The translations under genes and the position numbers were made by a program. Below, one piece after another: positions 1 through 61,580 of a stretch of 61,580 nucleotides of DNA (positions are counted from its first letter, which is position 1; each line of letters opens with the position of its first letter). The stretch spans positions 1 through 61,580 of the forward strand of contig NZ_LYBV02000008.1 in NCBI RefSeq assembly GCF_001660705.2, in the 5' to 3' direction. The DNA comes from Saccharicrinis aurantiacus. GTDB taxonomy: Bacteria; Bacteroidota; Bacteroidia; Bacteroidales; Marinilabiliaceae. The notes under the pieces are model-generated. The model was not told the DNA's origin. It was given only the letters and a program-made list of their open reading frames with translations, and did no database searches.

Positions 1-15
1 TACATCAATAATGGT

Positions 16-48
16 AAAGCCTTGCAGATACTCTGTGAGGCTTTTTTT
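16..48 (+). terminator. Rho-independent terminator of a gene upstream of the window
   Basis: AAAGCCT and AGGCTTT arms with an inner CAGA/TCTG pairing are followed by a run of seven T. It reads as a plus-strand terminator for a gene whose body lies left of the window. Positions 49-169 hold nothing recognisable. Confidence 0.7.
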
Positions 49-169
49 GTTGCTTTAAATGGACCTTTGAATCTTTATAATATTACTGCTTGAATAGTTC
101 TTGTGTGAGGGATTGAAGTGACATCCTTTGTGATATTAATCTTGTAGGTAGTGATTTATATTTGGGGCT

Positions 170-207
170 AAAAAAACGAGACCATCTTATCTTGAGATAG
201 TCTCGTT
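170..207 (-). terminator. Terminator of the GH2-like gene
   Basis: AACGAGAC (175-182) pairs with GTCTCGTT (200-207), with an inner ATCT/AGAT extension. On the minus strand the stem is followed by a T run (plus-strand A run at 171-176). It lies just past the stop codon of the minus-strand GH2-like gene. Confidence 0.8.
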
Positions 208-219
208 GTAAGCAATATG

Positions 220-3159
220 TTATTTATCTTTCCAACTACTTAAAGTAAATGCGTTTAACCAAATACCTTTGTTTGTTTCTGCATCTTTAAAAGTTATTGT
301 AACCGGGTTAATACCATCGGATGTAAATATAGTGGTAGATTCTGCAACTCTGTCAAATTGCATATTTTTACCATTTGTTGGTTCTACAGTAGAGTAGAGT
401 TCATTATTAACACTGATGCTTATTTTATTAGCATACGGCATTGATGTGATACGAGCTGATTTTAATTTGTCGATATTTGTATCCATTAAATCAGAGTTTG
501 TTTTTGGCGCATGATGAATGGTATTTAGCTTATATGTGCCTTTCGGAATATTTGTAAAACTTAGTTCTAAACCTTTTTCATCTATAGCCATAACACCTTC
601 GCCATATGTAAAACCATACTTGCCAATGACATTCATTTCTCCCAACCAGCGAATTACACCATTATTTGATGCTGTGCGTATGTTTGCTTTGATTCCACCA
701 AATATATCCAAATCTTTTGAGGAAGGTTTATTGTCCTCACTGTTCCAAGGTGTCCATCCGAATTGAATTAATTGGTCGTTTGCACCTAAATCCACTTTGA
801 TGTTTTCAAAATCGTAAATTGGTTGTGCATTCGCAATTATCATATCGTTTTCTTTGGGGGTAGAAATAACTGTTGCTTTTGCAGTTTTTAAGCCCTTACT
901 TTTTGCAGAGATTGTGATTTTCCCAGTATTAGTGTCAGCCTGTATTAAAACAGGAGCTTCACCGTTCTCAATGAACATTGGGTTAGCATTTATGTTTGCG
1001 TTATCGCCATAAATTTTTGCTGGCCCTGAAATGCTAAATTCTACCTCTCCAACAGAATCTCTAACAAGAGTTCCATTTTTGTCTAAGACTTGTGCATAAG
1101 CAACTAATATATCAGATCCATCAGCTTCGAACTTTCTGTTTAAAGTATCTAAAACTAAATTTAAGTGATGTGGTTTTAATGGAGTTTGTATAGTTTGAGT
1201 GACAAACTCATTCCCGTTTTTATAACCTATAGCCTTAAGTTTTCCTTTTTTATAATTATCTATCTTAAATAAATAAGGAGGATGATCTAAACCAATATAG
1301 CTTGTGTCACTTGATGGTTTTTGCTTCATAAATGATTTTCCATTAAGAAATAATTCAATCTCATCGGCATTACTATAAATATTGAGCTCCTTTACATTTG
1401 GAGTCCAGCCCTCTTCGATGTGTAAATAAGGTTCTTCACACATCTCTGATGGATACCAAAGTAATCCTTTTTTAGGTTGGCGAAAGATTGTCATAGCGCC
1501 ACTTCGGGTTCTATCTTTCATGCTTTTGTATTTGGGGTGAGTAGGGTGAAATGTATAATAGGCATGAGCCGTCCAGGAGATGATACCTGCCATTTTTGGA
1601 TCGCGTTTATGTACGGCCACTGTTGCTGGTCCATGATGACCTTCCATTGCAAACATCGGTTCTGATCTGTCCCAGATGAATGGGCCATATAGCATATTTG
1701 CATTAATGTCAGTTAAACCAGAGGCTTGCCATCCGGTCCATCTTGCCCCTTGTGAGGCTGTTAGTCTTACTGGATCTTCTTGTTTAATAGCGCAATGAAT
1801 TTGAGGTACATAACCACGATGATTAATACCAGCTCCCCATATTACAATTGATGGATGATTGCGATGATTACGCACCATCATGCGCGCAGATAGTTCTAAA
1901 TTATCAAACCATTTTTCTGTAGCATTCATTGTAGTCCATGTTGGAGCTTCCTCATAGACTAAAATTCCTAACTCATCACATGCTTCCATAATAGCATTAT
2001 CGTGAGGATAGTGCGCCGTTCTCATTACGTTAAATCCAAGTTGCTTGAATTGCAGCATATCTTTTTTATGGAGAGAATTTGGTAACGCATCGCCTAGATA
2101 GGCATAATGTTGATGGCGATTAAAGCCAACTAGCGTTATAGGTTTACCATTAAGTATGAATCCTAATTCATTATCTAAGCGAAAAGAGCGAATTCCTAGT
2201 CTATTCTCAAGGCAGTCAATGCTTTCTCCATCAATTAGTACTTCGGTATTTACACGGTATAAGTAAGGATTGTCAACATCCCAAAACTGTACATCATCCT
2301 CTAAGCTACCAATCTGATTAAACTCAAATTCTCGGCCAGCTTCAATGGTTTCTTCTGCTTTAAGTTTTAAAACCACTATTCCCTCGTTATTAATGATGCG
2401 TTGAATCACCTCGCATTTTCTAGAGTTAGAGTTTTCATTTTTAACAACGGTTTTAATATCGATAACCGCATTTTTATTAACTACATCAACAGTAGGAGTG
2501 GTTATATTTATACCTGCTTTTAATGCTTCCCAGTTAAAAGTAATGTGTACTTTATCGGTTTCAACCAGATAAACATCGCGGTATAGTCCACTAAATTTAA
2601 CGTAATCAAAAGGTCCTGGGTCCGGTGGAATGTTCTTGTTGCGACGGTTGTCAACCATTAGGGTAATTTGATTACTTGCCCCACGATTCACGAAATTGCT
2701 TATATCGAAATGAAAAGGCGTATATCCGGTTACCGCAAACTCACCAACATGCTTGCCATTAACCCAAAGGTTGGTAACTTGATGTGCTCCTTCAAATTCG
2801 AGAAATACTTTTTTATCAGAATTGCTGCTAACTTTAATATCGCGGCGGTACCAACCTACCGTTCGGTGGAAGGTAGGTTGTTCTTTACTATCCTCACATA
2901 AATCGAGGGTTAAGGAGGTTGGTTTTAAAGTGTGAGGTACACTAACCATTTCCCAATTACTGTCGTTAGTGCTTGTTTCATAAAACTTAGCTTCAGGATC
3001 GCCTAAATGAAATCGCCAGTTGGTATTAATGCATTCTTTCGAACGTTGAGAGTTTGGGTAACCATAAGGCAGTTTTTTGTTTTCTGCATTTATATTACCT
3101 GTTAAAATAAGAGCTAGTAATAAGCTTATGAATAGGTATTTGCTTTTTAATAATATCAT
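220..3159 (-). CDS. Glycoside hydrolase family 2-like protein, altered acid/base motif
   Basis: A 979-residue exported protein with a signal peptide at residues 1-25 (hydrophobic core, cut after NINA). The order is that of GH2 beta-galactosidases: sugar-binding jelly roll (about 45-200), Ig-like domain (about 205-325), TIM barrel (about 330-590), then C-terminal Ig-like and galactose-binding-like domains. The nucleophile region is present (FAMEGHHG, E506). The usual acid/base motif W-[GS]-x(2,3)-N-E reads WGAGINH at 441-447, so the catalytic Glu is replaced by His. The family normally removes terminal beta-galactose. This copy may use another residue, act on an unusual galactan linkage, or be inactive. 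It lies next to GH86, so an agar or porphyran substrate is likely. It has its own promoter, because a terminator separates it from GH86. Confidence 0.85.
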   Translation of the reverse strand: MILLKSKYLFISLLLALILTGNINAENKKLPYGYPNSQRSKECINTNWRFHLGDPEAKFYETSTNDSNWEMVSVPHTLKPTSLTLDLCEDSKEQPTFHRTVGWYRRDIKVSSNSDKKVFLEFEGAHQVTNLWVNGKHVGEFAVTGYTPFHFDISNFVNRGASNQITLMVDNRRNKNIPPDPGPFDYVKFSGLYRDVYLVETDKVHITFNWEALKAGINITTPTVDVVNKNAVIDIKTVVKNENSNSRKCEVIQRIINNEGIVVLKLKAEETIEAGREFEFNQIGSLEDDVQFWDVDNPYLYRVNTEVLIDGESIDCLENRLGIRSFRLDNELGFILNGKPITLVGFNRHQHYAYLGDALPNSLHKKDMLQFKQLGFNVMRTAHYPHDNAIMEACDELGILVYEEAPTWTTMNATEKWFDNLELSARMMVRNHRNHPSIVIWGAGINHRGYVPQIHCAIKQEDPVRLTASQGARWTGWQASGLTDINANMLYGPFIWDRSEPMFAMEGHHGPATVAVHKRDPKMAGIISWTAHAYYTFHPTHPKYKSMKDRTRSGAMTIFRQPKKGLLWYPSEMCEEPYLHIEEGWTPNVKELNIYSNADEIELFLNGKSFMKQKPSSDTSYIGLDHPPYLFKIDNYKKGKLKAIGYKNGNEFVTQTIQTPLKPHHLNLVLDTLNRKFEADGSDILVAYAQVLDKNGTLVRDSVGEVEFSISGPAKIYGDNANINANPMFIENGEAPVLIQADTNTGKITISAKSKGLKTAKATVISTPKENDMIIANAQPIYDFENIKVDLGANDQLIQFGWTPWNSEDNKPSSKDLDIFGGIKANIRTASNNGVIRWLGEMNVIGKYGFTYGEGVMAIDEKGLELSFTNIPKGTYKLNTIHHAPKTNSDLMDTNIDKLKSARITSMPYANKISISVNNELYSTVEPTNGKNMQFDRVAESTTIFTSDGINPVTITFKDAETNKGIWLNAFTLSSWKDK

Positions 3160-3188
3160 GGATAATTATTTATGAATATTTATAGAGG

Positions 3189-3252
3189 CAAATTACTAGA
3201 ATTATCTGATAACAAGGAGGTGATAATTGTTTGGCAAGGAGGGGGTTTTTAT
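3189..3252 (-). promoter_or_regulatory. Promoter of GH2-like gene with C5 tract (proposed HTCS site)
   Basis: Read on the minus strand, ATAAAAACCCCCTCC (C5 at plus 3241-3245) is followed 48 nt later by TTTG (plus 3192-3189) inside GTAATTTG, a -7-like element. The start codon is 30 nt beyond. The same spacing occurs upstream of four other PUL transcription units in this window. The operator role is inference. Confidence 0.5.
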
Positions 3253-3270
3253 GCCTCAGTATTTTTAAAT

Positions 3271-3310
3271 AAAAAACCACCACCTAAATTAATAGATGGT
3301 GGTAAAAAAA
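3271..3310 (-). terminator. Terminator between GH86 and the GH2-like gene
   Basis: ACCACCACCT (3276-3285) pairs with AGATGGTGGT (3294-3303) with one mismatch, flanked by an A run on one side and a T-equivalent run on the other. It ends the GH86 transcript on the minus strand, so the downstream GH2-like gene needs its own promoter. Confidence 0.75.
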
Positions 3311-3323
3311 ACTAAAACTACAC

Positions 3324-5447
3324 TTATTGTAGAATTATCTTATTGGTATAAAATGCCCTTACACCTTTTAATCGAACAATATATAGTCCCTTTGGAAAAT
3401 TAATGTTAGTTAAAGTAAGTTTGGTATCATCATTATTAATAGTTTGACTATAAACGATAGAGCCATTTAATGACAGAATATCTAATTGATTAAAAACCCC
3501 GTTTCTACTCATATTAATATTCAGCGTATTATGTGTGAGTACTGTTGGATATATAGTGACCTTTGATAGTTTATCTTCATCTACTTTAACATTTGATTGC
3601 TCATCTAATAAGTCGACCTGAAGAACTACAGAGCTAATTTGTCCTCCATTATCTGAAAAGTTTATTGTTACAACATTTTCTCCCTCGGCAATTAAATCAA
3701 TTGGCACCGGTATTTCAATCATGCCAAAGAATGTTTCACGAGCTTCTTGGTCGTATCCTGCCCAATTATCAGGTACAGTTACATTGCTTCCGTTTAGCGT
3801 AACGCTTGGTTTTTTTCTTTTATCATGCGTTCTACCAATTGACATTCTGATATAAGCATAACCCCCATTTAAGTTTGTCTCAACATTGTTAAAGGTAAAA
3901 GATTTTTCTCCGTCAATTTGTACTATATGGTTTTCGCAATAGTATTTAGATGTTCTTATATGGTTATCTTGTTCTAGAGTATTGTTGAAATAATATTCCA
4001 AAATAACTGTTTCTCCAGGTAAAAGTATAACATTGGTTGGATTCTCACTTAGTGTTGTTTCTGAATATTCATGAGGTTTAATTGGATCACCTGCCTTTTC
4101 TATCCAGTATATTTTAAGTGATTTTTTCACAACTTGACTAAGGCCTCCAGCGATGTTAAAACCATCGAAATTATCTAAGTAAATATTTTCTTCTTCATCG
4201 CCCAGGTTATTTAGGGCTAATTGAAAACGGTTGCCATCAACTAATGCGTGTGTTTGAATATCAGGATTCATTGTTTTTACCAATGCTCTTTTACCTTCAA
4301 AGTCTTTCCATAAATCGTAAAAGGTAATTTTGGGTGTGTACATCCATTCGGTTGCATTAGTGATTGGCTTACCCATATATTCGTCAGTCGGGCGAAGGGT
4401 AACTGCTCCATATGGTGTATATCCATTATTATTGTAATGCCATTCAGATTTATCAGTGTTAAATGGTACAGATATCAACAGGTCATTCTCTCGGTTTAAG
4501 AAATTAAATAATAGGTGGTTATTTGAACGAACCGATTGTACAGCTTTGCCATCATCCCATCCTGCTGGGTAAATACCACCTTCATCAGTTCCTTTAAAAA
4601 TACCTCCATACTCAGATAATGCGTGTGGTTTAACAGTTCCCCATTTTATCCAGCTGTAAGTTTCGATCAAATCCAAAACTGCCTCGCTATTAGAACCAGA
4701 ACGTTGAACAGGACTGCCTGTTACATTTGTACCATCATAAAGGTGTGTTGCAAAACCATCCATATTTTCACCTGCGATATCCATAAAGAGCTTTTGATTA
4801 TCATCCCAGTGGCTAAAATCAGATTTTTCCATTTCTGGCCATGCTGATGAGTAACCAATTATTTTCATGTTTTTAAGTTCTGGCGTTGCGTGTACAGCTT
4901 TACCCACTTCGCTAAATACTTCTGACATTTGCTCCTTAATGGTTGTTTGTGTTACTCCACTTCCCTCAGGGATAAACTCCCAAGCATGAACGAATGGTTC
5001 ATTCATAGGCTCATAAAACTCAGCAACTGATCCGTTAGAAACTTTATTCATATAGTATTGTGCTGCCCATCTTCCGGCTTCTACTGCATCAATATTATAA
5101 ACGTAAGTTGTTTTAGGGTGTTCTGTTTGAATGTAATTTTTGACTACTTGTCTTTCAATTCCGGGATTTAAATGTGCCTCTTCAGGCGGAAATACACCTG
5201 GATCTGTTTTACTATCTGAGAAAGCTCCCCAAAAGCCACGTGTTTTCATCACATTGTAATCTTCGTAGAACTGATCTAATTCTGTATCCGATTTTGTGGA
5301 GTGTAAATTAAAATATTTGGCTCTATCTATTTCAGAAACATCTCCTAAATGCCTTTGTATCTTGGGAGAGAAAGTTACTTTAGTTTGAGCACTAGCTCCA
5401 TTAACAATTGCTAATAGTAGAGCTCCGCCAAGTAGAATTCTTTTCAT
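3324..5447 (-). CDS. GH86 beta-agarase/beta-porphyranase with type IX sorting domain
   Basis: A 707-residue secreted endo-acting galactanase candidate. Residues 1-20 form a signal peptide ending ASA-Q. The TIM-barrel catalytic domain of the GH86 type (about 25-450) shows the acid/base motif EPMNEPF (E150) and the nucleophile motif LSEYGG (E279). Beta-sandwich domains follow (about 460-620). The last 75 residues are a type A Por/type IX sorting domain (TIYPTVL at the start, FPKGLYIVRL near the end), so the enzyme should be released or anchored outside the cell. GH86 enzymes cut internal beta-1,4 bonds of agarose or porphyran; the sequence alone does not tell me which. No sulfatase or GH117 is seen in the window, so full depolymerisation needs genes elsewhere. 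It is a monocistronic unit with a C5-tract promoter and its own terminator. Confidence 0.88.
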   Translation of the reverse strand: MKRILLGGALLLAIVNGASAQTKVTFSPKIQRHLGDVSEIDRAKYFNLHSTKSDTELDQFYEDYNVMKTRGFWGAFSDSKTDPGVFPPEEAHLNPGIERQVVKNYIQTEHPKTTYVYNIDAVEAGRWAAQYYMNKVSNGSVAEFYEPMNEPFVHAWEFIPEGSGVTQTTIKEQMSEVFSEVGKAVHATPELKNMKIIGYSSAWPEMEKSDFSHWDDNQKLFMDIAGENMDGFATHLYDGTNVTGSPVQRSGSNSEAVLDLIETYSWIKWGTVKPHALSEYGGIFKGTDEGGIYPAGWDDGKAVQSVRSNNHLLFNFLNRENDLLISVPFNTDKSEWHYNNNGYTPYGAVTLRPTDEYMGKPITNATEWMYTPKITFYDLWKDFEGKRALVKTMNPDIQTHALVDGNRFQLALNNLGDEEENIYLDNFDGFNIAGGLSQVVKKSLKIYWIEKAGDPIKPHEYSETTLSENPTNVILLPGETVILEYYFNNTLEQDNHIRTSKYYCENHIVQIDGEKSFTFNNVETNLNGGYAYIRMSIGRTHDKRKKPSVTLNGSNVTVPDNWAGYDQEARETFFGMIEIPVPIDLIAEGENVVTINFSDNGGQISSVVLQVDLLDEQSNVKVDEDKLSKVTIYPTVLTHNTLNINMSRNGVFNQLDILSLNGSIVYSQTINNDDTKLTLTNINFPKGLYIVRLKGVRAFYTNKIILQ

Positions 5448-5499
5448 ATTTATAGAAATTTTAAGTGGTAAGAAATTCGTTAACTATAGATTCTTTTTA

Positions 5500-5562
5500 C
5501 AAAGCAACTTATTATTACACTGAATGGAGAAACAGATAAACGTCTATAAAGGGGGTATTTTT
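5500..5562 (-). promoter_or_regulatory. GH86 promoter with C5 tract (proposed HTCS site)
   Basis: Minus-strand GGAAAAATACCCCCTTTATAG (C5 at plus 5551-5555) is followed after 47 nt by TTTG of TTGCTTTG (plus 5507-5500), one mismatch from the Bacteroidota -7 box TAnnTTTG. The layout matches the other PUL promoters in this window. Confidence 0.5.
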
Positions 5563-5739
5563 CCGTGTGCTAAGTGATGACTATTTATAGGGTTAATTTT
5601 TATCAATAGTGCTCCTAAAGTTTATCATGCCAAAAGTAACTTGAGTTGAAATGAACTTTAAAAAGGCGTTAAATTTTAACATCCATTAAGATTTTGGTTT
5701 TGCTGATGTGATTCTATGGTTAGTTTTTTTCGAAGCTCT

Positions 5740-5758
5740 ATTACGCAGTATACGTAAT
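5740..5758. promoter_or_regulatory. Inverted repeat in the GH86/TonB-receptor intergenic region
   Basis: ATTACG and CGTAAT arms surround a 7-nt centre. It lies in the 503-bp gap between the divergent GH86 and TonB-receptor genes, about 40 bp before the stronger palindrome at 5801. It may be an operator. The rest of the gap (about 5563-5739) shows nothing clear. Confidence 0.25.
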
Positions 5759-5800
5759 TTCTTAACATTATAAAGATCTCTTCTTTAGTGACATTGTATA

Positions 5801-5820
5801 TTAACATAATCTAATGTTAA
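5801..5820. promoter_or_regulatory. 20-bp palindrome over the -33 position of the TonB-receptor promoter
   Basis: TTAACATAATCTAATGTTAA has perfect 7-bp arms around a 6-nt centre. It lies where a -33 element would be relative to the -7 box at 5834. A copy matching at 17 of 20 positions lies before the next gene (8691-8710). It is a likely binding site for a dimeric regulator. Confidence 0.55.
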
Positions 5821-5833
5821 CTGCATATCATCC

Positions 5834-5841
5834 TACTTTTG
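5834..5841 (+). promoter_or_regulatory. -7 promoter element of the TonB receptor gene
   Basis: TACTTTTG matches the Bacteroidota -7 consensus TAnnTTTG exactly. No TTTG -33 box is present 20 nt upstream. The palindrome at 5801-5820 occupies that place, which suggests regulated use of this promoter. Confidence 0.5.
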
Positions 5842-5950
5842 CTAAACTGTCAATTTACATATTCTAACATTTTTAGGAATAATTATGGCATCTATTCGTG
5901 TGAAGATTTAATAAAAATATCAGACAGAATATTACAAACTCAAATTGAAA

Positions 5951-8686
5951 ATGAAAAACAAATTATTGTTATTAACGATACTCTTGGGATGGAGTATTGT
6001 TATGTCGGCCCAAAACGGAATAATAAAAGGTATTATTACCGATAAACAAACGGGTGAAGAATTAGTAGGAGCGGCAGTTGTGATTGATGGCACTACAATT
6101 GGTACAATCACAAATTTTATGGGAGAGTATGAACTCCCTCCATTATCTGATGGTACTTATAATGTAAGAGCACAGTTTATTTCATACGACCCGATATTAA
6201 TTAATAACGTAACTATTAGTAACGGAGAAGTAAAAACAGTTAACATTCAATTATCCGCAGCTACAATGGATATTGATGAAGTACAAGTTGTAGCCAAAGC
6301 AAACAGAGAATCTGAAAACATGCTTCTAATGGAGCAGAAGAATGCTGTTATTGCAGCTCAAGCTATTGGAGCGCAGGAGTTATCTCGAAAAGGTGTTAGT
6401 GATGCCGAAGGTGCTGTTACAAAAATATCAGGGGTTTCGAAGCAAGATGGCGTAAAAAATGTTTTTGTACGTGGTTTAGGAGACAGAACAAATTCAACCA
6501 CCTTAAATGGTTTTCCAATGCCATCAGAAGATCCTAGTTATAAGAATATTGCTCTGGATATGTTTCCTTCAGATATCATTCAAAGCGTTAGTGTAGATAA
6601 AGTTTTCTCTTCAACAACTACAGGGGATGTTGGTGGTGCTAACATTGATATTAAAACCAAAATATTACAAAGCGATCAGGAAGTTGCCATTAGTGTTTCA
6701 GGAGGTGCGAATGCCCAAGTCTTAGACGGTAATTTTATGAAAGCTGATGGAGTGAATAGTTTTGGCTTTGCTAATAATTATAGTGGCCCAACAGGAACAC
6801 ATCCAACGAGCTTCGATTTTCAGAACAATCTTGACCCATCGGCAGTTGATTATCGATTTAATCAAAGTTTAGGAATATCGGCTGGGAAAAAAGTAAAAAT
6901 TAATGATAACGACCTATCAATGTTTATTGCTACCTCTTATAGTTCGTCTTTATCAAATCAAGAAGGTGCACAAAGATCAATGATTAACGATGGTACAGTT
7001 GATAAAGATTTATCATTCGACAAGTATGATATTAATACTAACCATATGGTTATGGGTAACCTTGATTACCAGTGGTTGAATGGAAACAATATCGCATACA
7101 ATATTCTATTAGTACATACCAATAGCCAGTATTTTGCTGAGTTTGAGGGTTACGATAATGATGCGCTTCAGTCAGGAGCTGCACGTGACTCCTTATTACT
7201 TCATCGTCAGCAAGTCAATGATAACCTATTAATGGTGAATCAACTTTATGGTAGCTTTAATTTGACTCATAACTTGAAACTTAATGCAGGACTAGCCTAT
7301 AATTCAATTAATAGTAACGAACCAGATCGTAGAATTAACTTTTTATATCTCGATGATGGACAATATCAGACTTATACCCGAAAAGGTATGAACCAAAGGT
7401 ATTTTTCGGTTTTAAATAGTAGTGATTTAAACATGCGAATGATGTTTGATCTGGATTTAAACGAAAACTCTGATAAATTATCGCAGCTATCTTTCGGATA
7501 CACAAATCGTCTCGTAGCCGACAGTTTTGATGCGGTACAATATGAGATGCGACTACAGAATGTTGAAACTATTGTATTTAACTCTAAAGAGGATGTGTCG
7601 TTTGATTATATATATAATGAACAAAGATTTAATGAGGGTGAAATCTTTCTAGAGCGTATTAATTCCATCTACGATGTTAATAAATATGTTCATTCTGGTC
7701 TTGTTAATGGAGTACATGAGTTTAACTCTAAACTTGTTGGTATGGCAGGAATTAGAGTTGATTACGTTGATATCTTTGTTGATTTCGCAGGTAGTGTTGC
7801 TGATGATGGGACTTTGCACGGACGTGAAACTAATGGTAGTCAAAACTTATTTATACTACCAAGTGCAAACTTAAAGTATAGTATTAACGATAAACATGCT
7901 TTACGATTTGGTGCCAGTAGAACATACACTATGCCTCAATCTAAGGAACTTGCTCCTTTCGAATATATCGGGATGACATTTAAAGAGCGTGGTAATCCAA
8001 ACCTACAGCCTGCTACTAATAATAACCTTGATGCCAAGTGGGATTACTATTTATCAGCAGGAGAGATTATCTCTATAGCAGGTTTTTATAAACACATCCA
8101 AGATCCCATAGCACGATACAGTTCAAATAATGCCGGAGGTTTTCTATTATATGATAACGTTGGAGATATGGCTACAGCAGCAGGTATCGAATTTGAAATG
8201 AAGAAGAACCTTTTGTATAACAACGAAAGCGAAATGGGTAAGTCCCATAAATTAACATGGGGTTTAAATGCATCGTATATATATACCAATGTAAAATTAA
8301 GGGTTGACCCAGGCTCTCAGCCAACAGACCCCAACTCACAGCTTGAAGGCGCTGCCCCTTATATAGTTAATACCGATTTATCATACACATATAAAAAGAA
8401 TAATAGTTCAATTACGGCTACAGCTCTTTTTAACTACTTCAGTGATAGAGTATACTCCATCGGATACGATGGTATGCCAACTTTAATGGAAAAAGGTATT
8501 CCAACATTAGACTTTGCAGTAACAGGAAAAATAAATAAACATATTGGTGTTTCTGTTAAGTTGTTGAATGCCTTGAATCCAGAATTTGAATATTACAGAA
8601 CTATAGAGAATACTGGGCAAAGAATAGAATTAGAGGAGTATAAAAAGGGAAGTTCACTTAGCGTAGGCTTAACATATACTTTTTAG
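5951..8686 (+). CDS. TonB-dependent receptor, substrate unknown
   Basis: A 911-residue outer-membrane transporter. A signal peptide ends MSA-Q. A carboxypeptidase-regulatory-like domain (about residues 20-105) is followed by a plug domain (about 125-230, with VFVRGLGDRTNSTTLNG) and a long beta-barrel ending in aromatic F (SVGLTYTF). It is not a SusC type: the AIGYGTQKK signature seen at 35.4 kb is missing and no SusD follows. The start is the ATG at 5951, where the signal peptide begins; an in-frame TTG two codons earlier is less likely. It pairs with the downstream beta-helix lipoprotein, and both genes carry the same palindrome upstream, so they probably form one uptake system under one regulator. 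I could not deduce the ligand. Confidence 0.9.
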   Translation: MKNKLLLLTILLGWSIVMSAQNGIIKGIITDKQTGEELVGAAVVIDGTTIGTITNFMGEYELPPLSDGTYNVRAQFISYDPILINNVTISNGEVKTVNIQLSAATMDIDEVQVVAKANRESENMLLMEQKNAVIAAQAIGAQELSRKGVSDAEGAVTKISGVSKQDGVKNVFVRGLGDRTNSTTLNGFPMPSEDPSYKNIALDMFPSDIIQSVSVDKVFSSTTTGDVGGANIDIKTKILQSDQEVAISVSGGANAQVLDGNFMKADGVNSFGFANNYSGPTGTHPTSFDFQNNLDPSAVDYRFNQSLGISAGKKVKINDNDLSMFIATSYSSSLSNQEGAQRSMINDGTVDKDLSFDKYDINTNHMVMGNLDYQWLNGNNIAYNILLVHTNSQYFAEFEGYDNDALQSGAARDSLLLHRQQVNDNLLMVNQLYGSFNLTHNLKLNAGLAYNSINSNEPDRRINFLYLDDGQYQTYTRKGMNQRYFSVLNSSDLNMRMMFDLDLNENSDKLSQLSFGYTNRLVADSFDAVQYEMRLQNVETIVFNSKEDVSFDYIYNEQRFNEGEIFLERINSIYDVNKYVHSGLVNGVHEFNSKLVGMAGIRVDYVDIFVDFAGSVADDGTLHGRETNGSQNLFILPSANLKYSINDKHALRFGASRTYTMPQSKELAPFEYIGMTFKERGNPNLQPATNNNLDAKWDYYLSAGEIISIAGFYKHIQDPIARYSSNNAGGFLLYDNVGDMATAAGIEFEMKKNLLYNNESEMGKSHKLTWGLNASYIYTNVKLRVDPGSQPTDPNSQLEGAAPYIVNTDLSYTYKKNNSSITATALFNYFSDRVYSIGYDGMPTLMEKGIPTLDFAVTGKINKHIGVSVKLLNALNPEFEYYRTIENTGQRIELEEYKKGSSLSVGLTYTF

Positions 8687-8690
8687 TAGC

Positions 8691-8710
8691 TTAACATAAT
8701 ATAGTGTTAT
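8691..8710. promoter_or_regulatory. Second copy of the TTAACAT palindrome
   Basis: TTAACATAATATAGTGTTAT matches the 5801-5820 site at 17 of 20 positions and keeps TAACA/TGTTA arms. It starts 4 nt after the receptor stop codon. A -7-like TTTATTTG follows at 8717-8724, so the lipoprotein gene may have its own co-regulated promoter. Confidence 0.5.
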
Positions 8711-8778
8711 TTGACCTTTATTTGCAGAAGAATATTTTAATAAACGATTATAATTTAAATCAAAAACAGTAACAGAAA

Positions 8779-9975
8779 ATGAAAAAGTTTTATTTAGGAC
8801 TAGCAGTTGTAGCAACTCTTTTTGCTGCATGTAATGATGATAACAACACAAATGGTGGTGGAGAACCAACAGCAGAAAATGAGTTAATAGGAGAAATTAA
8901 AAATGACTCAATATTAGATGCGTCTGTTGAATACATCCTTAAAGGTACATTACGTATTAGTGATGGAGGTAAATTAACAATTCCTGCAGGTACTACAATA
9001 AAAGCTGAACCAAGCTTCTATAGCTATATTATGGTTGAGCAAGGAGGTAAAATATTTATTAATGGTACGGCAGCAGAACCTGTAACATTAACTTCTAACG
9101 CTGCAGAGCCAAAAGCTGCTGATTGGGGTGGATTACACATCAATGGATATGCTCCAATTTCAGGTGTTACTGAAGGAACAACAAATCGCGCAGAAGTAGA
9201 TGCCAATGTAATATATGGTGGTACTGATGCTAACGATAATTCTGGTTCTATTACTTATATGAAGTTAATGTATACTGGAGCACGTTCATCTGCTGATGTT
9301 GAGCATAATGGTTTAACATTAAATGGTGTTGGTAATGGTACTACTATTGAAAATATTTACATTCCTTACGGTGCTGATGATGCTGTTGAGTGGTTTGGTG
9401 GAACTGTTGATATCAAAAATCTTTTAGTTGTAAATCAAGATGATGATATGTTTGATGTTACTGAAGGTTGGAGTGGTACATTAGAGAATGCTTACGGTAT
9501 CTGGACAAAAGGTTTTCACTCTACAGAGGCTGATCCTCGTGGTATTGAAGCTGATGGAAACATGGATGGAAATGGTCCTGATCATGTAGGTCAATCTGAC
9601 TTTGTTATGAAAAATGTTACAATTATTAATAACTCAGAAACAGAACGTTTCTCTAATACTCCTGATGGTGCAAAAGGTTTACGTGAATTAGTTAAAATTC
9701 GTCGTGGAGCTAAAGCAACTCTTCAAAACATCTTATTAAAGAACGGTGACTGTGATGTATTAATTGATTTTCAAGATGGACGTGGTGATGGTTTAGCTTC
9801 ATCATCGATTACTTATACTGTTGAGGATGTTACTTTTGATGATGATACTTATGGTGAAGATGGCGTAAGAATGCCTGTTGAAGGTGATGCAACTGTTACT
9901 GAAAGTGATTCAAATGCAGGTTGTCCTAATCCACAAGAGTTATTCGAATGGACTGGTTTTACTGAGTGGAACTAA
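8779..9975 (+). CDS. Surface-type lipoprotein with predicted beta-helix fold
   Basis: A 398-residue lipoprotein. The signal is MKKFYLGLAVVATLFAAC with Cys18 followed by NDDNN, an acidic stretch of the kind that favours surface export in Bacteroidota. The body is Gly/Asn/Asp-rich with repeated short beta segments (for example GTLRISDGGKLTIPAGTTI and NGLTLNGVGNGTTIENI), typical of a right-handed parallel beta-helix. No catalytic motif was recognised. Its place directly after the TonB receptor, with the same palindrome upstream, suggests it captures or presents the ligand for that receptor, much as SusD does for SusC. This role is inference. Codon use resembles a well-expressed gene (many GGT, GCT and GAT codons). 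Confidence 0.75.
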   Translation: MKKFYLGLAVVATLFAACNDDNNTNGGGEPTAENELIGEIKNDSILDASVEYILKGTLRISDGGKLTIPAGTTIKAEPSFYSYIMVEQGGKIFINGTAAEPVTLTSNAAEPKAADWGGLHINGYAPISGVTEGTTNRAEVDANVIYGGTDANDNSGSITYMKLMYTGARSSADVEHNGLTLNGVGNGTTIENIYIPYGADDAVEWFGGTVDIKNLLVVNQDDDMFDVTEGWSGTLENAYGIWTKGFHSTEADPRGIEADGNMDGNGPDHVGQSDFVMKNVTIINNSETERFSNTPDGAKGLRELVKIRRGAKATLQNILLKNGDCDVLIDFQDGRGDGLASSSITYTVEDVTFDDDTYGEDGVRMPVEGDATVTESDSNAGCPNPQELFEWTGFTEWN

Positions 9976-9988
9976 ATAATATTGTTTG

Positions 9989-10011
9989 ATAACTTGTTTT
10001 AAACAAGTTAT
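9989..10011. other. Inverted repeat after the lipoprotein gene
   Basis: ATAACTTGTTT and AAACAAGTTAT are perfect 11-bp arms around one base. It is a strong hairpin placed before the main terminator, perhaps protecting the mRNA 3' end or serving as a protein site. Confidence 0.45.
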
Positions 10012-10022
10012 TAAATCTTCAG

Positions 10023-10054
10023 AGAGCAGCCATTTTCCCATGGCTGCTCTTTTT
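10023..10054 (+). terminator. Terminator of the TonB receptor/lipoprotein unit
   Basis: AGAGCAGCCA (10023-10032) pairs perfectly with TGGCTGCTCT (10041-10050) and is followed by TTTT. It ends the plus-strand unit before the convergent permease gene. Confidence 0.9.
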
Positions 10055-10058
10055 AGTT

Positions 10059-11189
10059 TTATTCAAAGTTTTTATCTGAGAATATATCCGCACCTTCTTC
10101 TTCATCAATATCTTTTTGCAGTACAAAACGGTTGTAGTACGAAAACAACAGTGTTGTAAGAGGCAATGCCACTAACATACCAAGAAGCCCAAGTAGGCTA
10201 CCCCATATCGAAAGTGAGAGTAATATTATAGCTGGATGCATTCCGTAAACACGGCCCATTATTTTAGGAACAAGTATGGTTTCTTGTATAATTTGTACAA
10301 TTGCCATAACAATTGCTGCTGCCAATAATATCTGCCAAAAACTCTGATTCGATTCCATGGCCTTTAGTAAAGCAAGAAGCATTACAGGAAAAAATCCAAC
10401 TACTTGTAAATAGGGCACAATATTTAAGGCCCCAATAAAAAGACCTATCATAACAGCCAATGGTAAGCCAATAATTTTAAAACCTATTGCTAGCAGTATT
10501 CCTACAATTAAAGCAACTAAACCTTGGGCTCTAAAGTAAATATTCATTGCCGATGATAGATCATCAAACACGTGCTGTACTGATTTTCTATAAGTAGGCG
10601 GTATAAGATTCACCCATCCTTTTGATATTTTAGAGAAGTCGATTAGTAGAAATACCAAATAAACCAATACAATTAATGCACTGATTACGCTAACCGCAAA
10701 GTTTATCGATCCTGAAAAAATATTCCAAGCTTGGCCAAATATCTTTTTTAGAGAGCCTGCTATATTTTGAGGGTTGAGAATATCAGAAAAATCCGTTTGG
10801 TTGATATAAACCGAAATCCAATCAATTACCTCCTGTGGTAATATCTTATCTACCCCACCTACCTGAAGATAGTTGCGTATTAGAAATACCATTCGGGTCA
10901 TTTCATTAATAAACTGCGGGACCAGCAAAATAACCAATAAATAAATGGTACCTAGAACTATGATTAATGAAGCAAGTACAGATAAACCACGTGACTTAAA
11001 CCGGGCTTTCTTTTGCAGGAAATTCACAAGAGGGTTCATTAAATATGCCAATAATACAGCAATTAAAAAGGGAATGAGTACACTACTTAATCGTTGTAAT
11101 AAATAATAGATTATAAAGAAAACTGCTACAGACAGTACCATTCTAACTACCCTGTCGAATGTATATGGTTTATGTGAATTGTTACTCAT
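10059..11189 (-). CDS. AI-2E family (PerM/UPF0118) membrane permease
   Basis: A 376-residue polytopic inner-membrane protein. Hydrophobic segments occur at about residues 12-50 (two helices), 60-85, 150-180 and 215-345. The order is typical of the family: an N-terminal helix pair, a soluble middle part (about 90-150) and a C-terminal bundle with GLPLAVMIGLFIGALNIVPY and GRVYGMHPAIILLSL. Characterised members include the proposed AI-2 exporter TqsA and Na+/H+ antiporters, so the substrate cannot be assigned from sequence. It is convergent with the lipoprotein unit, and the next gene upstream diverges from it. The acidic tail (DEEEGAD) is cytoplasmic. Confidence 0.9.
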   Translation of the reverse strand: MSNNSHKPYTFDRVVRMVLSVAVFFIIYYLLQRLSSVLIPFLIAVLLAYLMNPLVNFLQKKARFKSRGLSVLASLIIVLGTIYLLVILLVPQFINEMTRMVFLIRNYLQVGGVDKILPQEVIDWISVYINQTDFSDILNPQNIAGSLKKIFGQAWNIFSGSINFAVSVISALIVLVYLVFLLIDFSKISKGWVNLIPPTYRKSVQHVFDDLSSAMNIYFRAQGLVALIVGILLAIGFKIIGLPLAVMIGLFIGALNIVPYLQVVGFFPVMLLALLKAMESNQSFWQILLAAAIVMAIVQIIQETILVPKIMGRVYGMHPAIILLSLSIWGSLLGLLGMLVALPLTTLLFSYYNRFVLQKDIDEEEGADIFSDKNFE

Positions 11190-11424
11190 GTTGTTATTTG
11201 AATTTAGATTTGCTTGGAAAGATAATTATTATGTAGTGACATAAAAAATAAATACTAAGATTGTACGTTAGCTCTAATGTAGTAAATACTAGATAAATGT
11301 TATAAGTTGTAAAAAAATGTTATTTTTGTGAAATTAATTTATAGGCAACTTACTAGCTTTTATTTTATTGATAAATAGTTGAACTAAAACATAAATTAGA
11401 TAGATGAAATATTATGTGAAATTA

Positions 11425-11432
11425 TACTTTTG
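11425..11432 (+). promoter_or_regulatory. -7 promoter element of the 11459 gene
   Basis: TACTTTTG fits TAnnTTTG, 26 nt before the start codon. No clear -33 element was seen. Confidence 0.4.
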
Positions 11433-11458
11433 CATTAATATTCAAAACTAAGCAGATT

Positions 11459-12889
11459 ATGACTCGAATAATTAAGTATCTATTCATATTAACAGTCTTT
11501 GTAGCCGGTTTCTCTTGTGAAAGGGAGTATTCGTACAATACAGGAGCTAAGGCTTTTGAGTTTTCGGTAGATACATTAATGTTTGATACCGTTTTTTCTG
11601 AGATTGGCTCAGCAACTCTTAATTTTAAGATTTATAATCCACACCCAGAAGATTTTATTATCGATAAGATAGAATTAGCCGGAGGTGATGTAAGTGAGTT
11701 TAGACTAAATATTAATGGTTTTGCAGATAATAAAGTTGAGAATTTACGAATAAATGCAAACGACAGTCTTTATGTTTTTGTGGATGTAACTATAAAACCT
11801 GATGAAACTAATAACCCTTTTGTAGTTAACGATTCTATAGTTGTTGTTTCAGGAGCATTGAATCAGCAAGTGCAACTATTAGCATATGGTCAGAATGTAG
11901 AGGTGTTAAAGAAGCATCATATAACAGAGTCAACCACTTTTACCAATGAGAAACCTTATTTGATTTTTGATTATGCGGTGGTTGATGAGAATGTAAACCT
12001 TACCATAGAATCAGGAACAAGTATTCACCTTCATAATGATGCTAGTTTAATTGTATTTGGTTCCATGCAAGTTGATGGTACTTTTGAAGAACCCGTATTA
12101 TTTCAAGGACACCGATTAGAGGAATTTTATAAAGAGACCCCGGGCCAATGGAATAAAATCCATTTTATGCCGGGAAGTAAAGACAACTCAATCAATTTTG
12201 CTGAAGTAAAGAATAGCATAATGGGAATAGTTGTTGATTCAGTAGGTTTAGGCAACGATCAGCCATTTGCAATTGATAATACCTTGATCGATCATGCCAG
12301 TAAATATGGTTTAATTGCTCAAAACTCAAATATTACGGCTTCTAACTTGGTAATTGGTCATTGTGGAATTCATTCTTTGGCCTTAACATTTGGTGGAACT
12401 TATAACTTCTACCACAGTACTATTGCCAATTACTTTTCTCTTCGAAATTTCTTTAGAAATACACCTGCGCTTCTACTAAATAACTATTTCATTGACGATG
12501 ATGAAACAGAAATCATAAACCCATTGTTGGAGGCCAATTTTTATAATTCCATTATATACGGAAACAATACAAACGAAATTGGTTTAGATTTTAAAGAGTA
12601 TGGAGGTGATAATGCCAGTGCCTACAATTATTATTTTGAAAGTAGTGCCATTAAATCAGGAAGTACCGACATATCCAATGAAGAACATTTTAAGGATGTG
12701 ATTGCGAACACGAACCCAAGTTTTATAGATGCTTCCGATTATAATTACCAACTAGATACATTGTCGATATGTAAGGATGCTGCCAATGTTGAAATTTCTG
12801 AAAATTACCCAACAGATATACTTAATACAAGCCGCCTAAATGACCAAGGACCTGATATGGGAGCTTACGAAAGAATTGAGGAGAATTAG
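11459..12889 (+). CDS. Conserved-type lipoprotein with beta-helix region
   Basis: A 476-residue lipoprotein: signal MTRIIKYLFILTVFVAGFSC with Cys20 followed by EREY. Residues about 35-145 look like an Ig-like (choice-of-anchor type) domain (DTVFSEIGSATLNFKIYNP). Residues about 155-420 have the short strand-turn pattern of a parallel beta-helix (SGTSIHLHNDASLIVFGSMQ; LNNYF; NSIIYGNN). The C-terminus ends in DQGPDMGAYE, a common ending of such helix proteins. No enzymatic residues were recognised. The next gene overlaps its 3' end, so the two are probably translated from one mRNA and may work together at the cell envelope. Confidence 0.75.
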   Translation: MTRIIKYLFILTVFVAGFSCEREYSYNTGAKAFEFSVDTLMFDTVFSEIGSATLNFKIYNPHPEDFIIDKIELAGGDVSEFRLNINGFADNKVENLRINANDSLYVFVDVTIKPDETNNPFVVNDSIVVVSGALNQQVQLLAYGQNVEVLKKHHITESTTFTNEKPYLIFDYAVVDENVNLTIESGTSIHLHNDASLIVFGSMQVDGTFEEPVLFQGHRLEEFYKETPGQWNKIHFMPGSKDNSINFAEVKNSIMGIVVDSVGLGNDQPFAIDNTLIDHASKYGLIAQNSNITASNLVIGHCGIHSLALTFGGTYNFYHSTIANYFSLRNFFRNTPALLLNNYFIDDDETEIINPLLEANFYNSIIYGNNTNEIGLDFKEYGGDNASAYNYYFESSAIKSGSTDISNEEHFKDVIANTNPSFIDASDYNYQLDTLSICKDAANVEISENYPTDILNTSRLNDQGPDMGAYERIEEN

Positions 12890-13835
12890 ATGCATTTTCA
12901 TATTCGTAGCTCTTTTTATATGCAATAATGGTTTATTACTGCATTCGCAGCAACGAAATATATTATTTTACAACGTTGAAAATCTTTTCGATGTTAAGAA
13001 TGATTCTTTAAAGCAAGATGATGAGTTTTTACCCAATGGCATTCGTCATTGGAGCTTTTCAAAGTACCAGCAGAAACTTTTTAATATAGCTCAAGTAATT
13101 TTTGAATCGGATGGTTTTAATTTGCCAATGCTTGTTGGTATGTGTGAGGTGGAGAATAAAGAAGTATTAAACGACTTGATATTTAAAACGGGTCTATCAA
13201 ATGTAAATTACTTTCCTATACATATTGAATCGCCTGATTTACGGGGTATTGATGTTGCTTTATTGTATAAAAAGGATTTGTTTACCATTGATTCTGTTGA
13301 AGCCATTCCTGTTGTTTTTGAAGCGCCTGCCCGTCCAACAAGAGATATATTACATGTTTTTGGTGTAACTAATGATTCCATAGGTTTGCATATTTATATA
13401 AATCATTGGCCTAGCAGATATGGCGGAGTAATGCAGACACATCAAAAAAGAATTAAGGCGGCAAATGTTTTGGCTCAGTCAATTCAGCAAGTTTATAAAA
13501 AGGATGCGGATGCTAAGTTTGTAGTTATGGGCGACTTTAATGATAATCCGGATGACCAAAGCTTAAAGGACTTGGTGCAAAAAGCAGAACTAGTTAATTT
13601 AAGTTCAAGTAAAAATGGCAGCATAAAACATAAGCATGCATGGTATTTATTCGATCAGTTTTTGGTGTCCGAAAATCTACAATCGAAAAGTAGCTTTAGG
13701 ATAATTGATTTTCCCTATTTACTTGAGAAGGATGAAACAAATTCGGGCTTTAAACCCAAGCGAACTTACTTGGGTTATAAGTATCATGGTGGCTATAGCG
13801 ATCACTTACCCATCATGCTTAGTTTAGATTTCTAA
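12876..13835 (+). CDS. Exported endonuclease/exonuclease/phosphatase family protein
   Basis: A member of the EEP superfamily (DNase I-like phosphodiesterases and phosphatases). Motifs seen: FYNVENLFD near the N-terminus, MCEVENKEV (metal-binding Glu), HIYINHWPSRYGG, VVMGDFNDNP (catalytic Asp and Asn) and YSDHLPIML (catalytic Asp-His). I chose the TTG at 12876 because it gives MRRIRCIFIFVALFIC, a good signal peptide. The in-frame ATG at 12840 would add 12 residues encoded inside the conserved end of the upstream gene. The gene overlaps the preceding lipoprotein by 14 nt, so coupled translation is likely. The substrate may be nucleic acid or a phosphorylated small molecule. It overlaps the convergent SpoU gene by 12 nt at the 3' end. 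Confidence 0.8.
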   Translation: MRRIRCIFIFVALFICNNGLLLHSQQRNILFYNVENLFDVKNDSLKQDDEFLPNGIRHWSFSKYQQKLFNIAQVIFESDGFNLPMLVGMCEVENKEVLNDLIFKTGLSNVNYFPIHIESPDLRGIDVALLYKKDLFTIDSVEAIPVVFEAPARPTRDILHVFGVTNDSIGLHIYINHWPSRYGGVMQTHQKRIKAANVLAQSIQQVYKKDADAKFVVMGDFNDNPDDQSLKDLVQKAELVNLSSSKNGSIKHKHAWYLFDQFLVSENLQSKSSFRIIDFPYLLEKDETNSGFKPKRTYLGYKYHGGYSDHLPIMLSLDF

Positions 13836-14342
13836 TACATTTTGTGAGCTCCAAGCATAAAGGCTTGCGCAACATGCCTGTGTAACGTTCATCGATTTTA
13901 TAACTCCAGGCATGGGAATATGATAAAATGACTCGCACATATTAAGAAGCGTTTCAGACATGCCATATACTTCGTTACCCAAAACCAGGGCCATTTTATT
14001 AGGCAAGGCAGAAGAGTGCATACTATGAGAGTCTTTAGTGGTTTCTATTCCAACAACAGTGTAATCGTCAGGAAGGTGTGTTTTAATTTCGTGTGTGCTA
14101 CAAAACAGCCAGTCTACCTGACCATATGCTGCTCCAGCTATTTTCTTTATTTTACTGAGGCGTACTTCACTATCCTCTTTAATTAAAAGAACCTTAGCGC
14201 AAGCAAAATTTGCGGCTAAGCGAATGATATGCCCCATGTTTTCTGGGGTTCTGAATTGGTCTGCAATAATTATAGGATAGGCGCTACCTTCCTTTAATTT
14301 GTAGTCTATTTCAGAAAATAATTCCCCAGATTTAGTATTCAT
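13824..14342 (-). CDS. SpoU/TrmH-family RNA methyltransferase
   Basis: A 172-residue SPOUT enzyme that would transfer methyl from S-adenosylmethionine to a ribose 2'-O in tRNA or rRNA. The three SpoU motifs are visible: FRTPENMGHIIRLAANF (motif 1), ALVLGNEVYGMSE (motif 2) and IPMPGVIKSMNVTQACCASLY (motif 3), which form the trefoil knot. There is no N-terminal substrate-binding domain, so it is a minimal form. It starts 1 nt after the stop of the tRNA nucleotidyltransferase gene and is almost certainly co-transcribed with it, which fits a tRNA target. The exact position modified is unknown. Confidence 0.85.
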   Translation of the reverse strand: MNTKSGELFSEIDYKLKEGSAYPIIIADQFRTPENMGHIIRLAANFACAKVLLIKEDSEVRLSKIKKIAGAAYGQVDWLFCSTHEIKTHLPDDYTVVGIETTKDSHSMHSSALPNKMALVLGNEVYGMSETLLNMCESFYHIPMPGVIKSMNVTQACCASLYAWSSQNVLEI

Positions 14343-14343
14343 C

Positions 14344-15768
14344 CTAGTTTTTCTTCAAAGTTAAGCCTAGTTCCTGACCTTTTACTTTCATCAATTCATA
14401 GGCTTGTTCAAAATTGTTTTCGATGTCACCATCTAAAATAGCATCCTTAATGGCTGTTTTTATATCCCCAATCTCTCTACATGGAGTTATATCAAAAGCT
14501 TCCATGATGTCCTCACCACTAACCGGAGGCTGAAAGTTTCTTACTTTATCCTTTTCCTCTATTTCCTTAAGTTTACGACGCACCACTTTAAAGTTTCGCA
14601 TGTATCGCTTTACTTTTTCTTCGTTTTTAGAGGTAATATCTGCTTCGCAAAGTGTCATTAATGATTCTATATCATCGCCCGCATCAAACAATAATCGTCG
14701 AACCGCCGAGTCGCTTACAATATCTTCAGATAAAACAATAGGGCGCATATGTAGGAAAACCATTTTTTGCACAAACTTCATTTTATCATTCATCGGGAAT
14801 TTCATCCTTTTGAATATTTGCGGCACCATTTTTTGTCCGATGTGATTGTGGGCATGAAATGTCCAACCTAATTTTTTATCAAAGCGCTTGGTGGCAGGTT
14901 TAGCAATATCGTGAAATATAGCCGACCATCGCAACCAAACATCATCTGTGTTGGGTACAATTCTATCAAGCACTTCAAGCGTATGGTAAAAATTATCCTT
15001 ATGTCTTTTGCCATTCACTTCATCAACGCCTTTCATGGCCGCAAATTCAGGCAAAATTTTCACAAGTAAACCCGTTATATCAAGAAGCTTAAAGCCCATT
15101 GAAGGCTTATCGGCCATAATCATCTTGTTCAACTCATCAACAATACGCTCTTTCGAGATAATATCAATGCGTTCAACATTATTTTTAATTCCTGCAAAAG
15201 TGTTCTCTTCAATTTTAAACCCGAAACGCGTAGCAAATCTAATGGCACGCAACATTCTTAAGGGATCATCAGAGAATGTTATTTCCGGATCAAGAGGCGT
15301 TCTAATAATACCATTTTCTAAATCCTCCATTCCATTAAATGGATCAACAAGCTCGCCGTAATTATCTTTGTTTAAGCTTAGCGCCAGGGCATTGATTGTG
15401 AAATCTCGTCTGTTCTGATCATCCTCAAGGGTGCCATCTTCAACAATAGGGTTTCTTGATTCGCGTTGATAAGATTCCTTACGCGCACCAACAAATTCAA
15501 CCTCAACATCTCGGTATTTAAACATCGCAGTTCCATAATTTCGGAATACCGAAACTTTTACACCACCTAGTTTTTTGGCCACTTTTTCAGCCATTTCAAT
15601 ACCACTGCCTAGCACAACAATATCAATATCTTTGGATGGTTTATCAAGGTATATGTCACGCACATAGCCGCCTATAACATAGGTTTCTATTTTCTCGAAT
15701 TGAGCAACACTTGCAATGGCTTTAAAAACAGTGCCATCTATATATTTTTTTACATTAATATCTGCCAT
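14344..15768 (-). CDS. cca: CCA tRNA nucleotidyltransferase with HD domain
   Basis: A 474-residue class II nucleotidyltransferase of the poly(A) polymerase/CCA-adding type. The head domain has GGYVRDIYL and the metal-binding DIDIVVLG, then the neck with [11 protein letters not shown] and [20 protein letters not shown]-terminal HD phosphohydrolase domain carries [11 protein letters not shown]. It should add or repair the 3' CCA of tRNAs. The one tRNA gene in the window does not encode CCA, so such an enzyme is needed. It is first in a two-gene minus-strand operon with the SpoU methyltransferase. Poly(A) polymerase activity cannot be excluded by eye. Confidence 0.92.
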
Positions 15769-15915
15769 AATGTGAAATTAGGATGACAAAATTACAACTT
15801 TATTATGGCTTTGAGCATAAAAATGTAGTAATTTGACTTTGGTACAGTTATTGACATCTAGATATTGAGATTATTAGATATTTAATTTGTAACATTATTA
15901 TTAAAAAATATAATT

Positions 15916-16275
15916 ATGGTAGAGCATTTAACTAAGGAAACATTTAAAACTAAAGTTTTTGACTTTGAGGCAAGTAAAGAGTGGAATTTTTCGGGAGACA
16001 AGCCAGCCATTATCGACTTTTACGCAGATTGGTGTGGGCCTTGTAAAGCAGTGGCGCCTGTTTTAGATGAATTGGCTACCGAATTTTCAGGTAAAGTGGA
16101 TATTTATAAAGTAGATACTGAAGCTCAAAAAGAGTTAGCGGGTATGTTTGGCATACAAAGCATCCCATCAATATTATTTGTACCAAGTGAAGGGCAGCCA
16201 CAAATGGCACAAGGTGCATTGCCAAAAGAAAGCTTTATAAAAGCGATTAACGACGTGTTAAAGGTTTCATTATAA
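15916..16275 (+). CDS. Thioredoxin, cytoplasmic
   Basis: A 119-residue thioredoxin with the redox-active WCGPC (in FYADWCGPCKAVAPVLDEL, about residues 35-53) and the cis-Pro loop GIQSIPSILF. It has no signal peptide. About 16 residues longer than classical thioredoxin at the N-terminus, it begins with a KETFKTKVFDFEASKEWNF segment that is repeated in the next gene, so the two are tandem duplicates. It probably reduces cytoplasmic disulfides. It is followed after 15 nt by the exported copy. Confidence 0.93.
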   Translation: MVEHLTKETFKTKVFDFEASKEWNFSGDKPAIIDFYADWCGPCKAVAPVLDELATEFSGKVDIYKVDTEAQKELAGMFGIQSIPSILFVPSEGQPQMAQGALPKESFIKAINDVLKVSL

Positions 16276-16290
16276 TTGAAAATTAGTATT

Positions 16291-16734
16291 ATGAAGAAGG
16301 TACTATTTATATTTTCTGCTATTCTATTTTCTGCAACTGTTATGTTTGCAGCCAATGGAGAAGGAGAGAAGGAAGGTGTTATTTACTTGAATAAAGAATC
16401 TTTTAAAACCGAAGTATTCAATTACGAAACCCAAAAGGAGTGGAGTTACAATGGTGATGTACCAGCTATACTTGATTTTTACGCAGACTGGTGCGGACCC
16501 TGCAAAATGTTAGCGCCAATTTTGGATGAGTTGCAAAAAGAATACAAGGGTAAGATTCAGGTTTTTAAGGTAGATACTCAGAAAGAGAAAGAGTTAGCAG
16601 CTGTTTTCGGAATTAAAAGTTTACCAACCATTGTGTTTATTCCTACAAATGGAGAACCACAGGCTGCCATGGGTTTTAGAGATAAAGCAGGTATGGAAAA
16701 AATGATTTCAGAGATTCTTAAAGTTGAAAAGTAG
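16291..16734 (+). CDS. Thioredoxin with signal peptide, periplasmic
   Basis: A 147-residue paralogue of the preceding thioredoxin. The N-terminus MKKVLFIFSAILFSATVMFA is a signal peptide, after which the same KESFKTEVFNYETQKEW segment and WCGPCKMLAPILDEL appear, with the cis-Pro loop GIKSLPTIVF. The ATG at 16291 is preferred over the in-frame TTG at 16276 because it starts the signal peptide. The protein should act in the periplasm as a disulfide reductase or exchange partner. A terminator follows at 16766. Confidence 0.92.
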   Translation: MKKVLFIFSAILFSATVMFAANGEGEKEGVIYLNKESFKTEVFNYETQKEWSYNGDVPAILDFYADWCGPCKMLAPILDELQKEYKGKIQVFKVDTQKEKELAAVFGIKSLPTIVFIPTNGEPQAAMGFRDKAGMEKMISEILKVEK

Positions 16735-16765
16735 CATTAGAGCTCACAACTTCAATATATAAACG

Positions 16766-16799
16766 AAGGATAATCCTATTAAAGGCTTATCCTTTTTTT
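16766..16799 (+). terminator. Terminator of the thioredoxin pair
   Basis: AAGGATAA (16766-16773) pairs with TTATCCTT (16787-16794), followed by a T run. Confidence 0.8.
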
Positions 16800-16828
16800 G
16801 TATTATTGATGCTGAAAACTAACAAAGC

Positions 16829-17443
16829 ATGAAGCTAATTGTAATCACAAATCCAGATGAAACTGAAAATGAAGCAGCTCTTATTAGCGCTATTATTGAG
16901 AGCAAACTAGCTAATATTCACTTCCGAAAGCCCTCGTTTTCTGAAGAAGAGGCCGAAGCTTACCTTCTACAATTTCCCTTGGGTATTCGAGAAAACATTG
17001 TAACCCACACCCATCCTCAATTAACAGAGAAGTTGCAATTAAAAGGCGTTCACTTTACAGGAAATACCAAGCATACCATTGCGCATTATGATGCCATTGA
17101 TTGTTCAAAAAGTATATCTACGCACAGTTACGATGAAATTACGGAATGCCATACATCGTTTAATTATTATTTTCTGAGCCCCATATTTCAAAGTATCTCA
17201 AAGCAAGGATACGGCGGAAATGCTTTTGATAAGCTTGAGTTGGCAGCTTTTCTGAGTAATCACAAAGAGAAATCAATTATTGCCTTAGGTGGTATCGATA
17301 TGCAGCATATTGCAGCATGCAAAAGCTTGGGTTTTGCTGGTGTGGCAGTCCTAGGCTCAGTATGGCAGCTTTATCAGAAAACTCAAAGTATAAACGAGGT
17401 ATTAGCTTATTTGAAAAAGCTACGGTCTGCGTGGGAACAATAA
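16829..17443 (+). CDS. Divergent ThiE/TenI-family protein
   Basis: A 204-residue TIM-barrel protein of the thiamine phosphate synthase/TenI group. Family landmarks: NIHFRKPSFSEEE (equivalent of the QLR-K motif), GVHFTG, YYFLSPIFQSISKQGYGG (phosphate loop) and IIALGGI near the end. The IVNDH motif that binds the pyrimidine diphosphate in ThiE is replaced by VTHTHPQL, and VHLGKND by VHFTGNT. It may be a TenI-like accessory protein rather than a second synthase. A canonical ThiE lies 0.4 kb downstream. Which reaction it performs is open. Confidence 0.8.
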   Translation: MKLIVITNPDETENEAALISAIIESKLANIHFRKPSFSEEEAEAYLLQFPLGIRENIVTHTHPQLTEKLQLKGVHFTGNTKHTIAHYDAIDCSKSISTHSYDEITECHTSFNYYFLSPIFQSISKQGYGGNAFDKLELAAFLSNHKEKSIIALGGIDMQHIAACKSLGFAGVAVLGSVWQLYQKTQSINEVLAYLKKLRSAWEQ

Positions 17444-17460
17444 TATAGTACTGATAAATT

Positions 17461-17792
17461 GGCGTGAAGAAATTTTACGCCCCTATTTTTTATTGAGGTC
17501 GTGAAATTTCTTCACGCGGGTTATTTTTATAAGGGTCGTGAAATTATTTCACGAGCACTCTTTTTTTTAAGCTCGTGAAATTTCTTTAAAGCTTGCCCAA
17601 GCCTTTGGTGAAGCTTTAAAGAAATTTCATTGCTCCAAAAAATGCTTTTTCTTCCAATGAGGAAATTTCATTGTGTGTTTTACGCTTTGGTGGAGCTTTA
17701 AAGAAATTTCATTGCTTCAAAAAATGCTTTTTCTTCCAATGAGAAAATTTCATTGCATGTTTTATGCTTTGGCCGAGCTTTAAAGAAACTTC
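17461..17792. repeat. 41-bp-period repeat block with GAAATTTC cores
   Basis: This 422-bp gap between the two thiE-like genes holds about nine copies of a GAAATTTC-like core, starting near 17469, 17503, 17540, 17577, 17621, 17662, 17703, 17744 and 17785. The last five are exactly 41 bp apart. Two consecutive 82-bp units start at 17612 and 17694, with a third partial one at 17776. The left part holds palindromes: TCGTGAAATTATTTCACGA at 17536-17554, and perfect 19-nt arms 17576-17594 and 17611-17629 around a 16-nt loop. No ORF fits. It may be a degenerate repeat family, an RNA structure or a multi-site operator. Confidence 0.75.
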
Positions 17793-17838
17793 AGAATAAA
17801 TAGATTCGTATAAATCTACCAAAAGCTAAATCATTGAG

Positions 17839-17846
17839 TATATTTG
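17839..17846 (+). promoter_or_regulatory. -7 promoter element of thiE
   Basis: TATATTTG fits TAnnTTTG, 19 nt before the thiE start codon, so the 5' leader would be very short and the repeat block lies upstream of the transcript. Confidence 0.45.
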
Positions 17847-17865
17847 CGGCAAATTCTTATTTATT

Positions 17866-18525
17866 ATGAACAAACCAATAAGCAAACTTCAGTTTATTAC
17901 TTTACAGGATGGAACTAAAACACCCGAACAGCAAACCATCGAATATTGTGCAGGTGGCGGTAGTTGGGTTCAGTTGCGATTAAAAGATCTTTCGGAAGAA
18001 GAAATTACGGCTGAGGCGGTTAAATGTTTAAAGGTTTGTATTAATTCCGAAGCTACTTTTATTGTGAACGATCATGTGCATATTGCTGAAAAGATTGATG
18101 CGGATGGTGTGCATTTGGGTAAGAATGATATTAGTGTTTCTGAGGCTAGGGCTATACTAGGACCTGTTAAAATTATTGGTGCCACAGCAAATACTTTCGA
18201 AGATGTAAAACGCTTGAGCGAAGAGGGGGCTGATTACATTGGCTTAGGTCCGTATAAATTTACTACCACCAAAAAGAACCTCAGCGCAACACTAGGAGCT
18301 GAAGGATATCAATCGATAATTGAGCAGTGTAAAGCGGCAAATATTACCACTCCTATTATTGCCATTGGCGGAATCACTCCAGATGATCTGCCTGAAGTTT
18401 TTGCGACTGGTATACATGGTGTTGCTCTTTCATCTTACATTGCCGAGCATAACAATATTGGTTTAGAAACGCTAGAGTTACTGAAGCAAATTGGTAAGCT
18501 ACATTCATTGAATTTTAGAAAATAA
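17866..18525 (+). CDS. thiE: Thiamine phosphate synthase
   Basis: A 219-residue TIM-barrel enzyme that joins hydroxymethylpyrimidine diphosphate and thiazole phosphate to give thiamine phosphate. All key motifs are present: QLRLKDL (36-42), FIVNDHVHIA (65-74), GVHLGKND (81-88), YIGLGPYKFTTTKKN (124-138, phosphate loop) and IIAIGGI (164-170). The gene is followed by a TPP riboswitch and a TonB receptor, but the riboswitch lies after it and thus controls the receptor rather than thiE. No thiC, thiG, thiD or thiH is seen in the window. Without them, ThiE here may serve salvage of imported precursors. Confidence 0.93.
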   Translation: MNKPISKLQFITLQDGTKTPEQQTIEYCAGGGSWVQLRLKDLSEEEITAEAVKCLKVCINSEATFIVNDHVHIAEKIDADGVHLGKNDISVSEARAILGPVKIIGATANTFEDVKRLSEEGADYIGLGPYKFTTTKKNLSATLGAEGYQSIIEQCKAANITTPIIAIGGITPDDLPEVFATGIHGVALSSYIAEHNNIGLETLELLKQIGKLHSLNFRK

Positions 18526-18560
18526 TAAACTCCCCTTATTTAGAATTATTCTTAGTAATA

Positions 18561-18592
18561 TTTGCTAATAAGATATTAAGGTCTTATTTTCG
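18561..18592 (+). promoter_or_regulatory. Promoter of the TPP-riboswitch transcript
   Basis: TTTG at 18561-18564 is followed by a 20-nt spacer and TATTTTCG at 18585-18592, one base from TAnnTTTG. The start of transcription would be near 18598, just before the riboswitch. Confidence 0.6.
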
Positions 18593-18605
18593 CACCCGAT
18601 TTCTA

Positions 18606-18703
18606 TAATGGGGTGCCACATTATTGGCTGAGAGTATACCCTTTGAACCTGGGCAGGTAATGCTGCCAAGGAAAAGTATATGCCTGGTTGGCATTCTCCA
18701 TTA
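18606..18703 (+). ncRNA. TPP (THI-box) riboswitch
   Basis: Signature segments in order: GGGGTGCC at 18610, GGCTGAGA near 18626, ACCCTTTGAACCTG near 18638, and GGTAATGCTGCC with AAGGAAAAGT near 18656-18677. Stem P1 closes by TAATGG (18606-18611) with CCATTA (18698-18703). An extra hairpin ATGCC/GGCAT occurs at 18680-18694. Thiamine diphosphate binding should lower expression of the downstream receptor gene. Confidence 0.93.
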
Positions 18704-18720
18704 CAGTATCTCAATTACTT

Positions 18721-18785
18721 ATACCAAATACATTATTGAATCATTTGATGATGTTCATGGTATTATTTTTTAATATTCAATGTAT
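18721..18785 (+). promoter_or_regulatory. Possible riboswitch expression platform (terminator/antiterminator)
   Basis: ATACCA (18721-18726) can pair with TGGTAT (18758-18763), with inner GAATCAT/ATGATGTTC pairing, followed by TATTTTTT: a weak intrinsic terminator. A competing pairing of TACATT-ATTGAAT with the ATTCAATGTA segment at about 18773-18784 would disrupt it. Control by transcription termination is thus plausible. Confidence 0.4.
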
Positions 18786-18832
18786 CTAACTAAATTGAAG
18801 GGTACATCACTTACATTTAAATCCATCTAAGA

Positions 18833-21259
18833 ATGAAAAATTTAATTCTTTTAATGCTATTCTGCATTATTAGTGCGCATTCATTTAGTCAAAACACCCT
18901 ATCCGGAATAATTACGAATACTAAGGGCGAGCCTTTGGCAGGCGCCAATATTGTTTTAGAGAATACAAAATTTGGTATGAGTACCAAGTCCGATGGTTCT
19001 TATGTTTTTAAAAATGTGAAGAACGGAAACTATAAAGTTTCAGTTTCTTTTATCGGCTATGCAGCCTATTCTAACGAATTTAGCATCACTGGCAACCTTA
19101 ACTTACCCATAGTGTTGGATGCTAAAAATCAGATTACTGATGAGGTAATTGTATCGGCAATACGCGCGGGAGATAAATCGCCAGTTGCCAAAACCAATAT
19201 TACCAAAGATGTTTTAAAGTCGCGCAATGCTGCAGACGATATACCTATTATGCTTAGTTTAACACCTTCAGTTGTATCTACTACAGAATCAGGTATAGGT
19301 ATTGGTAATACCAATATGCGCATTAGGGGTACCGATGCAACGCGTATAAATATTACGGTAAATGGTATTCCGCTTAATGACCCTGAAAGTCAAGGTGTAT
19401 ATTGGGTAAATATGCCCGATTTCTCATCTTCGGTAGAAGAAGTTCAGATACAGCGCGGAGTAGGTACTTCTACAAACGGGGCAGCCGCATTTGGTGCCAC
19501 CGTTAACTTTAATACCACCAGTTATCATGCAGAGCCATTGGCAGAAATAAGCACCACAATGGGTTCGTTTAATACCTATAAATACGGTATTAACGCCAGT
19601 ACAGGCTTAATTAAGGATAAATATTCGTTTGATGTTAGATATACCGATTTACAATCGGATGGTTATATCCGTCATGCCTTTTCTGATCACAGATCATTAT
19701 ATATGAGCGGAACCATGAAGTTGAATAATGGTCTTGTAAAAGCCAATATTATACATGGTGATCAGCGCACAGGTATTAGCTGGTGGGGCATAGATCAGGA
19801 AACCCTTGAAAATGATAGAAGGTATAACCCGGCTGGTGTTTATACGGATGAAAATGGCGAGGAGCAATATTACGAAGATCAAACCGATAATTATATTCAA
19901 ACGCATTATCAATTGTTTTATAGTGCCAATTTAAACGATAACCTACACCTTAATACTGCGGCATTTTATACACGAGGCGATGGATATTATGAGCAATATA
20001 AAGAGGATGAGGCTTATGCGGATTACGGATTACCTAACGTGACATTACCTGATGGAAGCGAGCTTAGTAATACCGATTTAATCAGACAAAAATGGTTGGC
20101 GAATGATTTTTATGGTTTCACAGCTTCGCTACTTTATAATACATCGCGTGCAAACTTCACTTTAGGTGGAGGATGGAACCGCTTTGATGGAGATCATTTT
20201 GGCGAGGTTATTTGGCAACGATATGCAGGCGCTTCTGAAAAAGGAGATCAGTGGTATTTTAACAATAGCATTAAAACCGATGGAAATATTTTTGCCAAGG
20301 TAGATTATAGCTTAACGGATCAATTAAATATTTATGCAGATATGCAATATCGTGGTATTAATTATACCATGAAGGGTAGCGATGATGATTTGTCCTCGTT
20401 AAACCAAGCGCATAATTACAATTTCTTTAACCCTAAGGCAGGTATTTTTTACACCTTTAATAAGCAAAATCAAGCCTATGCTTCATACGCTGTAGCCAAC
20501 AGAGAACCCTCTCGTGCTAACTTTAAGGATGCGAATGGCGATTTAAACGCTACGCCGCAGTCAGAGCGATTAAATGATTTAGAAATTGGATACCAATACA
20601 AGTCGCCCAAGTTTGCTAGTAATGTGAATTTCTATTACATGCAATATAAAGATCAGCTTGTGCCTACAGGTGAGAAAAGTGATGTGGGGTACGATATAAT
20701 GACCAATGTTGATGACAGTTACCGAACGGGTTTAGAGATTGAAGTAGGAGTGAAAATACTTCCGTATTTACGATGGGATGGGAATACTACTTTGAGTATG
20801 AATAAGATTAAGGAGTTTACCGAAACGGCTACCTTGGTAGTAGAGGATGATTGGTCCGTTGTAAAAGATACCTTAATACAGCATAAAAACAGTACCATTG
20901 CTTATTCGCCATCAGTAACAGCAAATAGTATTTTTACCATTGAGCCTATAAAAGGAAACTCAATAAAAATTATTAGTCAATATGTGGGCGAACAATATTT
21001 TGATAATACCGAAAGCGAAATAAATAAGCTTGATGATTATCTAATTTGGAATGCTGTAGTGACACAACAATTTAAACCATCGTGGATGGATTTGATTGAA
21101 GTTCAGTTAACTGTAAATAATATATTCAATCATTTATATTCAAGTAATGCTTATAGTTGGGGACAGAATTATTACCAGAATGGTGAAATGGGCTCGTGGA
21201 ACTATTATTATCCACAAGCAGGTACCCATTTTTATGCACGCGTAAGATTAATGTTTTAA
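18833..21259 (+). CDS. TonB-dependent receptor under TPP riboswitch, probable thiamine uptake
   Basis: An 808-residue outer-membrane receptor. A signal peptide ends HSFS-Q. It has a carboxypeptidase-regulatory-like domain (about 22-105), a plug (about 115-230, with MRIRGTDATRINITVNGIPLNDPESQ over two lines of the fold) and a barrel ending HFYARVRLMF. A TPP riboswitch in its 5' leader ties it to thiamine status. Receptors in this position in Bacteroidota are known to import thiamine or its precursors. The partner inner-membrane transporter (for example PnuT) is not seen next to it. It is monocistronic and convergent with xseB. Confidence 0.88.
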   Translation: MKNLILLMLFCIISAHSFSQNTLSGIITNTKGEPLAGANIVLENTKFGMSTKSDGSYVFKNVKNGNYKVSVSFIGYAAYSNEFSITGNLNLPIVLDAKNQITDEVIVSAIRAGDKSPVAKTNITKDVLKSRNAADDIPIMLSLTPSVVSTTESGIGIGNTNMRIRGTDATRINITVNGIPLNDPESQGVYWVNMPDFSSSVEEVQIQRGVGTSTNGAAAFGATVNFNTTSYHAEPLAEISTTMGSFNTYKYGINASTGLIKDKYSFDVRYTDLQSDGYIRHAFSDHRSLYMSGTMKLNNGLVKANIIHGDQRTGISWWGIDQETLENDRRYNPAGVYTDENGEEQYYEDQTDNYIQTHYQLFYSANLNDNLHLNTAAFYTRGDGYYEQYKEDEAYADYGLPNVTLPDGSELSNTDLIRQKWLANDFYGFTASLLYNTSRANFTLGGGWNRFDGDHFGEVIWQRYAGASEKGDQWYFNNSIKTDGNIFAKVDYSLTDQLNIYADMQYRGINYTMKGSDDDLSSLNQAHNYNFFNPKAGIFYTFNKQNQAYASYAVANREPSRANFKDANGDLNATPQSERLNDLEIGYQYKSPKFASNVNFYYMQYKDQLVPTGEKSDVGYDIMTNVDDSYRTGLEIEVGVKILPYLRWDGNTTLSMNKIKEFTETATLVVEDDWSVVKDTLIQHKNSTIAYSPSVTANSIFTIEPIKGNSIKIISQYVGEQYFDNTESEINKLDDYLIWNAVVTQQFKPSWMDLIEVQLTVNNIFNHLYSSNAYSWGQNYYQNGEMGSWNYYYPQAGTHFYARVRLMF

Positions 21260-21266
21260 TATACTG

Positions 21267-21301
21267 TGAATGAAGGTGAGTAAACTACTCATCTTCATTC
21301 A
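21267..21301. terminator. Hairpin between convergent receptor and xseB genes
   Basis: TGAATGAAG-G-TGAGTA pairs with TACTCA-T-CTTCATTCA around AAC. The stem is long but lacks a clear T run. It overlaps the last codons of xseB and probably serves as a shared 3' structure. Confidence 0.5.
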
Positions 21302-21491
21302 TTAATTTCAATACGTTTTCAACATCCTTCTCTGTCTTTTTTAATTTATCATTACAAATTTTTAATAAAACAGATACACGTTTTACCTTTTCACCAAGGA
21401 TATCTACATCTAAATCACCACTTTCTAGTTCTTCTAATATTCCTTCAATTTCAGCAGTTGCATCTGCATAGCTTATTTTTTCTTTTGCCAT
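21285..21491 (-). CDS. xseB: Exodeoxyribonuclease VII small subunit
   Basis: A 68-residue, highly charged helical protein with the XseB pattern (SYADATAEIEGILEELESGDLDVD at residues 7-30, followed by a Leu-rich amphipathic helix). It forms the small subunit of exonuclease VII, which degrades single-stranded DNA to oligonucleotides. The large subunit xseA is not in the window on the right side of the gene; upstream is a divergent barrel gene. In many genomes xseA and xseB are adjacent, so its solitary place here is slightly unusual. Confidence 0.88.
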   Translation of the reverse strand: MAKEKISYADATAEIEGILEELESGDLDVDILGEKVKRVSVLLKICNDKLKKTEKDVENVLKLMNEDE

Positions 21492-21720
21492 TTTATTTGT
21501 TTTTATGGAGGCTAAATTAGTAATTGCGTCAATTAATAAATGCTAAGTATAAAAAATAGTTTAGTCTTGGCTACTTTTTTTTGACTTGTATTATACTTTT
21601 TTCCTATTCTTAAAGTTGTATATCATGGTAAGCCATTTTATTGGTATTTTTTAATGTAAAATGTTATACCTTCGCTATACAAGTAAAATCAATACGCACT
21701 TGTAATATCTGTTCATCTCA

Positions 21721-22923
21721 ATGAAACAACAGTTTTTTTATCATAAAATAAAAAAAGCAGGGTTTTCTATATTTATTTTTCTGTTGATGTTTTTTTGTCA
21801 AGTTAATGGGCAAAAGAAATTGAAGGTTGCACAATCGAACTCTCCGGAGGTGCACGATACAATGTCAGTGGATAAACGAAAACGAAACTTTATGCTTACG
21901 CCTTATGCAGCGCCTTCGTATTCGCCTGAGTTGGGCGTTTTGTTTACGGCCGGAGGGTTAATGTCGTTTAAAATACAACCCGACAATCAGTTCTTGGAGC
22001 GATCAAGTATTCCGTTCTCTGTGGGCTATAGTACCAATGGCTCAGCAACTATAACTGTTTTGCCTTATATATACGGACGAGACAATAAATATAAGATTCA
22101 AACGCAGTTTTATTATAAGAACATGCCCGATAACTATTGGGGTGTAGGATATGATAATGCTATCCGCACAAGCTCGCCAGATTCTACAACTTCATACCAT
22201 CGAGAGTGGTGGTCATTAGCAGGGCAAATGGTTTTTAAGGTGAAAAGCGGATTTAATTTAGGATTTGTTTACGATATCAATGCTACTACAGCATCGAGCC
22301 TTAACTCAACCATGGAGCAAGATCCATCAGTTTTAAAGTTTGGTACGCATGTTCGCAACTTAGGTTTGGGAATTGCCATTGAATTAGATTATAGAGATAA
22401 TGCGCAAAATCCATATTCAGGCTACCTTCTTAACATGGGCTTACTTAATTATAATGGCATGATCGCCTCTAACCCGAATAACTTTAATAAAGTAACATTA
22501 GATGCACGTAAGTATTTTCCGGTTGGGGATAGGAAAACGGTAGCCCTGCAATTTAGTACGGAGCATACTGGCGGTGATGTGCCTTGGAGTGAGATGCCAC
22601 AAGTTGGTACTCCTACCGATTTACGTGGCTACCAATGGGGAAGGTTTAGAGACAAAACAGCCACTTTCGGTATTGCCGAATATCGGCATATGATTACACG
22701 TAAACGGATAAACAAGAAGGGTTCTTACGATAGTAGGTTTGGTTTTGCCACATGGGTAGGAGTAGGTTGTGTATCGGATAATTATGCCACTATGTATAAT
22801 TGGATACCCAATGGAGGTATAGGCTTGCGGGTTGAGATTCAACCACGAATGAACTTACGTATTGATTACGGAATAGGAAAAGATAGTAATGCCTTTTACA
22901 TCATTTTTAGTGAGGCTTTTTGA
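21721..22923 (+). CDS. BamA/TamA-like outer-membrane barrel protein
   Basis: A 400-residue protein with a signal peptide (cut near VNG-Q at about 31) and a barrel of the bacterial surface antigen (BamA/TamA C-terminal) type: ELDYRDNAQNPYSGYLLNMG (a typical strand-turn pair), GTPTDLRGYQWGRFRDKT (the RGY/F element of the substrate-binding L6 loop) and a C-terminal strand ending IIFSEAF. POTRA domains are missing, so it is not BamA itself. It may be a small Omp85-related porin or transporter of unknown cargo. Neither flanking gene is obviously related. Confidence 0.8.
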   Translation: MKQQFFYHKIKKAGFSIFIFLLMFFCQVNGQKKLKVAQSNSPEVHDTMSVDKRKRNFMLTPYAAPSYSPELGVLFTAGGLMSFKIQPDNQFLERSSIPFSVGYSTNGSATITVLPYIYGRDNKYKIQTQFYYKNMPDNYWGVGYDNAIRTSSPDSTTSYHREWWSLAGQMVFKVKSGFNLGFVYDINATTASSLNSTMEQDPSVLKFGTHVRNLGLGIAIELDYRDNAQNPYSGYLLNMGLLNYNGMIASNPNNFNKVTLDARKYFPVGDRKTVALQFSTEHTGGDVPWSEMPQVGTPTDLRGYQWGRFRDKTATFGIAEYRHMITRKRINKKGSYDSRFGFATWVGVGCVSDNYATMYNWIPNGGIGLRVEIQPRMNLRIDYGIGKDSNAFYIIFSEAF

Positions 22924-23028
22924 TAACTATTAATATCAAATAATCTGTATGTTTTGTGTAAAGGTAATTGTGGCTGTGCTAAGATTTAATATTTTTGCTC
23001 TCAGCTAAATATATAAATTACCCTAAAC

Positions 23029-24930
23029 ATGAAAAACTATCTATCCGGCAAGCTATTATGGCTTATTGTCCTTCTTCCCATCACTGTTTTTTCTCAAACT
23101 CAAGTAAAAAGAAAGAGTACTTTCATTGCTGAATTGTATGATGAGGCTTCTGATGATTTTAATAATAAGAATTATGAAGAAGCCTTGGTTAAATTCACCA
23201 AAGTAATTGACGAAAGTATACCCGAGCACAGTGCTTATTTCAGAAGAGGTTATTGTTATTATTATTTGGGAGAATACGAGAAAGCCATTTATGATACAGA
23301 ACGTGCCTTCGAGTTGGTACCCAAAGATCATCGCTACTTTTATTTAAAGGCACAATCATACGATAAGCTCAAGCAAATAGATATCTGTCAGTACTATTTG
23401 AATTTGGCAATCGCATTTAAACCTAACAAGCTTTATTATTATAAATATCGATCGGCCCTAAATTTAGAGTTAGGAAACTATAAAAAGGCAGAATTCGATT
23501 TTGATGTTTTGATAGGGAAGAATCCGAATGATTGGAACAGTTACTACGGAAGAGGCTTATCAAAATTTAATCAAAAGAATAAAACGGACGCCTGTATTGA
23601 TTGGAATTATTCGCAGAAAAATAATAAAGGCAGTCAGCGATTCTTTCATTATAAATGTACGGGTGTTGATTTGCGAGAAGAGAAAATAAAGTTCACGCAC
23701 AATCAAATTCCTGATAGACCAGTTTTCAAAGGCGATTTGGATATAGATGAATATTTAAATGAAAATATAGAGTATTCAATTTCTACCTTTATTAGTGAGC
23801 AAAAAGGCTCTGTATTGGCAAAGTTTGTTCTAACAAAAGAGTTAGAAGTAGAAGATATTGAGATGGTGCAAACCACCAATAAGAAATTAAGTGCCATTGT
23901 TGAAAAGGTGATAGCGGGTACAAAAGGACAATGGTTTGAGCCTGCTAAGTTAAATGGTAAAGCAGTTGATTATACATTTTATCTTCCGGTGATATTTAAG
24001 CTAAACGATACTAAATATAGAATTGCTGAATTAACAGATTCGCTAAGTGTTTACAAAAGTGCGAAAGACTATTTCAAGTTATATGAAACAGCCAATCAAA
24101 TATTATTTACAAACCCTTTTATGTATGAGGCCATCTCGGCCAAACAATTTGCCATTGATAAGATAAGTCCAGGAGTAATTGAAGCCAAACTTCTTACTCC
24201 TAAAATGAGGAATGCAGAAGTGTTATCTGAGGTTTGGGCAAATCAAAAATATAGTTTAACCCACTATACAAATAAATGGCAAGTGTGTAATAAGTCAGAC
24301 CGAAATTATTATAGAGTCTGCGAGTGGGAAGGTCCACAGTTTGAGAAGAATGGGTTTTTTATAGATTTTGATAGTAATAATAAGCAGGTGGCAAGTGGTA
24401 CATATTCCAATGATAAAAAGGACGGCTTTTTTCATATATTTTATCCCAATGGCTTGGTGAAAGAGTCATATGTTTTCAGTAATAACTTACTGAATGATAC
24501 TGTCCGTTATTACTACAAAAATGGCAATATACAGCATGCTATTAAGATTACTAATGATGGTTTTGAAGTTTTAAATTGCAAAGACGAAGAGGGAAATAAC
24601 TTAATACATGATGGCAATGGAATATGGGAATTCGCTAAAGGAGACAAAGCCAGTTTAAATAACTTTAAAGTAGTTGGAGCTTATAAAAACCATAAGCGAG
24701 ATGGAGAATGGATTTGTTATTTAAATGATGATATTTTTTTAGAGGAAGAGTATAAAAATGGGAACTTCAAATCTTGTATTTATTACAAGGAAGGAAAAAG
24801 TAGTTCAAAAGGTACTCGGTACGAAAATTCACAAATTAAATCGTGGATATTTGTTCCAAATAATATTACGCAATCAGAACAATATTCGCTTAGTGAAAAC
24901 TATAGCTCGGATGGTAGAGTAATAGATTAG
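23029..24930 (+). CDS. Exported TPR protein with TonB-C-like and MORN/YwqK-like repeats
   Basis: A 633-residue protein with a signal peptide ending VFS-Q. Residues about 35-200 are tetratricopeptide repeats (ASDDFNNKNYEEALVKFTKV; AYFRRGYCYYYLGEYEKAIYD). Residues about 245-325 resemble a TonB C-terminal domain (SVLAKFVLTKELEVEDIEMV; WFEPAKLNGKAVDYTFYLPV). Residues about 440-600 carry MORN/YwqK-like repeats (GTYSNDKKDGFFHIFYPNG; GAYKNHKRDGEWICYLND). No catalytic site was seen. The mixture of peptide-binding modules points to an envelope scaffold; the partner is unknown. A hairpin terminator follows. Confidence 0.8.
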   Translation: MKNYLSGKLLWLIVLLPITVFSQTQVKRKSTFIAELYDEASDDFNNKNYEEALVKFTKVIDESIPEHSAYFRRGYCYYYLGEYEKAIYDTERAFELVPKDHRYFYLKAQSYDKLKQIDICQYYLNLAIAFKPNKLYYYKYRSALNLELGNYKKAEFDFDVLIGKNPNDWNSYYGRGLSKFNQKNKTDACIDWNYSQKNNKGSQRFFHYKCTGVDLREEKIKFTHNQIPDRPVFKGDLDIDEYLNENIEYSISTFISEQKGSVLAKFVLTKELEVEDIEMVQTTNKKLSAIVEKVIAGTKGQWFEPAKLNGKAVDYTFYLPVIFKLNDTKYRIAELTDSLSVYKSAKDYFKLYETANQILFTNPFMYEAISAKQFAIDKISPGVIEAKLLTPKMRNAEVLSEVWANQKYSLTHYTNKWQVCNKSDRNYYRVCEWEGPQFEKNGFFIDFDSNNKQVASGTYSNDKKDGFFHIFYPNGLVKESYVFSNNLLNDTVRYYYKNGNIQHAIKITNDGFEVLNCKDEEGNNLIHDGNGIWEFAKGDKASLNNFKVVGAYKNHKRDGEWICYLNDDIFLEEEYKNGNFKSCIYYKEGKSSSKGTRYENSQIKSWIFVPNNITQSEQYSLSENYSSDGRVID

Positions 24931-24937
24931 ATATTAA

Positions 24938-24974
24938 AAGAGCTTGATTGAAATTTAAATTCGATCAAGCTCTT
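24938..24974. terminator. Bidirectional terminator
   Basis: AAGAGCTTGAT and ATCAAGCTCTT (11-bp perfect arms) lie between the convergent TPR and HTCS genes. Confidence 0.7.
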
Positions 24975-24980
24975 AATAAT

Positions 24981-27900
24981 TTAGTTTTCCTCTTCTATAT
25001 TTTCATTTGGTTCGTTGCTTTTTGCATATTCAGTTGGCGTTTTATTAAACTGCTTTCTAAAACATTCTCTAAAATATTTTACATCGTTAAAACCAACTTC
25101 ATAAACAATATCAGTTACTGATAGTCGGCCTAACTTTAACAACTGACCTGCACGTTTTAGTCTAATTGAGCGAATAAATACATTAGCCGTCTGTCCTAAT
25201 AATGCTTTTAGTTTCTTATTAAGTATTGATTGGCTCATACCCACTTCATCAGCCAACTGAACTACTGTAAACTCTGGGTTTCCAATATTTTTCTCAACAA
25301 CCTTTAATAATCGCTCTATTAATTTTTCATCAATAGAAGTAAAGGTTACTTCCTCCGGTTGAATCTCAAATGACTTAGAGTACTTATTAATTACCAATCT
25401 TCGTGCCTTTAAAATAGAATTAATTTGTGCATCTAACACTTCAATACTAAATGGTTTTGAAACATAAGCCTCAGCTCCTTCGCCTAGTCCAGTCAGTTTG
25501 TCCTTATCTGTTGTTTTGGCCGTAAGCATAACAATAGGAATATGGCAAAGTAAGGTGTCCTTTTTAATTTCATTCACCATTTCAAAGCCATCCATTTCCG
25601 GCATCATTACGTCACTAACAATAAGGTTAGGTAAATGCTTTTTAGCAGCCTCTAAGCCTTCTATTCCATTAAAGGCCTGAATGCAATTATACTTTTCTTT
25701 AAAAGCATCCATTAAAAGTACTTGTACATCAGGATTATCTTCTACTAGTAAAATGGTTTGTTTACTTGTATCAATTTTGATGTCTTTGTTCTCGTATTGG
25801 TTCGATTCAATTGTATTTACTTCATTAACAATAGGCAATGTGTCATTACGCTCTATATTAGATTCTAAAAGGAAATCATTTTTAGCATAGTGTAACTTTC
25901 CTTTTTTAAGATAAACTGAAAATACAGTGCTTATATCAGCTTCGCTTTCAACTGTAATTCTACCAGAATGCAGGTCTACCAAATTTTTAGCAAAGGCTAA
26001 GCCAATTCCAGTACCAGAAACTTTTGATAATTTATGATTACCCGTTTGATAAAAACGATCGAATAAATAAGGTATTTTATTTTTTTCAATACCTGGGCCA
26101 TTATCTGTTACGTCTATTTTTACCCATTCTTGTCCTTCCAGTTCCACTTCTGATAAAAGGATAGATATTTTTCCTCCAGTTCGGGTAAACTTAAATGCGT
26201 TTGATAGCAGATTAAAAAGCACCTTTTCAATTTTATCGTAATCAAACCAGAGTTCCATTACCTTGTATGAGCTTCTAATTTCAAAGTTGATACCTTTTGA
26301 AGAAGCTACATCTTCAAATGCAGAACTTACATCATTCACTAAATCGCAGATATTACCTCGGCCCACTTCTAAAGGCATTTTACCTTTTTCAAGCTTTCTA
26401 AACTCCATGAGCTGTGTAATTAATCGGTTCATTAGCTGAATGTTTTTCATCATTACAGTGTAATTTTTCTTTCTAAATTCAACTGTACTTGTTTCAACTT
26501 TAGTGATTAATTGTTCTAGTGGAGCCTGAATAAGCGTAAGTGGCGTTCTAAATTCATGCGATATGTTGGTGAAAAACTGAAGTTTTAACTGAACCAATTC
26601 TTCACTTTGTTCCTGTTTAAAGTGTTCCATCATTAGCTTGTTCTTCTGTGTAACGGCAATAACAGAGTATCGTCTGAAGAAGAGTAACATGGCCAATAGC
26701 ACCAATATATATAGTATCATTGCCCAAATGGTTCGCCAAAATGGAGGAATTATTTCTATTTGAATGGAACTAGGAACGGTATTCCAAACACCATCATTAT
26801 TTGTTGCTAAAACCTTCAGTGTATAGGAACCTGATGGAACATTTGTATAAATAGCTTTAGGATTAATACTAGAAGCGTGGTTCCAATTTTCTTCAAACCC
26901 ATCCAGTTTATATTTATATTTTATTTTCTCGGGAGCCACAAAATGCATCCCTGAAAATCCAATGCTAAAGCTATTTTCATTGTATTGAAGATCTAACTGT
27001 TCTTCTGAAGCTAAGGTTTTATTAAGTATGATTCGGCCGTTAATTTTTTCTCCAGGGCCAACGTGTTGGTTCAACACATATAATTCGGTAAACTGTATTG
27101 TTGAAGCATAAGGGTTATCTTTGATGTCTGAAGGATAAAACGAATTGAATCCATTAACACCTCCAAAAAGTAATTCTCCATTTCTGCGTTTGCACGATGC
27201 CGCTTCACTAAACTCAAAACCTTGTAAACCATCAATAACAGAATAGTTTCTGATTTCTTCATTTTCAGGGCTAAAACGTGTAAGGCCATTATTGCTCGAA
27301 ATCCATAAATTCCCGTTATTATCTTCTTCAATTGCTTTAATTACATCATTGGGTAATCCATTTCGTGTAGAATAACGTTTAAATATATAATTGTCATTTG
27401 CCTTATCCACAATAAGCGATAAGCCACCACCCATAGTTCCTACCCAACTTCGTCCCTTACTATCTATGAAGAGCGATAATACATAATTATGCCCCAAGGA
27501 AGTTTCAACATTAGGGTTATATTTAACGTTAATAAACCTAGGTGACGTTTCTGTAATTTGGTTGTGCTGTAAAATACTTAAGCCATTGTCAGTTCCTACT
27601 AAAATGTTTCCTTCGTGATCTTCTGCTACAGCTCTAATTTTGTTGGAAGCCAATTCAGATGCACCTCCATTGTTTGAGAAATAATGAGAAATAACCTCAA
27701 GTTGGTCTGATTTTATATTGTATCGGGTTTTATACAAACCATCACCATAGGTACCTAACCAAATATTACCTTTGCTGTCTGTAAGACTTGAGAATACCGA
27801 ATTTCTCACTAAATCAGGGAAAGGTTTAAATTCGATAGTTCCTTTTTTTGATGCTCTGGCAAGTATTACCTTATGTGGATAGCCAGTACCAACTATAACT

Positions 27901-29189
27901 GCATTATCAAGTTGAGGAATAGTGGTAAAACTATATACAAAGTTTTGACTGGATGCAGTGGTATAAATATCTTTATTAATAAAGCTTTTGGTATAATCTC
28001 CTTTGTTCTTTGCTGGAAGTAAAGAAATACCTCCGCCTTCTGTTCCGAACCATATATTACCAACTTTATCTTCGGTAATATCTCGTACTTTATTATACGC
28101 TAAGCTAGATTTTTGAGTTGTTTGGTAATAGTGATTAAATTTTTTCTCATTTAGGTCTAGTTTATTTAATCCACCACCATTGGTGCCAACCCATAGAAGT
28201 CCTGCATTGTCTTCAAATAAGGTAACAACATTATTTTTAGATAAACTTTTAAGATTATTAAATTCTGATTGAAAGTGTTTTATCGGTTCAAGCTTTATAT
28301 TGATAGGATCCCATTTGTATTGGTATAAGCCAGAAGGGTTTCCTCCAAAATAATAGCCCATTGAGCTTAATAAATGTTTGTTAAAGAAGATATCTGTTAG
28401 GTATCTTGGTTTTATTCCATTTTTAATATCATCGTTAGTAAAATAGCAAGTGCCCAAATAACTTGTAGCTAAATACCCTCCTTCTACTTCTGTAAAGTTC
28501 ATGCAGGTACTAGGAGGTAAAATTTTTATACGTTCAGTATGTAATTCAAACTGTTTATTAAGATGTGCCTGAAATAACCCGCTATTGCTTCCAAACCATA
28601 TTTCACCTTTGGTATCTTCTTTTATAAAGTAAATATTGGTAACGCTTTTAGCTTCACCTTGGCCATCCTTCGAAAAATCAGCTCTAAAATAAACTCCTTT
28701 ATATTCTCCATTTTTGTATGCATTATGATCTATTATACTTAGGCCACGTGCTGTTGGAACCCAAAGTCTATTATCAGAATCGAGATACAACTTTATCACT
28801 TGTTTATCTGTAAAAAAACGCTGGCCATTATGCTCATATGGGAATTGATGAAATTCTTCTTGCTCACGATCAAAGTACCAAATGCCGTCGTCAGAAGTTC
28901 CTATCCAGAAATTGCCTAAGTCATCTTCTACCATGCAATACGGCAAATTACTTCCAATAGGATGTGTCATCGGGGTAGTAAATTGATAAACTTTCATGGT
29001 CAGTCCATCATACCTGTTGAGTCCATCAACAGTACCAAACCACATAAACCCCTTCGAGTCCTGATGTATGAAATTGATATCGTTTTGAGAAAGACCGTGT
29101 TTCGTATTTAGGTATTCAAAATCAGATTGAGCAATTAGAGATAGGGAGAGGATCAACAAAAGTGATAATAGTACTTTACGCATAATCAT
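24981..29189 (-). CDS. Hybrid two-component system regulator (HTCS) of the PUL
   Basis: A 1402-residue one-protein signalling system. A signal peptide (1-20) is followed by two-component-regulator propeller repeats (about 25-700, repeated DxxGxxWxGTxxGL patterns), a Y_Y_Y domain (about 740-800), a membrane helix (about 812-835), the HisKA domain with FFTNISHEFRTPL (His near 875), ATPase with NAFKFTR, DNGPGIE and GTGIGLAF (about 990-1080), a receiver (ILLVEDNPD near 1145, phosphoacceptor Asp in VSDVMMPEM near 1193, Lys in YVSKPF) and an AraC-type DNA-binding domain (about 1300-1390). It should sense an oligosaccharide in the periplasm and activate PUL genes. Its own promoter region shows no C-tract motif, which suggests constitutive expression. 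Confidence 0.95.
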   Translation of the reverse strand: MIMRKVLLSLLLILSLSLIAQSDFEYLNTKHGLSQNDINFIHQDSKGFMWFGTVDGLNRYDGLTMKVYQFTTPMTHPIGSNLPYCMVEDDLGNFWIGTSDDGIWYFDREQEEFHQFPYEHNGQRFFTDKQVIKLYLDSDNRLWVPTARGLSIIDHNAYKNGEYKGVYFRADFSKDGQGEAKSVTNIYFIKEDTKGEIWFGSNSGLFQAHLNKQFELHTERIKILPPSTCMNFTEVEGGYLATSYLGTCYFTNDDIKNGIKPRYLTDIFFNKHLLSSMGYYFGGNPSGLYQYKWDPINIKLEPIKHFQSEFNNLKSLSKNNVVTLFEDNAGLLWVGTNGGGLNKLDLNEKKFNHYYQTTQKSSLAYNKVRDITEDKVGNIWFGTEGGGISLLPAKNKGDYTKSFINKDIYTTASSQNFVYSFTTIPQLDNAVIVGTGYPHKVILARASKKGTIEFKPFPDLVRNSVFSSLTDSKGNIWLGTYGDGLYKTRYNIKSDQLEVISHYFSNNGGASELASNKIRAVAEDHEGNILVGTDNGLSILQHNQITETSPRFINVKYNPNVETSLGHNYVLSLFIDSKGRSWVGTMGGGLSLIVDKANDNYIFKRYSTRNGLPNDVIKAIEEDNNGNLWISSNNGLTRFSPENEEIRNYSVIDGLQGFEFSEAASCKRRNGELLFGGVNGFNSFYPSDIKDNPYASTIQFTELYVLNQHVGPGEKINGRIILNKTLASEEQLDLQYNENSFSIGFSGMHFVAPEKIKYKYKLDGFEENWNHASSINPKAIYTNVPSGSYTLKVLATNNDGVWNTVPSSIQIEIIPPFWRTIWAMILYILVLLAMLLFFRRYSVIAVTQKNKLMMEHFKQEQSEELVQLKLQFFTNISHEFRTPLTLIQAPLEQLITKVETSTVEFRKKNYTVMMKNIQLMNRLITQLMEFRKLEKGKMPLEVGRGNICDLVNDVSSAFEDVASSKGINFEIRSSYKVMELWFDYDKIEKVLFNLLSNAFKFTRTGGKISILLSEVELEGQEWVKIDVTDNGPGIEKNKIPYLFDRFYQTGNHKLSKVSGTGIGLAFAKNLVDLHSGRITVESEADISTVFSVYLKKGKLHYAKNDFLLESNIERNDTLPIVNEVNTIESNQYENKDIKIDTSKQTILLVEDNPDVQVLLMDAFKEKYNCIQAFNGIEGLEAAKKHLPNLIVSDVMMPEMDGFEMVNEIKKDTLLCHIPIVMLTAKTTDKDKLTGLGEGAEAYVSKPFSIEVLDAQINSILKARRLVINKYSKSFEIQPEEVTFTSIDEKLIERLLKVVEKNIGNPEFTVVQLADEVGMSQSILNKKLKALLGQTANVFIRSIRLKRAGQLLKLGRLSVTDIVYEVGFNDVKYFRECFRKQFNKTPTEYAKSNEPNENIEEEN

Positions 29190-29240
29190 TTGTATTGAGT
29201 ATTATTAAGTATGATGTTTCAATATGTTATGTTGAAAGAA

Positions 29241-29273
29241 ATATCCTCGATATCTAAAATGAATCGAGGATAT
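29241..29273 (-). terminator. Hairpin between GH3 and HTCS genes
   Basis: ATATCCTCGAT (29241-29251) and ATCGAGGATAT (29263-29273) are perfect 11-bp arms around an 11-nt loop. On the minus strand a T-rich stretch follows. It probably ends the GH3 transcript before the HTCS gene. Confidence 0.55.
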
Positions 29274-29324
29274 ATTATACATATGTGAGACTAAAAAGTT
29301 ACTCTATTAAAAACATCTTGGTGT

Positions 29325-31511
29325 TTATATTACAATAAACTTTAATTCAACAGGTTTTGAAGCTCCAAGTCTTTCATAATCTTTAACCGGAGATGTAGCG
29401 CCAATTATTAGTGTATATTCACCTTTAGCAATAACTCTTTTCCCTTCTTCAGTATATTGCCCCATTTGTTCGGGTTTAATATCAAATGAAACTTCTGTTT
29501 TACTTCCTTTGCTTAGGTTTATTCTGTCAAATCCAACTAGTTTCTTGTATGGAGCATCATCTCCTGCACCTGGTTGGATTAAATAGGCTTGCACCACTTC
29601 TTCACCATCTCTATCTCCAATATTCTCAATATTACATGATACTGTAATTGCATTACCTCTTTTAATTTTTGTTGCACTAGCAGTGGCATCAGCATATTTA
29701 AATTGCGTATAACTTAAGCCAAAACCAAATGGAAATAATGGGTCTGTTTCCATGTATTTATAGGTACGCCCTTTCATTGAATAGTCTTCGTAAGCTGGCA
29801 GATCATCTAATGTTGATAAGAAAGTTAAAGGTAAACGACCCGAAGGTGATATTTTACCAAAAAGAACATCAGCAACAGCTGTTCCTCCATCCTGACCAGG
29901 ATACCATGCCCATAATATAGCATCGGCCAATTCAGCAACTTCAGGAATCACCATTGGGCTACCTCCTGTCATTACAACAATTACAGGTTTGTTATTGTCC
30001 TTGCGAAGCTTTCTTAAAAAGTTGAGTTGATTTTCTGGTAAGTATGGTTTTATTCTATCTCCTTTAGAGTCTGAAGCAATGGCTTCACCCTCTTCTCCTT
30101 CAATAGCACCGGTAATACCTAAAACTGCAATTATGGCTTCTGAGTCTTTAGCTTCACCTGTTGTCCAGTCAATCGGATTAACATTTTCTCTGTAAGGAAG
30201 ACAACCTTGCTTATAGTTGATAGTGGTTCCAGCGCTTACAGCAGCAGTAATACCTTCAAGCATGTTTACAAGCTTATTACTCATCCCATAATAATTACCT
30301 AGTAACACTTCACTATTGTTAGCTTGTGGGCCTGTAACGTATAGGTTATTAATATTAGGTGATAATGGTAATACATTGTTTTTATTGGTTAAAAGAACAA
30401 TTGACTTACGTGCAGCTTCCAGTGCGATGTCACTATGTTTTTGGCTACAGATTACTTCTTCGCCTACGCTATTGTATGGGTTTGCCTCAATTGGATCAAA
30501 TAAACCTAGTTTAAACTTGGTGCGCAATAAAGAACGTAGTCTTACATCAATCGTATCTTCAGTAACTAAACCTTGCTTGTGTGCACTTAATAGGTTTTTA
30601 TATACACTTCCGCAGTTTAAATCAACCCCGCTATTTATCGCTAGTGCCGCTGATTCTTCAGGTGTTTTAGTTACTTTATGATATAGATGAAAGTCTGAAA
30701 TAGCACCACAGTCGGAAACAATATGCCCTTTAAAGCCCCATTTTTTTCGTAATATATCTTGCAATAAAAAAGGACTACCACAAGCAGGCTCTCCTAACAC
30801 TCTATTGTAGGCACCCATTACAGTTTCAACACTAGCCTCTTTTACTAATGCTTCAAAGGCAGGTAGGTACGTTTCGTATAAATCTTTTTGTGTGGTGAAT
30901 GCATCAAATTCATGACGAAACTCTTCTGGACCTGAGTGTACAGCATAATGTTTTGCACAGGCAGCAGCTTTCAAGTATGTTTCATCATTACCTTGTAATC
31001 CATTCACAAATGCAACTCCTATTCTAGAAGTTAGATATGGATCTTCTCCATATGTTTCTTGTCCACGGCCCCATCTAGGATCTCTGAATATATTTACATT
31101 AGGAGTCCAGAACGTAAGACCAGCATAACGTGATCTATTTTCTTTTTGAATAGCAATATTAAATTTGGCTCTAGCTTCATCAGAGATAGCCGTTGATACT
31201 TCTTCTATTAAGTCAACATCAAAGGTTGCGGCTAAGCCTATTGCCTGAGGAAAGACTGTAGCTCTACCATTGCGAGCCACCCCATGCAAACATTCGTTCC
31301 ACCAATTGTATTCCGGTATATCTAATCGAGGAATTGCTTTACTAACGTCTAATAATTGGGAGGCTTTTTCTTCCAAAGTCATTGCCTCAATTAAAAGGTC
31401 AATACGTTCTTCAGTTGGAAGGTTATGATCTAGCCATTTAAATTCTGTTTCTTGTGCTATTGAAACTTTTGTAACAATAAACAAAGTGAGTATTAGGATT
31501 ACATTTTTCAT
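29325..31511 (-). CDS. GH3 beta-glucosidase/beta-xylosidase family enzyme
   Basis: A 728-residue exported exo-glycosidase with signal peptide ending SIA-Q. The N-terminal barrel contains WWNECLHGVAR, FRDPRWGRGQETYGEDP, KHYAVHSGPE and the nucleophile motif IVSDCGAI (Asp267). The alpha/beta sandwich carries GEEGEA (acid/base candidate region, about 450-460), and a fibronectin III-like domain ends the protein (about 625-715). The ATG at 31511 starts the signal peptide; a TTG six codons upstream is less likely. Sequence features (NECLHGV) resemble the xylosidase/arabinosidase branch of GH3, but the galactan context makes the true substrate uncertain. It is divergent from the GH2 gene and has a C4-tract promoter. 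Confidence 0.92.
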   Translation of the reverse strand: MKNVILILTLFIVTKVSIAQETEFKWLDHNLPTEERIDLLIEAMTLEEKASQLLDVSKAIPRLDIPEYNWWNECLHGVARNGRATVFPQAIGLAATFDVDLIEEVSTAISDEARAKFNIAIQKENRSRYAGLTFWTPNVNIFRDPRWGRGQETYGEDPYLTSRIGVAFVNGLQGNDETYLKAAACAKHYAVHSGPEEFRHEFDAFTTQKDLYETYLPAFEALVKEASVETVMGAYNRVLGEPACGSPFLLQDILRKKWGFKGHIVSDCGAISDFHLYHKVTKTPEESAALAINSGVDLNCGSVYKNLLSAHKQGLVTEDTIDVRLRSLLRTKFKLGLFDPIEANPYNSVGEEVICSQKHSDIALEAARKSIVLLTNKNNVLPLSPNINNLYVTGPQANNSEVLLGNYYGMSNKLVNMLEGITAAVSAGTTINYKQGCLPYRENVNPIDWTTGEAKDSEAIIAVLGITGAIEGEEGEAIASDSKGDRIKPYLPENQLNFLRKLRKDNNKPVIVVMTGGSPMVIPEVAELADAILWAWYPGQDGGTAVADVLFGKISPSGRLPLTFLSTLDDLPAYEDYSMKGRTYKYMETDPLFPFGFGLSYTQFKYADATASATKIKRGNAITVSCNIENIGDRDGEEVVQAYLIQPGAGDDAPYKKLVGFDRINLSKGSKTEVSFDIKPEQMGQYTEEGKRVIAKGEYTLIIGATSPVKDYERLGASKPVELKFIVI

Positions 31512-31553
31512 TAATAAAATATTTAGCAATTAAATTGATTTTAATGTTGGAAT

Positions 31554-31613
31554 CAAATCTACAAAAAAGCAAAGATAATCTCTTGGTTATTTTGATAATA
31601 TGAACAGGGGTAA
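31554..31613 (-). promoter_or_regulatory. GH3 promoter with C4 tract (proposed HTCS site)
   Basis: Minus-strand AATTTACCCCTGTTC (C4 at plus 31607-31610) lies 49 nt before TTTG of TAGATTTG (plus 31561-31554), an exact -7 match. A second C4 tract (plus 31660-31663) lies further upstream. Confidence 0.5.
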
Positions 31614-31706
31614 ATTCTACTACTTCAAAGTGTTTGTATTTGTAATGTGCATATAGTCAGGGGATAATGTTTGTTTGTGATTGAGTGTGTGCTAAACCAT
31701 TAGATT

Positions 31707-31769
31707 AATTATCCCCCCTATTACTATATTATAATTTCATAATCGATTCTGAATTTATCAGTAGTTTTA
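31707..31769 (+). promoter_or_regulatory. GH2 promoter with C6 tract (proposed HTCS site)
   Basis: AATTATCCCCCCTATTAC (C6 at 31714-31719) lies 46 nt before the TTTA of TAGTTTTA (31762-31769), a -7-like box one base from consensus. Confidence 0.5.
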
Positions 31770-31794
31770 CATTAAACTCAAAAATGGAAAAGTA

Positions 31795-34293
31795 ATGCAC
31801 AATAATAAGTATGTAATGAATAAAGTTACAAACACTTTAGTTGGTCTTTTCGTATTAATTATACTCAGTTCGAGTAGTTGTGAAAAAAAAGACTATGAAG
31901 TTGATCAGGATTTTAATTCTGGTTGGGTATTTAATAAAGATGATTTAGAAGGTGTTGAGAATATAGATTTTGACGATTCTAAATGGCGAGAAGTTACCTT
32001 GCCACATGATTGGGCAATTGAAGGACCCTTTAGTAATGAATACAATGCTCGTACTGGCGGATTACCAGTGCATGGTATTGGTTGGTATAGAAAGCATTTT
32101 TCCGTTGAAAAAAAGCATGTAAACAAAATTATTTCAATTGAATTTGATGGTGTAATGAGTAATTCAGAGGTTTGGGTAAATGGTCATCATGTAGGTACCC
32201 GACCAAATGGATACATCGGATTTGAATACGACATCACTAAATATATAATGTTTGGTAAGGATAATGTTATTGCAGTAAAGGCTGCACCTGAGGATTTGGG
32301 CGCAAGGTGGTATACTGGAGCTGGTATTTATAGAAATGTACGTTTAAAAATCAACAATAAGGTACATATCCCACAATATGGAACTTATATAACTACTCCT
32401 AAAATCACAAGTGAGAGTGCAATTGTTAATATAGAGACTTCAGTTGTTAATAATACTAACTCTGAAACTTCAGCCCACCTAGTAACTTGTATTATAGATC
32501 CTAATGGGATAGAGGTTGCTAAATCAACAAAGGATATTATCATCCAAAAAGGAAAAACGGGTATTGCAAGTGTTGACCTTGCTGTTAAAGCGCCAATACT
32601 TTGGGATATTTATACGCCAAACTTATATAAAGCGGTAAGTGAAATAGTAATTAAAGGTCAGATAGCAGACCATTTTGAAACCAACTTTGGAATTAGAGAT
32701 ATTAAGTTTTCTAGAGAGAAAGGGTTTCAGTTAAATGGTAAAACAGTAAAGCTTGAAGGTGTATGTATGCATCACGATCAGGGTGCACTAGGGGCAGCTA
32801 TAAATTATAGGGCAAAAGAACGCCAGATAGAGATAATGAAAAGTATGGGTGTTAATGCCATCCGAACAAGTCATAATCCGCCGTCTCCTGAACTATTGCA
32901 AATTTGTGATAGAATGGGAATAGTTGTTCAGGTTGAAGCTTTCGATGAGTGGAAATTAGGCAAAGTTGAAAACGGCTATCACAAATATTTTGATAGGTGG
33001 CACGAGCGTGATTTAACAGATATGATTAAACGCGATAGAAACCACGCTTGTGTTATTATGTGGAGTATAGGAAACGAAATTTTAGAGCAGAGTAGAAAAG
33101 ATGGTTGGAAATTAACCAAGCATTTAAATGATATTTGCCATAGGGTTGATCCAACGCGCCCAACAACAGCCGGGTTTAATTATTTCCCAGCTCCGTTTAA
33201 AAACAAGTTGGCCAATTATATCGATATTGTTGGAATGAACTATTGGCCTTTAAATTATCAAGAGATTCTCGATGAAAATCCGAATATGATTGTGTATGGT
33301 TCTGAAACTTCATCTCAAACAAGTAGCAGAGGTGTGTATCATCTACCAATTGAACCGATGCACCAACATAGCACAAATCATGTCTCTAGTTATGATGGAA
33401 CAGTTGGGCCTCCTTGGGCATACCCACCAGATGTAGAGTTTGAGCAACAAGAGAAAGTGACTTCTTCTTTGGGCGAGTTTATGTGGACAGGTATAGACTA
33501 TTTGGGAGAACCAACACCATATGGTGGTAGAGATAACTCAACAAATGGATATTGGAATGATGATTGGCCTTCTCGTTCATCTTATTTTGCCCCAGTCGAT
33601 TTAGCTGGTTTTCCCAAGGATAGATATTATTTGTATCAAAGTCAATGGACTGAAGAACCAATGGTGCATGTATTGCCGCATTGGAATTGGGAAGGAAAAG
33701 AAGGAGATATGATCCCTGTTTATTCTTATACAAATTGCGATGAGGTAGAGCTTTTTGTTAATGGTAAATCTATGGGTAAAAAGGTAAAGGGTTTTGATTT
33801 GACTCCTATTCCTGCTGAATTTCACTTTTTCGAGAAAGGAACTTACGAGTCAAAATACCGTTTATCATGGGAAGTGCCTTATCAAGCCGGAAATATTAAG
33901 GTAGTAGCCTACAAAGATGGCAAAGCAGAAGCAACTAAGGTAATTCATACAGCAGGTAAAGCAGATCGTATTGAATTAGAGGTAGATCGTAATGCAATAA
34001 CTGCTGATGGTACTGATTTATCGTTTATAACAGCTAGGATTCTTGATAAAGACGGAAACTTTTGCCCAATGGCTGATAACAGAATTACATTCACCATAGA
34101 AGGTTCTGGTATTTTAGCAGCTACGGATAATGGAGATCAAACTTCTCTTGAATCATTCCAGGCGGATAATAAAAAAGCATTTAACGGTATGTGTTTGGCC
34201 ATAATTAAAGCAACTAATAGTGCAGGAACAATTAATGTGAAAGCATCAGCAAAAGGTATTTCAGGAGCAAGTGTTTCTATTATCACAAAGTAA
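31795..34293 (+). CDS. GH2 beta-galactosidase-type lipoprotein
   Basis: An 832-residue lipoprotein: signal up to SSSSC (Cys29) followed by EKKDYE. Domain order is GH2: jelly roll (about 38-190), Ig-like (about 195-300), TIM barrel (about 305-590), then a DUF4982-like and an invasin/Ig-like C-terminal domain. The catalytic acid/base is E428 in MWSIGNE and the nucleophile E504 in VYGSETSS. It should release terminal beta-linked galactose (or a related sugar) from oligosaccharides. A second ATG at codon 8 (31816) would give an equally good signal and may be the real start. The gene is transcribed divergently from GH3. A terminator ends it before SusC. Confidence 0.92.
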   Translation: MHNNKYVMNKVTNTLVGLFVLIILSSSSCEKKDYEVDQDFNSGWVFNKDDLEGVENIDFDDSKWREVTLPHDWAIEGPFSNEYNARTGGLPVHGIGWYRKHFSVEKKHVNKIISIEFDGVMSNSEVWVNGHHVGTRPNGYIGFEYDITKYIMFGKDNVIAVKAAPEDLGARWYTGAGIYRNVRLKINNKVHIPQYGTYITTPKITSESAIVNIETSVVNNTNSETSAHLVTCIIDPNGIEVAKSTKDIIIQKGKTGIASVDLAVKAPILWDIYTPNLYKAVSEIVIKGQIADHFETNFGIRDIKFSREKGFQLNGKTVKLEGVCMHHDQGALGAAINYRAKERQIEIMKSMGVNAIRTSHNPPSPELLQICDRMGIVVQVEAFDEWKLGKVENGYHKYFDRWHERDLTDMIKRDRNHACVIMWSIGNEILEQSRKDGWKLTKHLNDICHRVDPTRPTTAGFNYFPAPFKNKLANYIDIVGMNYWPLNYQEILDENPNMIVYGSETSSQTSSRGVYHLPIEPMHQHSTNHVSSYDGTVGPPWAYPPDVEFEQQEKVTSSLGEFMWTGIDYLGEPTPYGGRDNSTNGYWNDDWPSRSSYFAPVDLAGFPKDRYYLYQSQWTEEPMVHVLPHWNWEGKEGDMIPVYSYTNCDEVELFVNGKSMGKKVKGFDLTPIPAEFHFFEKGTYESKYRLSWEVPYQAGNIKVVAYKDGKAEATKVIHTAGKADRIELEVDRNAITADGTDLSFITARILDKDGNFCPMADNRITFTIEGSGILAATDNGDQTSLESFQADNKKAFNGMCLAIIKATNSAGTINVKASAKGISGASVSIITK

Positions 34294-34346
34294 TTAGTAT
34301 AGAGTTCTATATACACTTCGTAAGAGTGTTTCTATTTAAATATCTT

Positions 34347-34379
34347 AAAGCATCGTATGGTAACATATGATGCTTTTTT
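34347..34379 (+). terminator. Terminator after the GH2 gene
   Basis: AAAGCATC-G-TATG pairs with CATA-T-GATGCTTT around GTAA and is followed by a T run. In the 810-bp gap that follows, 34380-34925 shows no gene or clear element. Confidence 0.85.
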
Positions 34380-34925
34380 GTTTAATGGATATATCCTATT
34401 CCGTTATTTAAAATATTTTTTATCTGCCAATAAGAGTAGTTATAATTTTATTTTATGCCGTAATAGTTATAATTCAGACAAGCTTGAATTAGTCAGCTTC
34501 CTACAATTTTCCTTCATGCTTTTTCATAACTTGAGCTGATATTAATTGAATAATTATGATGAAAATTCAATGAATAGATAATTAAACTCCACTCCTTTTT
34601 TGAGAGTTTTTTATTCTCATGGTATTCTGTTTGGTTATCGAGTATTGATATTGACTAGCTTATTAAAAAATGGTTTATTGAATTGAATCATAAGTGATCG
34701 AGGTTCAAATTTTTAATACAAATTCTAGTTTTTTTCCTGTACTCATTTCTAAAAACACTTATAGTTAAAAAATGTAAATTACATTTCTCGTATTTTAAAT
34801 GCATGAGGGTTATTGGTAGTTGTTTTTTTTGTAGTTATATTTCGACTTCCATGGTCATTTGCATTATTGAGATTGCTGTTAGTTCAATATTGTAATGATC
34901 TATATATTAATAATTTGTGGTCGAT

Positions 34926-35028
34926 AGGGGGTATAATAAGCCCCCTGTAATTGCTCTCGTGTAAAAAAAATCCCCCGTAATTGATAATACTTTCTAGGAT
35001 ATCATTAAAGGATGTTAATGTAGTTTTG
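34926..35028 (+). promoter_or_regulatory. SusC promoter region with two C5 tracts (proposed HTCS sites)
   Basis: CCCCCTGTAATTG (34941-34953) and CCCCCGTAATTG (34972-34983) form a direct repeat 31 bp apart. The first C5 can also pair with AGGGGG at 34926-34931. The second tract lies 48 nt before TTTG of TAGTTTTG (35021-35028), an exact -7 match. The start codon is 75 nt further on. Confidence 0.55.
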
Positions 35029-35103
35029 AAATCACAAAAAGTGTAAAAAAACATTAATTCCGAAAGTGTGTGGTATGTCTAATACTTTAATCTTAAAAAT
35101 GAA

Positions 35104-38100
35104 ATGATGAAGGAAAATCTTAATCGAATGCTAGAAGCTTCTAATAAGTGGTTGTTACTGCTCGTTATAAGTTGTATAAGCATAAGTGCTTTCGCACAAG
35201 AATCGATAATTACTGGTAATGTTATTAGTCAAGAAGATGGTTTGGCAATACCAGGAGTGAGTGTTGTTATTAAAGGAACAACAAATGGAACGATTACCGA
35301 TATTGATGGTAATTATAGTATAAAAGCAAAAATGGGTGATGTATTATTGTTCAGTTTTGTGGGTATGAAAAACTTTGAACAAACAGTCAATTCAGCCAAA
35401 GTAAATGTAAAGTTAGAGCCAGAATCTATTGGTTTAGATGAGGTGGTTGCAATTGGTTATGGTACTCAAAAGAAGAAAGAAATTTCTGGTGCCGTTGTTC
35501 AGGTTAAGTCTGAAGAGTTAACTAGAATCTCAACTGCTGATTTGGGAACAGCTTTACAAGGACAAGTTGCAGGGGTAAATGTGACTGCTAGTTCAGGTGC
35601 CCCAGGAGAAGGGTCTAATATACAAATTAGAGGCTTAAGTTCTGTGAACGGAAATAATTCCCCACTGTTTGTAGTTGATGGAATTCCACAAGACGGAGAT
35701 CCTCGTTTAAGTAATAATGAAATTGAGACATTGGATATTCTTAAGGATGCTGCATCAGCGGCAATTTATGGTACTCGTGGTTCCGGTGGTGTTATTCTAA
35801 TTACAACAAAGAGAGGTAAGGCCGGGCAGATGCGTGTTTCTGTTGATAGTTATGGAGGTATTCAAAAGATTACTTCTGGTATTCCATTAATGGATTTTGA
35901 AGAATATTGGTACACTCAATATGCTTTTGCTTCTAATAATAATGGTACTCATGCTGATAATACATGGACCCCATTAGAGATGAATAAGAATGACTTTACT
36001 AACAACTCTTCTATTTTGGATGTTGTTCAGAATGATAACGCAGTCATCCAGAATCATAGTGTTAATATCTCTGGGGGTAAAGATGATCTTAAATACAGTT
36101 TGGTTGCTAGTTATTTTCAACAAGATGGGGTTTTGATTAATTCAGGATATGAAAGAATTAATGTAAGAAGTAATACTAATTATACGAAAGGGCGTTGGGA
36201 TATTACAATGGGACTTGGTATGCGTGTAGAAGAACGAGAGCGTGAACCATGGAACCTGTTGTATGATGCTTATAAATATAAGCCTCATCAAGCACCTTTA
36301 GATCCAAATCAAACTGTTGGCTCAGCTGGAGGAGATGGTCAAAATAACGATGCCAACCAGTTGGCAACAATGATGTATAAATTCCAACAATCTGATATTG
36401 AAAATACAGATGAGTTCAATGGTAATATTAATGTGAGATTTAATATTCTAAAAGGTTTTAATTATACATTAAGAGCAGGAGCAAGATTCTCTAATGGTAA
36501 CCGAAATACCATAAATCCTGATATTGTTGTCTTTAATGAGGATGGTGAGAAAGTTGAAAATTCGAATACTAGATCAGGAATTAAAAATGAAAGTAAGAGG
36601 AGTACAAGTTATACATTGGAGAATGCATTAGATTATACTAAGAAATTTGGTGATCATAAATTAAAACTTTTAGGTGTTGTATCAACAGAGAAATATACAT
36701 ATGTCTCTTTTAACGCGAGTAAGAAAGATATCTTCTCTAATGAAGTTACAGTAATTAATGGCGCAGTTAGTGAGCCTAATGCAGCCTCAGGTAAGGGAAC
36801 ATGGAATCAAGATAGAGTTAATACTCTTGTTGGTATGTTAGGTCGAGTTCAATATGATTATAAAGGGAGGTACTTACTTAGTGCAAGTGTTCGCCGAGAT
36901 GGTTCTTCTCGTTTTGTAAAGGATAATAGATGGGGTATGTTTCCGTCAGCTTCTGTCGCCTGGAATATCGCAGATGAGGCTTTTTGGGCACCTTTGTCTG
37001 AGATAGCAAATTCTTTTAAGCTTAGAGGAAGTATTGGTACTACAGGTAATCAAAATTTTGCTGATTATAGTTATTACCCAACAGTATCTGTCGGTCACGA
37101 TTATCCATTTGGACCAGATGGTAAAGGAGAGTTAGTTAATGGAGCTATTCAAGAGTCTTTTGCAAATTCTCAGGTTCGTTGGGAAACAACAGTACAAAGT
37201 AATATAGGTATTGACGTGGGATTCTTCAGTAATAGACTTTCATTTACCGCAGATTTTTACAATTCAGATAAGAAGGATATGCTATTCCCATTACTACTCC
37301 CATCTTCAGTTGGAGGAGGAAAAGATGCAGAAGTAATTCTTAACGTAGGAAACATGAATAACCGTGGGGTTGAATTTGCTGCAGGTTGGAGACAAGCTGG
37401 TAAAGTTTCTTGGGGTGTTAATGGAACATTTACAAAGAATATTAACAAGATTACTAAAATGAGCGGATCAACTGAGATCTCCTATTTTAAAGAAGGTTAT
37501 GCTATTAATGTATCTGGTAATAATGATAAGATTACAGCTTTAAAGGAAGGTTATGAAGCTGGATCTTTCTTTGTTATGGAAACAAATGGAATTATTAATA
37601 CTGAAGAGAAGTTAGGAGAGTACCAAAAAATTGTTCCTAGTGCTAAAATGGGTGATTTAATTTACGTAGATACAAATGGTGATGGTTCTATCGATGATAA
37701 TGATCGTGTTTATGGAGGAAGTGGAATGCCTGATTTTGAATTAGGGTTAAATGCAAATGTTGCTTATAAAGGTTTTGATTTATCTATGGCTCTATATGCT
37801 TCTATAGGTAATGAGATCATAAATGGATCTAAAATGTTTGCCTATGATTCAGGTACACATAAAGACCTATTATATCAATGGTCAGATAGCAATCCTTATG
37901 GTGTAATACCAAGTCATAGAGGTGGAGGTCACCTTAATAAAAGAGGTTGGGCTGATGTTTGGGTTGAAGATGGAAGTTTTCTTCGTTTAAGAAATGTAAC
38001 TTTAGGTTATACATTGCCTAAAACTACCTTAAGTAGTATCGGAATATCTAAGTTTAGGGTTTATTTGGCTACGGATAATCCTTTAACTCTTACGAAGTAC

Positions 38101-38211
38101 CAAGGGTATGACCCTGAGGTCGGAGGTAATGGCCTAGCTACTCGTGGTATTGATAGAGGTTCATTTCCTATTAGTTCACAATATAGAGTTGGGCTTCAAC
38201 TAGATTTTTAA
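35104..38211 (+). CDS. SusC/RagA-type TonB-dependent receptor
   Basis: A 1035-residue outer-membrane importer. A signal peptide ends SAFA-Q (about 33). A carboxypeptidase-regulatory-like domain (about 38-115) is followed by the SusC signature VAIGYGTQKKKEISGAV, a plug domain (about 120-240, with NIQIRGLSSVNG and VVDGIPQDG) and a 22-strand-type barrel ending YRVGLQLDF. It imports oligosaccharides across the outer membrane together with SusD, powered by TonB. It heads the SusC-SusD-SGBP operon; SusD follows after 19 nt. The promoter carries two copies of the proposed HTCS site, fitting strong induction by the substrate. Confidence 0.97.
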   Translation: MMKENLNRMLEASNKWLLLLVISCISISAFAQESIITGNVISQEDGLAIPGVSVVIKGTTNGTITDIDGNYSIKAKMGDVLLFSFVGMKNFEQTVNSAKVNVKLEPESIGLDEVVAIGYGTQKKKEISGAVVQVKSEELTRISTADLGTALQGQVAGVNVTASSGAPGEGSNIQIRGLSSVNGNNSPLFVVDGIPQDGDPRLSNNEIETLDILKDAASAAIYGTRGSGGVILITTKRGKAGQMRVSVDSYGGIQKITSGIPLMDFEEYWYTQYAFASNNNGTHADNTWTPLEMNKNDFTNNSSILDVVQNDNAVIQNHSVNISGGKDDLKYSLVASYFQQDGVLINSGYERINVRSNTNYTKGRWDITMGLGMRVEEREREPWNLLYDAYKYKPHQAPLDPNQTVGSAGGDGQNNDANQLATMMYKFQQSDIENTDEFNGNINVRFNILKGFNYTLRAGARFSNGNRNTINPDIVVFNEDGEKVENSNTRSGIKNESKRSTSYTLENALDYTKKFGDHKLKLLGVVSTEKYTYVSFNASKKDIFSNEVTVINGAVSEPNAASGKGTWNQDRVNTLVGMLGRVQYDYKGRYLLSASVRRDGSSRFVKDNRWGMFPSASVAWNIADEAFWAPLSEIANSFKLRGSIGTTGNQNFADYSYYPTVSVGHDYPFGPDGKGELVNGAIQESFANSQVRWETTVQSNIGIDVGFFSNRLSFTADFYNSDKKDMLFPLLLPSSVGGGKDAEVILNVGNMNNRGVEFAAGWRQAGKVSWGVNGTFTKNINKITKMSGSTEISYFKEGYAINVSGNNDKITALKEGYEAGSFFVMETNGIINTEEKLGEYQKIVPSAKMGDLIYVDTNGDGSIDDNDRVYGGSGMPDFELGLNANVAYKGFDLSMALYASIGNEIINGSKMFAYDSGTHKDLLYQWSDSNPYGVIPSHRGGGHLNKRGWADVWVEDGSFLRLRNVTLGYTLPKTTLSSIGISKFRVYLATDNPLTLTKYQGYDPEVGGNGLATRGIDRGSFPISSQYRVGLQLDF

Positions 38212-38230
38212 TTTGTAAAAGTTGAGAAAT

Positions 38231-40033
38231 ATGAATAAAATTATTATAAACATTGCATCTGCTATTCTATTGTTATTAACAATGAGTAGTTGTGAGGATT
38301 TCTTAACACAAGATAATCCTAACGAGTTACCTAAAACGAAATTCTGGACCAATTTATACGACTGTGAAGTAGGTTTGGTAGCAGTCTATAATCAATTAAG
38401 AAATACCGGCATTATTCAGCTTGATGCTGCAACAAATCGCAGTGATTTGTCTTGGCCTGGATATGGTAGGCCAAATACTTCAAATGAGTATTACTTACAC
38501 ACTTTTACAGATGGTTCTGGTGCTCCCAATGGGCAGTGGCAAAACTTGTACAAAGGTATTTTTAGAGCTAATCAAGTAATTGAAGGGCTTAATGGAATAA
38601 GTGATCAAATGGAAAAAGATGAAGATAAGGAACAATGGACTCGCCTAATGGGTGAAGCACGCTTTTTTCGTGGATTATTTTACTTCTGGTTGCATTCTGC
38701 ATTTAATAAAGGAAGTGTGCCAATATTTGACTATGTACCTGAATTAGAAGAAGAATTTTATCAAAAATTGAGACCAGAAGAAGAGGTAAGAGCTTTCTTT
38801 ATTGAGGATTTGACTTTTGCTTACAATAATCTAGAATGGACATATACTGAATTTTCTGATGCAGGAGAACCTACGAGTCCAAAAATTGCGGGTAGAATTA
38901 CTAAGGGATCTGCTGCTGGTATTTTAGGTAAAAGTTATCTTTATCAAAAGCAATATGACGATGCTGCTTTTTATTTAAAGGAAATAATAGAGTCTAATAA
39001 ATATCAATTGGCTAAGCCAAATGAGAACAGTACAACTGTTGGTGAGTTTAATCAAGAATCTTTAATTGAGATTGCTTACGATTATTCATATAAACAAGAG
39101 GAAAACCAATGGAGTCCTTTGGGAACAACGAATGCTTATGCAACTACAGTAAGTCCTGTTGGTGGTTGGAGAGGTATTATTCCAAGTTGTTGGTTAATTA
39201 GAGAATTTCAAAATGAAGAAGTGGATGGTAATGATCATAGAAATCAAGTTGATGAGCCTATTTATGATGTTAACACAGGTGTTGAAATAGGCAGAAGAAA
39301 AATAAGATCGCATTCGTTGAGAGCGTCATATTCTATTTTACTAGCAGATGATGATGACAACGATTACTATGGAGAAAAAGCTTATTCAAAGGCTCCGCTT
39401 AACAACCTTGAAACTGCATATTTTAGAAAATTGTCTAATTACGATATTTTAAGTAATGAGAATGACCAAACTCAGCGCTCAGGTATTAACTATCGAGTAC
39501 TCAGATTAGCTGATGTGTATTTAATGTACGCAGAGTGTTTAATAAAAGGTGGGGAAGATGAATCAGGGGCCAAGGAAGCAGTAAAATACCTTAACAAGGT
39601 GAGACATCGTTCAGCTTTAAAATTATATGGTATGGCAGCAGATGGAGAATTTCCTGATCTAGGTTCAACATATTATAACAAGACGCTACCTGCCGATACT
39701 GTAATGCACAAAATAATGTTTGTTGAGCGTCCATTAGAATTATGTCTGGAAGGTTTTATGGATAGACAAATAGACTTAAGGCGTTGGGGCATAACAAAAC
39801 AGCGTTTTATTGATCTATCGCAAAATCAATATCATGGTGAGAATTTTGAATATTATAATTTTGAGGAAAAGAAAAAGTCTATAAAATATGGGGCGATATT
39901 AGCTGATGGTATAGCCGGTGACCCTAATAAAACACTAGTGGATTACCAACAGGCAGCAGCTAATTATATACAAGATTTACATGGATGGTGGCCAATTCCA
40001 AATAGCGAAACTACTGCAAATCCGAATTTGTAA
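38231..40033 (+). CDS. SusD/RagB-type glycan-binding lipoprotein
   Basis: A 600-residue surface lipoprotein with signal up to MSSC and Cys followed by EDFLTQDNP, typical of SusD proteins. The fold is the helical TPR-like SusD body: the N-terminal part has FWTNLYDCEVGLVAVYNQLR and RLMGEARFFRGLFYFWLHSAF, the C-terminal part has YRVLRLADVYLMYAECLIKGG and ERPLELCLEGFMDRQIDLRR. It forms the lid of the SusC barrel and selects the imported oligosaccharide. The ATG at 38231 starts the signal peptide; the in-frame TTG three codons earlier is unlikely. Confidence 0.97.
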   Translation: MNKIIINIASAILLLLTMSSCEDFLTQDNPNELPKTKFWTNLYDCEVGLVAVYNQLRNTGIIQLDAATNRSDLSWPGYGRPNTSNEYYLHTFTDGSGAPNGQWQNLYKGIFRANQVIEGLNGISDQMEKDEDKEQWTRLMGEARFFRGLFYFWLHSAFNKGSVPIFDYVPELEEEFYQKLRPEEEVRAFFIEDLTFAYNNLEWTYTEFSDAGEPTSPKIAGRITKGSAAGILGKSYLYQKQYDDAAFYLKEIIESNKYQLAKPNENSTTVGEFNQESLIEIAYDYSYKQEENQWSPLGTTNAYATTVSPVGGWRGIIPSCWLIREFQNEEVDGNDHRNQVDEPIYDVNTGVEIGRRKIRSHSLRASYSILLADDDDNDYYGEKAYSKAPLNNLETAYFRKLSNYDILSNENDQTQRSGINYRVLRLADVYLMYAECLIKGGEDESGAKEAVKYLNKVRHRSALKLYGMAADGEFPDLGSTYYNKTLPADTVMHKIMFVERPLELCLEGFMDRQIDLRRWGITKQRFIDLSQNQYHGENFEYYNFEEKKKSIKYGAILADGIAGDPNKTLVDYQQAAANYIQDLHGWWPIPNSETTANPNL

Positions 40034-40052
40034 TTTTTTAAATAAAACAATT

Positions 40053-41729
40053 ATGAAAAGAATAAATATAATTATAGGGTTAATGCTTATCGTATTCGCA
40101 TTCGGATGTGAGAAGGAGTATGAGCCTCTTATGAAATATTCCGATGTACAATGGATGAGTAGCAGGTTTAGATCTGAGAATAATGCATTAGGTCTTAATA
40201 ACTACGAGTCTTTTTCGGATCTTTCTCAAGGAGCATTAACGCATCAATGGAGTATTTCAGATACAAGTGGAATAAAATGGTTAAATGGTAATATTATCCG
40301 TGAAGATAAGGACTATACTAAGTTTATTAGGGAGGATCAATCTCTTGAAACGACAGATTTAACGGTGCACGCCTTATTTACTAAGCCAGGAGTTCAGACT
40401 GTACGTCTTTATAATACGTATAGTGAGTTTGTTGAGTTTAAGGGAAGAGATACAATTCCTGCCATTAAAAAAGGAGATGTTTGGGTAATAGATACCTCTT
40501 TCGTTGTAGATGTATATGATACATTGCAACCTGCCTTAAAAGTTTATGATCAAAATGATCAATTATTGTTAGATTTAACCCATGATACTAACGTTGATCT
40601 TTCTGATTCATTAAATTGGCAAGCGGTTGAACTACAGGCAGGGGAGTTTCTTACGTTTGTAGATGAAACTGTTATTGATCGTCCAACAGGGAGAAATTGG
40701 TCTTTTGATGGCGGTTCACCTGCTACTTCATTAGAGAAGAGTCAGAAGGTGTCATTTTATCGTTTGGGAGAATTCTATGCAAGTTCTATAACTTCTACAA
40801 GAGATGGAGAGCAGATTCCTTATGGCAATCAGAAGAAGAATATTCCGCTAAAGATAAAGGTTGTTAAATCAGAATTACCATTTAAAATAGTTGAAGCCAA
40901 TGAATTACCTAACGGTATTATTGAATTAACTTTAAACGGAGAAATTGAAGCGTTTGAGAACGAAGAGAGTAATTTTACAGTAAGTTATGTTAATCAGGTA
41001 TCCGGAGTTTCAGGAACAGTAGGAGTAAGCTCTGCGACTATAAACGCTGCTAGTGGTAATGTAATTAATTTAGAATTATCAGAGCCTTTATATAATTCTG
41101 ATGATGTTACTATTTCTTGGTCAGGTGGTTCTATTATGTCATTGGATCAACGAGAATTAGATGACTTATCTAACTTACCAACTGTAATGTATATTGAAGA
41201 TCTGTGTAAAGATCAAACATATTTTGGTTTCGAAGGAGGTTCGTTAAGCGCTTCAAAATGGACTGGAGAGTGGGATAATCAAAGTTTAGTAACAGTGAGT
41301 AACGAGCAAGCAAAAGATGGGTATTATAGTTTGCGTACGGAAATTAATGCTGATCCAGCTCAAGGAAAAACTAAAATGCATCAAGTGACGGAGAAAGATG
41401 CAGAAGGTAAATGGGTTCCAGTTATTCCAATACCAATGGTTTCAGGGAAAACCTATATTTGGAGTTTCTCTTATTATGAACCAGATGCACCATCAAGCTG
41501 TGTAAATGCATTAGTTGGACGTTTGTTACCATGGGGTGGCGAGATAGGTAGTTGGATACAAAACTATACAAAAGGAGAATGGAATACCTTTACTAAACAA
41601 TTTACATATACTGGTGCTTCTACTCACCGTTATATGCAATTTCAAGTTGTAAGTTCAGGTAATGTTGATGGAAATAGAGTTGTTTACTTCGATAATATCT
41701 CTTTGCTTGACTATGAACTTCGCCCATAG
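40053..41729 (+). CDS. Surface glycan-binding lipoprotein of the PUL
   Basis: A 558-residue lipoprotein (signal MKRINIIIGLMLIVFAFGC, Cys19 followed by EKEYEP). The middle part (about 60-370) looks like Ig/PKD-like beta-sandwiches; the last 160 residues (FGFEGGSLSASKWTG to VVYFDNISLLDYELRP) resemble a carbohydrate-binding jelly roll of the CBM4/9/16 type. It has no catalytic motif. Its place right after SusD (19-nt gap) fits the SusE/SGBP-B slot, so it should hold polysaccharide at the cell surface. The ATG at 40053 is chosen because an earlier in-frame start would lie inside susD and hide the lipoprotein signal. Confidence 0.85.
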   Translation: MKRINIIIGLMLIVFAFGCEKEYEPLMKYSDVQWMSSRFRSENNALGLNNYESFSDLSQGALTHQWSISDTSGIKWLNGNIIREDKDYTKFIREDQSLETTDLTVHALFTKPGVQTVRLYNTYSEFVEFKGRDTIPAIKKGDVWVIDTSFVVDVYDTLQPALKVYDQNDQLLLDLTHDTNVDLSDSLNWQAVELQAGEFLTFVDETVIDRPTGRNWSFDGGSPATSLEKSQKVSFYRLGEFYASSITSTRDGEQIPYGNQKKNIPLKIKVVKSELPFKIVEANELPNGIIELTLNGEIEAFENEESNFTVSYVNQVSGVSGTVGVSSATINAASGNVINLELSEPLYNSDDVTISWSGGSIMSLDQRELDDLSNLPTVMYIEDLCKDQTYFGFEGGSLSASKWTGEWDNQSLVTVSNEQAKDGYYSLRTEINADPAQGKTKMHQVTEKDAEGKWVPVIPIPMVSGKTYIWSFSYYEPDAPSSCVNALVGRLLPWGGEIGSWIQNYTKGEWNTFTKQFTYTGASTHRYMQFQVVSSGNVDGNRVVYFDNISLLDYELRP

Positions 41730-41746
41730 TAAATAATCTTGTAATG

Positions 41747-41771
41747 CTGTGTTCATTTGACATGAACACAG
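41747..41771 (+). terminator. Hairpin (attenuator or terminator) inside the SusCD operon
   Basis: CTGTGTTCAT and ATGAACACAG form a perfect 10-bp stem with a 5-nt loop, followed by TTTATTT. It lies in the 62-nt gap before the last lipoprotein and should lower its expression relative to SusCD. Confidence 0.6.
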
Positions 41772-41791
41772 TTTATTTAAAATAAAATATT

Positions 41792-42448
41792 ATGAACAAT
41801 ATATATAAAATAGTTGGCCTTTTATTTGTGGTTTTGTTCTCGTCATGTGAGCCTGATAAATATGCGCGTCCAGATATTAAGGATGTTCCAGTTTATCAAT
41901 TTATAGAGTATGGAACTGAAAAAATTAAAGATCCTGATGGTAATGAAGAAATTATTACTATTATAAATAGAAAAATTAATGTTTATGAATCGGCTAAAAA
42001 ATTAGTTTGTGATACAGATAAACATGATAATGTAAGATCAATGCCCGCAACTGATTTAATTGACGATACAGATGATTCTCAATATCAGATTAAGGTTACT
42101 ACAACAGAGACTCGTATTGAACAACGAACAATTACGGTACATTACAATAAAGATGGTGAGATTGTTCAATATGAAAGTGAGGAAGACAAGGATCCTAATT
42201 TTGATTATACAGTAGTAAGGGAGGAACCTAAGGTTATACAAGTTTCAGTTGATTATACTTATTATTATACTCTTCAAGGCGTTATTGAAGAGGGTGCTAT
42301 TGGTCCAGTAAACGGAACCGTAACTATTGTTTACGAAGGTGTTGTTAATGGGGGCGAATGGATATTATCCTACCATAATGTACCTGAAGAAGTTGATGGA
42401 ACCACCTTACTTGATGGTACTATAGATTTTACAAAAGAGTTAAATTAG
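41792..42448 (+). CDS. Small PUL lipoprotein of unknown function
   Basis: A 218-residue lipoprotein (MNNIYKIVGLLFVVLFSSC, Cys19 followed by EPDKYA). After a conserved-looking PVYQFIEYGTEKIKDPDG stretch it is rich in acidic residues and Thr/Val strands (residues about 85-215), suggesting a beta-sandwich. I recognise no known domain. It is the last gene of the SusCD operon, separated from the glycan-binding lipoprotein by a hairpin, so it may be a low-level extra surface glycan-binding protein. Confidence 0.65.
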   Translation: MNNIYKIVGLLFVVLFSSCEPDKYARPDIKDVPVYQFIEYGTEKIKDPDGNEEIITIINRKINVYESAKKLVCDTDKHDNVRSMPATDLIDDTDDSQYQIKVTTTETRIEQRTITVHYNKDGEIVQYESEEDKDPNFDYTVVREEPKVIQVSVDYTYYYTLQGVIEEGAIGPVNGTVTIVYEGVVNGGEWILSYHNVPEEVDGTTLLDGTIDFTKELN

Positions 42449-42483
42449 AAAGTAAAACTATCTAATAAATCGTTTTAAATGAT

Positions 42484-42514
42484 AGCCTAGGCATATTTTG
42501 TCTAGGCTTTTTTG
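42484..42514 (+). terminator. Terminator of the SusCD operon
   Basis: AGCCTAG (42484-42490) pairs with CTAGGCT (42502-42508), followed by a run of T. It marks the end of the PUL. Confidence 0.85.
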
Positions 42515-42678
42515 TGTTTTATATTTAACTGATATGAGAAAAATCACTACAATTCTCCCACTTATCATGACTTTTGATATGCTTTTATATAAGCATCTTT
42601 TCTTTCCTTTGCCGAAAATATTGAAAGTTTATAATTAAGAGTTAATTTATCTATTATCAAAAGTTTAGGTGCAGAATC

Positions 42679-43542
42679 ATGACTAAAGAAAAAATCCTAA
42701 AAGAATCGAAATCCTATTTCATTCTAACCTTTGCGCTTTTTATGGCAAGTATTGGCTGGTCGGGCTTTATTATACCAACAGGGGTTGTTGGTGGTGGAAT
42801 AACCGGATTATCTACAATGGCCTATTACTTATGGGGGTGGGATGTTGGTTTAACGGGTTTCGTTATTAACATTTGCCTTATTTTAATGGCAATTAAAATA
42901 CTTGGTTTCTCATTCGGGGTTAAAAGTGTTTATGGTATTGTAGTGTTTGCTATTTTTATAGATGTGTTAATGGAGCAATTTGGCGGAGAACCATTGGTTA
43001 GTGATGCTTTTATGGCAACTCTAATTGGTGCTTCAATGGCAGGTACTGGTGGTGGACTTATCTTCGTAAATGGGGGTAGTACTGGCGGAACCGATATTAT
43101 TGCCATGATTATTAATAAGTACCGTAATATCAGCCTAGGGAAACTTCTATTAATGCTTGATGTTGTAATTATTCTATCCGCATATTTTGTTTTTCATGAT
43201 ATAGAAAAAGTAATGTATGGTTTTATAACTATGGCAACATTTGGATATGCTGTTGATCTGGTCATCTCCGGTAATAAGTCAACTGTACAATTGTTTATCA
43301 TAAGTCCTAAGTATAAAGAAATATCAGATAAGATTATTAAAACAGCTGAAAAAGGAGTTACTATTCTTGATGGTATGGGAGGTTATTCTGGAGATAGTAA
43401 AAAAGTTTTGATGGTAATCTCAAAAAAGCGTACATCAACCGTTTTGTTCCGAATCATAAAAGAAATCGATCCGGAGGCATTTGTAACCATGGGATCAGTT
43501 TCTGGGGTTTATGGTAAAGGCTTCGATCAAATAAAAATCTAA
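42679..43542 (+). CDS. YitT family membrane protein (first copy)
   Basis: A 287-residue inner-membrane protein of the YitT type: five hydrophobic segments in residues about 12-190, with the family motif SWSGFIIP-like GWSGFIIPTGVVGGGITGLS and GGSTGGTDIIAMII, then a cytoplasmic DUF2179 domain (about 205-287, GVTILDGMGGYSGDSKKVLMVISKKR). The function of the family is not established; transport has been suggested. It is followed after 16 nt by a close paralogue and the two are probably one operon. Confidence 0.9.
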   Translation: MTKEKILKESKSYFILTFALFMASIGWSGFIIPTGVVGGGITGLSTMAYYLWGWDVGLTGFVINICLILMAIKILGFSFGVKSVYGIVVFAIFIDVLMEQFGGEPLVSDAFMATLIGASMAGTGGGLIFVNGGSTGGTDIIAMIINKYRNISLGKLLLMLDVVIILSAYFVFHDIEKVMYGFITMATFGYAVDLVISGNKSTVQLFIISPKYKEISDKIIKTAEKGVTILDGMGGYSGDSKKVLMVISKKRTSTVLFRIIKEIDPEAFVTMGSVSGVYGKGFDQIKI

Positions 43543-43558
43543 TACATAATCTGTAACT

Positions 43559-44419
43559 ATGACAACTCAAAAAATACTTCGCGAAATAAAATCGTACGCC
43601 ATTTTATCAATCGCTGCATTAATATGTAGTGTAGGTTGGGCAGGGTTTATTATACCATCAGGCATCGTTGCTGGTGGAGTAACAGGTTTGTCAAGTACAT
43701 TCTATTTTCTTTGGGGATGGGATGTCGGAATCACCTCGTTAATTATTAATATAGTTTTGATACTCCTAGCCATAAGGATTTTGGGTTTATCCTATGGTAT
43801 TAAAACCATCTATTGCATTATTTTATTTTCAATGCTACTAACGGTATTAACAGGTTATTTTACCGAGCCAGTTGTTCGCGATATTTTCATGGCTACCTTA
43901 ATTGGTGCGACCATTGGCGGAATAGGAACCGCTATGCTTATTATAAACGGTGGTGGAACAGGAGGAACCGAGATAATCGGAATGATCATAACCAAATATA
44001 AGAATGTAAGTCTTGGTAAGTTATTATTAAGCTTTGATGTAGCTATTATTTCTAGTTCGTATTTTATTTTCCATGATATTGAAAAAATAATGTATGGCTT
44101 AATAACCATGGCCATTTTTAGCTATGTTTTAGATTTGGTTTTAACCGGAAATAAACAATCTGTTCAGATATTTATAATAAGTGAAAAGTACGAAGAATTA
44201 GCAGAAACCATTTTAACCCTCGGCAATAAAGGGGTTACTATTATTGATAGTATTGGTGGTTATACAAAGGAGAATAGAAAAATATTGATGGTAATTTCAA
44301 AAAAACGTACATCTTCAGTTTTATTTAAGATTATTAAGGATATCGATCAAGACGCTTTTGTAACCATGGGAAATGTTTCAAATGTATTTGGACAAGGGTT
44401 TGATAAGATTAAAGCATAA
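43559..44419 (+). CDS. YitT family membrane protein (second copy)
   Basis: A 286-residue paralogue of the preceding protein with the same layout: GWAGFIIPSGIVAGGVTGLS, INGGGTGGTEIIGMII, hydrophobic segments to about residue 190 and a DUF2179 tail (GVTIIDSIGGYTKENRKILM). By eye most positions are identical or similar, so this is a tandem gene duplication, and the pair may form a heteromer. The two have drifted at the nucleotide level, which argues against a recent copy. Confidence 0.9.
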   Translation: MTTQKILREIKSYAILSIAALICSVGWAGFIIPSGIVAGGVTGLSSTFYFLWGWDVGITSLIINIVLILLAIRILGLSYGIKTIYCIILFSMLLTVLTGYFTEPVVRDIFMATLIGATIGGIGTAMLIINGGGTGGTEIIGMIITKYKNVSLGKLLLSFDVAIISSSYFIFHDIEKIMYGLITMAIFSYVLDLVLTGNKQSVQIFIISEKYEELAETILTLGNKGVTIIDSIGGYTKENRKILMVISKKRTSSVLFKIIKDIDQDAFVTMGNVSNVFGQGFDKIKA

Positions 44420-44509
44420 TATCTCTTTATATATTATTTTAATAGTACTATCCGTTTTGTTTTTAAAAGCGTAAGGTATAACTTGGCAGCTCTTAAATTT
44501 TTAGATTAT

Positions 44510-45775
44510 ATGCATATCATCAAAAAGCTTTCATTAGCCTTAAGTACCGTATTTATAATAGCATTGTTTTTTAGTTGTAACAACTCAAGTAAAAAAGACA
44601 GTAAAGAAGAAGAAATTGTTGTAATTGATACAATAATTCCAGAGCCAGAGAATTTATTGTATGGTATTAATGTAGATTCGTTTGCTATAGAAAATAATAA
44701 GGTTAGAAGGAATGAATTTCTTGCCTCAATATTATTAAAATATGATATTGCCTATAAGCAAATTGGTGAATTAGCTGATAAGAGCAAGGATGTATTCGAT
44801 GTGCGCAAAATTAAAGTGGGTAATCCATATTTTGTTTTCTTAGAACCTGACACAACTTTAAAAGCAAAGTATTTTGTTTATGAAATTGATAAAATTACTT
44901 ACGTTAAGTACGAGTTTGGCGATTCTATAACTGTTTCAAAAGGACAAAAGGAAGTAAGAAGTGTACAAAAGGAAGCAACAGGTCTTATAACTTCTTCTTT
45001 ATGGAATGCCATGGCTGAGAATAATACGAGTCCTGTATTATCATTACATCTATCCGATATTTTTGCTTGGACAGTTGATTTCTTCGGCATTGAAAAAGGT
45101 GATTATTTTAAAGTATTATATACTGAGGATTATGTGGATTCAACTTCTGTAGGAATATCATCTGTAGAGGCTGCCTTATTTCACCATAGAGGTGAAGATT
45201 ATTATGCTTTTAATTTTGAAGAAGATAGTTTAACAACAAATTACTTTGATGAAAAAGGGAAGAGTCTTAGAAAAGCCTTTTTAAAAGCTCCACTTAAGTT
45301 TTCTCGTATTAGCAGCCGTTTCTCAAATAGCCGATTACATCCTGTGTTAAAAATTAGAAGGCCGCACCATGGTATTGACTATGCAGCACCGAAAGGTACA
45401 CATGTGTATTCTATCGGTGATGGTCGTATTATTGCTCGTGGTTATCAAGCTAAGGGTGGTGGAAATTATTTAAAGATTAAGCATAATAGTGTTTATACCA
45501 CTGTTTATATGCACTTAAATGGTTTTGCAAAAGGAATGAATAAAGGAGTACAAGTTAAACAAGGTCAATTAATAGGTTATGTTGGAGCTACAGGCTTAGC
45601 AACCGGTCCTCACCTCGACTTTAGGGTGTACAAGAATGGCAAGCCAATTGATCCACTTAAAGTGAAAGCACCTCCAGTTGAACCCGTAGAGAAAGAAGAT
45701 ATGGATAGGTTTAAGGAGTTTTATAAGCCGCTCAAACAAGAAATAGATGCTTTACCTTTGAATACAGTAGAATAA
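44510..45775 (+). CDS. M23-family peptidoglycan peptidase-like lipoprotein
   Basis: A 421-residue lipoprotein: signal MHIIKKLSLALSTVFIIALFFSC, then NNSSKKDSKEEE. The layout is MepM/YebA-like: an OapA/Csd3-type N-terminal region (about 55-265) and an M23 domain (about 270-390) beginning FSRISSRFSNSRLHPVLKIR. The zinc-site elements are HHGIDYAA (His and Asp) and GPHLDFRV, where the usual HxH is HxD. Either the metal site is altered or the protein is a non-catalytic activator. I chose ATG 44510 since the TTG 27 nt earlier would hide the lipoprotein signal. It is followed by a bidirectional terminator. Confidence 0.85.
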   Translation: MHIIKKLSLALSTVFIIALFFSCNNSSKKDSKEEEIVVIDTIIPEPENLLYGINVDSFAIENNKVRRNEFLASILLKYDIAYKQIGELADKSKDVFDVRKIKVGNPYFVFLEPDTTLKAKYFVYEIDKITYVKYEFGDSITVSKGQKEVRSVQKEATGLITSSLWNAMAENNTSPVLSLHLSDIFAWTVDFFGIEKGDYFKVLYTEDYVDSTSVGISSVEAALFHHRGEDYYAFNFEEDSLTTNYFDEKGKSLRKAFLKAPLKFSRISSRFSNSRLHPVLKIRRPHHGIDYAAPKGTHVYSIGDGRIIARGYQAKGGGNYLKIKHNSVYTTVYMHLNGFAKGMNKGVQVKQGQLIGYVGATGLATGPHLDFRVYKNGKPIDPLKVKAPPVEPVEKEDMDRFKEFYKPLKQEIDALPLNTVE

Positions 45776-45799
45776 TTTTCACGATTTAATATTAAGTGG

Positions 45800-45837
45800 C
45801 AAAAGCTCATCATATAAAATAGTATGATGAGCTTTTG
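45800..45837. terminator. Bidirectional terminator
   Basis: CAAAAGCTCATCATA and TATGATGAGCTTTTG (15-bp perfect arms) lie between the convergent M23 and purN genes. Confidence 0.85.
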
Positions 45838-45858
45838 TCATTTTATTTATATAACCGT

Positions 45859-46431
45859 TTAATTTTCTTCAGAAAGTAGTTCTTCAATCACCATAGGGTA
45901 GTGTAGGTATTCTAATTCGTGAATTTTAGCCTCAATATTAGCTGGAGTATCATTCTTATCTATTCCTACAGATATTTGCGAAATAATTTTACCCTCATCG
46001 TAATTAGAATCTACGTAATGAATTGTAATTCCAGTTTCTGATTCCTTATTATTATAAACCGCTTCGTGAATTTTGGCTCCATACATACCTTTGCCTCCAT
46101 ATTTAGGTAAAAGGGCAGGGTGTATATTAATTATCTTGTTTTTGTATGTAGAAACCAAATTGTCTGGAATTAACCATAAAAAACCAGCTAATACTATTAA
46201 ATCACAATCAAATTCTTGCAGTATATTAACTATTTTTGAGGTCTTTGTAAATTCTTCTTTTGTAAAGTTTATGATATCAATTCCTAATTTATGCGCTCTT
46301 TCGTTCACAAATGCTTTAGAGTTGTTCGTCAAAAAGAGGAAATCAACATCTTTTTGATGCTTATTAAAGTATTTTACGATATTTTCTGCATTGGATCCAG
46401 ACCCAGAGGCAAATATGGCTATTTTGTTCAT
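45859..46431 (-). CDS. purN: Phosphoribosylglycinamide formyltransferase
   Basis: A 190-residue enzyme of purine synthesis that transfers formyl from 10-formyl-tetrahydrofolate to GAR. Motifs: FASGSGSNAENI at the N-terminus (phosphate binding), LAGFLWLIP, INIHPALLPKYGGKGMYG (catalytic Asn-His region) and HYVDSNYDEGKII (catalytic Asp). Length fits the family. It is monocistronic and divergent from acpP. Only purN of the purine pathway is seen in the window. Confidence 0.95.
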   Translation of the reverse strand: MNKIAIFASGSGSNAENIVKYFNKHQKDVDFLFLTNNSKAFVNERAHKLGIDIINFTKEEFTKTSKIVNILQEFDCDLIVLAGFLWLIPDNLVSTYKNKIINIHPALLPKYGGKGMYGAKIHEAVYNNKESETGITIHYVDSNYDEGKIISQISVGIDKNDTPANIEAKIHELEYLHYPMVIEELLSEEN

Positions 46432-46520
46432 TTGTTGATTCTTATGAGGTTTTAAGTCCTGTAGTATTAGTGTGCAAAAGTAGAAAAAAAAGCCCCTAAT
46501 TGTATTTTATTTAAATATTA

Positions 46521-46552
46521 TTTGAAATATTATAGGTATTTTTTTTCCTTTG
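46521..46552 (+). promoter_or_regulatory. Promoter of acpP-fabF-rnc
   Basis: TTTG at 46521-46524, a 20-nt spacer and TTCCTTTG at 46545-46552 match the Bacteroidota -33/-7 pattern with one change. It is 50 nt before the acpP start. Confidence 0.55.
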
Positions 46553-46602
46553 CAAAGTTATTTAAATCAATAAATTTTAATTATTAACTAAAATTAAAAG
46601 CT

Positions 46603-46839
46603 ATGTCTGACATTGCATCAAGAGTTAAAGCTATTATTGTTGACAAATTAGGTGTTGACGAAACAGAAGTTACAACAGAAGCTAGTTTCACAAACGATTT
46701 AGGCGCTGACTCTCTTGACACTGTTGAATTGATTATGGAATTCGAAAAAGAATTTAATATCGCTATTCCAGATGATCAAGCAGAAAACATTGGCACAGTA
46801 GGTGATGCCGTTTCTTATATCGAGGAAAACGCTAAATAA
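46603..46839 (+). CDS. acpP: Acyl carrier protein
   Basis: A 78-residue acidic carrier of fatty-acid synthesis. The phosphopantetheine attachment site is the Ser in [16 protein letters not shown] (Ser37). Its partner fabF starts 20 nt downstream and RNase III follows, the classic acpP-fabF-rnc order of many bacteria. The gene is likely strongly expressed. Confidence 0.98.
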
Positions 46840-46859
46840 GTAAAACTTTAAAAGAAGTT

Positions 46860-48107
46860 ATGGAGTTAAAAAGAGTAGTAGTAACGGGATTAGGAGCAAT
46901 CACTCCTTTAGGTAATTCTATTGATGAACTATGGAAAAACCTTGTTGAAGGAGTAAGTGGTGCTGCACCCATTACTCGATTTGACGCCACCGATTTCAAG
47001 ACGAAATTTGCTTGTGAAGTAAAAGATTACAACTCGAACGATTATTTTGATCGTAAAGAGGCAAGAAAACTTGATATGTTTGCTCAGTTCGCATTAATTG
47101 CAGCTGAGCAAGCTGTTCAAGATTCTGGCATTGACCACGAAGACATCGATACAGATCAAGTTGGTGTTATTTGGGGAGCTGGAATTGGTGGAATTCAAAC
47201 ATTTTCAGATGAGATTAAAGGGTTTGCAAAGAATGATTTCAAGCCTAGATTTAATCCATTTTTTATACCGAAAATGATTAGCGATATCGCTGCTGGTCAT
47301 ATTTCAATGAAATACGGTTTTAGAGGACCAAATTTCAATACAGTTTCAGCTTGTGCATCTTCAACAAATGCAATTGGTGACGCTTTTAATCTTATTAGAT
47401 TAGGTAAAACAAAGGTTTTTGTAACAGGTGGTTCAGAAGCTGCTATTTGTGAAGCTGGTATTGGCGGATTTAATAGTATGCAAGCTCTGTCAACCAGAAA
47501 TGATGACCCAGAATCAGCTTCACGTCCTTTCGATAAAGGAAGAGATGGTTTTGTTATGGGTGAAGGTGGTGTATCTCTTATTCTTGAAGAATATGAGCAC
47601 GCAAAAGCTCGTGGTGCAAAAATTTACTGTGAAGTAATTGGTGCTGGAATGACTGCTGATGCTCATCACTTAACGGCCCCACATCCTGAAGGATTAGGAG
47701 CTAAAAATGTAATGATAAGTGCATTATCTGATTATGATACAAAACCTGAAGAGGTAGATTATATTAATGTTCATGGTACTTCAACTCCTCGTGGAGATAT
47801 TGCCGAAACTTTAGCAATTAAAGAAGTGTTTGGAGAGCATGCTTACAACTTAAATATTAGTTCAACAAAGTCAATGACTGGTCACCTTTTAGGTGCAGCC
47901 GGAGCCATTGAATCAGTTGCTTGTATTTTGGCAATTAGAGATGGAGTAGTACCTCCAACTATTAATCATTTTGAGGACGATCCTGAGATCGACCAAAAAT
48001 TAAATATGACTTATCACAAAGCTCAAAAGAGAAAGGTAAAGGTTGCTTTATCTAACACCTTTGGATTTGGTGGTCATAATGCATCTGTTATTTTTAAAGC
48101 AATTTAA
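46860..48107 (+). CDS. fabF: 3-oxoacyl-ACP synthase II
   Basis: A 415-residue condensing enzyme that extends acyl-ACP with malonyl-ACP. The catalytic Cys is in NTVSACASSTNAIG (about 160-173), the two His are in NVHGTSTPRGD and STKSMTGHLLGAAGA, and the C-terminus has NTFGFGGHNAS. Length and motifs are complete. It lies between acpP and rnc and shares their promoter. Confidence 0.97.
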   Translation: MELKRVVVTGLGAITPLGNSIDELWKNLVEGVSGAAPITRFDATDFKTKFACEVKDYNSNDYFDRKEARKLDMFAQFALIAAEQAVQDSGIDHEDIDTDQVGVIWGAGIGGIQTFSDEIKGFAKNDFKPRFNPFFIPKMISDIAAGHISMKYGFRGPNFNTVSACASSTNAIGDAFNLIRLGKTKVFVTGGSEAAICEAGIGGFNSMQALSTRNDDPESASRPFDKGRDGFVMGEGGVSLILEEYEHAKARGAKIYCEVIGAGMTADAHHLTAPHPEGLGAKNVMISALSDYDTKPEEVDYINVHGTSTPRGDIAETLAIKEVFGEHAYNLNISSTKSMTGHLLGAAGAIESVACILAIRDGVVPPTINHFEDDPEIDQKLNMTYHKAQKRKVKVALSNTFGFGGHNASVIFKAI

Positions 48108-48114
48108 TATAATT

Positions 48115-48867
48115 GTGTTAAGAAAAATATTATCTAAAATAAAGCTTTCTCCAGAACGGAGAAGGCTTTATTTTTTGCTACATACTATATTAGGTTATTA
48201 TCCTAATAATCTCTCCTTATATGAATTAGCACTTGTTCATAAATCAGCATTGCTAAAAGATTGTGATGGGAAGGTTATGAATAACGAGCGCCTTGAGTTT
48301 TTAGGAGATGCTATCCTTGGTGCAATTGTTGCCCAAGAGTTATATAATAAATACCCTGATGTAAACGAAGGCTTTCTTACCAAAACACGCTCTAAGATTG
48401 TAAACCGAGCATTCTTGAATAAAACCGCTTTGCAATTAGGCTTGAAAGATATAATTAGTTCGCAATCTAAAATAGCACTGAATAAAACAAACATTCCTGG
48501 AGATGCTTTAGAGGCACTGATAGGTGCCATATTTGTTGATAAAGGCTATGATAAATGTGCAAAGTTTGTTTTAAGCAAAATATTGCATCCCTTCGTTAAC
48601 TTAAATGAAATTACTAAGCATGATAATAATTTCAAATCTATGCTAATTGAGTGGGGACAGAAATATAAGCGCGAGATAAATTTTGAGACTGAGGAGGTGT
48701 CAAGCACTTCAGATCATGCTCCTATATTTGTGTCAAATGTCGAGATCGAAACCATTGTATATGGCAGGGGAGAAGGTAATTCAAAAAAGGAATCTCAGCA
48801 AAATGCAGCAATGGAGGCCTTGCAGAATATTTCTATAAAGGAAAATAATCCGAACTATAAAGCTTAA
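48115..48867 (+). CDS. rnc: Ribonuclease III
   Basis: A 250-residue double-strand-specific endoribonuclease for rRNA and mRNA processing. The endonuclease domain (about 25-150) has the signature ERLEFLGDAILGAIVA and the second metal site GDALEALIGAIFVDKG. The dsRNA-binding domain (about 165-240) ends with GEGNSKKESQQNAAMEAL. I place the start at GTG 48115, 7 nt after the fabF stop; upstream in-frame ATGs would lie inside fabF. This gives a family-typical length and N-terminus (MLRKILSKIKLSPERRR). Confidence 0.92.
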   Translation: MLRKILSKIKLSPERRRLYFLLHTILGYYPNNLSLYELALVHKSALLKDCDGKVMNNERLEFLGDAILGAIVAQELYNKYPDVNEGFLTKTRSKIVNRAFLNKTALQLGLKDIISSQSKIALNKTNIPGDALEALIGAIFVDKGYDKCAKFVLSKILHPFVNLNEITKHDNNFKSMLIEWGQKYKREINFETEEVSSTSDHAPIFVSNVEIETIVYGRGEGNSKKESQQNAAMEALQNISIKENNPNYKA

Positions 48868-48959
48868 AAGTTCCTCTCTATTCAAATTAAATTCATTGCA
48901 ATTAGCTATATTGCATAGCTTATTTAAACCACATACTATTACATAGATTTATTATAAGT

Positions 48960-50564
48960 ATGAGTAAAAAATACATTTATCTTTTAGCATTTATCATTGC
49001 AGCGAGTTTGTTCGGGATCATTTATGTGCAAACACTTTGGATGCAAGATGCCAGTGATATAAAGGAACTTGAGTTTAATAAGCAAATCAAGCAGGCCATG
49101 ACCCAGGTGGTTAATAAGCTTGCGCGAGATGAAAGTACAGAACAAGCAGCTCTAATACGATCGCAAATTAAAAAGCAATCAACTTCAAACCTACCAAAGG
49201 AACTAAATAGAAAACCTAGATATTTAAATGGAAACGGAAGTGAAGGAACTAACCTCGATGAGAGTTTTGATATTTCTTTTCGCTTTCAGTTGCAGGATAA
49301 GCAAATCAGTACAACGATGCTTACCTTTAATGAAGATTCTTTAATTTTTAGTTTAAATAATCAAACGCCAGTTTCTACACGAACGAGTAAATTTGGCCCA
49401 TTAACAAGTGCCTTTTTAAGTATTCAAGATGAACTTAATGCAAAAGTTGAGGGTAAGAGTGAGATGCTTTTAAATGCCTTGTTTCCAAAAAGATCTATCG
49501 ACCAGCGTGTAGATAGAGAAAAGGTGGATGTAATGCTAATGAAAGCACTAGAAGATAGAGGGATTATTTTACCCTTCGAATTTGCAGTGTTTGATGGTAA
49601 AGGAAAATTGGCCCTCGCAACAACTGGCTATAAGCCTGACGAATCAAAAATTGTATATCAAAAATATCTTTTCCCAAATGATCCACATCCCGAAGCCCAT
49701 CATATTAATTTATATTTTGCAGAACGTCCTAACTTCTTGATGCAATCTATTAATCTAATAATACCTTCTGCTACTTTTACCTTAGTAATGATATTAACCT
49801 CTATTATTACTATCTTAATTATTTTAAGGCAAAAGAAAGTTGATGAAATTAAGAACGATTTTATCAATAATATGACCCATGAATTTAAAACACCTATTTC
49901 AACTATTTCTTTAGCATCACAAATGTTAAAGGATCCGAGTGTTGCAAAAACACCAAAAGCATTGCAAAGAATGTCTAGTATCATTCAGGATGAAAGTAAA
50001 AGATTAAGCTTTCAGGTTGAAAAAGTGCTACAAATGGCTATATTTGAAAAAGGGAAAGCAGGTTTAAAAATAAAAAAACTTGATATAAACCAATTAATTC
50101 ACAATGTTTCTACTAACTTTAAGCTGAAAGTAGAAAATAAGAATGGTGAGATTGTAGAAAGCCTTGATGCTAAAAATGGTGACGTTTATGTTGATGAGGT
50201 GCATTTTACAAATGTGATTTATAACTTGTTTGATAATGCTTTCAAATACAGGAAAGGTACTCCAATTCTTCAAGTTAAAACTTGGAATAAGAATGATGGA
50301 TTAGTTATTTCTATTAAAGACAATGGTTTAGGGATATCAAAAGAGAACCTGAGCCGTATATTTGAGAAATTCTATCGCGTTCCAACAGGAAATGTGCATG
50401 ATGTTAAAGGTTTTGGCCTAGGTCTTGCATATGTTAAAAAGATTGTTGAGGATCATGGTGGAACAATCAATGCAGAAAGTGAAGTTAACGTTGGAACAAA
50501 ATTTGAGATTTTCTTACCGATAAAAAGTACTAAGGAATGGAAAAAGAATATAAGTTGCTTTTAG
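48960..50564 (+). CDS. rprX: Sensor histidine kinase, RprX-like
   Basis: A 534-residue membrane kinase. Helices lie at about residues 5-25 and 262-287, enclosing a periplasmic region. HisKA has NNMTHEFKTPISTIS with His307; the ATPase has VIYNLFDNAFKYR, IKDNGLGISKENL and GFGLGLAYVKKIVEDHGG. It would pass phosphate to the response regulator encoded by the next gene, whose start overlaps its end by 28 nt. The pair resembles RprX/RprY of Bacteroides; its stimulus here is unknown. A short inverted repeat (AGCTAT/ATAGCT, 48904-48920) lies in the upstream gap. Confidence 0.88.
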   Translation: MSKKYIYLLAFIIAASLFGIIYVQTLWMQDASDIKELEFNKQIKQAMTQVVNKLARDESTEQAALIRSQIKKQSTSNLPKELNRKPRYLNGNGSEGTNLDESFDISFRFQLQDKQISTTMLTFNEDSLIFSLNNQTPVSTRTSKFGPLTSAFLSIQDELNAKVEGKSEMLLNALFPKRSIDQRVDREKVDVMLMKALEDRGIILPFEFAVFDGKGKLALATTGYKPDESKIVYQKYLFPNDPHPEAHHINLYFAERPNFLMQSINLIIPSATFTLVMILTSIITILIILRQKKVDEIKNDFINNMTHEFKTPISTISLASQMLKDPSVAKTPKALQRMSSIIQDESKRLSFQVEKVLQMAIFEKGKAGLKIKKLDINQLIHNVSTNFKLKVENKNGEIVESLDAKNGDVYVDEVHFTNVIYNLFDNAFKYRKGTPILQVKTWNKNDGLVISIKDNGLGISKENLSRIFEKFYRVPTGNVHDVKGFGLGLAYVKKIVEDHGGTINAESEVNVGTKFEIFLPIKSTKEWKKNISCF

Positions 50565-51220
50565 CCGAAGATGATGAAAACTTAGGTATGCTATTGCGCG
50601 AATACCTAGAGGCTAAAGGATATGAAACTGATTTAATGCCTGATGGGGAAGAGGCATATAAGGCTTTTACAAGCAATACATATGATTTGTGTGTATTTGA
50701 TGTTATGATGCCTAAAAAAGACGGTTTTACTCTAGCTAAAGAGATTAGGTTAATCAACGCCGAAATTCCTATTATATTTCTAACTGCTAAATCTATGAAA
50801 GATGATGTATTTCAGGGGTTTAAGATAGGGGCTGATGATTATATTACAAAACCTTTTAGTATGGAAGAATTGCTTTTTAGATTAGAAGCTATTATTCGTA
50901 GAACAAAAGGTACAAATAATATTCAGGATGTCTATCAGTTAGGAAAGTATAAATTCGATACTCAAAAACAACAATTGATAGAAGGTGATGTGGTTGTTAA
51001 ATTAACAACAAAAGAGTCTGAACTTCTTAAGTTATTATGTAATAATGCAAATAAAGTATTAGAGCGTAATTTTGCGTTGAAAACCATTTGGGTAGATGAT
51101 AATTACTTTAATGCGAGAAGTATGGATGTTTATATTACTAAGTTAAGAAAGCATCTTAAAGAAGAAACTTCTGTTGAAATCATCAATGTACATGGTAAAG
51201 GTTATAAGTTGGTAATGTAA
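50537..51220 (+). CDS. rprY: OmpR-family response regulator, RprY-like
   Basis: A 227-residue regulator. The receiver (1-120) begins LLLAEDDENLGMLLREYLEAKGY, a form I know from RprY, with the phosphoacceptor Asp in LCVFDVMMPKKDG and Lys in DDYITKPFS. The winged-helix DNA-binding domain (about 130-227) has LTTKESELLKLL and RSMDVYITKLRKHL. It overlaps the kinase gene by 28 nt with AAGGA just before its ATG, so translation is coupled. RprY in Bacteroides controls many genes, including stress-related ones; targets here are not visible. Confidence 0.9.
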   Translation: MEKEYKLLLAEDDENLGMLLREYLEAKGYETDLMPDGEEAYKAFTSNTYDLCVFDVMMPKKDGFTLAKEIRLINAEIPIIFLTAKSMKDDVFQGFKIGADDYITKPFSMEELLFRLEAIIRRTKGTNNIQDVYQLGKYKFDTQKQQLIEGDVVVKLTTKESELLKLLCNNANKVLERNFALKTIWVDDNYFNARSMDVYITKLRKHLKEETSVEIINVHGKGYKLVM

Positions 51221-51240
51221 TTGCCAATTAACAATAAATA

Positions 51241-51276
51241 AAAAGGCCAATATTCAATTTGAATATTGGCCTTTCT
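51241..51276. terminator. Bidirectional terminator
   Basis: AAAGGCCAATATTC and GAATATTGGCCTTT (14-bp perfect arms, loop AATTT) lie between the convergent rprY-like and lepA genes. Confidence 0.9.
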
Positions 51277-51293
51277 CATATATCTAAAGTTTC

Positions 51294-53081
51294 TTAATCA
51301 AGCTTTAGTACTGCTAAAAATGCCTTCTGTGGTACTTCAACATTACCTACTTGTTTCATTCGTTTTTTACCTTTCTTTTGCTTTTCAAGGAGTTTTCTTT
51401 TACGACTGATATCACCACCATAACATTTTGCGGTAACATCTTTTCTTACTGCCTTAACTGTTTCTCTAGAGATAATTTTAGCTCCAATTGCAGCCTGAAT
51501 TGCAATGTCAAATTGTTGACGAGGAATTAATTCTTTCAGTTTCTCACAAATGCGTTTTCCTAAGGTATAAGCATTATCAAAGTGGATTAAGGTAGATAAA
51601 GCATCTACGCTTTCGCCATTTAGTAAAATATCTAATTTAATTAATTTGGCACTTTTAAAACCTGTTTGGTGGTAATCAAACGAAGCATATCCTTTAGAGA
51701 TACTTTTTAATTTATCGTAGAAATCAAAAACAATCTCCGCTAGCGGCATATTGTAATTTAACTCTACTCTATCAGAAGTAAGGTAATGTTGTTTAATTAA
51801 TTCACCTCTTTTATTCAAACAAAGGCTCATTACTGGACCAATAAACTCCGATTTAGTAATAATTTGAGCGTGTATATATGGCTCCTCAATCTTTTCAACA
51901 AGTGTAGCTTCAGGTAATCCTGATGGGTTATGTACTTCTAATAATTCTCCTTGTTTAGTGTGTACGTTATATGGCACGTTGGGTACAGTTGTGATCACAT
52001 TCATATCAAACTCACGATCTAAACGCTCTTGAATTATCTCCATGTGTAACATACCAAGAAATCCACATCGGAATCCAAAACCTAGTGCAGCAGAACTCTC
52101 TGGCTCAAATGTTAATGAGGCATCGTTAAGTTGAAGTTTTTCCATGGCAGCTCTCAGGTCTTCGTAATCATCACTTTCAATCGGATAGACCCCTGCAAAT
52201 ACCATTGGTTTAACTTCTTCAAATCCATCGATGTGAGTTTCGCAACCATCTTTAACAGTTGTAATAGTATCTCCAACCTTAACCTCTTTACTAGTTTTAA
52301 TACCTGATATAATATAACCTACATCACCAGTATGGAGCGCTTTTCTTGGTTCCATATCTAATCGAAGAACGCCAACTTCATCGGCATTATACTCATGTTC
52401 CGTGGCCATAAATTTAACCAAATCACCCTTTTTAATTGAACCATTTACTACTTTAAAGTAGGCGATGATTCCTCTAAATGAGTTAAAAACAGAGTCAAAT
52501 ATTAAACATTGTAATGGAGCTTTAGGATCTCCAACTGGAGCCGGAACTCTATGAATAATTGCTTTTAATATTTCATCAACACCAAGACCTGTTTTACCAC
52601 TGGCAGGAATAATATCTTCACGCTCGCCACCAATTAAGTCTAAAATTTGATCTTCCACTTCGTCGGGCATTGCATTGGGTAAATCCATTTTATTCATTAC
52701 CGGTATAATATGCAAATCGTGCTCAATGGCTTGGTATAAGTTAGAAATAGTTTGTGCCTGTATACCTTGTGTAGAGTCTACAATTAACAAAGCTCCTTCA
52801 CATGCAGCAATAGATCGAGATACTTCGTAAGAAAAATCAACGTGTCCTGGTGTGTCAATTAAATTTAAAACATACTGTTCTCCATCTAATTCATAATCCA
52901 TTTGTATCGCATGACTTTTGATAGTTATGCCACGTTCTCTTTCAATATCCATATCATCCAATACTTGAGCTTGAGCTTGACGATCAGATACTGTTTGAGT
53001 AAACTCAAGTAATCTATCAGCTAATGTACTCTTCCCGTGATCGATATGTGCAATGATGCAAAAATTCCTTATATTCTTCAT
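51294..53081 (-). CDS. lepA: Elongation factor 4 (LepA)
   Basis: A 595-residue translational GTPase that acts on ribosomes during initiation or stalled elongation. GTPase motifs: [16 protein letters not shown] (P-loop), [15 protein letters not shown] and NKMDLP. The EF-G-like domains III and V and the LepA-specific C-terminal domain ([43 protein letters not shown]) are all present. Length is standard. It is monocistronic, with sucC upstream in the same direction after a 178-bp gap that holds the sucC terminator. Confidence 0.98.
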
Positions 53082-53211
53082 GTTCTATTACTTCCGTGTA
53101 AATGCAAGCATATATTGTTGCAGTATTCAATTTGCAAAGATATTTAATTCTCGATAATTTACGAGCTTTTTAGGTTTATTGTTTTAGCTGTTGTTATTGA
53201 CTGTAAACAAC

Positions 53212-53236
53212 AAAGGCTTCGAAAAACGAAGCCTTT
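53212..53236 (-). terminator. Terminator of sucC
   Basis: AAAGGCTTCG and CGAAGCCTTT (10-bp perfect stem, A5 loop on plus strand) are followed on the minus strand by TTTGTTGTTT. It lies 23 nt past the sucC stop. Confidence 0.75.
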
Positions 53237-53259
53237 AAAATATTATAGTCTATTCTTAA

Positions 53260-54447
53260 TTATACGAGCTCTTGAACTAAGTCTGCTGCTTCTTTTAAAG
53301 TAATAGCAGAGAATACTTTTAAACCAGATTCATCAATAATCTTTTTGCCACCTTCTGCATTAGTTCCTTGTAGGCGAACAATGATTGGAACGTTAATTTC
53401 TCCAATTTTTTTATAGGCTTCAACAACACCATTGGCTACCCTATCGCAGCGAACGATACCACCAAATATATTGATTAGTATTGCTGTAACATTTTCATCA
53501 CTTAAGATAATTTTTAGGCCGGCTTCAACTGTTTGGGCATTGGCACCACCTCCAACATCTAAAAAGTTAGCTGGGTCACCACCCGAAAGCTTAATGATAT
53601 CCATTGTTGCCATTGCTAAACCAGCTCCGTTTACCATGCAACCTACATTACCATCAAGTTTTACAAAGTTAAGATTGTGCTCAGAGGCTTCTACTTCAGT
53701 AGGATCCTCCTCTGTTAAATCACGCATTTTGGCTAAATCTGGATGCTTGAATAAAGCATTATCATCTAATGATAGTTTAGCATCAATTGCCATTATTAAA
53801 TCATCTGATGTTTTAAGTACCGGGTTAATTTCAACCAAAGAAGCATCGGCCCCTATATATGCATTGTATAACGCAGGAACAAATTTTGTCATTTCCTTAA
53901 AAGCTTTACCTGATAAGCCAAGGTTGAAAGCAATTTGCCTAGCCTGGAATGGAAGAACTCCTTGTCCTGGATCAATTTCTTCTTTATAAATTAAATGAGG
54001 AGTTTCTTCTGCAACAGTCTCAATATCCATACCTCCTTCGGTAGAATACATAATTATATTTTTCCCAGACTGCCTGTTTAGTAAAACGCTCATGTAATAC
54101 TCTTCAGGTTTCGAATCTCCAGGGTAAAATACATTCTGGGCGATTAATACCTTATTTACTTTTTTTCCTTCAGGACCGGTTTGGTGTGTAACCAACTGCA
54201 TTCCTAATATTTGATCGGCAAGTTCTTTAACTTCTTCTAATGATTGAGCTAATTTAACTCCACCACCTTTACCTCGTCCACCTGCATGTATCTGAGCTTT
54301 CACTACCCATTTATCTGTGCCGGTTAATTTGGTAAGTTCTTTGGCAGATTCAACAGCCTCTTCAGGAGTATTTGCAATTAGGCCTTTGGAGACTCTAACC
54401 CCGAAGTTGGATAAGATTTCTTGTCCTTGATATTCATGTATGTTCAT
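53260..54447 (-). CDS. sucC: Succinyl-CoA ligase, beta subunit
   Basis: A 395-residue TCA-cycle enzyme subunit that, with the alpha subunit SucD, couples succinyl-CoA cleavage to nucleotide triphosphate formation. It begins MNIHEYQGQEILSNFG, carries an ATP-grasp fold (KAQIHAGGRGKGGGVKLA; LVEINPVL) and a C-terminal CoA-ligase domain with NIFGGIVRCDRVANG. The sucD gene is not next to it, although the two are usually adjacent; an isolated sucC occurs in some Bacteroidota. Confidence 0.96.
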   Translation of the reverse strand: MNIHEYQGQEILSNFGVRVSKGLIANTPEEAVESAKELTKLTGTDKWVVKAQIHAGGRGKGGGVKLAQSLEEVKELADQILGMQLVTHQTGPEGKKVNKVLIAQNVFYPGDSKPEEYYMSVLLNRQSGKNIIMYSTEGGMDIETVAEETPHLIYKEEIDPGQGVLPFQARQIAFNLGLSGKAFKEMTKFVPALYNAYIGADASLVEINPVLKTSDDLIMAIDAKLSLDDNALFKHPDLAKMRDLTEEDPTEVEASEHNLNFVKLDGNVGCMVNGAGLAMATMDIIKLSGGDPANFLDVGGGANAQTVEAGLKIILSDENVTAILINIFGGIVRCDRVANGVVEAYKKIGEINVPIIVRLQGTNAEGGKKIIDESGLKVFSAITLKEAADLVQELV

Positions 54448-54561
54448 AGTAGAAATTTTTCTAGATTGATTACTAAAACTAATATCACTTAAAATAACAC
54501 CAAACTCTAGTTTTAGTTTTGTTGTGATAAAGATTTACCATTAAAGCTACAAGGATTTAGT

Positions 54562-54569
54562 TATTTTTG
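54562..54569 (+). promoter_or_regulatory. -7 promoter element of the 54589 methyltransferase gene
   Basis: TATTTTTG fits TAnnTTTG and lies 19 nt before the start codon. Confidence 0.45.
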
Positions 54570-54588
54570 TACAAAATAGAAAGTTAGT

Positions 54589-55119
54589 ATGCGAAAATTA
54601 CGAAATAAAGAGTTAAACAGGTTGTCGGTAGAAGAATACAAGGCATCAGATAAAACTCCGATAATTGTGATATTGGATAATGTTAGAAGCTTGAATAATG
54701 TAGGTTCTGTTTTTAGAACCTCTGATGCATTGCGTTTGAAGAAGATTTATTTGTGTGGAATTACCCCAACGCCACCTCATAATGATATTCATAAAACTGC
54801 GCTGGGTGCTGAAGATTCTGTAGATTGGGAGTATTCAGAAAGTACTGAGGAGGTTATTGAAAAATTACAAGAGAAAGGTTATGAAGTAAATTGTGTTGAG
54901 CAAGTTGAAAATAGTACCTTTTTAACCGACTATAAAATAAAGCCTCAGGTGCCAGTAGCTTTGGTGTTTGGTAATGAGGTAAAAGGTGTGAGGCAAGAGG
55001 CAATTAATATTTCTGATGGATGTATAGAAATACCTCAGCACGGAACAAAGCATTCTTTTAACATTAGTGTTAGTGCAGGGATAGTATTATGGGAAATTAG
55101 TAAGCAGATGCTATATTAA
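54589..55119 (+). CDS. SpoU/TrmH-family RNA methyltransferase
   Basis: A 176-residue SPOUT 2'-O-methyltransferase. Motif 1 is LDNVRSLNNVGSVFRTSDAL, motif 2 is VALVFGNEVKGVRQEAI and motif 3 IEIPQHGTKHSFNISVSAGIVLWE. It lacks an N-terminal extension. It is distinct from the copy at 13.8 kb, which differs in motif 1 spacing and in the GVIKSMNVT form of motif 3. The HSFNISVSAG form is close to TrmH/TrmL-type tRNA enzymes. The exact target is unknown. Confidence 0.88.
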   Translation: MRKLRNKELNRLSVEEYKASDKTPIIVILDNVRSLNNVGSVFRTSDALRLKKIYLCGITPTPPHNDIHKTALGAEDSVDWEYSESTEEVIEKLQEKGYEVNCVEQVENSTFLTDYKIKPQVPVALVFGNEVKGVRQEAINISDGCIEIPQHGTKHSFNISVSAGIVLWEISKQMLY

Positions 55120-55125
55120 AAACAA

Positions 55126-55161
55126 AAAATGGAGGCTAATGCGATTATTGGCCTCCATTTT
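55126..55161. terminator. Bidirectional terminator
   Basis: AAAATGGAGGC and GCCTCCATTTT (11-bp perfect arms) lie between the convergent methyltransferase and helicase genes. Confidence 0.85.
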
Positions 55162-55176
55162 ATAATGATTAAAAAT

Positions 55177-56298
55177 CTATTTTTTTCTTCTAATTTGTTT
55201 GAAGCTTATTTTGAGATTCTTTTCGAAGTAACGTATTTGTTTAACCTCTTTTGATTCTATTAGGGCTAATGAAACGCCTCTATTTCCTGCTCTAGCAGTT
55301 CTTCCGCTTCGATGTGTATAGTATTCTTCTTTATCTGGCAGTTGGTAATGGATTACGAAATTTAATCCTTCAACATCAATTCCTCTTGCTGCTAGGTCTG
55401 TAGCCACTAATACACGGTGTGTTCCATTTTTAAACGCCCTCATTACCTTATCACGATCTTTTTGTTTCAGGTCGCCTTGAATAGCATCAGTTGCAATGTT
55501 TTTAGCAATGAGTTGTTTTGCTAATGTTTGAGCAGCATTCTTTGTTTTACAAAAAATTACCCCTCTACTATCTTTATCAGAACCTAGAATCTGCATTAGA
55601 ATTGCAAATTTCTCTTTTTCATCGCAAATCAAAAACTGATGATCAATATTTTTATTGACAACATTTCGTTTACTAAGCTGAAAAAACTTCGCGCTAGGAG
55701 AAAGGTGAGTTTTTATTATTTGCTTAATCGATGGTGGCATTGTTGCTGAGAATAACCACTTATTTTCAACAAACGATGTTTGTGTTAATATTTCGTCAAG
55801 CTCTTTTTTAAAGCCCATGCTCATCATCTCATCCGCCTCGTCTAAAATAACAGTTTGAACTTTTCTTATATCTACAGCTTTTCTCTTTATGAGGTCAATT
55901 AAACGACCAGGTGTTGCTACAATTATATGAGTAGGTCTTCTTAATGAAGATATTTGTTTCTCAATTTGCGCTCCACCAAAAACTGATTCTACAAATATTT
56001 TGTCGGTATATTTAGTGAACTTAAATAGTTGTTTGGCAATTTGCTGACCTAATTCGCGAGTGGGGCAAAGTATTAAACCTTGCACTACATTAAGTTTAGG
56101 GTTAATGCGTTCAAGTAATGGTAAGCCAAAGGCAGCAGTTTTACCAGTACCTGTTTGTGCTTGTGCAACGATGTCAGAATTACTTTGCATTAAAAAAGGA
56201 ATAACCTCAGCTTGTACTTCTGTTGGGGTTTCAATTCCGATTTCTGCAATGGCTTTAACGATATTTTTTCTTAAGCCAAGATTTTTAAAATTTTCCAA
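55177..56298 (-). CDS. DEAD-box RNA helicase
   Basis: A 373-residue ATP-dependent RNA helicase. Motifs in order: Q motif GIETPTEVQ (about 20), I AQTGTGKT, Ia PTRELGQQ, Ib TPGRL, II DEAD, III SAT, V ATDLAARGID and VI HRSGRTARAG. The C-terminus ends shortly after the core (FKQIRRKK) without the long basic tail of many RhlE/DeaD proteins. The start is TTG at 56298: no in-frame ATG lies between the previous stop and the Q motif. It may help ribosome assembly or mRNA decay in the cold; the specific role is unknown. Confidence 0.93.
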   Translation of the reverse strand: MENFKNLGLRKNIVKAIAEIGIETPTEVQAEVIPFLMQSNSDIVAQAQTGTGKTAAFGLPLLERINPKLNVVQGLILCPTRELGQQIAKQLFKFTKYTDKIFVESVFGGAQIEKQISSLRRPTHIIVATPGRLIDLIKRKAVDIRKVQTVILDEADEMMSMGFKKELDEILTQTSFVENKWLFSATMPPSIKQIIKTHLSPSAKFFQLSKRNVVNKNIDHQFLICDEKEKFAILMQILGSDKDSRGVIFCKTKNAAQTLAKQLIAKNIATDAIQGDLKQKDRDKVMRAFKNGTHRVLVATDLAARGIDVEGLNFVIHYQLPDKEEYYTHRSGRTARAGNRGVSLALIESKEVKQIRYFEKNLKISFKQIRRKK

Positions 56299-56582
56299 AA
56301 CTTTTATTTTATATTCGTGGTAAATTTAGATATTCTAGTTTTAATAAAATTGCTTAAGGGTATATATTCTCATTAAATTCTTTTAATGTTTGTATAAAAG
56401 AGAAGAAATGTATTGAATATACTAATGAACGGTAGATATAATGTTGTATTAGTCTGTAAATTTCGTTCATACATCTAACAATATTATAATAGAATTATAA
56501 CTATATTGTAATAAGCCTTATAATTTTATAAATTAGTACATGATAACTTAATTGGAAGCCTATTTAACTAACTAAAATAATC

Positions 56583-56602
56583 TTATACCGATAATGGTAT
56601 AA
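56583..56602. promoter_or_regulatory. Inverted repeat before the HNH-HTH gene
   Basis: TTATACC and GGTATAA (7-bp perfect arms, 6-nt centre) lie 54 bp before the start of the HNH-HTH gene in a 358-bp gap that otherwise shows only a weak ATGAACG/CGTTCAT pairing (about 56423-56472). It may be an operator, possibly for that protein itself. Confidence 0.35.
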
Positions 56603-56656
56603 TGAATAATTGTACCTCAATCTTTTATAGAGGGGTATTCTTAAACTCTTGCAACA

Positions 56657-57298
56657 ATGAAAACGAAAAAAATAAAAGTTAATGGGATATCTCAAGAAAT
56701 TGAGGTAAGTATGGATGGTAAACATATAATCTACAAAGATAAAGAGGTGCATCAGTCACTTGTGAAACCAAATAATAGTAGAAATGGATTTTACCAAGTG
56801 AGTATTGAGAGTAAAATACTATACGTTCACCGTTTGGTTGCCCAAGCGTTTATAAGGAACGAGAAACCAGTTTCTTATAAAATGGTTTTGCATATTAATT
56901 GTGTTACAACAGATAATAGTGCCGAAAACCTTGAGTGGGGCGATTTTAAGAAGTTAGCGATTAATAGAGAGAAACAAGGCTTATCTGGGGCCAAAAATCT
57001 TGATTATAGAGGAAAGTCTACTATATCTTATGAAGAGGCTTTAAAGATTGCTAAACGTTTAGATGCTGGTGAATTTGCGAAAGATATAAGCAAGGAGTAT
57101 AATGTTTCAGAAATGAGTATAGCTAGAATTAGAAAACGCTATTGTGAGAAAAAGTCTGCTAGCCCCCGCTATACGGAAGATGTTAAGAAGAATATTGTAA
57201 AGTTATTAGAAAAACATCCAACAAAAAGGGTAGCAGAAATTTCAGGTATACCGTATGAAACTGTTTATAAGTGGAAACGGAAGTTTATGAATAACTAA
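56657..57298 (+). CDS. HNH-like protein with two helix-turn-helix segments
   Basis: A 213-residue basic protein. Residues about 44-95 match the HNH_3 type found in phage and homing-type nucleases: YVHRLVAQAF (His58), VLHINC (His79) and DNSAENLEW (Asn87/Asn91). The usual N-H-x-D around the second His is L-H-I-N, so the site may be weakened. Residues about 123-162 (SYEEALKIAKRLDAGEFAKD, then YNVSEMSIARIRKR) and 171-211 (RYTEDVKKNIVKLLEK, then GIPYETVYKWKRKF) are two helix-turn-helix units. It may be a free-standing homing-type nuclease or a DNA-binding regulator derived from one. It stands alone between housekeeping genes with a palindrome upstream. Confidence 0.7.
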   Translation: MKTKKIKVNGISQEIEVSMDGKHIIYKDKEVHQSLVKPNNSRNGFYQVSIESKILYVHRLVAQAFIRNEKPVSYKMVLHINCVTTDNSAENLEWGDFKKLAINREKQGLSGAKNLDYRGKSTISYEEALKIAKRLDAGEFAKDISKEYNVSEMSIARIRKRYCEKKSASPRYTEDVKKNIVKLLEKHPTKRVAEISGIPYETVYKWKRKFMNN

Positions 57299-57352
57299 TT
57301 AATCTTATAAGAATAATACAGAGACTAAGCTTAGGGTACGTTTTAAATTCTA

Positions 57353-57392
57353 CATAAAAAAAGAGCCGTTATTGAAAAATAACGGCTCTTGT
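57353..57392 (-). terminator. Terminator of the M23-dxr-rseP-tatA group
   Basis: AAGAGCCGTTATT and AATAACGGCTCTT (13-bp perfect arms) are followed on the minus strand by a T run (plus-strand A run at 57356-57362). It ends the minus-strand gene group. Confidence 0.9.
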
Positions 57393-57405
57393 ATATTAAG
57401 TATGT

Positions 57406-57594
57406 TTATTCTTTTGAATCGGATGGTTTTTCCTCATTTTCATTGCGAGCTTTTTTAAACTCTTTCATTCCTTGTCCTAAACCTTTCATTAATTCAGGAA
57501 TTTTTCTTCCTCCAAATAAAAGGACAACAACAAGTACTATAACTATTATTTCAGGTCCTCCTAAAGAGAAACAAAGTATGCTATTTAAATTCAT
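57406..57594 (-). CDS. tatA: Sec-independent translocase TatA/E
   Basis: A 62-residue TatA-family protein: one membrane helix (about 13-28, [14 protein letters not shown]), the [23 protein letters not shown] hinge and amphipathic helix at 27-49, then an acidic tail. It forms the pore of the twin-arginine system, which exports folded proteins. It follows rseP after 37 nt and likely shares its transcript. TatC is not in the window. Confidence 0.92.
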
Positions 57595-57631
57595 AATGTA
57601 GTATTTTTCTCAAAAGTAACAATTAAATCGA

Positions 57632-58948
57632 TTATTTAAAAATCGCCCTAAAGATATCATTTCCATTAGCAAAAAGTAATAATGCTAACAATAATAACAT
57701 ACCTGCTGTTTGAGCGTACTCTAAAAACTTATCACTAGGCTTGCGTCCTGTAATAATTTCGTATAGTAAAAATAGTACATGCCCTCCGTCTAAAGCCGGA
57801 ATAGGAAGAATATTCATAAAAGCTAATACAATAGATAAGAAACCGGTAAGAGACCAAAATGAATACCAATTCCATGTTGGTGGAAACATATTTCCTATAG
57901 CTCCAAATCCACCAAGTTGTGATACGCCTTCTTTAGAGAAAACTAGTTTAAGTTGTTTCACATAGCCAACAAGGGTATTTACCCCTTTATTAATACCGGC
58001 AGGCAAAGCTTCCCAAAAACCATATTTAACAGATGTAACATTAAAGTAGTCGTTAACTTTTGGTCCTATGCCTATTTTCCCATCATCAGATACGGCGCAA
58101 CGTGTTTCCATTGGCTCATTATTTCTAACAAAAGCTATAGTGACGCGTTTACCTTTGTTGGATTCAATAATGGCAGTTGCTTCTCGGAAGAAGCTGGCAT
58201 CTTCGCCATTAATAGTAACTATACTATCTCCTTTTTGTAATCCGGCATCTATTGCATTGCCCTTGGGTAACACACTATCTACAACAAATGGGAAGCGTAA
58301 CTCAGCTAAACTTCGTACTTCTTCACCAATTATTCTTTTTCCAAAACCTTCCGGAATATCTATTGTGAGAACTTCTCCATTGCGATTAACAGTAAGTTGT
58401 TTGGCATCCTCTAATATTAATAAAGATGCAATGTCTTTTGAGGTAACTACTTTGTGAGTATCAACAGAGGTAACTATATCGCCATCGAGTAATCCAATTT
58501 CTTTAGCTATTGGATGAAAATCTAATCCAAATTTGGCATCGTTAACATCGATATGGCTTTCTCCCCATTTGAATAAAATCATCCAAAAAATGAAAAAGGC
58601 TAATAAAAAGTTAACTAAAACACCACCAACCATTATTAATAAGCGTTGGTATGCCGGTTTTGAGCGAAATTCGTAGTCTTTAGGAGGTTCAGCCATGGCT
58701 TCTTTATCCATAGACTCATCAATCATACCAGATATTTTAACATAACCTCCTAGAGGTAGCCAACCTACGCCATATTCAGTATCACCTTTTTTAAATTTAA
58801 ATAATGAAAACCAAGGATCGAAGAACAAATAAAATTTCTCTACTCTAGTTTTAAAAAGTTTGGCAAAAAAGAAGTGGCCAAACTCGTGTAGTACTACTAA
58901 TATTGAAAGGCTTAAAATTAATTGCCCTGCCTTTATTAAAATATCCAT
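57632..58948 (-). CDS. rseP: RseP-type intramembrane metalloprotease
   Basis: A 438-residue site-2 protease. Its zinc motif is VLHEFGHFF (HExxH type, residues about 19-27), the second metal site LDGGH lies near 375-380, and two PDZ-like regions occupy about 125-300. Hydrophobic segments lie at the N-terminus, about 105-125, 360-385 and 415-432. It cleaves membrane-bound anti-sigma factors or remnant signal peptides. It lies after dxr, the same order (dxr-rseP) as in many bacteria. Confidence 0.95.
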   Translation of the reverse strand: MDILIKAGQLILSLSILVVLHEFGHFFFAKLFKTRVEKFYLFFDPWFSLFKFKKGDTEYGVGWLPLGGYVKISGMIDESMDKEAMAEPPKDYEFRSKPAYQRLLIMVGGVLVNFLLAFFIFWMILFKWGESHIDVNDAKFGLDFHPIAKEIGLLDGDIVTSVDTHKVVTSKDIASLLILEDAKQLTVNRNGEVLTIDIPEGFGKRIIGEEVRSLAELRFPFVVDSVLPKGNAIDAGLQKGDSIVTINGEDASFFREATAIIESNKGKRVTIAFVRNNEPMETRCAVSDDGKIGIGPKVNDYFNVTSVKYGFWEALPAGINKGVNTLVGYVKQLKLVFSKEGVSQLGGFGAIGNMFPPTWNWYSFWSLTGFLSIVLAFMNILPIPALDGGHVLFLLYEIITGRKPSDKFLEYAQTAGMLLLLALLLFANGNDIFRAIFK

Positions 58949-59006
58949 CTATTATTTTTGAAAAAATTAAGCTACAAATATATTTCTTTTTTGTAATTAT
59001 AATACT

Positions 59007-60161
59007 TTAAAGTCCGATTATTGATTTTGCTATAGAACGCGCTTGAATATCGGTATTAAAATAATCATCTAAACTTGGTTTTTGTATAAAATCAGCTTTT
59101 TCCATTGTGCGTTCTATTACCTCTGACATTTTTAAAAATCCGATTTTATTTTCTAAAAATGATTCAACCACAACTTCATTCGCAGCATTCATAATGCAAG
59201 CCAAGTTACCTCCTTTGCGCATCGATTCGTATGCGAGATTAATGTTTCGGAATAAATTGTAATCCGGTTTTTCAAAGGTAAGGCTAGGGTAGTCTAAAAA
59301 GTTGAATCGTTCAAAATCAGATACGATTCTTTCCGGGTAAGCAAGGGCATATTGAATGGGTAAACGCATATCAGGCAGTCCCATTTGTGCTTTCATTGAA
59401 CCATCGGTAAACTGAACCAAACTGTGCACTATACTTTGTGGGTGTACAATAATGTCAATTTGATCGGGGTTTAAGCCAAATAACCATTTGGCTTCAATTG
59501 CCTCCAGACCTTTGTTCATCATGCTAGCGGAGTCGATGGTGATTTTGCTACCCATCTCCCAATTGGGATGATTCAAAGCCTGTTCAACAGTTACTTTTTT
59601 CAAGAATTTCTCATCTTTACCTCTAAAAGGCCCACCCGAAGCTGTTAAATATATTTTCTCAATGGGATTGTGAAACTCACCAGCTAAGCATTGGAATATA
59701 GCGGAATGTTCTGAATCCACAGGAAGAATTGGTACTTTATTTTGGGCTGCTAGTTCTGTGATAATATCGCCGGCTACAACCATTGTTTCCTTGTTTGCTA
59801 GCGCGATTGGCTTTTTCGCCTTTATAGCATTTATAGTAGGTTGTAAACCTGAGAAACCAACCATTGCAGTTAATACAATATCAACACTTTCGGTTTCTAC
59901 AACTTGGCTAATAGATTCACTACCTGCATATACCTTTATTGGTAAATCTTCTAGTGCATCTTGTAAAACAGAATACTTTTCTTTGTTTGCAATAACAACA
60001 ATGTTTGGCATAAATTGCTTACACTGCTCTATAAGTTTACCAACTCTATTGTTAGCTGTTAGTACTTCAACTTCAAACTTCTCAGGATTTTTTTCAATCA
60101 CCTCTAACGCTTGAGTTCCTATGGACCCTGTTGAACCTAATATGGCAACTCTTTTCTTCAT
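59007..60161 (-). CDS. dxr: 1-deoxy-D-xylulose 5-phosphate reductoisomerase
   Basis: A 384-residue MEP-pathway enzyme that converts DXP to MEP with NADPH. Motifs: NADPH-binding GSTGSIGTQALEVI at the start, ALANKETMVVAGD, VDSEHSAIFQCL (metal-binding Asp and Glu), TASGGPFRG and MNKGLEAIEAKWLF. Length is standard. It is second in the M23-dxr-rseP-tatA minus-strand group, with 45-nt and 58-nt gaps to its neighbours. Confidence 0.98.
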   Translation of the reverse strand: MKKRVAILGSTGSIGTQALEVIEKNPEKFEVEVLTANNRVGKLIEQCKQFMPNIVVIANKEKYSVLQDALEDLPIKVYAGSESISQVVETESVDIVLTAMVGFSGLQPTINAIKAKKPIALANKETMVVAGDIITELAAQNKVPILPVDSEHSAIFQCLAGEFHNPIEKIYLTASGGPFRGKDEKFLKKVTVEQALNHPNWEMGSKITIDSASMMNKGLEAIEAKWLFGLNPDQIDIIVHPQSIVHSLVQFTDGSMKAQMGLPDMRLPIQYALAYPERIVSDFERFNFLDYPSLTFEKPDYNLFRNINLAYESMRKGGNLACIMNAANEVVVESFLENKIGFLKMSEVIERTMEKADFIQKPSLDDYFNTDIQARSIAKSIIGL

Positions 60162-60206
60162 TTCTAAAATATTTTCAATGTTCAGGTGAAACTTGAACTC
60201 AATTCT

Positions 60207-61085
60207 TTATTCAAATAAGATGTATTCTTCTGGATTAAGGGCAGCACTCTTGTACCATAACTCAAAGTGTAGGTGAGGACCGGTTGTTAACTCACCACTA
60301 TTACCGGTATTTGCAATAGCCTCGCCAGCTTTCACAAAGCTACCCATTTCTTTAAGTAACTTTGAATTATGCTTATAGCTTGATATGAGATCACTGCCAT
60401 GTTGAATAATCATAACATAGCCAGTTTCAACAGTCCAGCCGGTAAATATTACTGTTCCATCAAGTATTGCTGAAACTGTTTCTCCAGGTTTTGATACTAT
60501 ATCTACCCCAAAATGATTGGTGCTTTCGTTGTATTTATTAACGACTATACCTTTAATTGGAGGGAAAAAGTATTGTTGATTTAGCTTTAAATCTTTCGAT
60601 TTATCATCTAATACAGCTAGGTTAAACTTTTCTTCTGCCTCAACTTCTTGTCTAAACTCTATATCACGTTGTGTGTTGTCAAGTTTAGCTGATTCAATTG
60701 CATCGGCATTTGTAGGACTAGATTCTTCTTGTTCTATAGATTCTGGTACTTCTCCACGAATAACTGTTTGAATAGATTTAACAAATTGATCTCTTTTATG
60801 AATCTCTAATATTAACGAGTCCACTCTGCTTGCATTGCGTACCATTAATACACGCTGCTTAGCACTAGGGTAACCTGGAATGTATTCTTTCAAGCCTGTA
60901 TAAGCAATTAAAAGGGTAACCAAACCTATTATAATAACTATAGAAAAACTTACAACAGTAAATACATTTAACCTAGATAGGCGAACTCTAAAAACCTCCT
61001 CGTACGACTGTTCGTTAAAAATAGCAAGCCTATATTTATGGCGGATCTTTTTAATAAATGCTTTTTTGCCCTGCGTATTCTCCAT
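60207..61085 (-). CDS. M23-family metallopeptidase, membrane-anchored
   Basis: A 292-residue protein with a basic cytoplasmic N-terminus (about 1-45), one membrane helix (about 46-65), a spacer, and a C-terminal M23 domain (about 185-285). Zinc-site elements NHFGVDIV (His and Asp) and GPHLHFELW (HxH) are complete, so it should be an active peptidoglycan endopeptidase, or an activator of amidases, on the periplasmic side. The ATG at 61085 is preferred over a TTG nine codons upstream. A -7-like box CAAAGTTA (minus TAACTTTG, 61117-61110) precedes it. Confidence 0.9.
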   Translation of the reverse strand: MENTQGKKAFIKKIRHKYRLAIFNEQSYEEVFRVRLSRLNVFTVVSFSIVIIIGLVTLLIAYTGLKEYIPGYPSAKQRVLMVRNASRVDSLILEIHKRDQFVKSIQTVIRGEVPESIEQEESSPTNADAIESAKLDNTQRDIEFRQEVEAEEKFNLAVLDDKSKDLKLNQQYFFPPIKGIVVNKYNESTNHFGVDIVSKPGETVSAILDGTVIFTGWTVETGYVMIIQHGSDLISSYKHNSKLLKEMGSFVKAGEAIANTGNSGELTTGPHLHFELWYKSAALNPEEYILFE

Positions 61086-61109
61086 AATAATTTTTCTATT
61101 TCGAGGCTG

Positions 61110-61117
61110 CAAAGTTA
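61110..61117 (-). promoter_or_regulatory. -7 promoter element of the M23-dxr-rseP group
   Basis: Minus-strand TAACTTTG fits TAnnTTTG and lies 24 nt before the ATG at 61085. The rest of the 384-bp gap up to the tRNA shows only the tRNA promoter. Confidence 0.45.
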
Positions 61118-61399
61118 AAAAATTAAGTCAGCTTTTTTATATCAGATGTCAGCTTATAAATCCTATGTGATAGATTAATTTTAGTAATAATCGAAGTGTA
61201 AATTATCTATTGAATCAATAGTAATGTGACTGACCATCGATTTAAAGAAGTTTGTGAAGTACTCTAAGTATAACATAAGAGCTTAAAATACTATTTATCT
61301 TAGAATAATGTCAGGGTTGTATGGTTCATTATACTAGTTGTTTAGTTGGTTTTTAGCGAGAAATAGATCATCGAAGAAAAAAATAAATTCATTAAAGTG

Positions 61400-61430
61400 T
61401 TGCGCATTTAAAACATTACAGCTACATTTG
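61400..61430 (+). promoter_or_regulatory. Promoter of the initiator tRNA gene
   Basis: TTG at 61400-61402, a 20-nt spacer and TACATTTG at 61423-61430 match the -33/-7 pattern. The leader to the tRNA would be about 30 nt. Confidence 0.65.
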
Positions 61431-61469
61431 CACCCGCAATAAAGAAAACAACAAACGTTTAAGATATAT

Positions 61470-61542
<73 letters not shown>

Positions 61543-61545
61543 CTA

Positions 61546-61580
61546 AGAAAGCCGAAGAATTTAGTTTCTTCGGCTTTTTT
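61546..61580 (+). terminator. Terminator of the initiator tRNA gene
   Basis: AGAAAGCCGAAGAA and TTTCTTCGGCTTTT arms form a stem followed by a T run to the end of the window. Confidence 0.9.

Follow-up and report, generated by a model that had tools for sequence, protein, structure and literature searches.

A candidate tandem operator for a hybrid two-component regulator at five galactan-related promoters of Saccharicrinis aurantiacus

In the window, the whole 61,580-nucleotide stretch of Saccharicrinis aurantiacus DNA analysed here, five galactan-related transcription units share a tract of cytosines at a nearly constant distance upstream of the -7 promoter box. With a probability of roughly three in four, this tract forms the stronger, upstream half-site of a tandem operator that serves a hybrid two-component activator (HTCS), the likeliest one being the product of 24981–29189 (minus strand; 1402 aa). 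Since it is C-rich, stands at a fixed distance from the presumed start of transcription and keeps its layout in relatives, the site is in all likelihood where a locally encoded sugar-sensing regulator docks. The first-pass annotation had put forward a candidate HTCS operator with a split regulon. As a prediction this is supported by the conserved promoters of orthologous genes, a peak at one particular tract-to-box gap, the lack of the layout at other SusC promoters and the presence of an HTCS ortholog beside GH3.

Five promoters with a common layout

Gaps are counted in gene direction and span the DNA between the tract's 3' end and TTT(G/A). On the minus strand, the GH2-like gene (220–3159; Pfam) is preceded by a C5 tract at 3241–3245 with a gap of 48 to its -7 box GTAATTTG (3189–3196), and the porphyranase-like GH86 gene (3324–5447; Pfam), whose product carries a T9SS sorting tail, by a C5 tract at 5551–5555 with a gap of 47 to TTGCTTTG (5500–5507). 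The GH3 gene (29325–31529, minus; Pfam) has a C4 tract at 31607–31610, 49 nt before TAGATTTG (31554–31561), and a further C4 tract (31660–31663, minus) lies upstream of it. On the plus strand the GH2 gene (31795–34293), whose closest NCBIfam models are the GalB and GalA beta-galactosidases, both below their cut-offs, follows a C6 tract at 31713–31718 with a gap of 47 to TAGTTTTA (31762–31769). The SusC, SusD and SusE-like genes (35104–41729, plus), the third of which matches no family and is named by its position, follow a C5 tract at 34972–34976 with a gap of 48 to TAGTTTTG (35021–35028). The annotated tracts and gaps thus stand at four of the promoters; at GH2 the tract had been placed at 31714–31719 and the gap given as 46. 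TTT(G/A) is present at all five, whilst the full TAnnTTTG occurs at SusC and GH3 only and the boxes of GH2, GH86 and the GH2-like gene are imperfect. In window DNA outside open reading frames of 100 aa or more, the claim that no other run of five or more G or C exists holds except at the SusC promoter itself, where there is a G5 at 34927–34931 and a C5 at 34941–34945.

The shared layout is real. Amongst the 27 promoter regions of the window (each 90 nt or more), a C4 or longer tract followed by TTT[GA] at 46–49 nt is found at exactly the five named promoters, a number above that in every one of 1000 dinucleotide shuffles (mean 0.28, maximum 3). With the tracts held fixed and the downstream DNA alone shuffled, a mean of 0.58 of the five is recovered, with a maximum of 3. 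Since box and spacing were chosen after the data had been viewed, more weight is due to the tests made in relatives, outside the sample.

Conservation in relatives

Comparison with orthologous promoters reveals that the layout is conserved both within the family and in another family. In same-family genomes the tract is present in 13 of 15 comparable promoters and is accompanied by TTT(G/A) at 46–50 nt in nine; one SusC promoter (L077 in G044) was left out of this comparison. Two Labilibaculum loci, which belong to another family and encode an orthologous HTCS, carry C5–C6 and the exact TAnnTTTG at a gap of 47–50 in seven of their eight units, 14 of the 80 loci returned by the search having been examined.

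At GH3 the gap of 49–50 is kept in G047, G046, G019 and both Labilibaculum loci, and in all of these, amongst the genes matched to window proteins, it is the HTCS that adjoins GH3 as regulator. The gap of 48 at SusC recurs in G046, G019, L189 and L191. The GH2 site is retained in G047 (gap 46) and L191 (gap 47); there is no tract at the GH2 promoter of G046, and that of L189, the one failing Labilibaculum unit, has only a misplaced C4. The gene divergent from GH3 in G019 has a tract with no box at the spacing. With these exceptions, the site is conserved before orthologous PUL genes where an HTCS ortholog is present. In relatives a GH29-family gene and a sulfatase gene would also be amongst the targets of the proposed activator.

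The connection of GH86 to the PUL is upheld by three of the four GH86 relatives that reach 49% identity, the range counted since most lower matches start inside the gene. Tract and spacing are kept in G019, G047 and a second G019 copy (gaps 48, 48 and 49, respectively), whilst the relative in G043 has no tract. The link is weaker for the GH2-like gene: a C5–C6 tract is kept 72–84 nt before all three orthologs, but the 46–50 spacing in none. In G019 the GH86 and GH2-like genes are adjacent and lie on the contig of the HTCS locus, some 60 kb from it.

Specificity of the spacing

Across 135 promoter regions of HTCS-linked loci, a C4 or longer tract with TAnnTTTG at 46–50 nt occurs in 13, two of them from the window, compared with 0–1 in the other 5-nt bins and none in a mirror control. 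With the looser TTT(G/A), 25 regions (five from the window) have this gap, the other bins containing 1–13 and the mirror 7. Of 38 further SusC promoters in S. aurantiacus, none shows the exact layout, and two have a C4 or longer tract with TTT[GA] at this distance. A general SusC-promoter or polymerase element is rejected on this ground.

The motif search over the genome was run as a pattern search. The bare C4...TAnnTTTG pattern is not rare, with 85 matches versus 70 in the reversed control; the C5 form gives 24 versus 14. The CCCCK form exceeds its control in S. aurantiacus (31 versus 14) and is near it in relatives (32/33 in G046, 25/20 in G047 and 19/19 in G019). It is promoter placement that makes the signal. 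Placement was determined for 55 of the 74 distinct matches outside the window and, with two overlapping matches on the small contig C57 dropped, 12 are promoter-placed. Proteins were scanned for ten of these, and the downstream genes include two sulfatases, a GH43, an HTCS-type sensor and an AraC regulator; several others (an HlyD-type protein, a winged-helix protein and more) have no visible galactan link. A two-part weight matrix used alongside the patterns is uncalibrated, its left-one-family-out score falling to 4.1 at one site, and matches as strong as the weak sites occur in coding DNA too (window position 3866, score 17.9).

A second half-site and the missing -33 box

The reading of the C tract as a regulatory site is supported. 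The tract looks like the stronger member of a direct repeat whose second half had been missed. A weaker CC lies about 22 bp past the tract, at the place of a would-be -33 box. C is present at +22 in 10 of 16 training sites, six of seven Labilibaculum sites and seven of the 12 promoter-placed sites of the own genome, so that the signal of a second tandem half-site, about two helical turns on, is seen in three site sets. ACC at +18 to +25 occurs in six of those 12 sites versus five of 60 other pattern matches (19 of the 60 being without an assigned placement). Within the window the second half-site is weak: candidates are CACCTCC at 3216–3222 for the GH2-like gene, CTCC at 5526–5529 (+22 to +25) for GH86 and ACC at 31585–31587 (+20 to +22) for GH3, all on the minus strand, and none is visible at GH2 or SusC.

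Promoters read by the Bacteroidota sigma factor have the consensus TTG at -33 and TAnnTTTG at -7. At the present sites the -7 box is exact at SusC, GH3 and the seven Labilibaculum units, and TTG at -33 (spacer 19–21) is found at one of 16 sites, about the chance level, as expected for an activator-dependent promoter. Two other arrangements were considered as the operator unit. A repeat of about 30–31 bp at SusC (CCCCCTGTAATTG / CCCCCGTAATTG) was rejected as its distance is kept in neither G046 nor G019, and the G5 and C5 runs within 34927–34945 are therefore treated as extra tracts, possibly further half-sites. Nor does the spacing fit SusR-type sites, given as 67 or 77 bp apart in the published description of these regulons (PMC3878776).

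The regulator and a proposed mechanism

The product of 24981–29189 combines in one protein a Reg_prop/Y_Y_Y periplasmic sensor, HisKA, HATPase_c, a receiver and a C-terminal AraC-type HTH (Pfam), the domain set by which an HTCS is recognised. Its HTH is 83–90% identical in five orthologs, the sensor part 49–53%. The receivers of the window HTCS and of all seven orthologs examined contain a CHIP motif; in one account of such receivers (PMC11253607), an S/CHIP motif is linked to DNA binding that is suppressed until phosphorylation. Another report (PMC6874557) gives HTCSs as the commonest kind of PUL regulator in B. thetaiotaomicron.

It is attractive to consider that an oligosaccharide of agar or porphyran reaches the periplasmic sensor and induces phosphorylation of the HTCS, which would free its AraC-type domain to bind DNA. 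Two protomers might then occupy the direct repeat with two helical turns between them: one on CCCC(C), about 58–61 nt ahead of the start site, and the other on the weaker CC, about 36 nt ahead of it. The second of these, at the -33 place, would recruit RNA polymerase to a promoter with a -7 box and without a -33 box, and such recruitment would explain the fixed spacing between tract and box. SusCD, GH2, GH3 and GH86 would be activated in this way and, less surely, the GH2-like gene.

Alternative explanations

A chance alignment chosen afterwards is very improbable. In A/T-rich DNA, runs of C and TTT(G/A) turn up often enough, box and spacing were picked by eye, three of the five -7 boxes are imperfect and bare pattern counts lie near control in most genomes. 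Yet shuffles never reach five, the gap-specific peak stands at 13 against 0–1, and the loci outside the sample, above all the exact box in seven of eight Labilibaculum units, largely refute this reading. It is also unlikely, if less so, that the tract is read by an unlinked regulator, or serves RNA polymerase itself as an upstream element, with the HTCS acting elsewhere. Several HTCS-linked SusC promoters do lack a C4 tract, and the neighbouring genes of relatives were compared with window proteins and a few of them scanned, so another shared regulator might be present. Against this, the TAnnTTTG layout is absent from the 38 other SusC promoters, the 22-bp tandem signal resembles HTCS sites as these are described (PMC3878776), and the HTCS adjoins GH3 in five loci of relatives.

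A closer competitor, at somewhat less than even odds, is that the operator is indeed of HTCS type and is a clade-level site for several paralogous HTCSs, in which case the local HTCS alone need not govern all five units as a single regulon; a paralog elsewhere could control GH86 and the GH2-like gene. This overlaps the preferred explanation and the two likelihoods do not sum to one. A similar layout with the exact box adjoins paralogous HTCS genes on the own contig C67 (L053 site 16468, equal to C67:406464) and on contig C4 of G047 (14422), and a looser-box version lies beside an HTCS on the own contig C19 (10119, minus). The HTHs of the C19 and C67 HTCSs are 60–61% identical to the local one, and the 12 promoter-placed matches elsewhere also speak for sharing. 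On the other hand, the sites closest to the local HTCS (GH3, SusC and in part GH2) are conserved together with it in relatives that keep the locus, another family included, and the G019 contig with the HTCS locus carries GH86 and the GH2-like gene side by side, albeit some 60 kb from that locus.

Relation to known systems

The type of switch is already known, whilst the present operator looks new. For B. thetaiotaomicron, 16 HTCS motifs have been predicted, with operators that are predicted direct repeats of mean 21 bp (Ravcheev et al. 2013, PMC3878776). As described there, these regulons share with the present case an HTCS with AraC-type HTH, a direct repeat of about two helical turns (21 versus about 22 bp), sites upstream of susC-like and enzyme operons, and in some instances distant genes or operons. 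The likeness drawn here is one of repeat form and spacing; the core at the present sites is a run of 4–7 C, and the second half is weaker. Furthermore, the spacing to the -7 box was examined here, in the order Marinilabiliales and for red-algal galactan genes. The operator motifs in that description are predictions for gut Bacteroides, to which the marine Marinilabiliales would add a sharply defined, conserved and testable candidate at a fixed distance from the -7 box. The carrageenan regulon of Zobellia galactanivorans, as reported (Ficko-Blean et al. 2017, PMC5698469), likewise has its red-algal galactan genes distributed over a PUL and distal sites, there co-induced; it differs in employing a separate AraC-family regulator, CgrA, instead of an HTCS, and its distal genes include a susCD-like pair.

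More tentatively, an HTCS clade in Marinilabiliales may share one promoter grammar: C4–C7, a weak CC 22 bp further along, absence of a -33 box, and TAnnTTTG 46–50 nt after the tract. Were this so, cross-talk between paralogous sensors at shared sites would be allowed, and sequence would suffice to read red-algal galactan regulons, members distant from the PUL included. If the operator itself holds, algal-galactan regulons could be called in the same manner; it would offer a reason for the missing -33 box and link a porphyranase gene 20–30 kb away to its transport locus. The best solved match of that GH86 is the GH86A beta-porphyranase of Bacteroides plebeius (4aw7; E 3.7e-130), the comparison being one of the enzymes.

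The galactan locus and its tract-box spacing

The window spans one entire contig (C68) of the 5.88 Mb genome. Its galactan locus comprises the gene for a hybrid two-component regulator with an AraC-type helix-turn-helix (HTCS; 24981-29189, minus strand), a GH3 gene (29325-31529, minus), a GH2 gene (31795-34293, plus) and the SusC, SusD and SusE-like genes (35104-41729, plus), past which lies a tandem pair of YitT-family membrane protein genes (42679-44419); a tRNA-Met is found close to the right end of the contig (61470-61543). A GH86 gene (3324-5447, minus), whose nearest solved structure is the GH86A beta-porphyranase 4aw7, and a GH2-like gene (220-3159, minus) lie 20-30 kb from the locus. 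At the GH2-like, GH86, GH3, GH2 and SusC promoters the first-pass annotation had described a C tract, read in gene direction, that ends 46-49 nt before the TTT(G/A) of a -7 box. With small corrections these tracts and gaps are real. Among 27 promoter regions in the window exactly the five named obey the rule, taking tracts of at least four C, and shuffled regions give a mean of 0.28 matches (maximum 3 in 1000 shuffles).

The shape of the rule emerges from 135 promoter regions that lie in the window or in one of 13 HTCS neighbourhoods. With the stricter box TAnnTTTG, 13 tracts fall at a gap of 46-50 nt, each of the remaining 5-nt bins between 26 and 70 holds 0-1, and none is found when the regions are read backwards. 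The looser TTT(G/A) box yields 25 at 46-50 versus 1-13 in the other bins, and 7 in the mirror control. Since these regions were picked around HTCS orthologs and paralogs and include the window, such counts do not give a genome-wide rate. In the genome of the window the stricter layout is absent from all 38 other SusC promoters, eight of which hold any tract of at least four C and two the TTT(G/A) layout.

A terminator-like hairpin (3303-3276, minus strand) between the GH86 and GH2-like genes would fit a separate promoter for the latter, in a stretch where a scan found two hairpins against a mean of 2.0 in shuffles. Another hairpin, TATCCTCGAT...ATCGAGGATA, read by eye on the minus strand of 29190-29324 and followed by T-rich DNA, lies between the GH3 and HTCS genes; it is a possible terminator or attenuator, and its presence suggests that the GH3 operon does not simply include the HTCS gene. 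The 810 nt between GH2 and SusC (34294-35103) contain three C/G tracts, two of them within a direct repeat of 12-13 bp (CCCCCTGTAATTG / CCCCCGTAATTG) with its copies some 30 bp apart. In two relatives, G046 and G019, there is likewise a second tract lying more distally, at distances that differ from those in the window.

Conservation in related genomes

Among 15 comparable promoters of the same family, 13 carry the tract, nine of them together with a box at 46-50 nt. GH2, GH3 and HTCS genes are mutually close in G047, G046 and G019, the last an uncultured Carboxylicivirga (NCBI family Marinilabiliaceae, order Marinilabiliales) assigned to the same family as the genome under study. The gap is 48 at SusC in both G046 and G019, 50, 49 and 49 at GH3 (G047, G046, G019), and 46 at GH2 in G047. 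In G019 the gene divergent from GH3 carries a tract without a box. The G046 GH2 promoter has no tract of four C; that GH2 gene appears as two overlapping reading frames (locus L044, 10991-12433 and 12378-13481) and is possibly decaying. GH86 relatives have gaps of 48 (G019), 48 (G047) and 49 (second G019 copy), with no tract at that of G043. The orthologs of the GH2-like gene in G047, G046 and G019 are each preceded by a C5-C6 tract, with TTT(G/A) at 45/58, nowhere near and at 53, respectively. Left out of the 15 is a G047 SusC-type gene adjoining the HTCS (26% identical to the SusC of the window), with C6 and TAGATTTG at 48. GH29-family genes adjoining the locus in G046 and G019 both have the tract, with TATATTTG at 47 in one and TACTTTC at 47 in the other, and a G043 sulfatase gene in the neighbourhood of an HTCS of 48% identity has C5 and a TAGTATTTTTG-type box at 49.

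Beyond the family, searching genome contigs with the GH3 alignment left 80 loci, of which 14 were looked at. Two from Labilibaculum (family Marinifilaceae) hold GH2, GH3, HTCS (56-58% identical), GH29-family and SusC genes, and seven of their eight units carry a C5-C6 tract followed at 47-50 by an exact TAnnTTTG, the exception being GH2 of L189. In a Marinifilum locus (L190, GH3 at 72%) the 18.9 kb covered hold no HTCS match, and there is no tract of at least four C in its promoter regions of at least 90 nt, which lie ahead of genes other than GH3, as the latter starts about 50 nt after its neighbour. None of 11 more distant GH3 loci (L192-L196, L198-L203) has such a tract with TAnnTTTG at 46-50; the looser TTT(G/A) layout occurs in two, L202 has a C5 tract ahead of GH3 without a box, and four contain a distant HTCS (38-43%).

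A candidate second half-site and the probable regulator

When the 16 training sites are aligned on the last C of the tract, ten have a C at +22. This was noticed post hoc and is repeated in sets that played no part in its discovery, at six of seven Labilibaculum sites and seven of 12 promoter-placed sites elsewhere in the genome of the window. Of those 12, six have ACC within +18 to +25, compared with 5 of the 60 remaining pattern matches; seven have CC within +19 to +25 versus 15 of 60 (one-sided Fisher 0.029). Two of the 12 are clean tandem repeats. One, CCCCC...ACCCC with a 22 bp period and TAnnTTTG at 48 nt (C67:406464-406520, L174), precedes a zinc dehydrogenase gene near another HTCS; at C28:235539-235595 (L153), ahead of a sortilin/BNR-type protein gene, CCCCTATTA occurs twice as a 23 bp tandem repeat with TAnnTTTG at 49 nt. 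Within the window a second half is visible only at GH2-like, GH86 and GH3. It occupies the expected position of the -33 box, and TTG at that distance is found in one of the 16 sites, approximately chance. The half-sites would lie at -58 to -61 and -36, presuming a start a few bases past the -7 box.

Passages of PMC3878776 present HTCS motifs as predicted direct repeats, with tandem sites a mean of 21 bp apart; tandem HTCS operators have been described already, as have split galactan regulons (in part of PMC5698469). No C-tract operator like the one proposed here appears in passages of PMC11253607, PMC3878776, PMC12125979, PMC5698469 and PMC6874557; the comparison with PMC3878776 is with its text rather than its logos or supplements, and does not establish novelty of the letters.

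The helix-turn-helix of the HTCS is 83-90% identical across five orthologs adjoining conserved sites and the sensor part 49-53%, as expected if the operator were held constant; DNA-binding domains may also be conserved for other reasons. The receiver carries the CHIP motif, linked in part of PMC11253607 to phosphorylation-dependent binding. There may nevertheless be no one-to-one link between the local HTCS and these sites, for similar layouts adjoin paralogous HTCSs and, at other places in the genome, precede sulfatases, a GH43 and genes with no visible galactan link. A sulfatase with a C5 tract promoter (C24:205060, L152) lies near a second group consisting of a GH2-like paralog (C24:211313) and a GH86 relative (C24:216533), and may be part of the same regulon or of a paralogous one.
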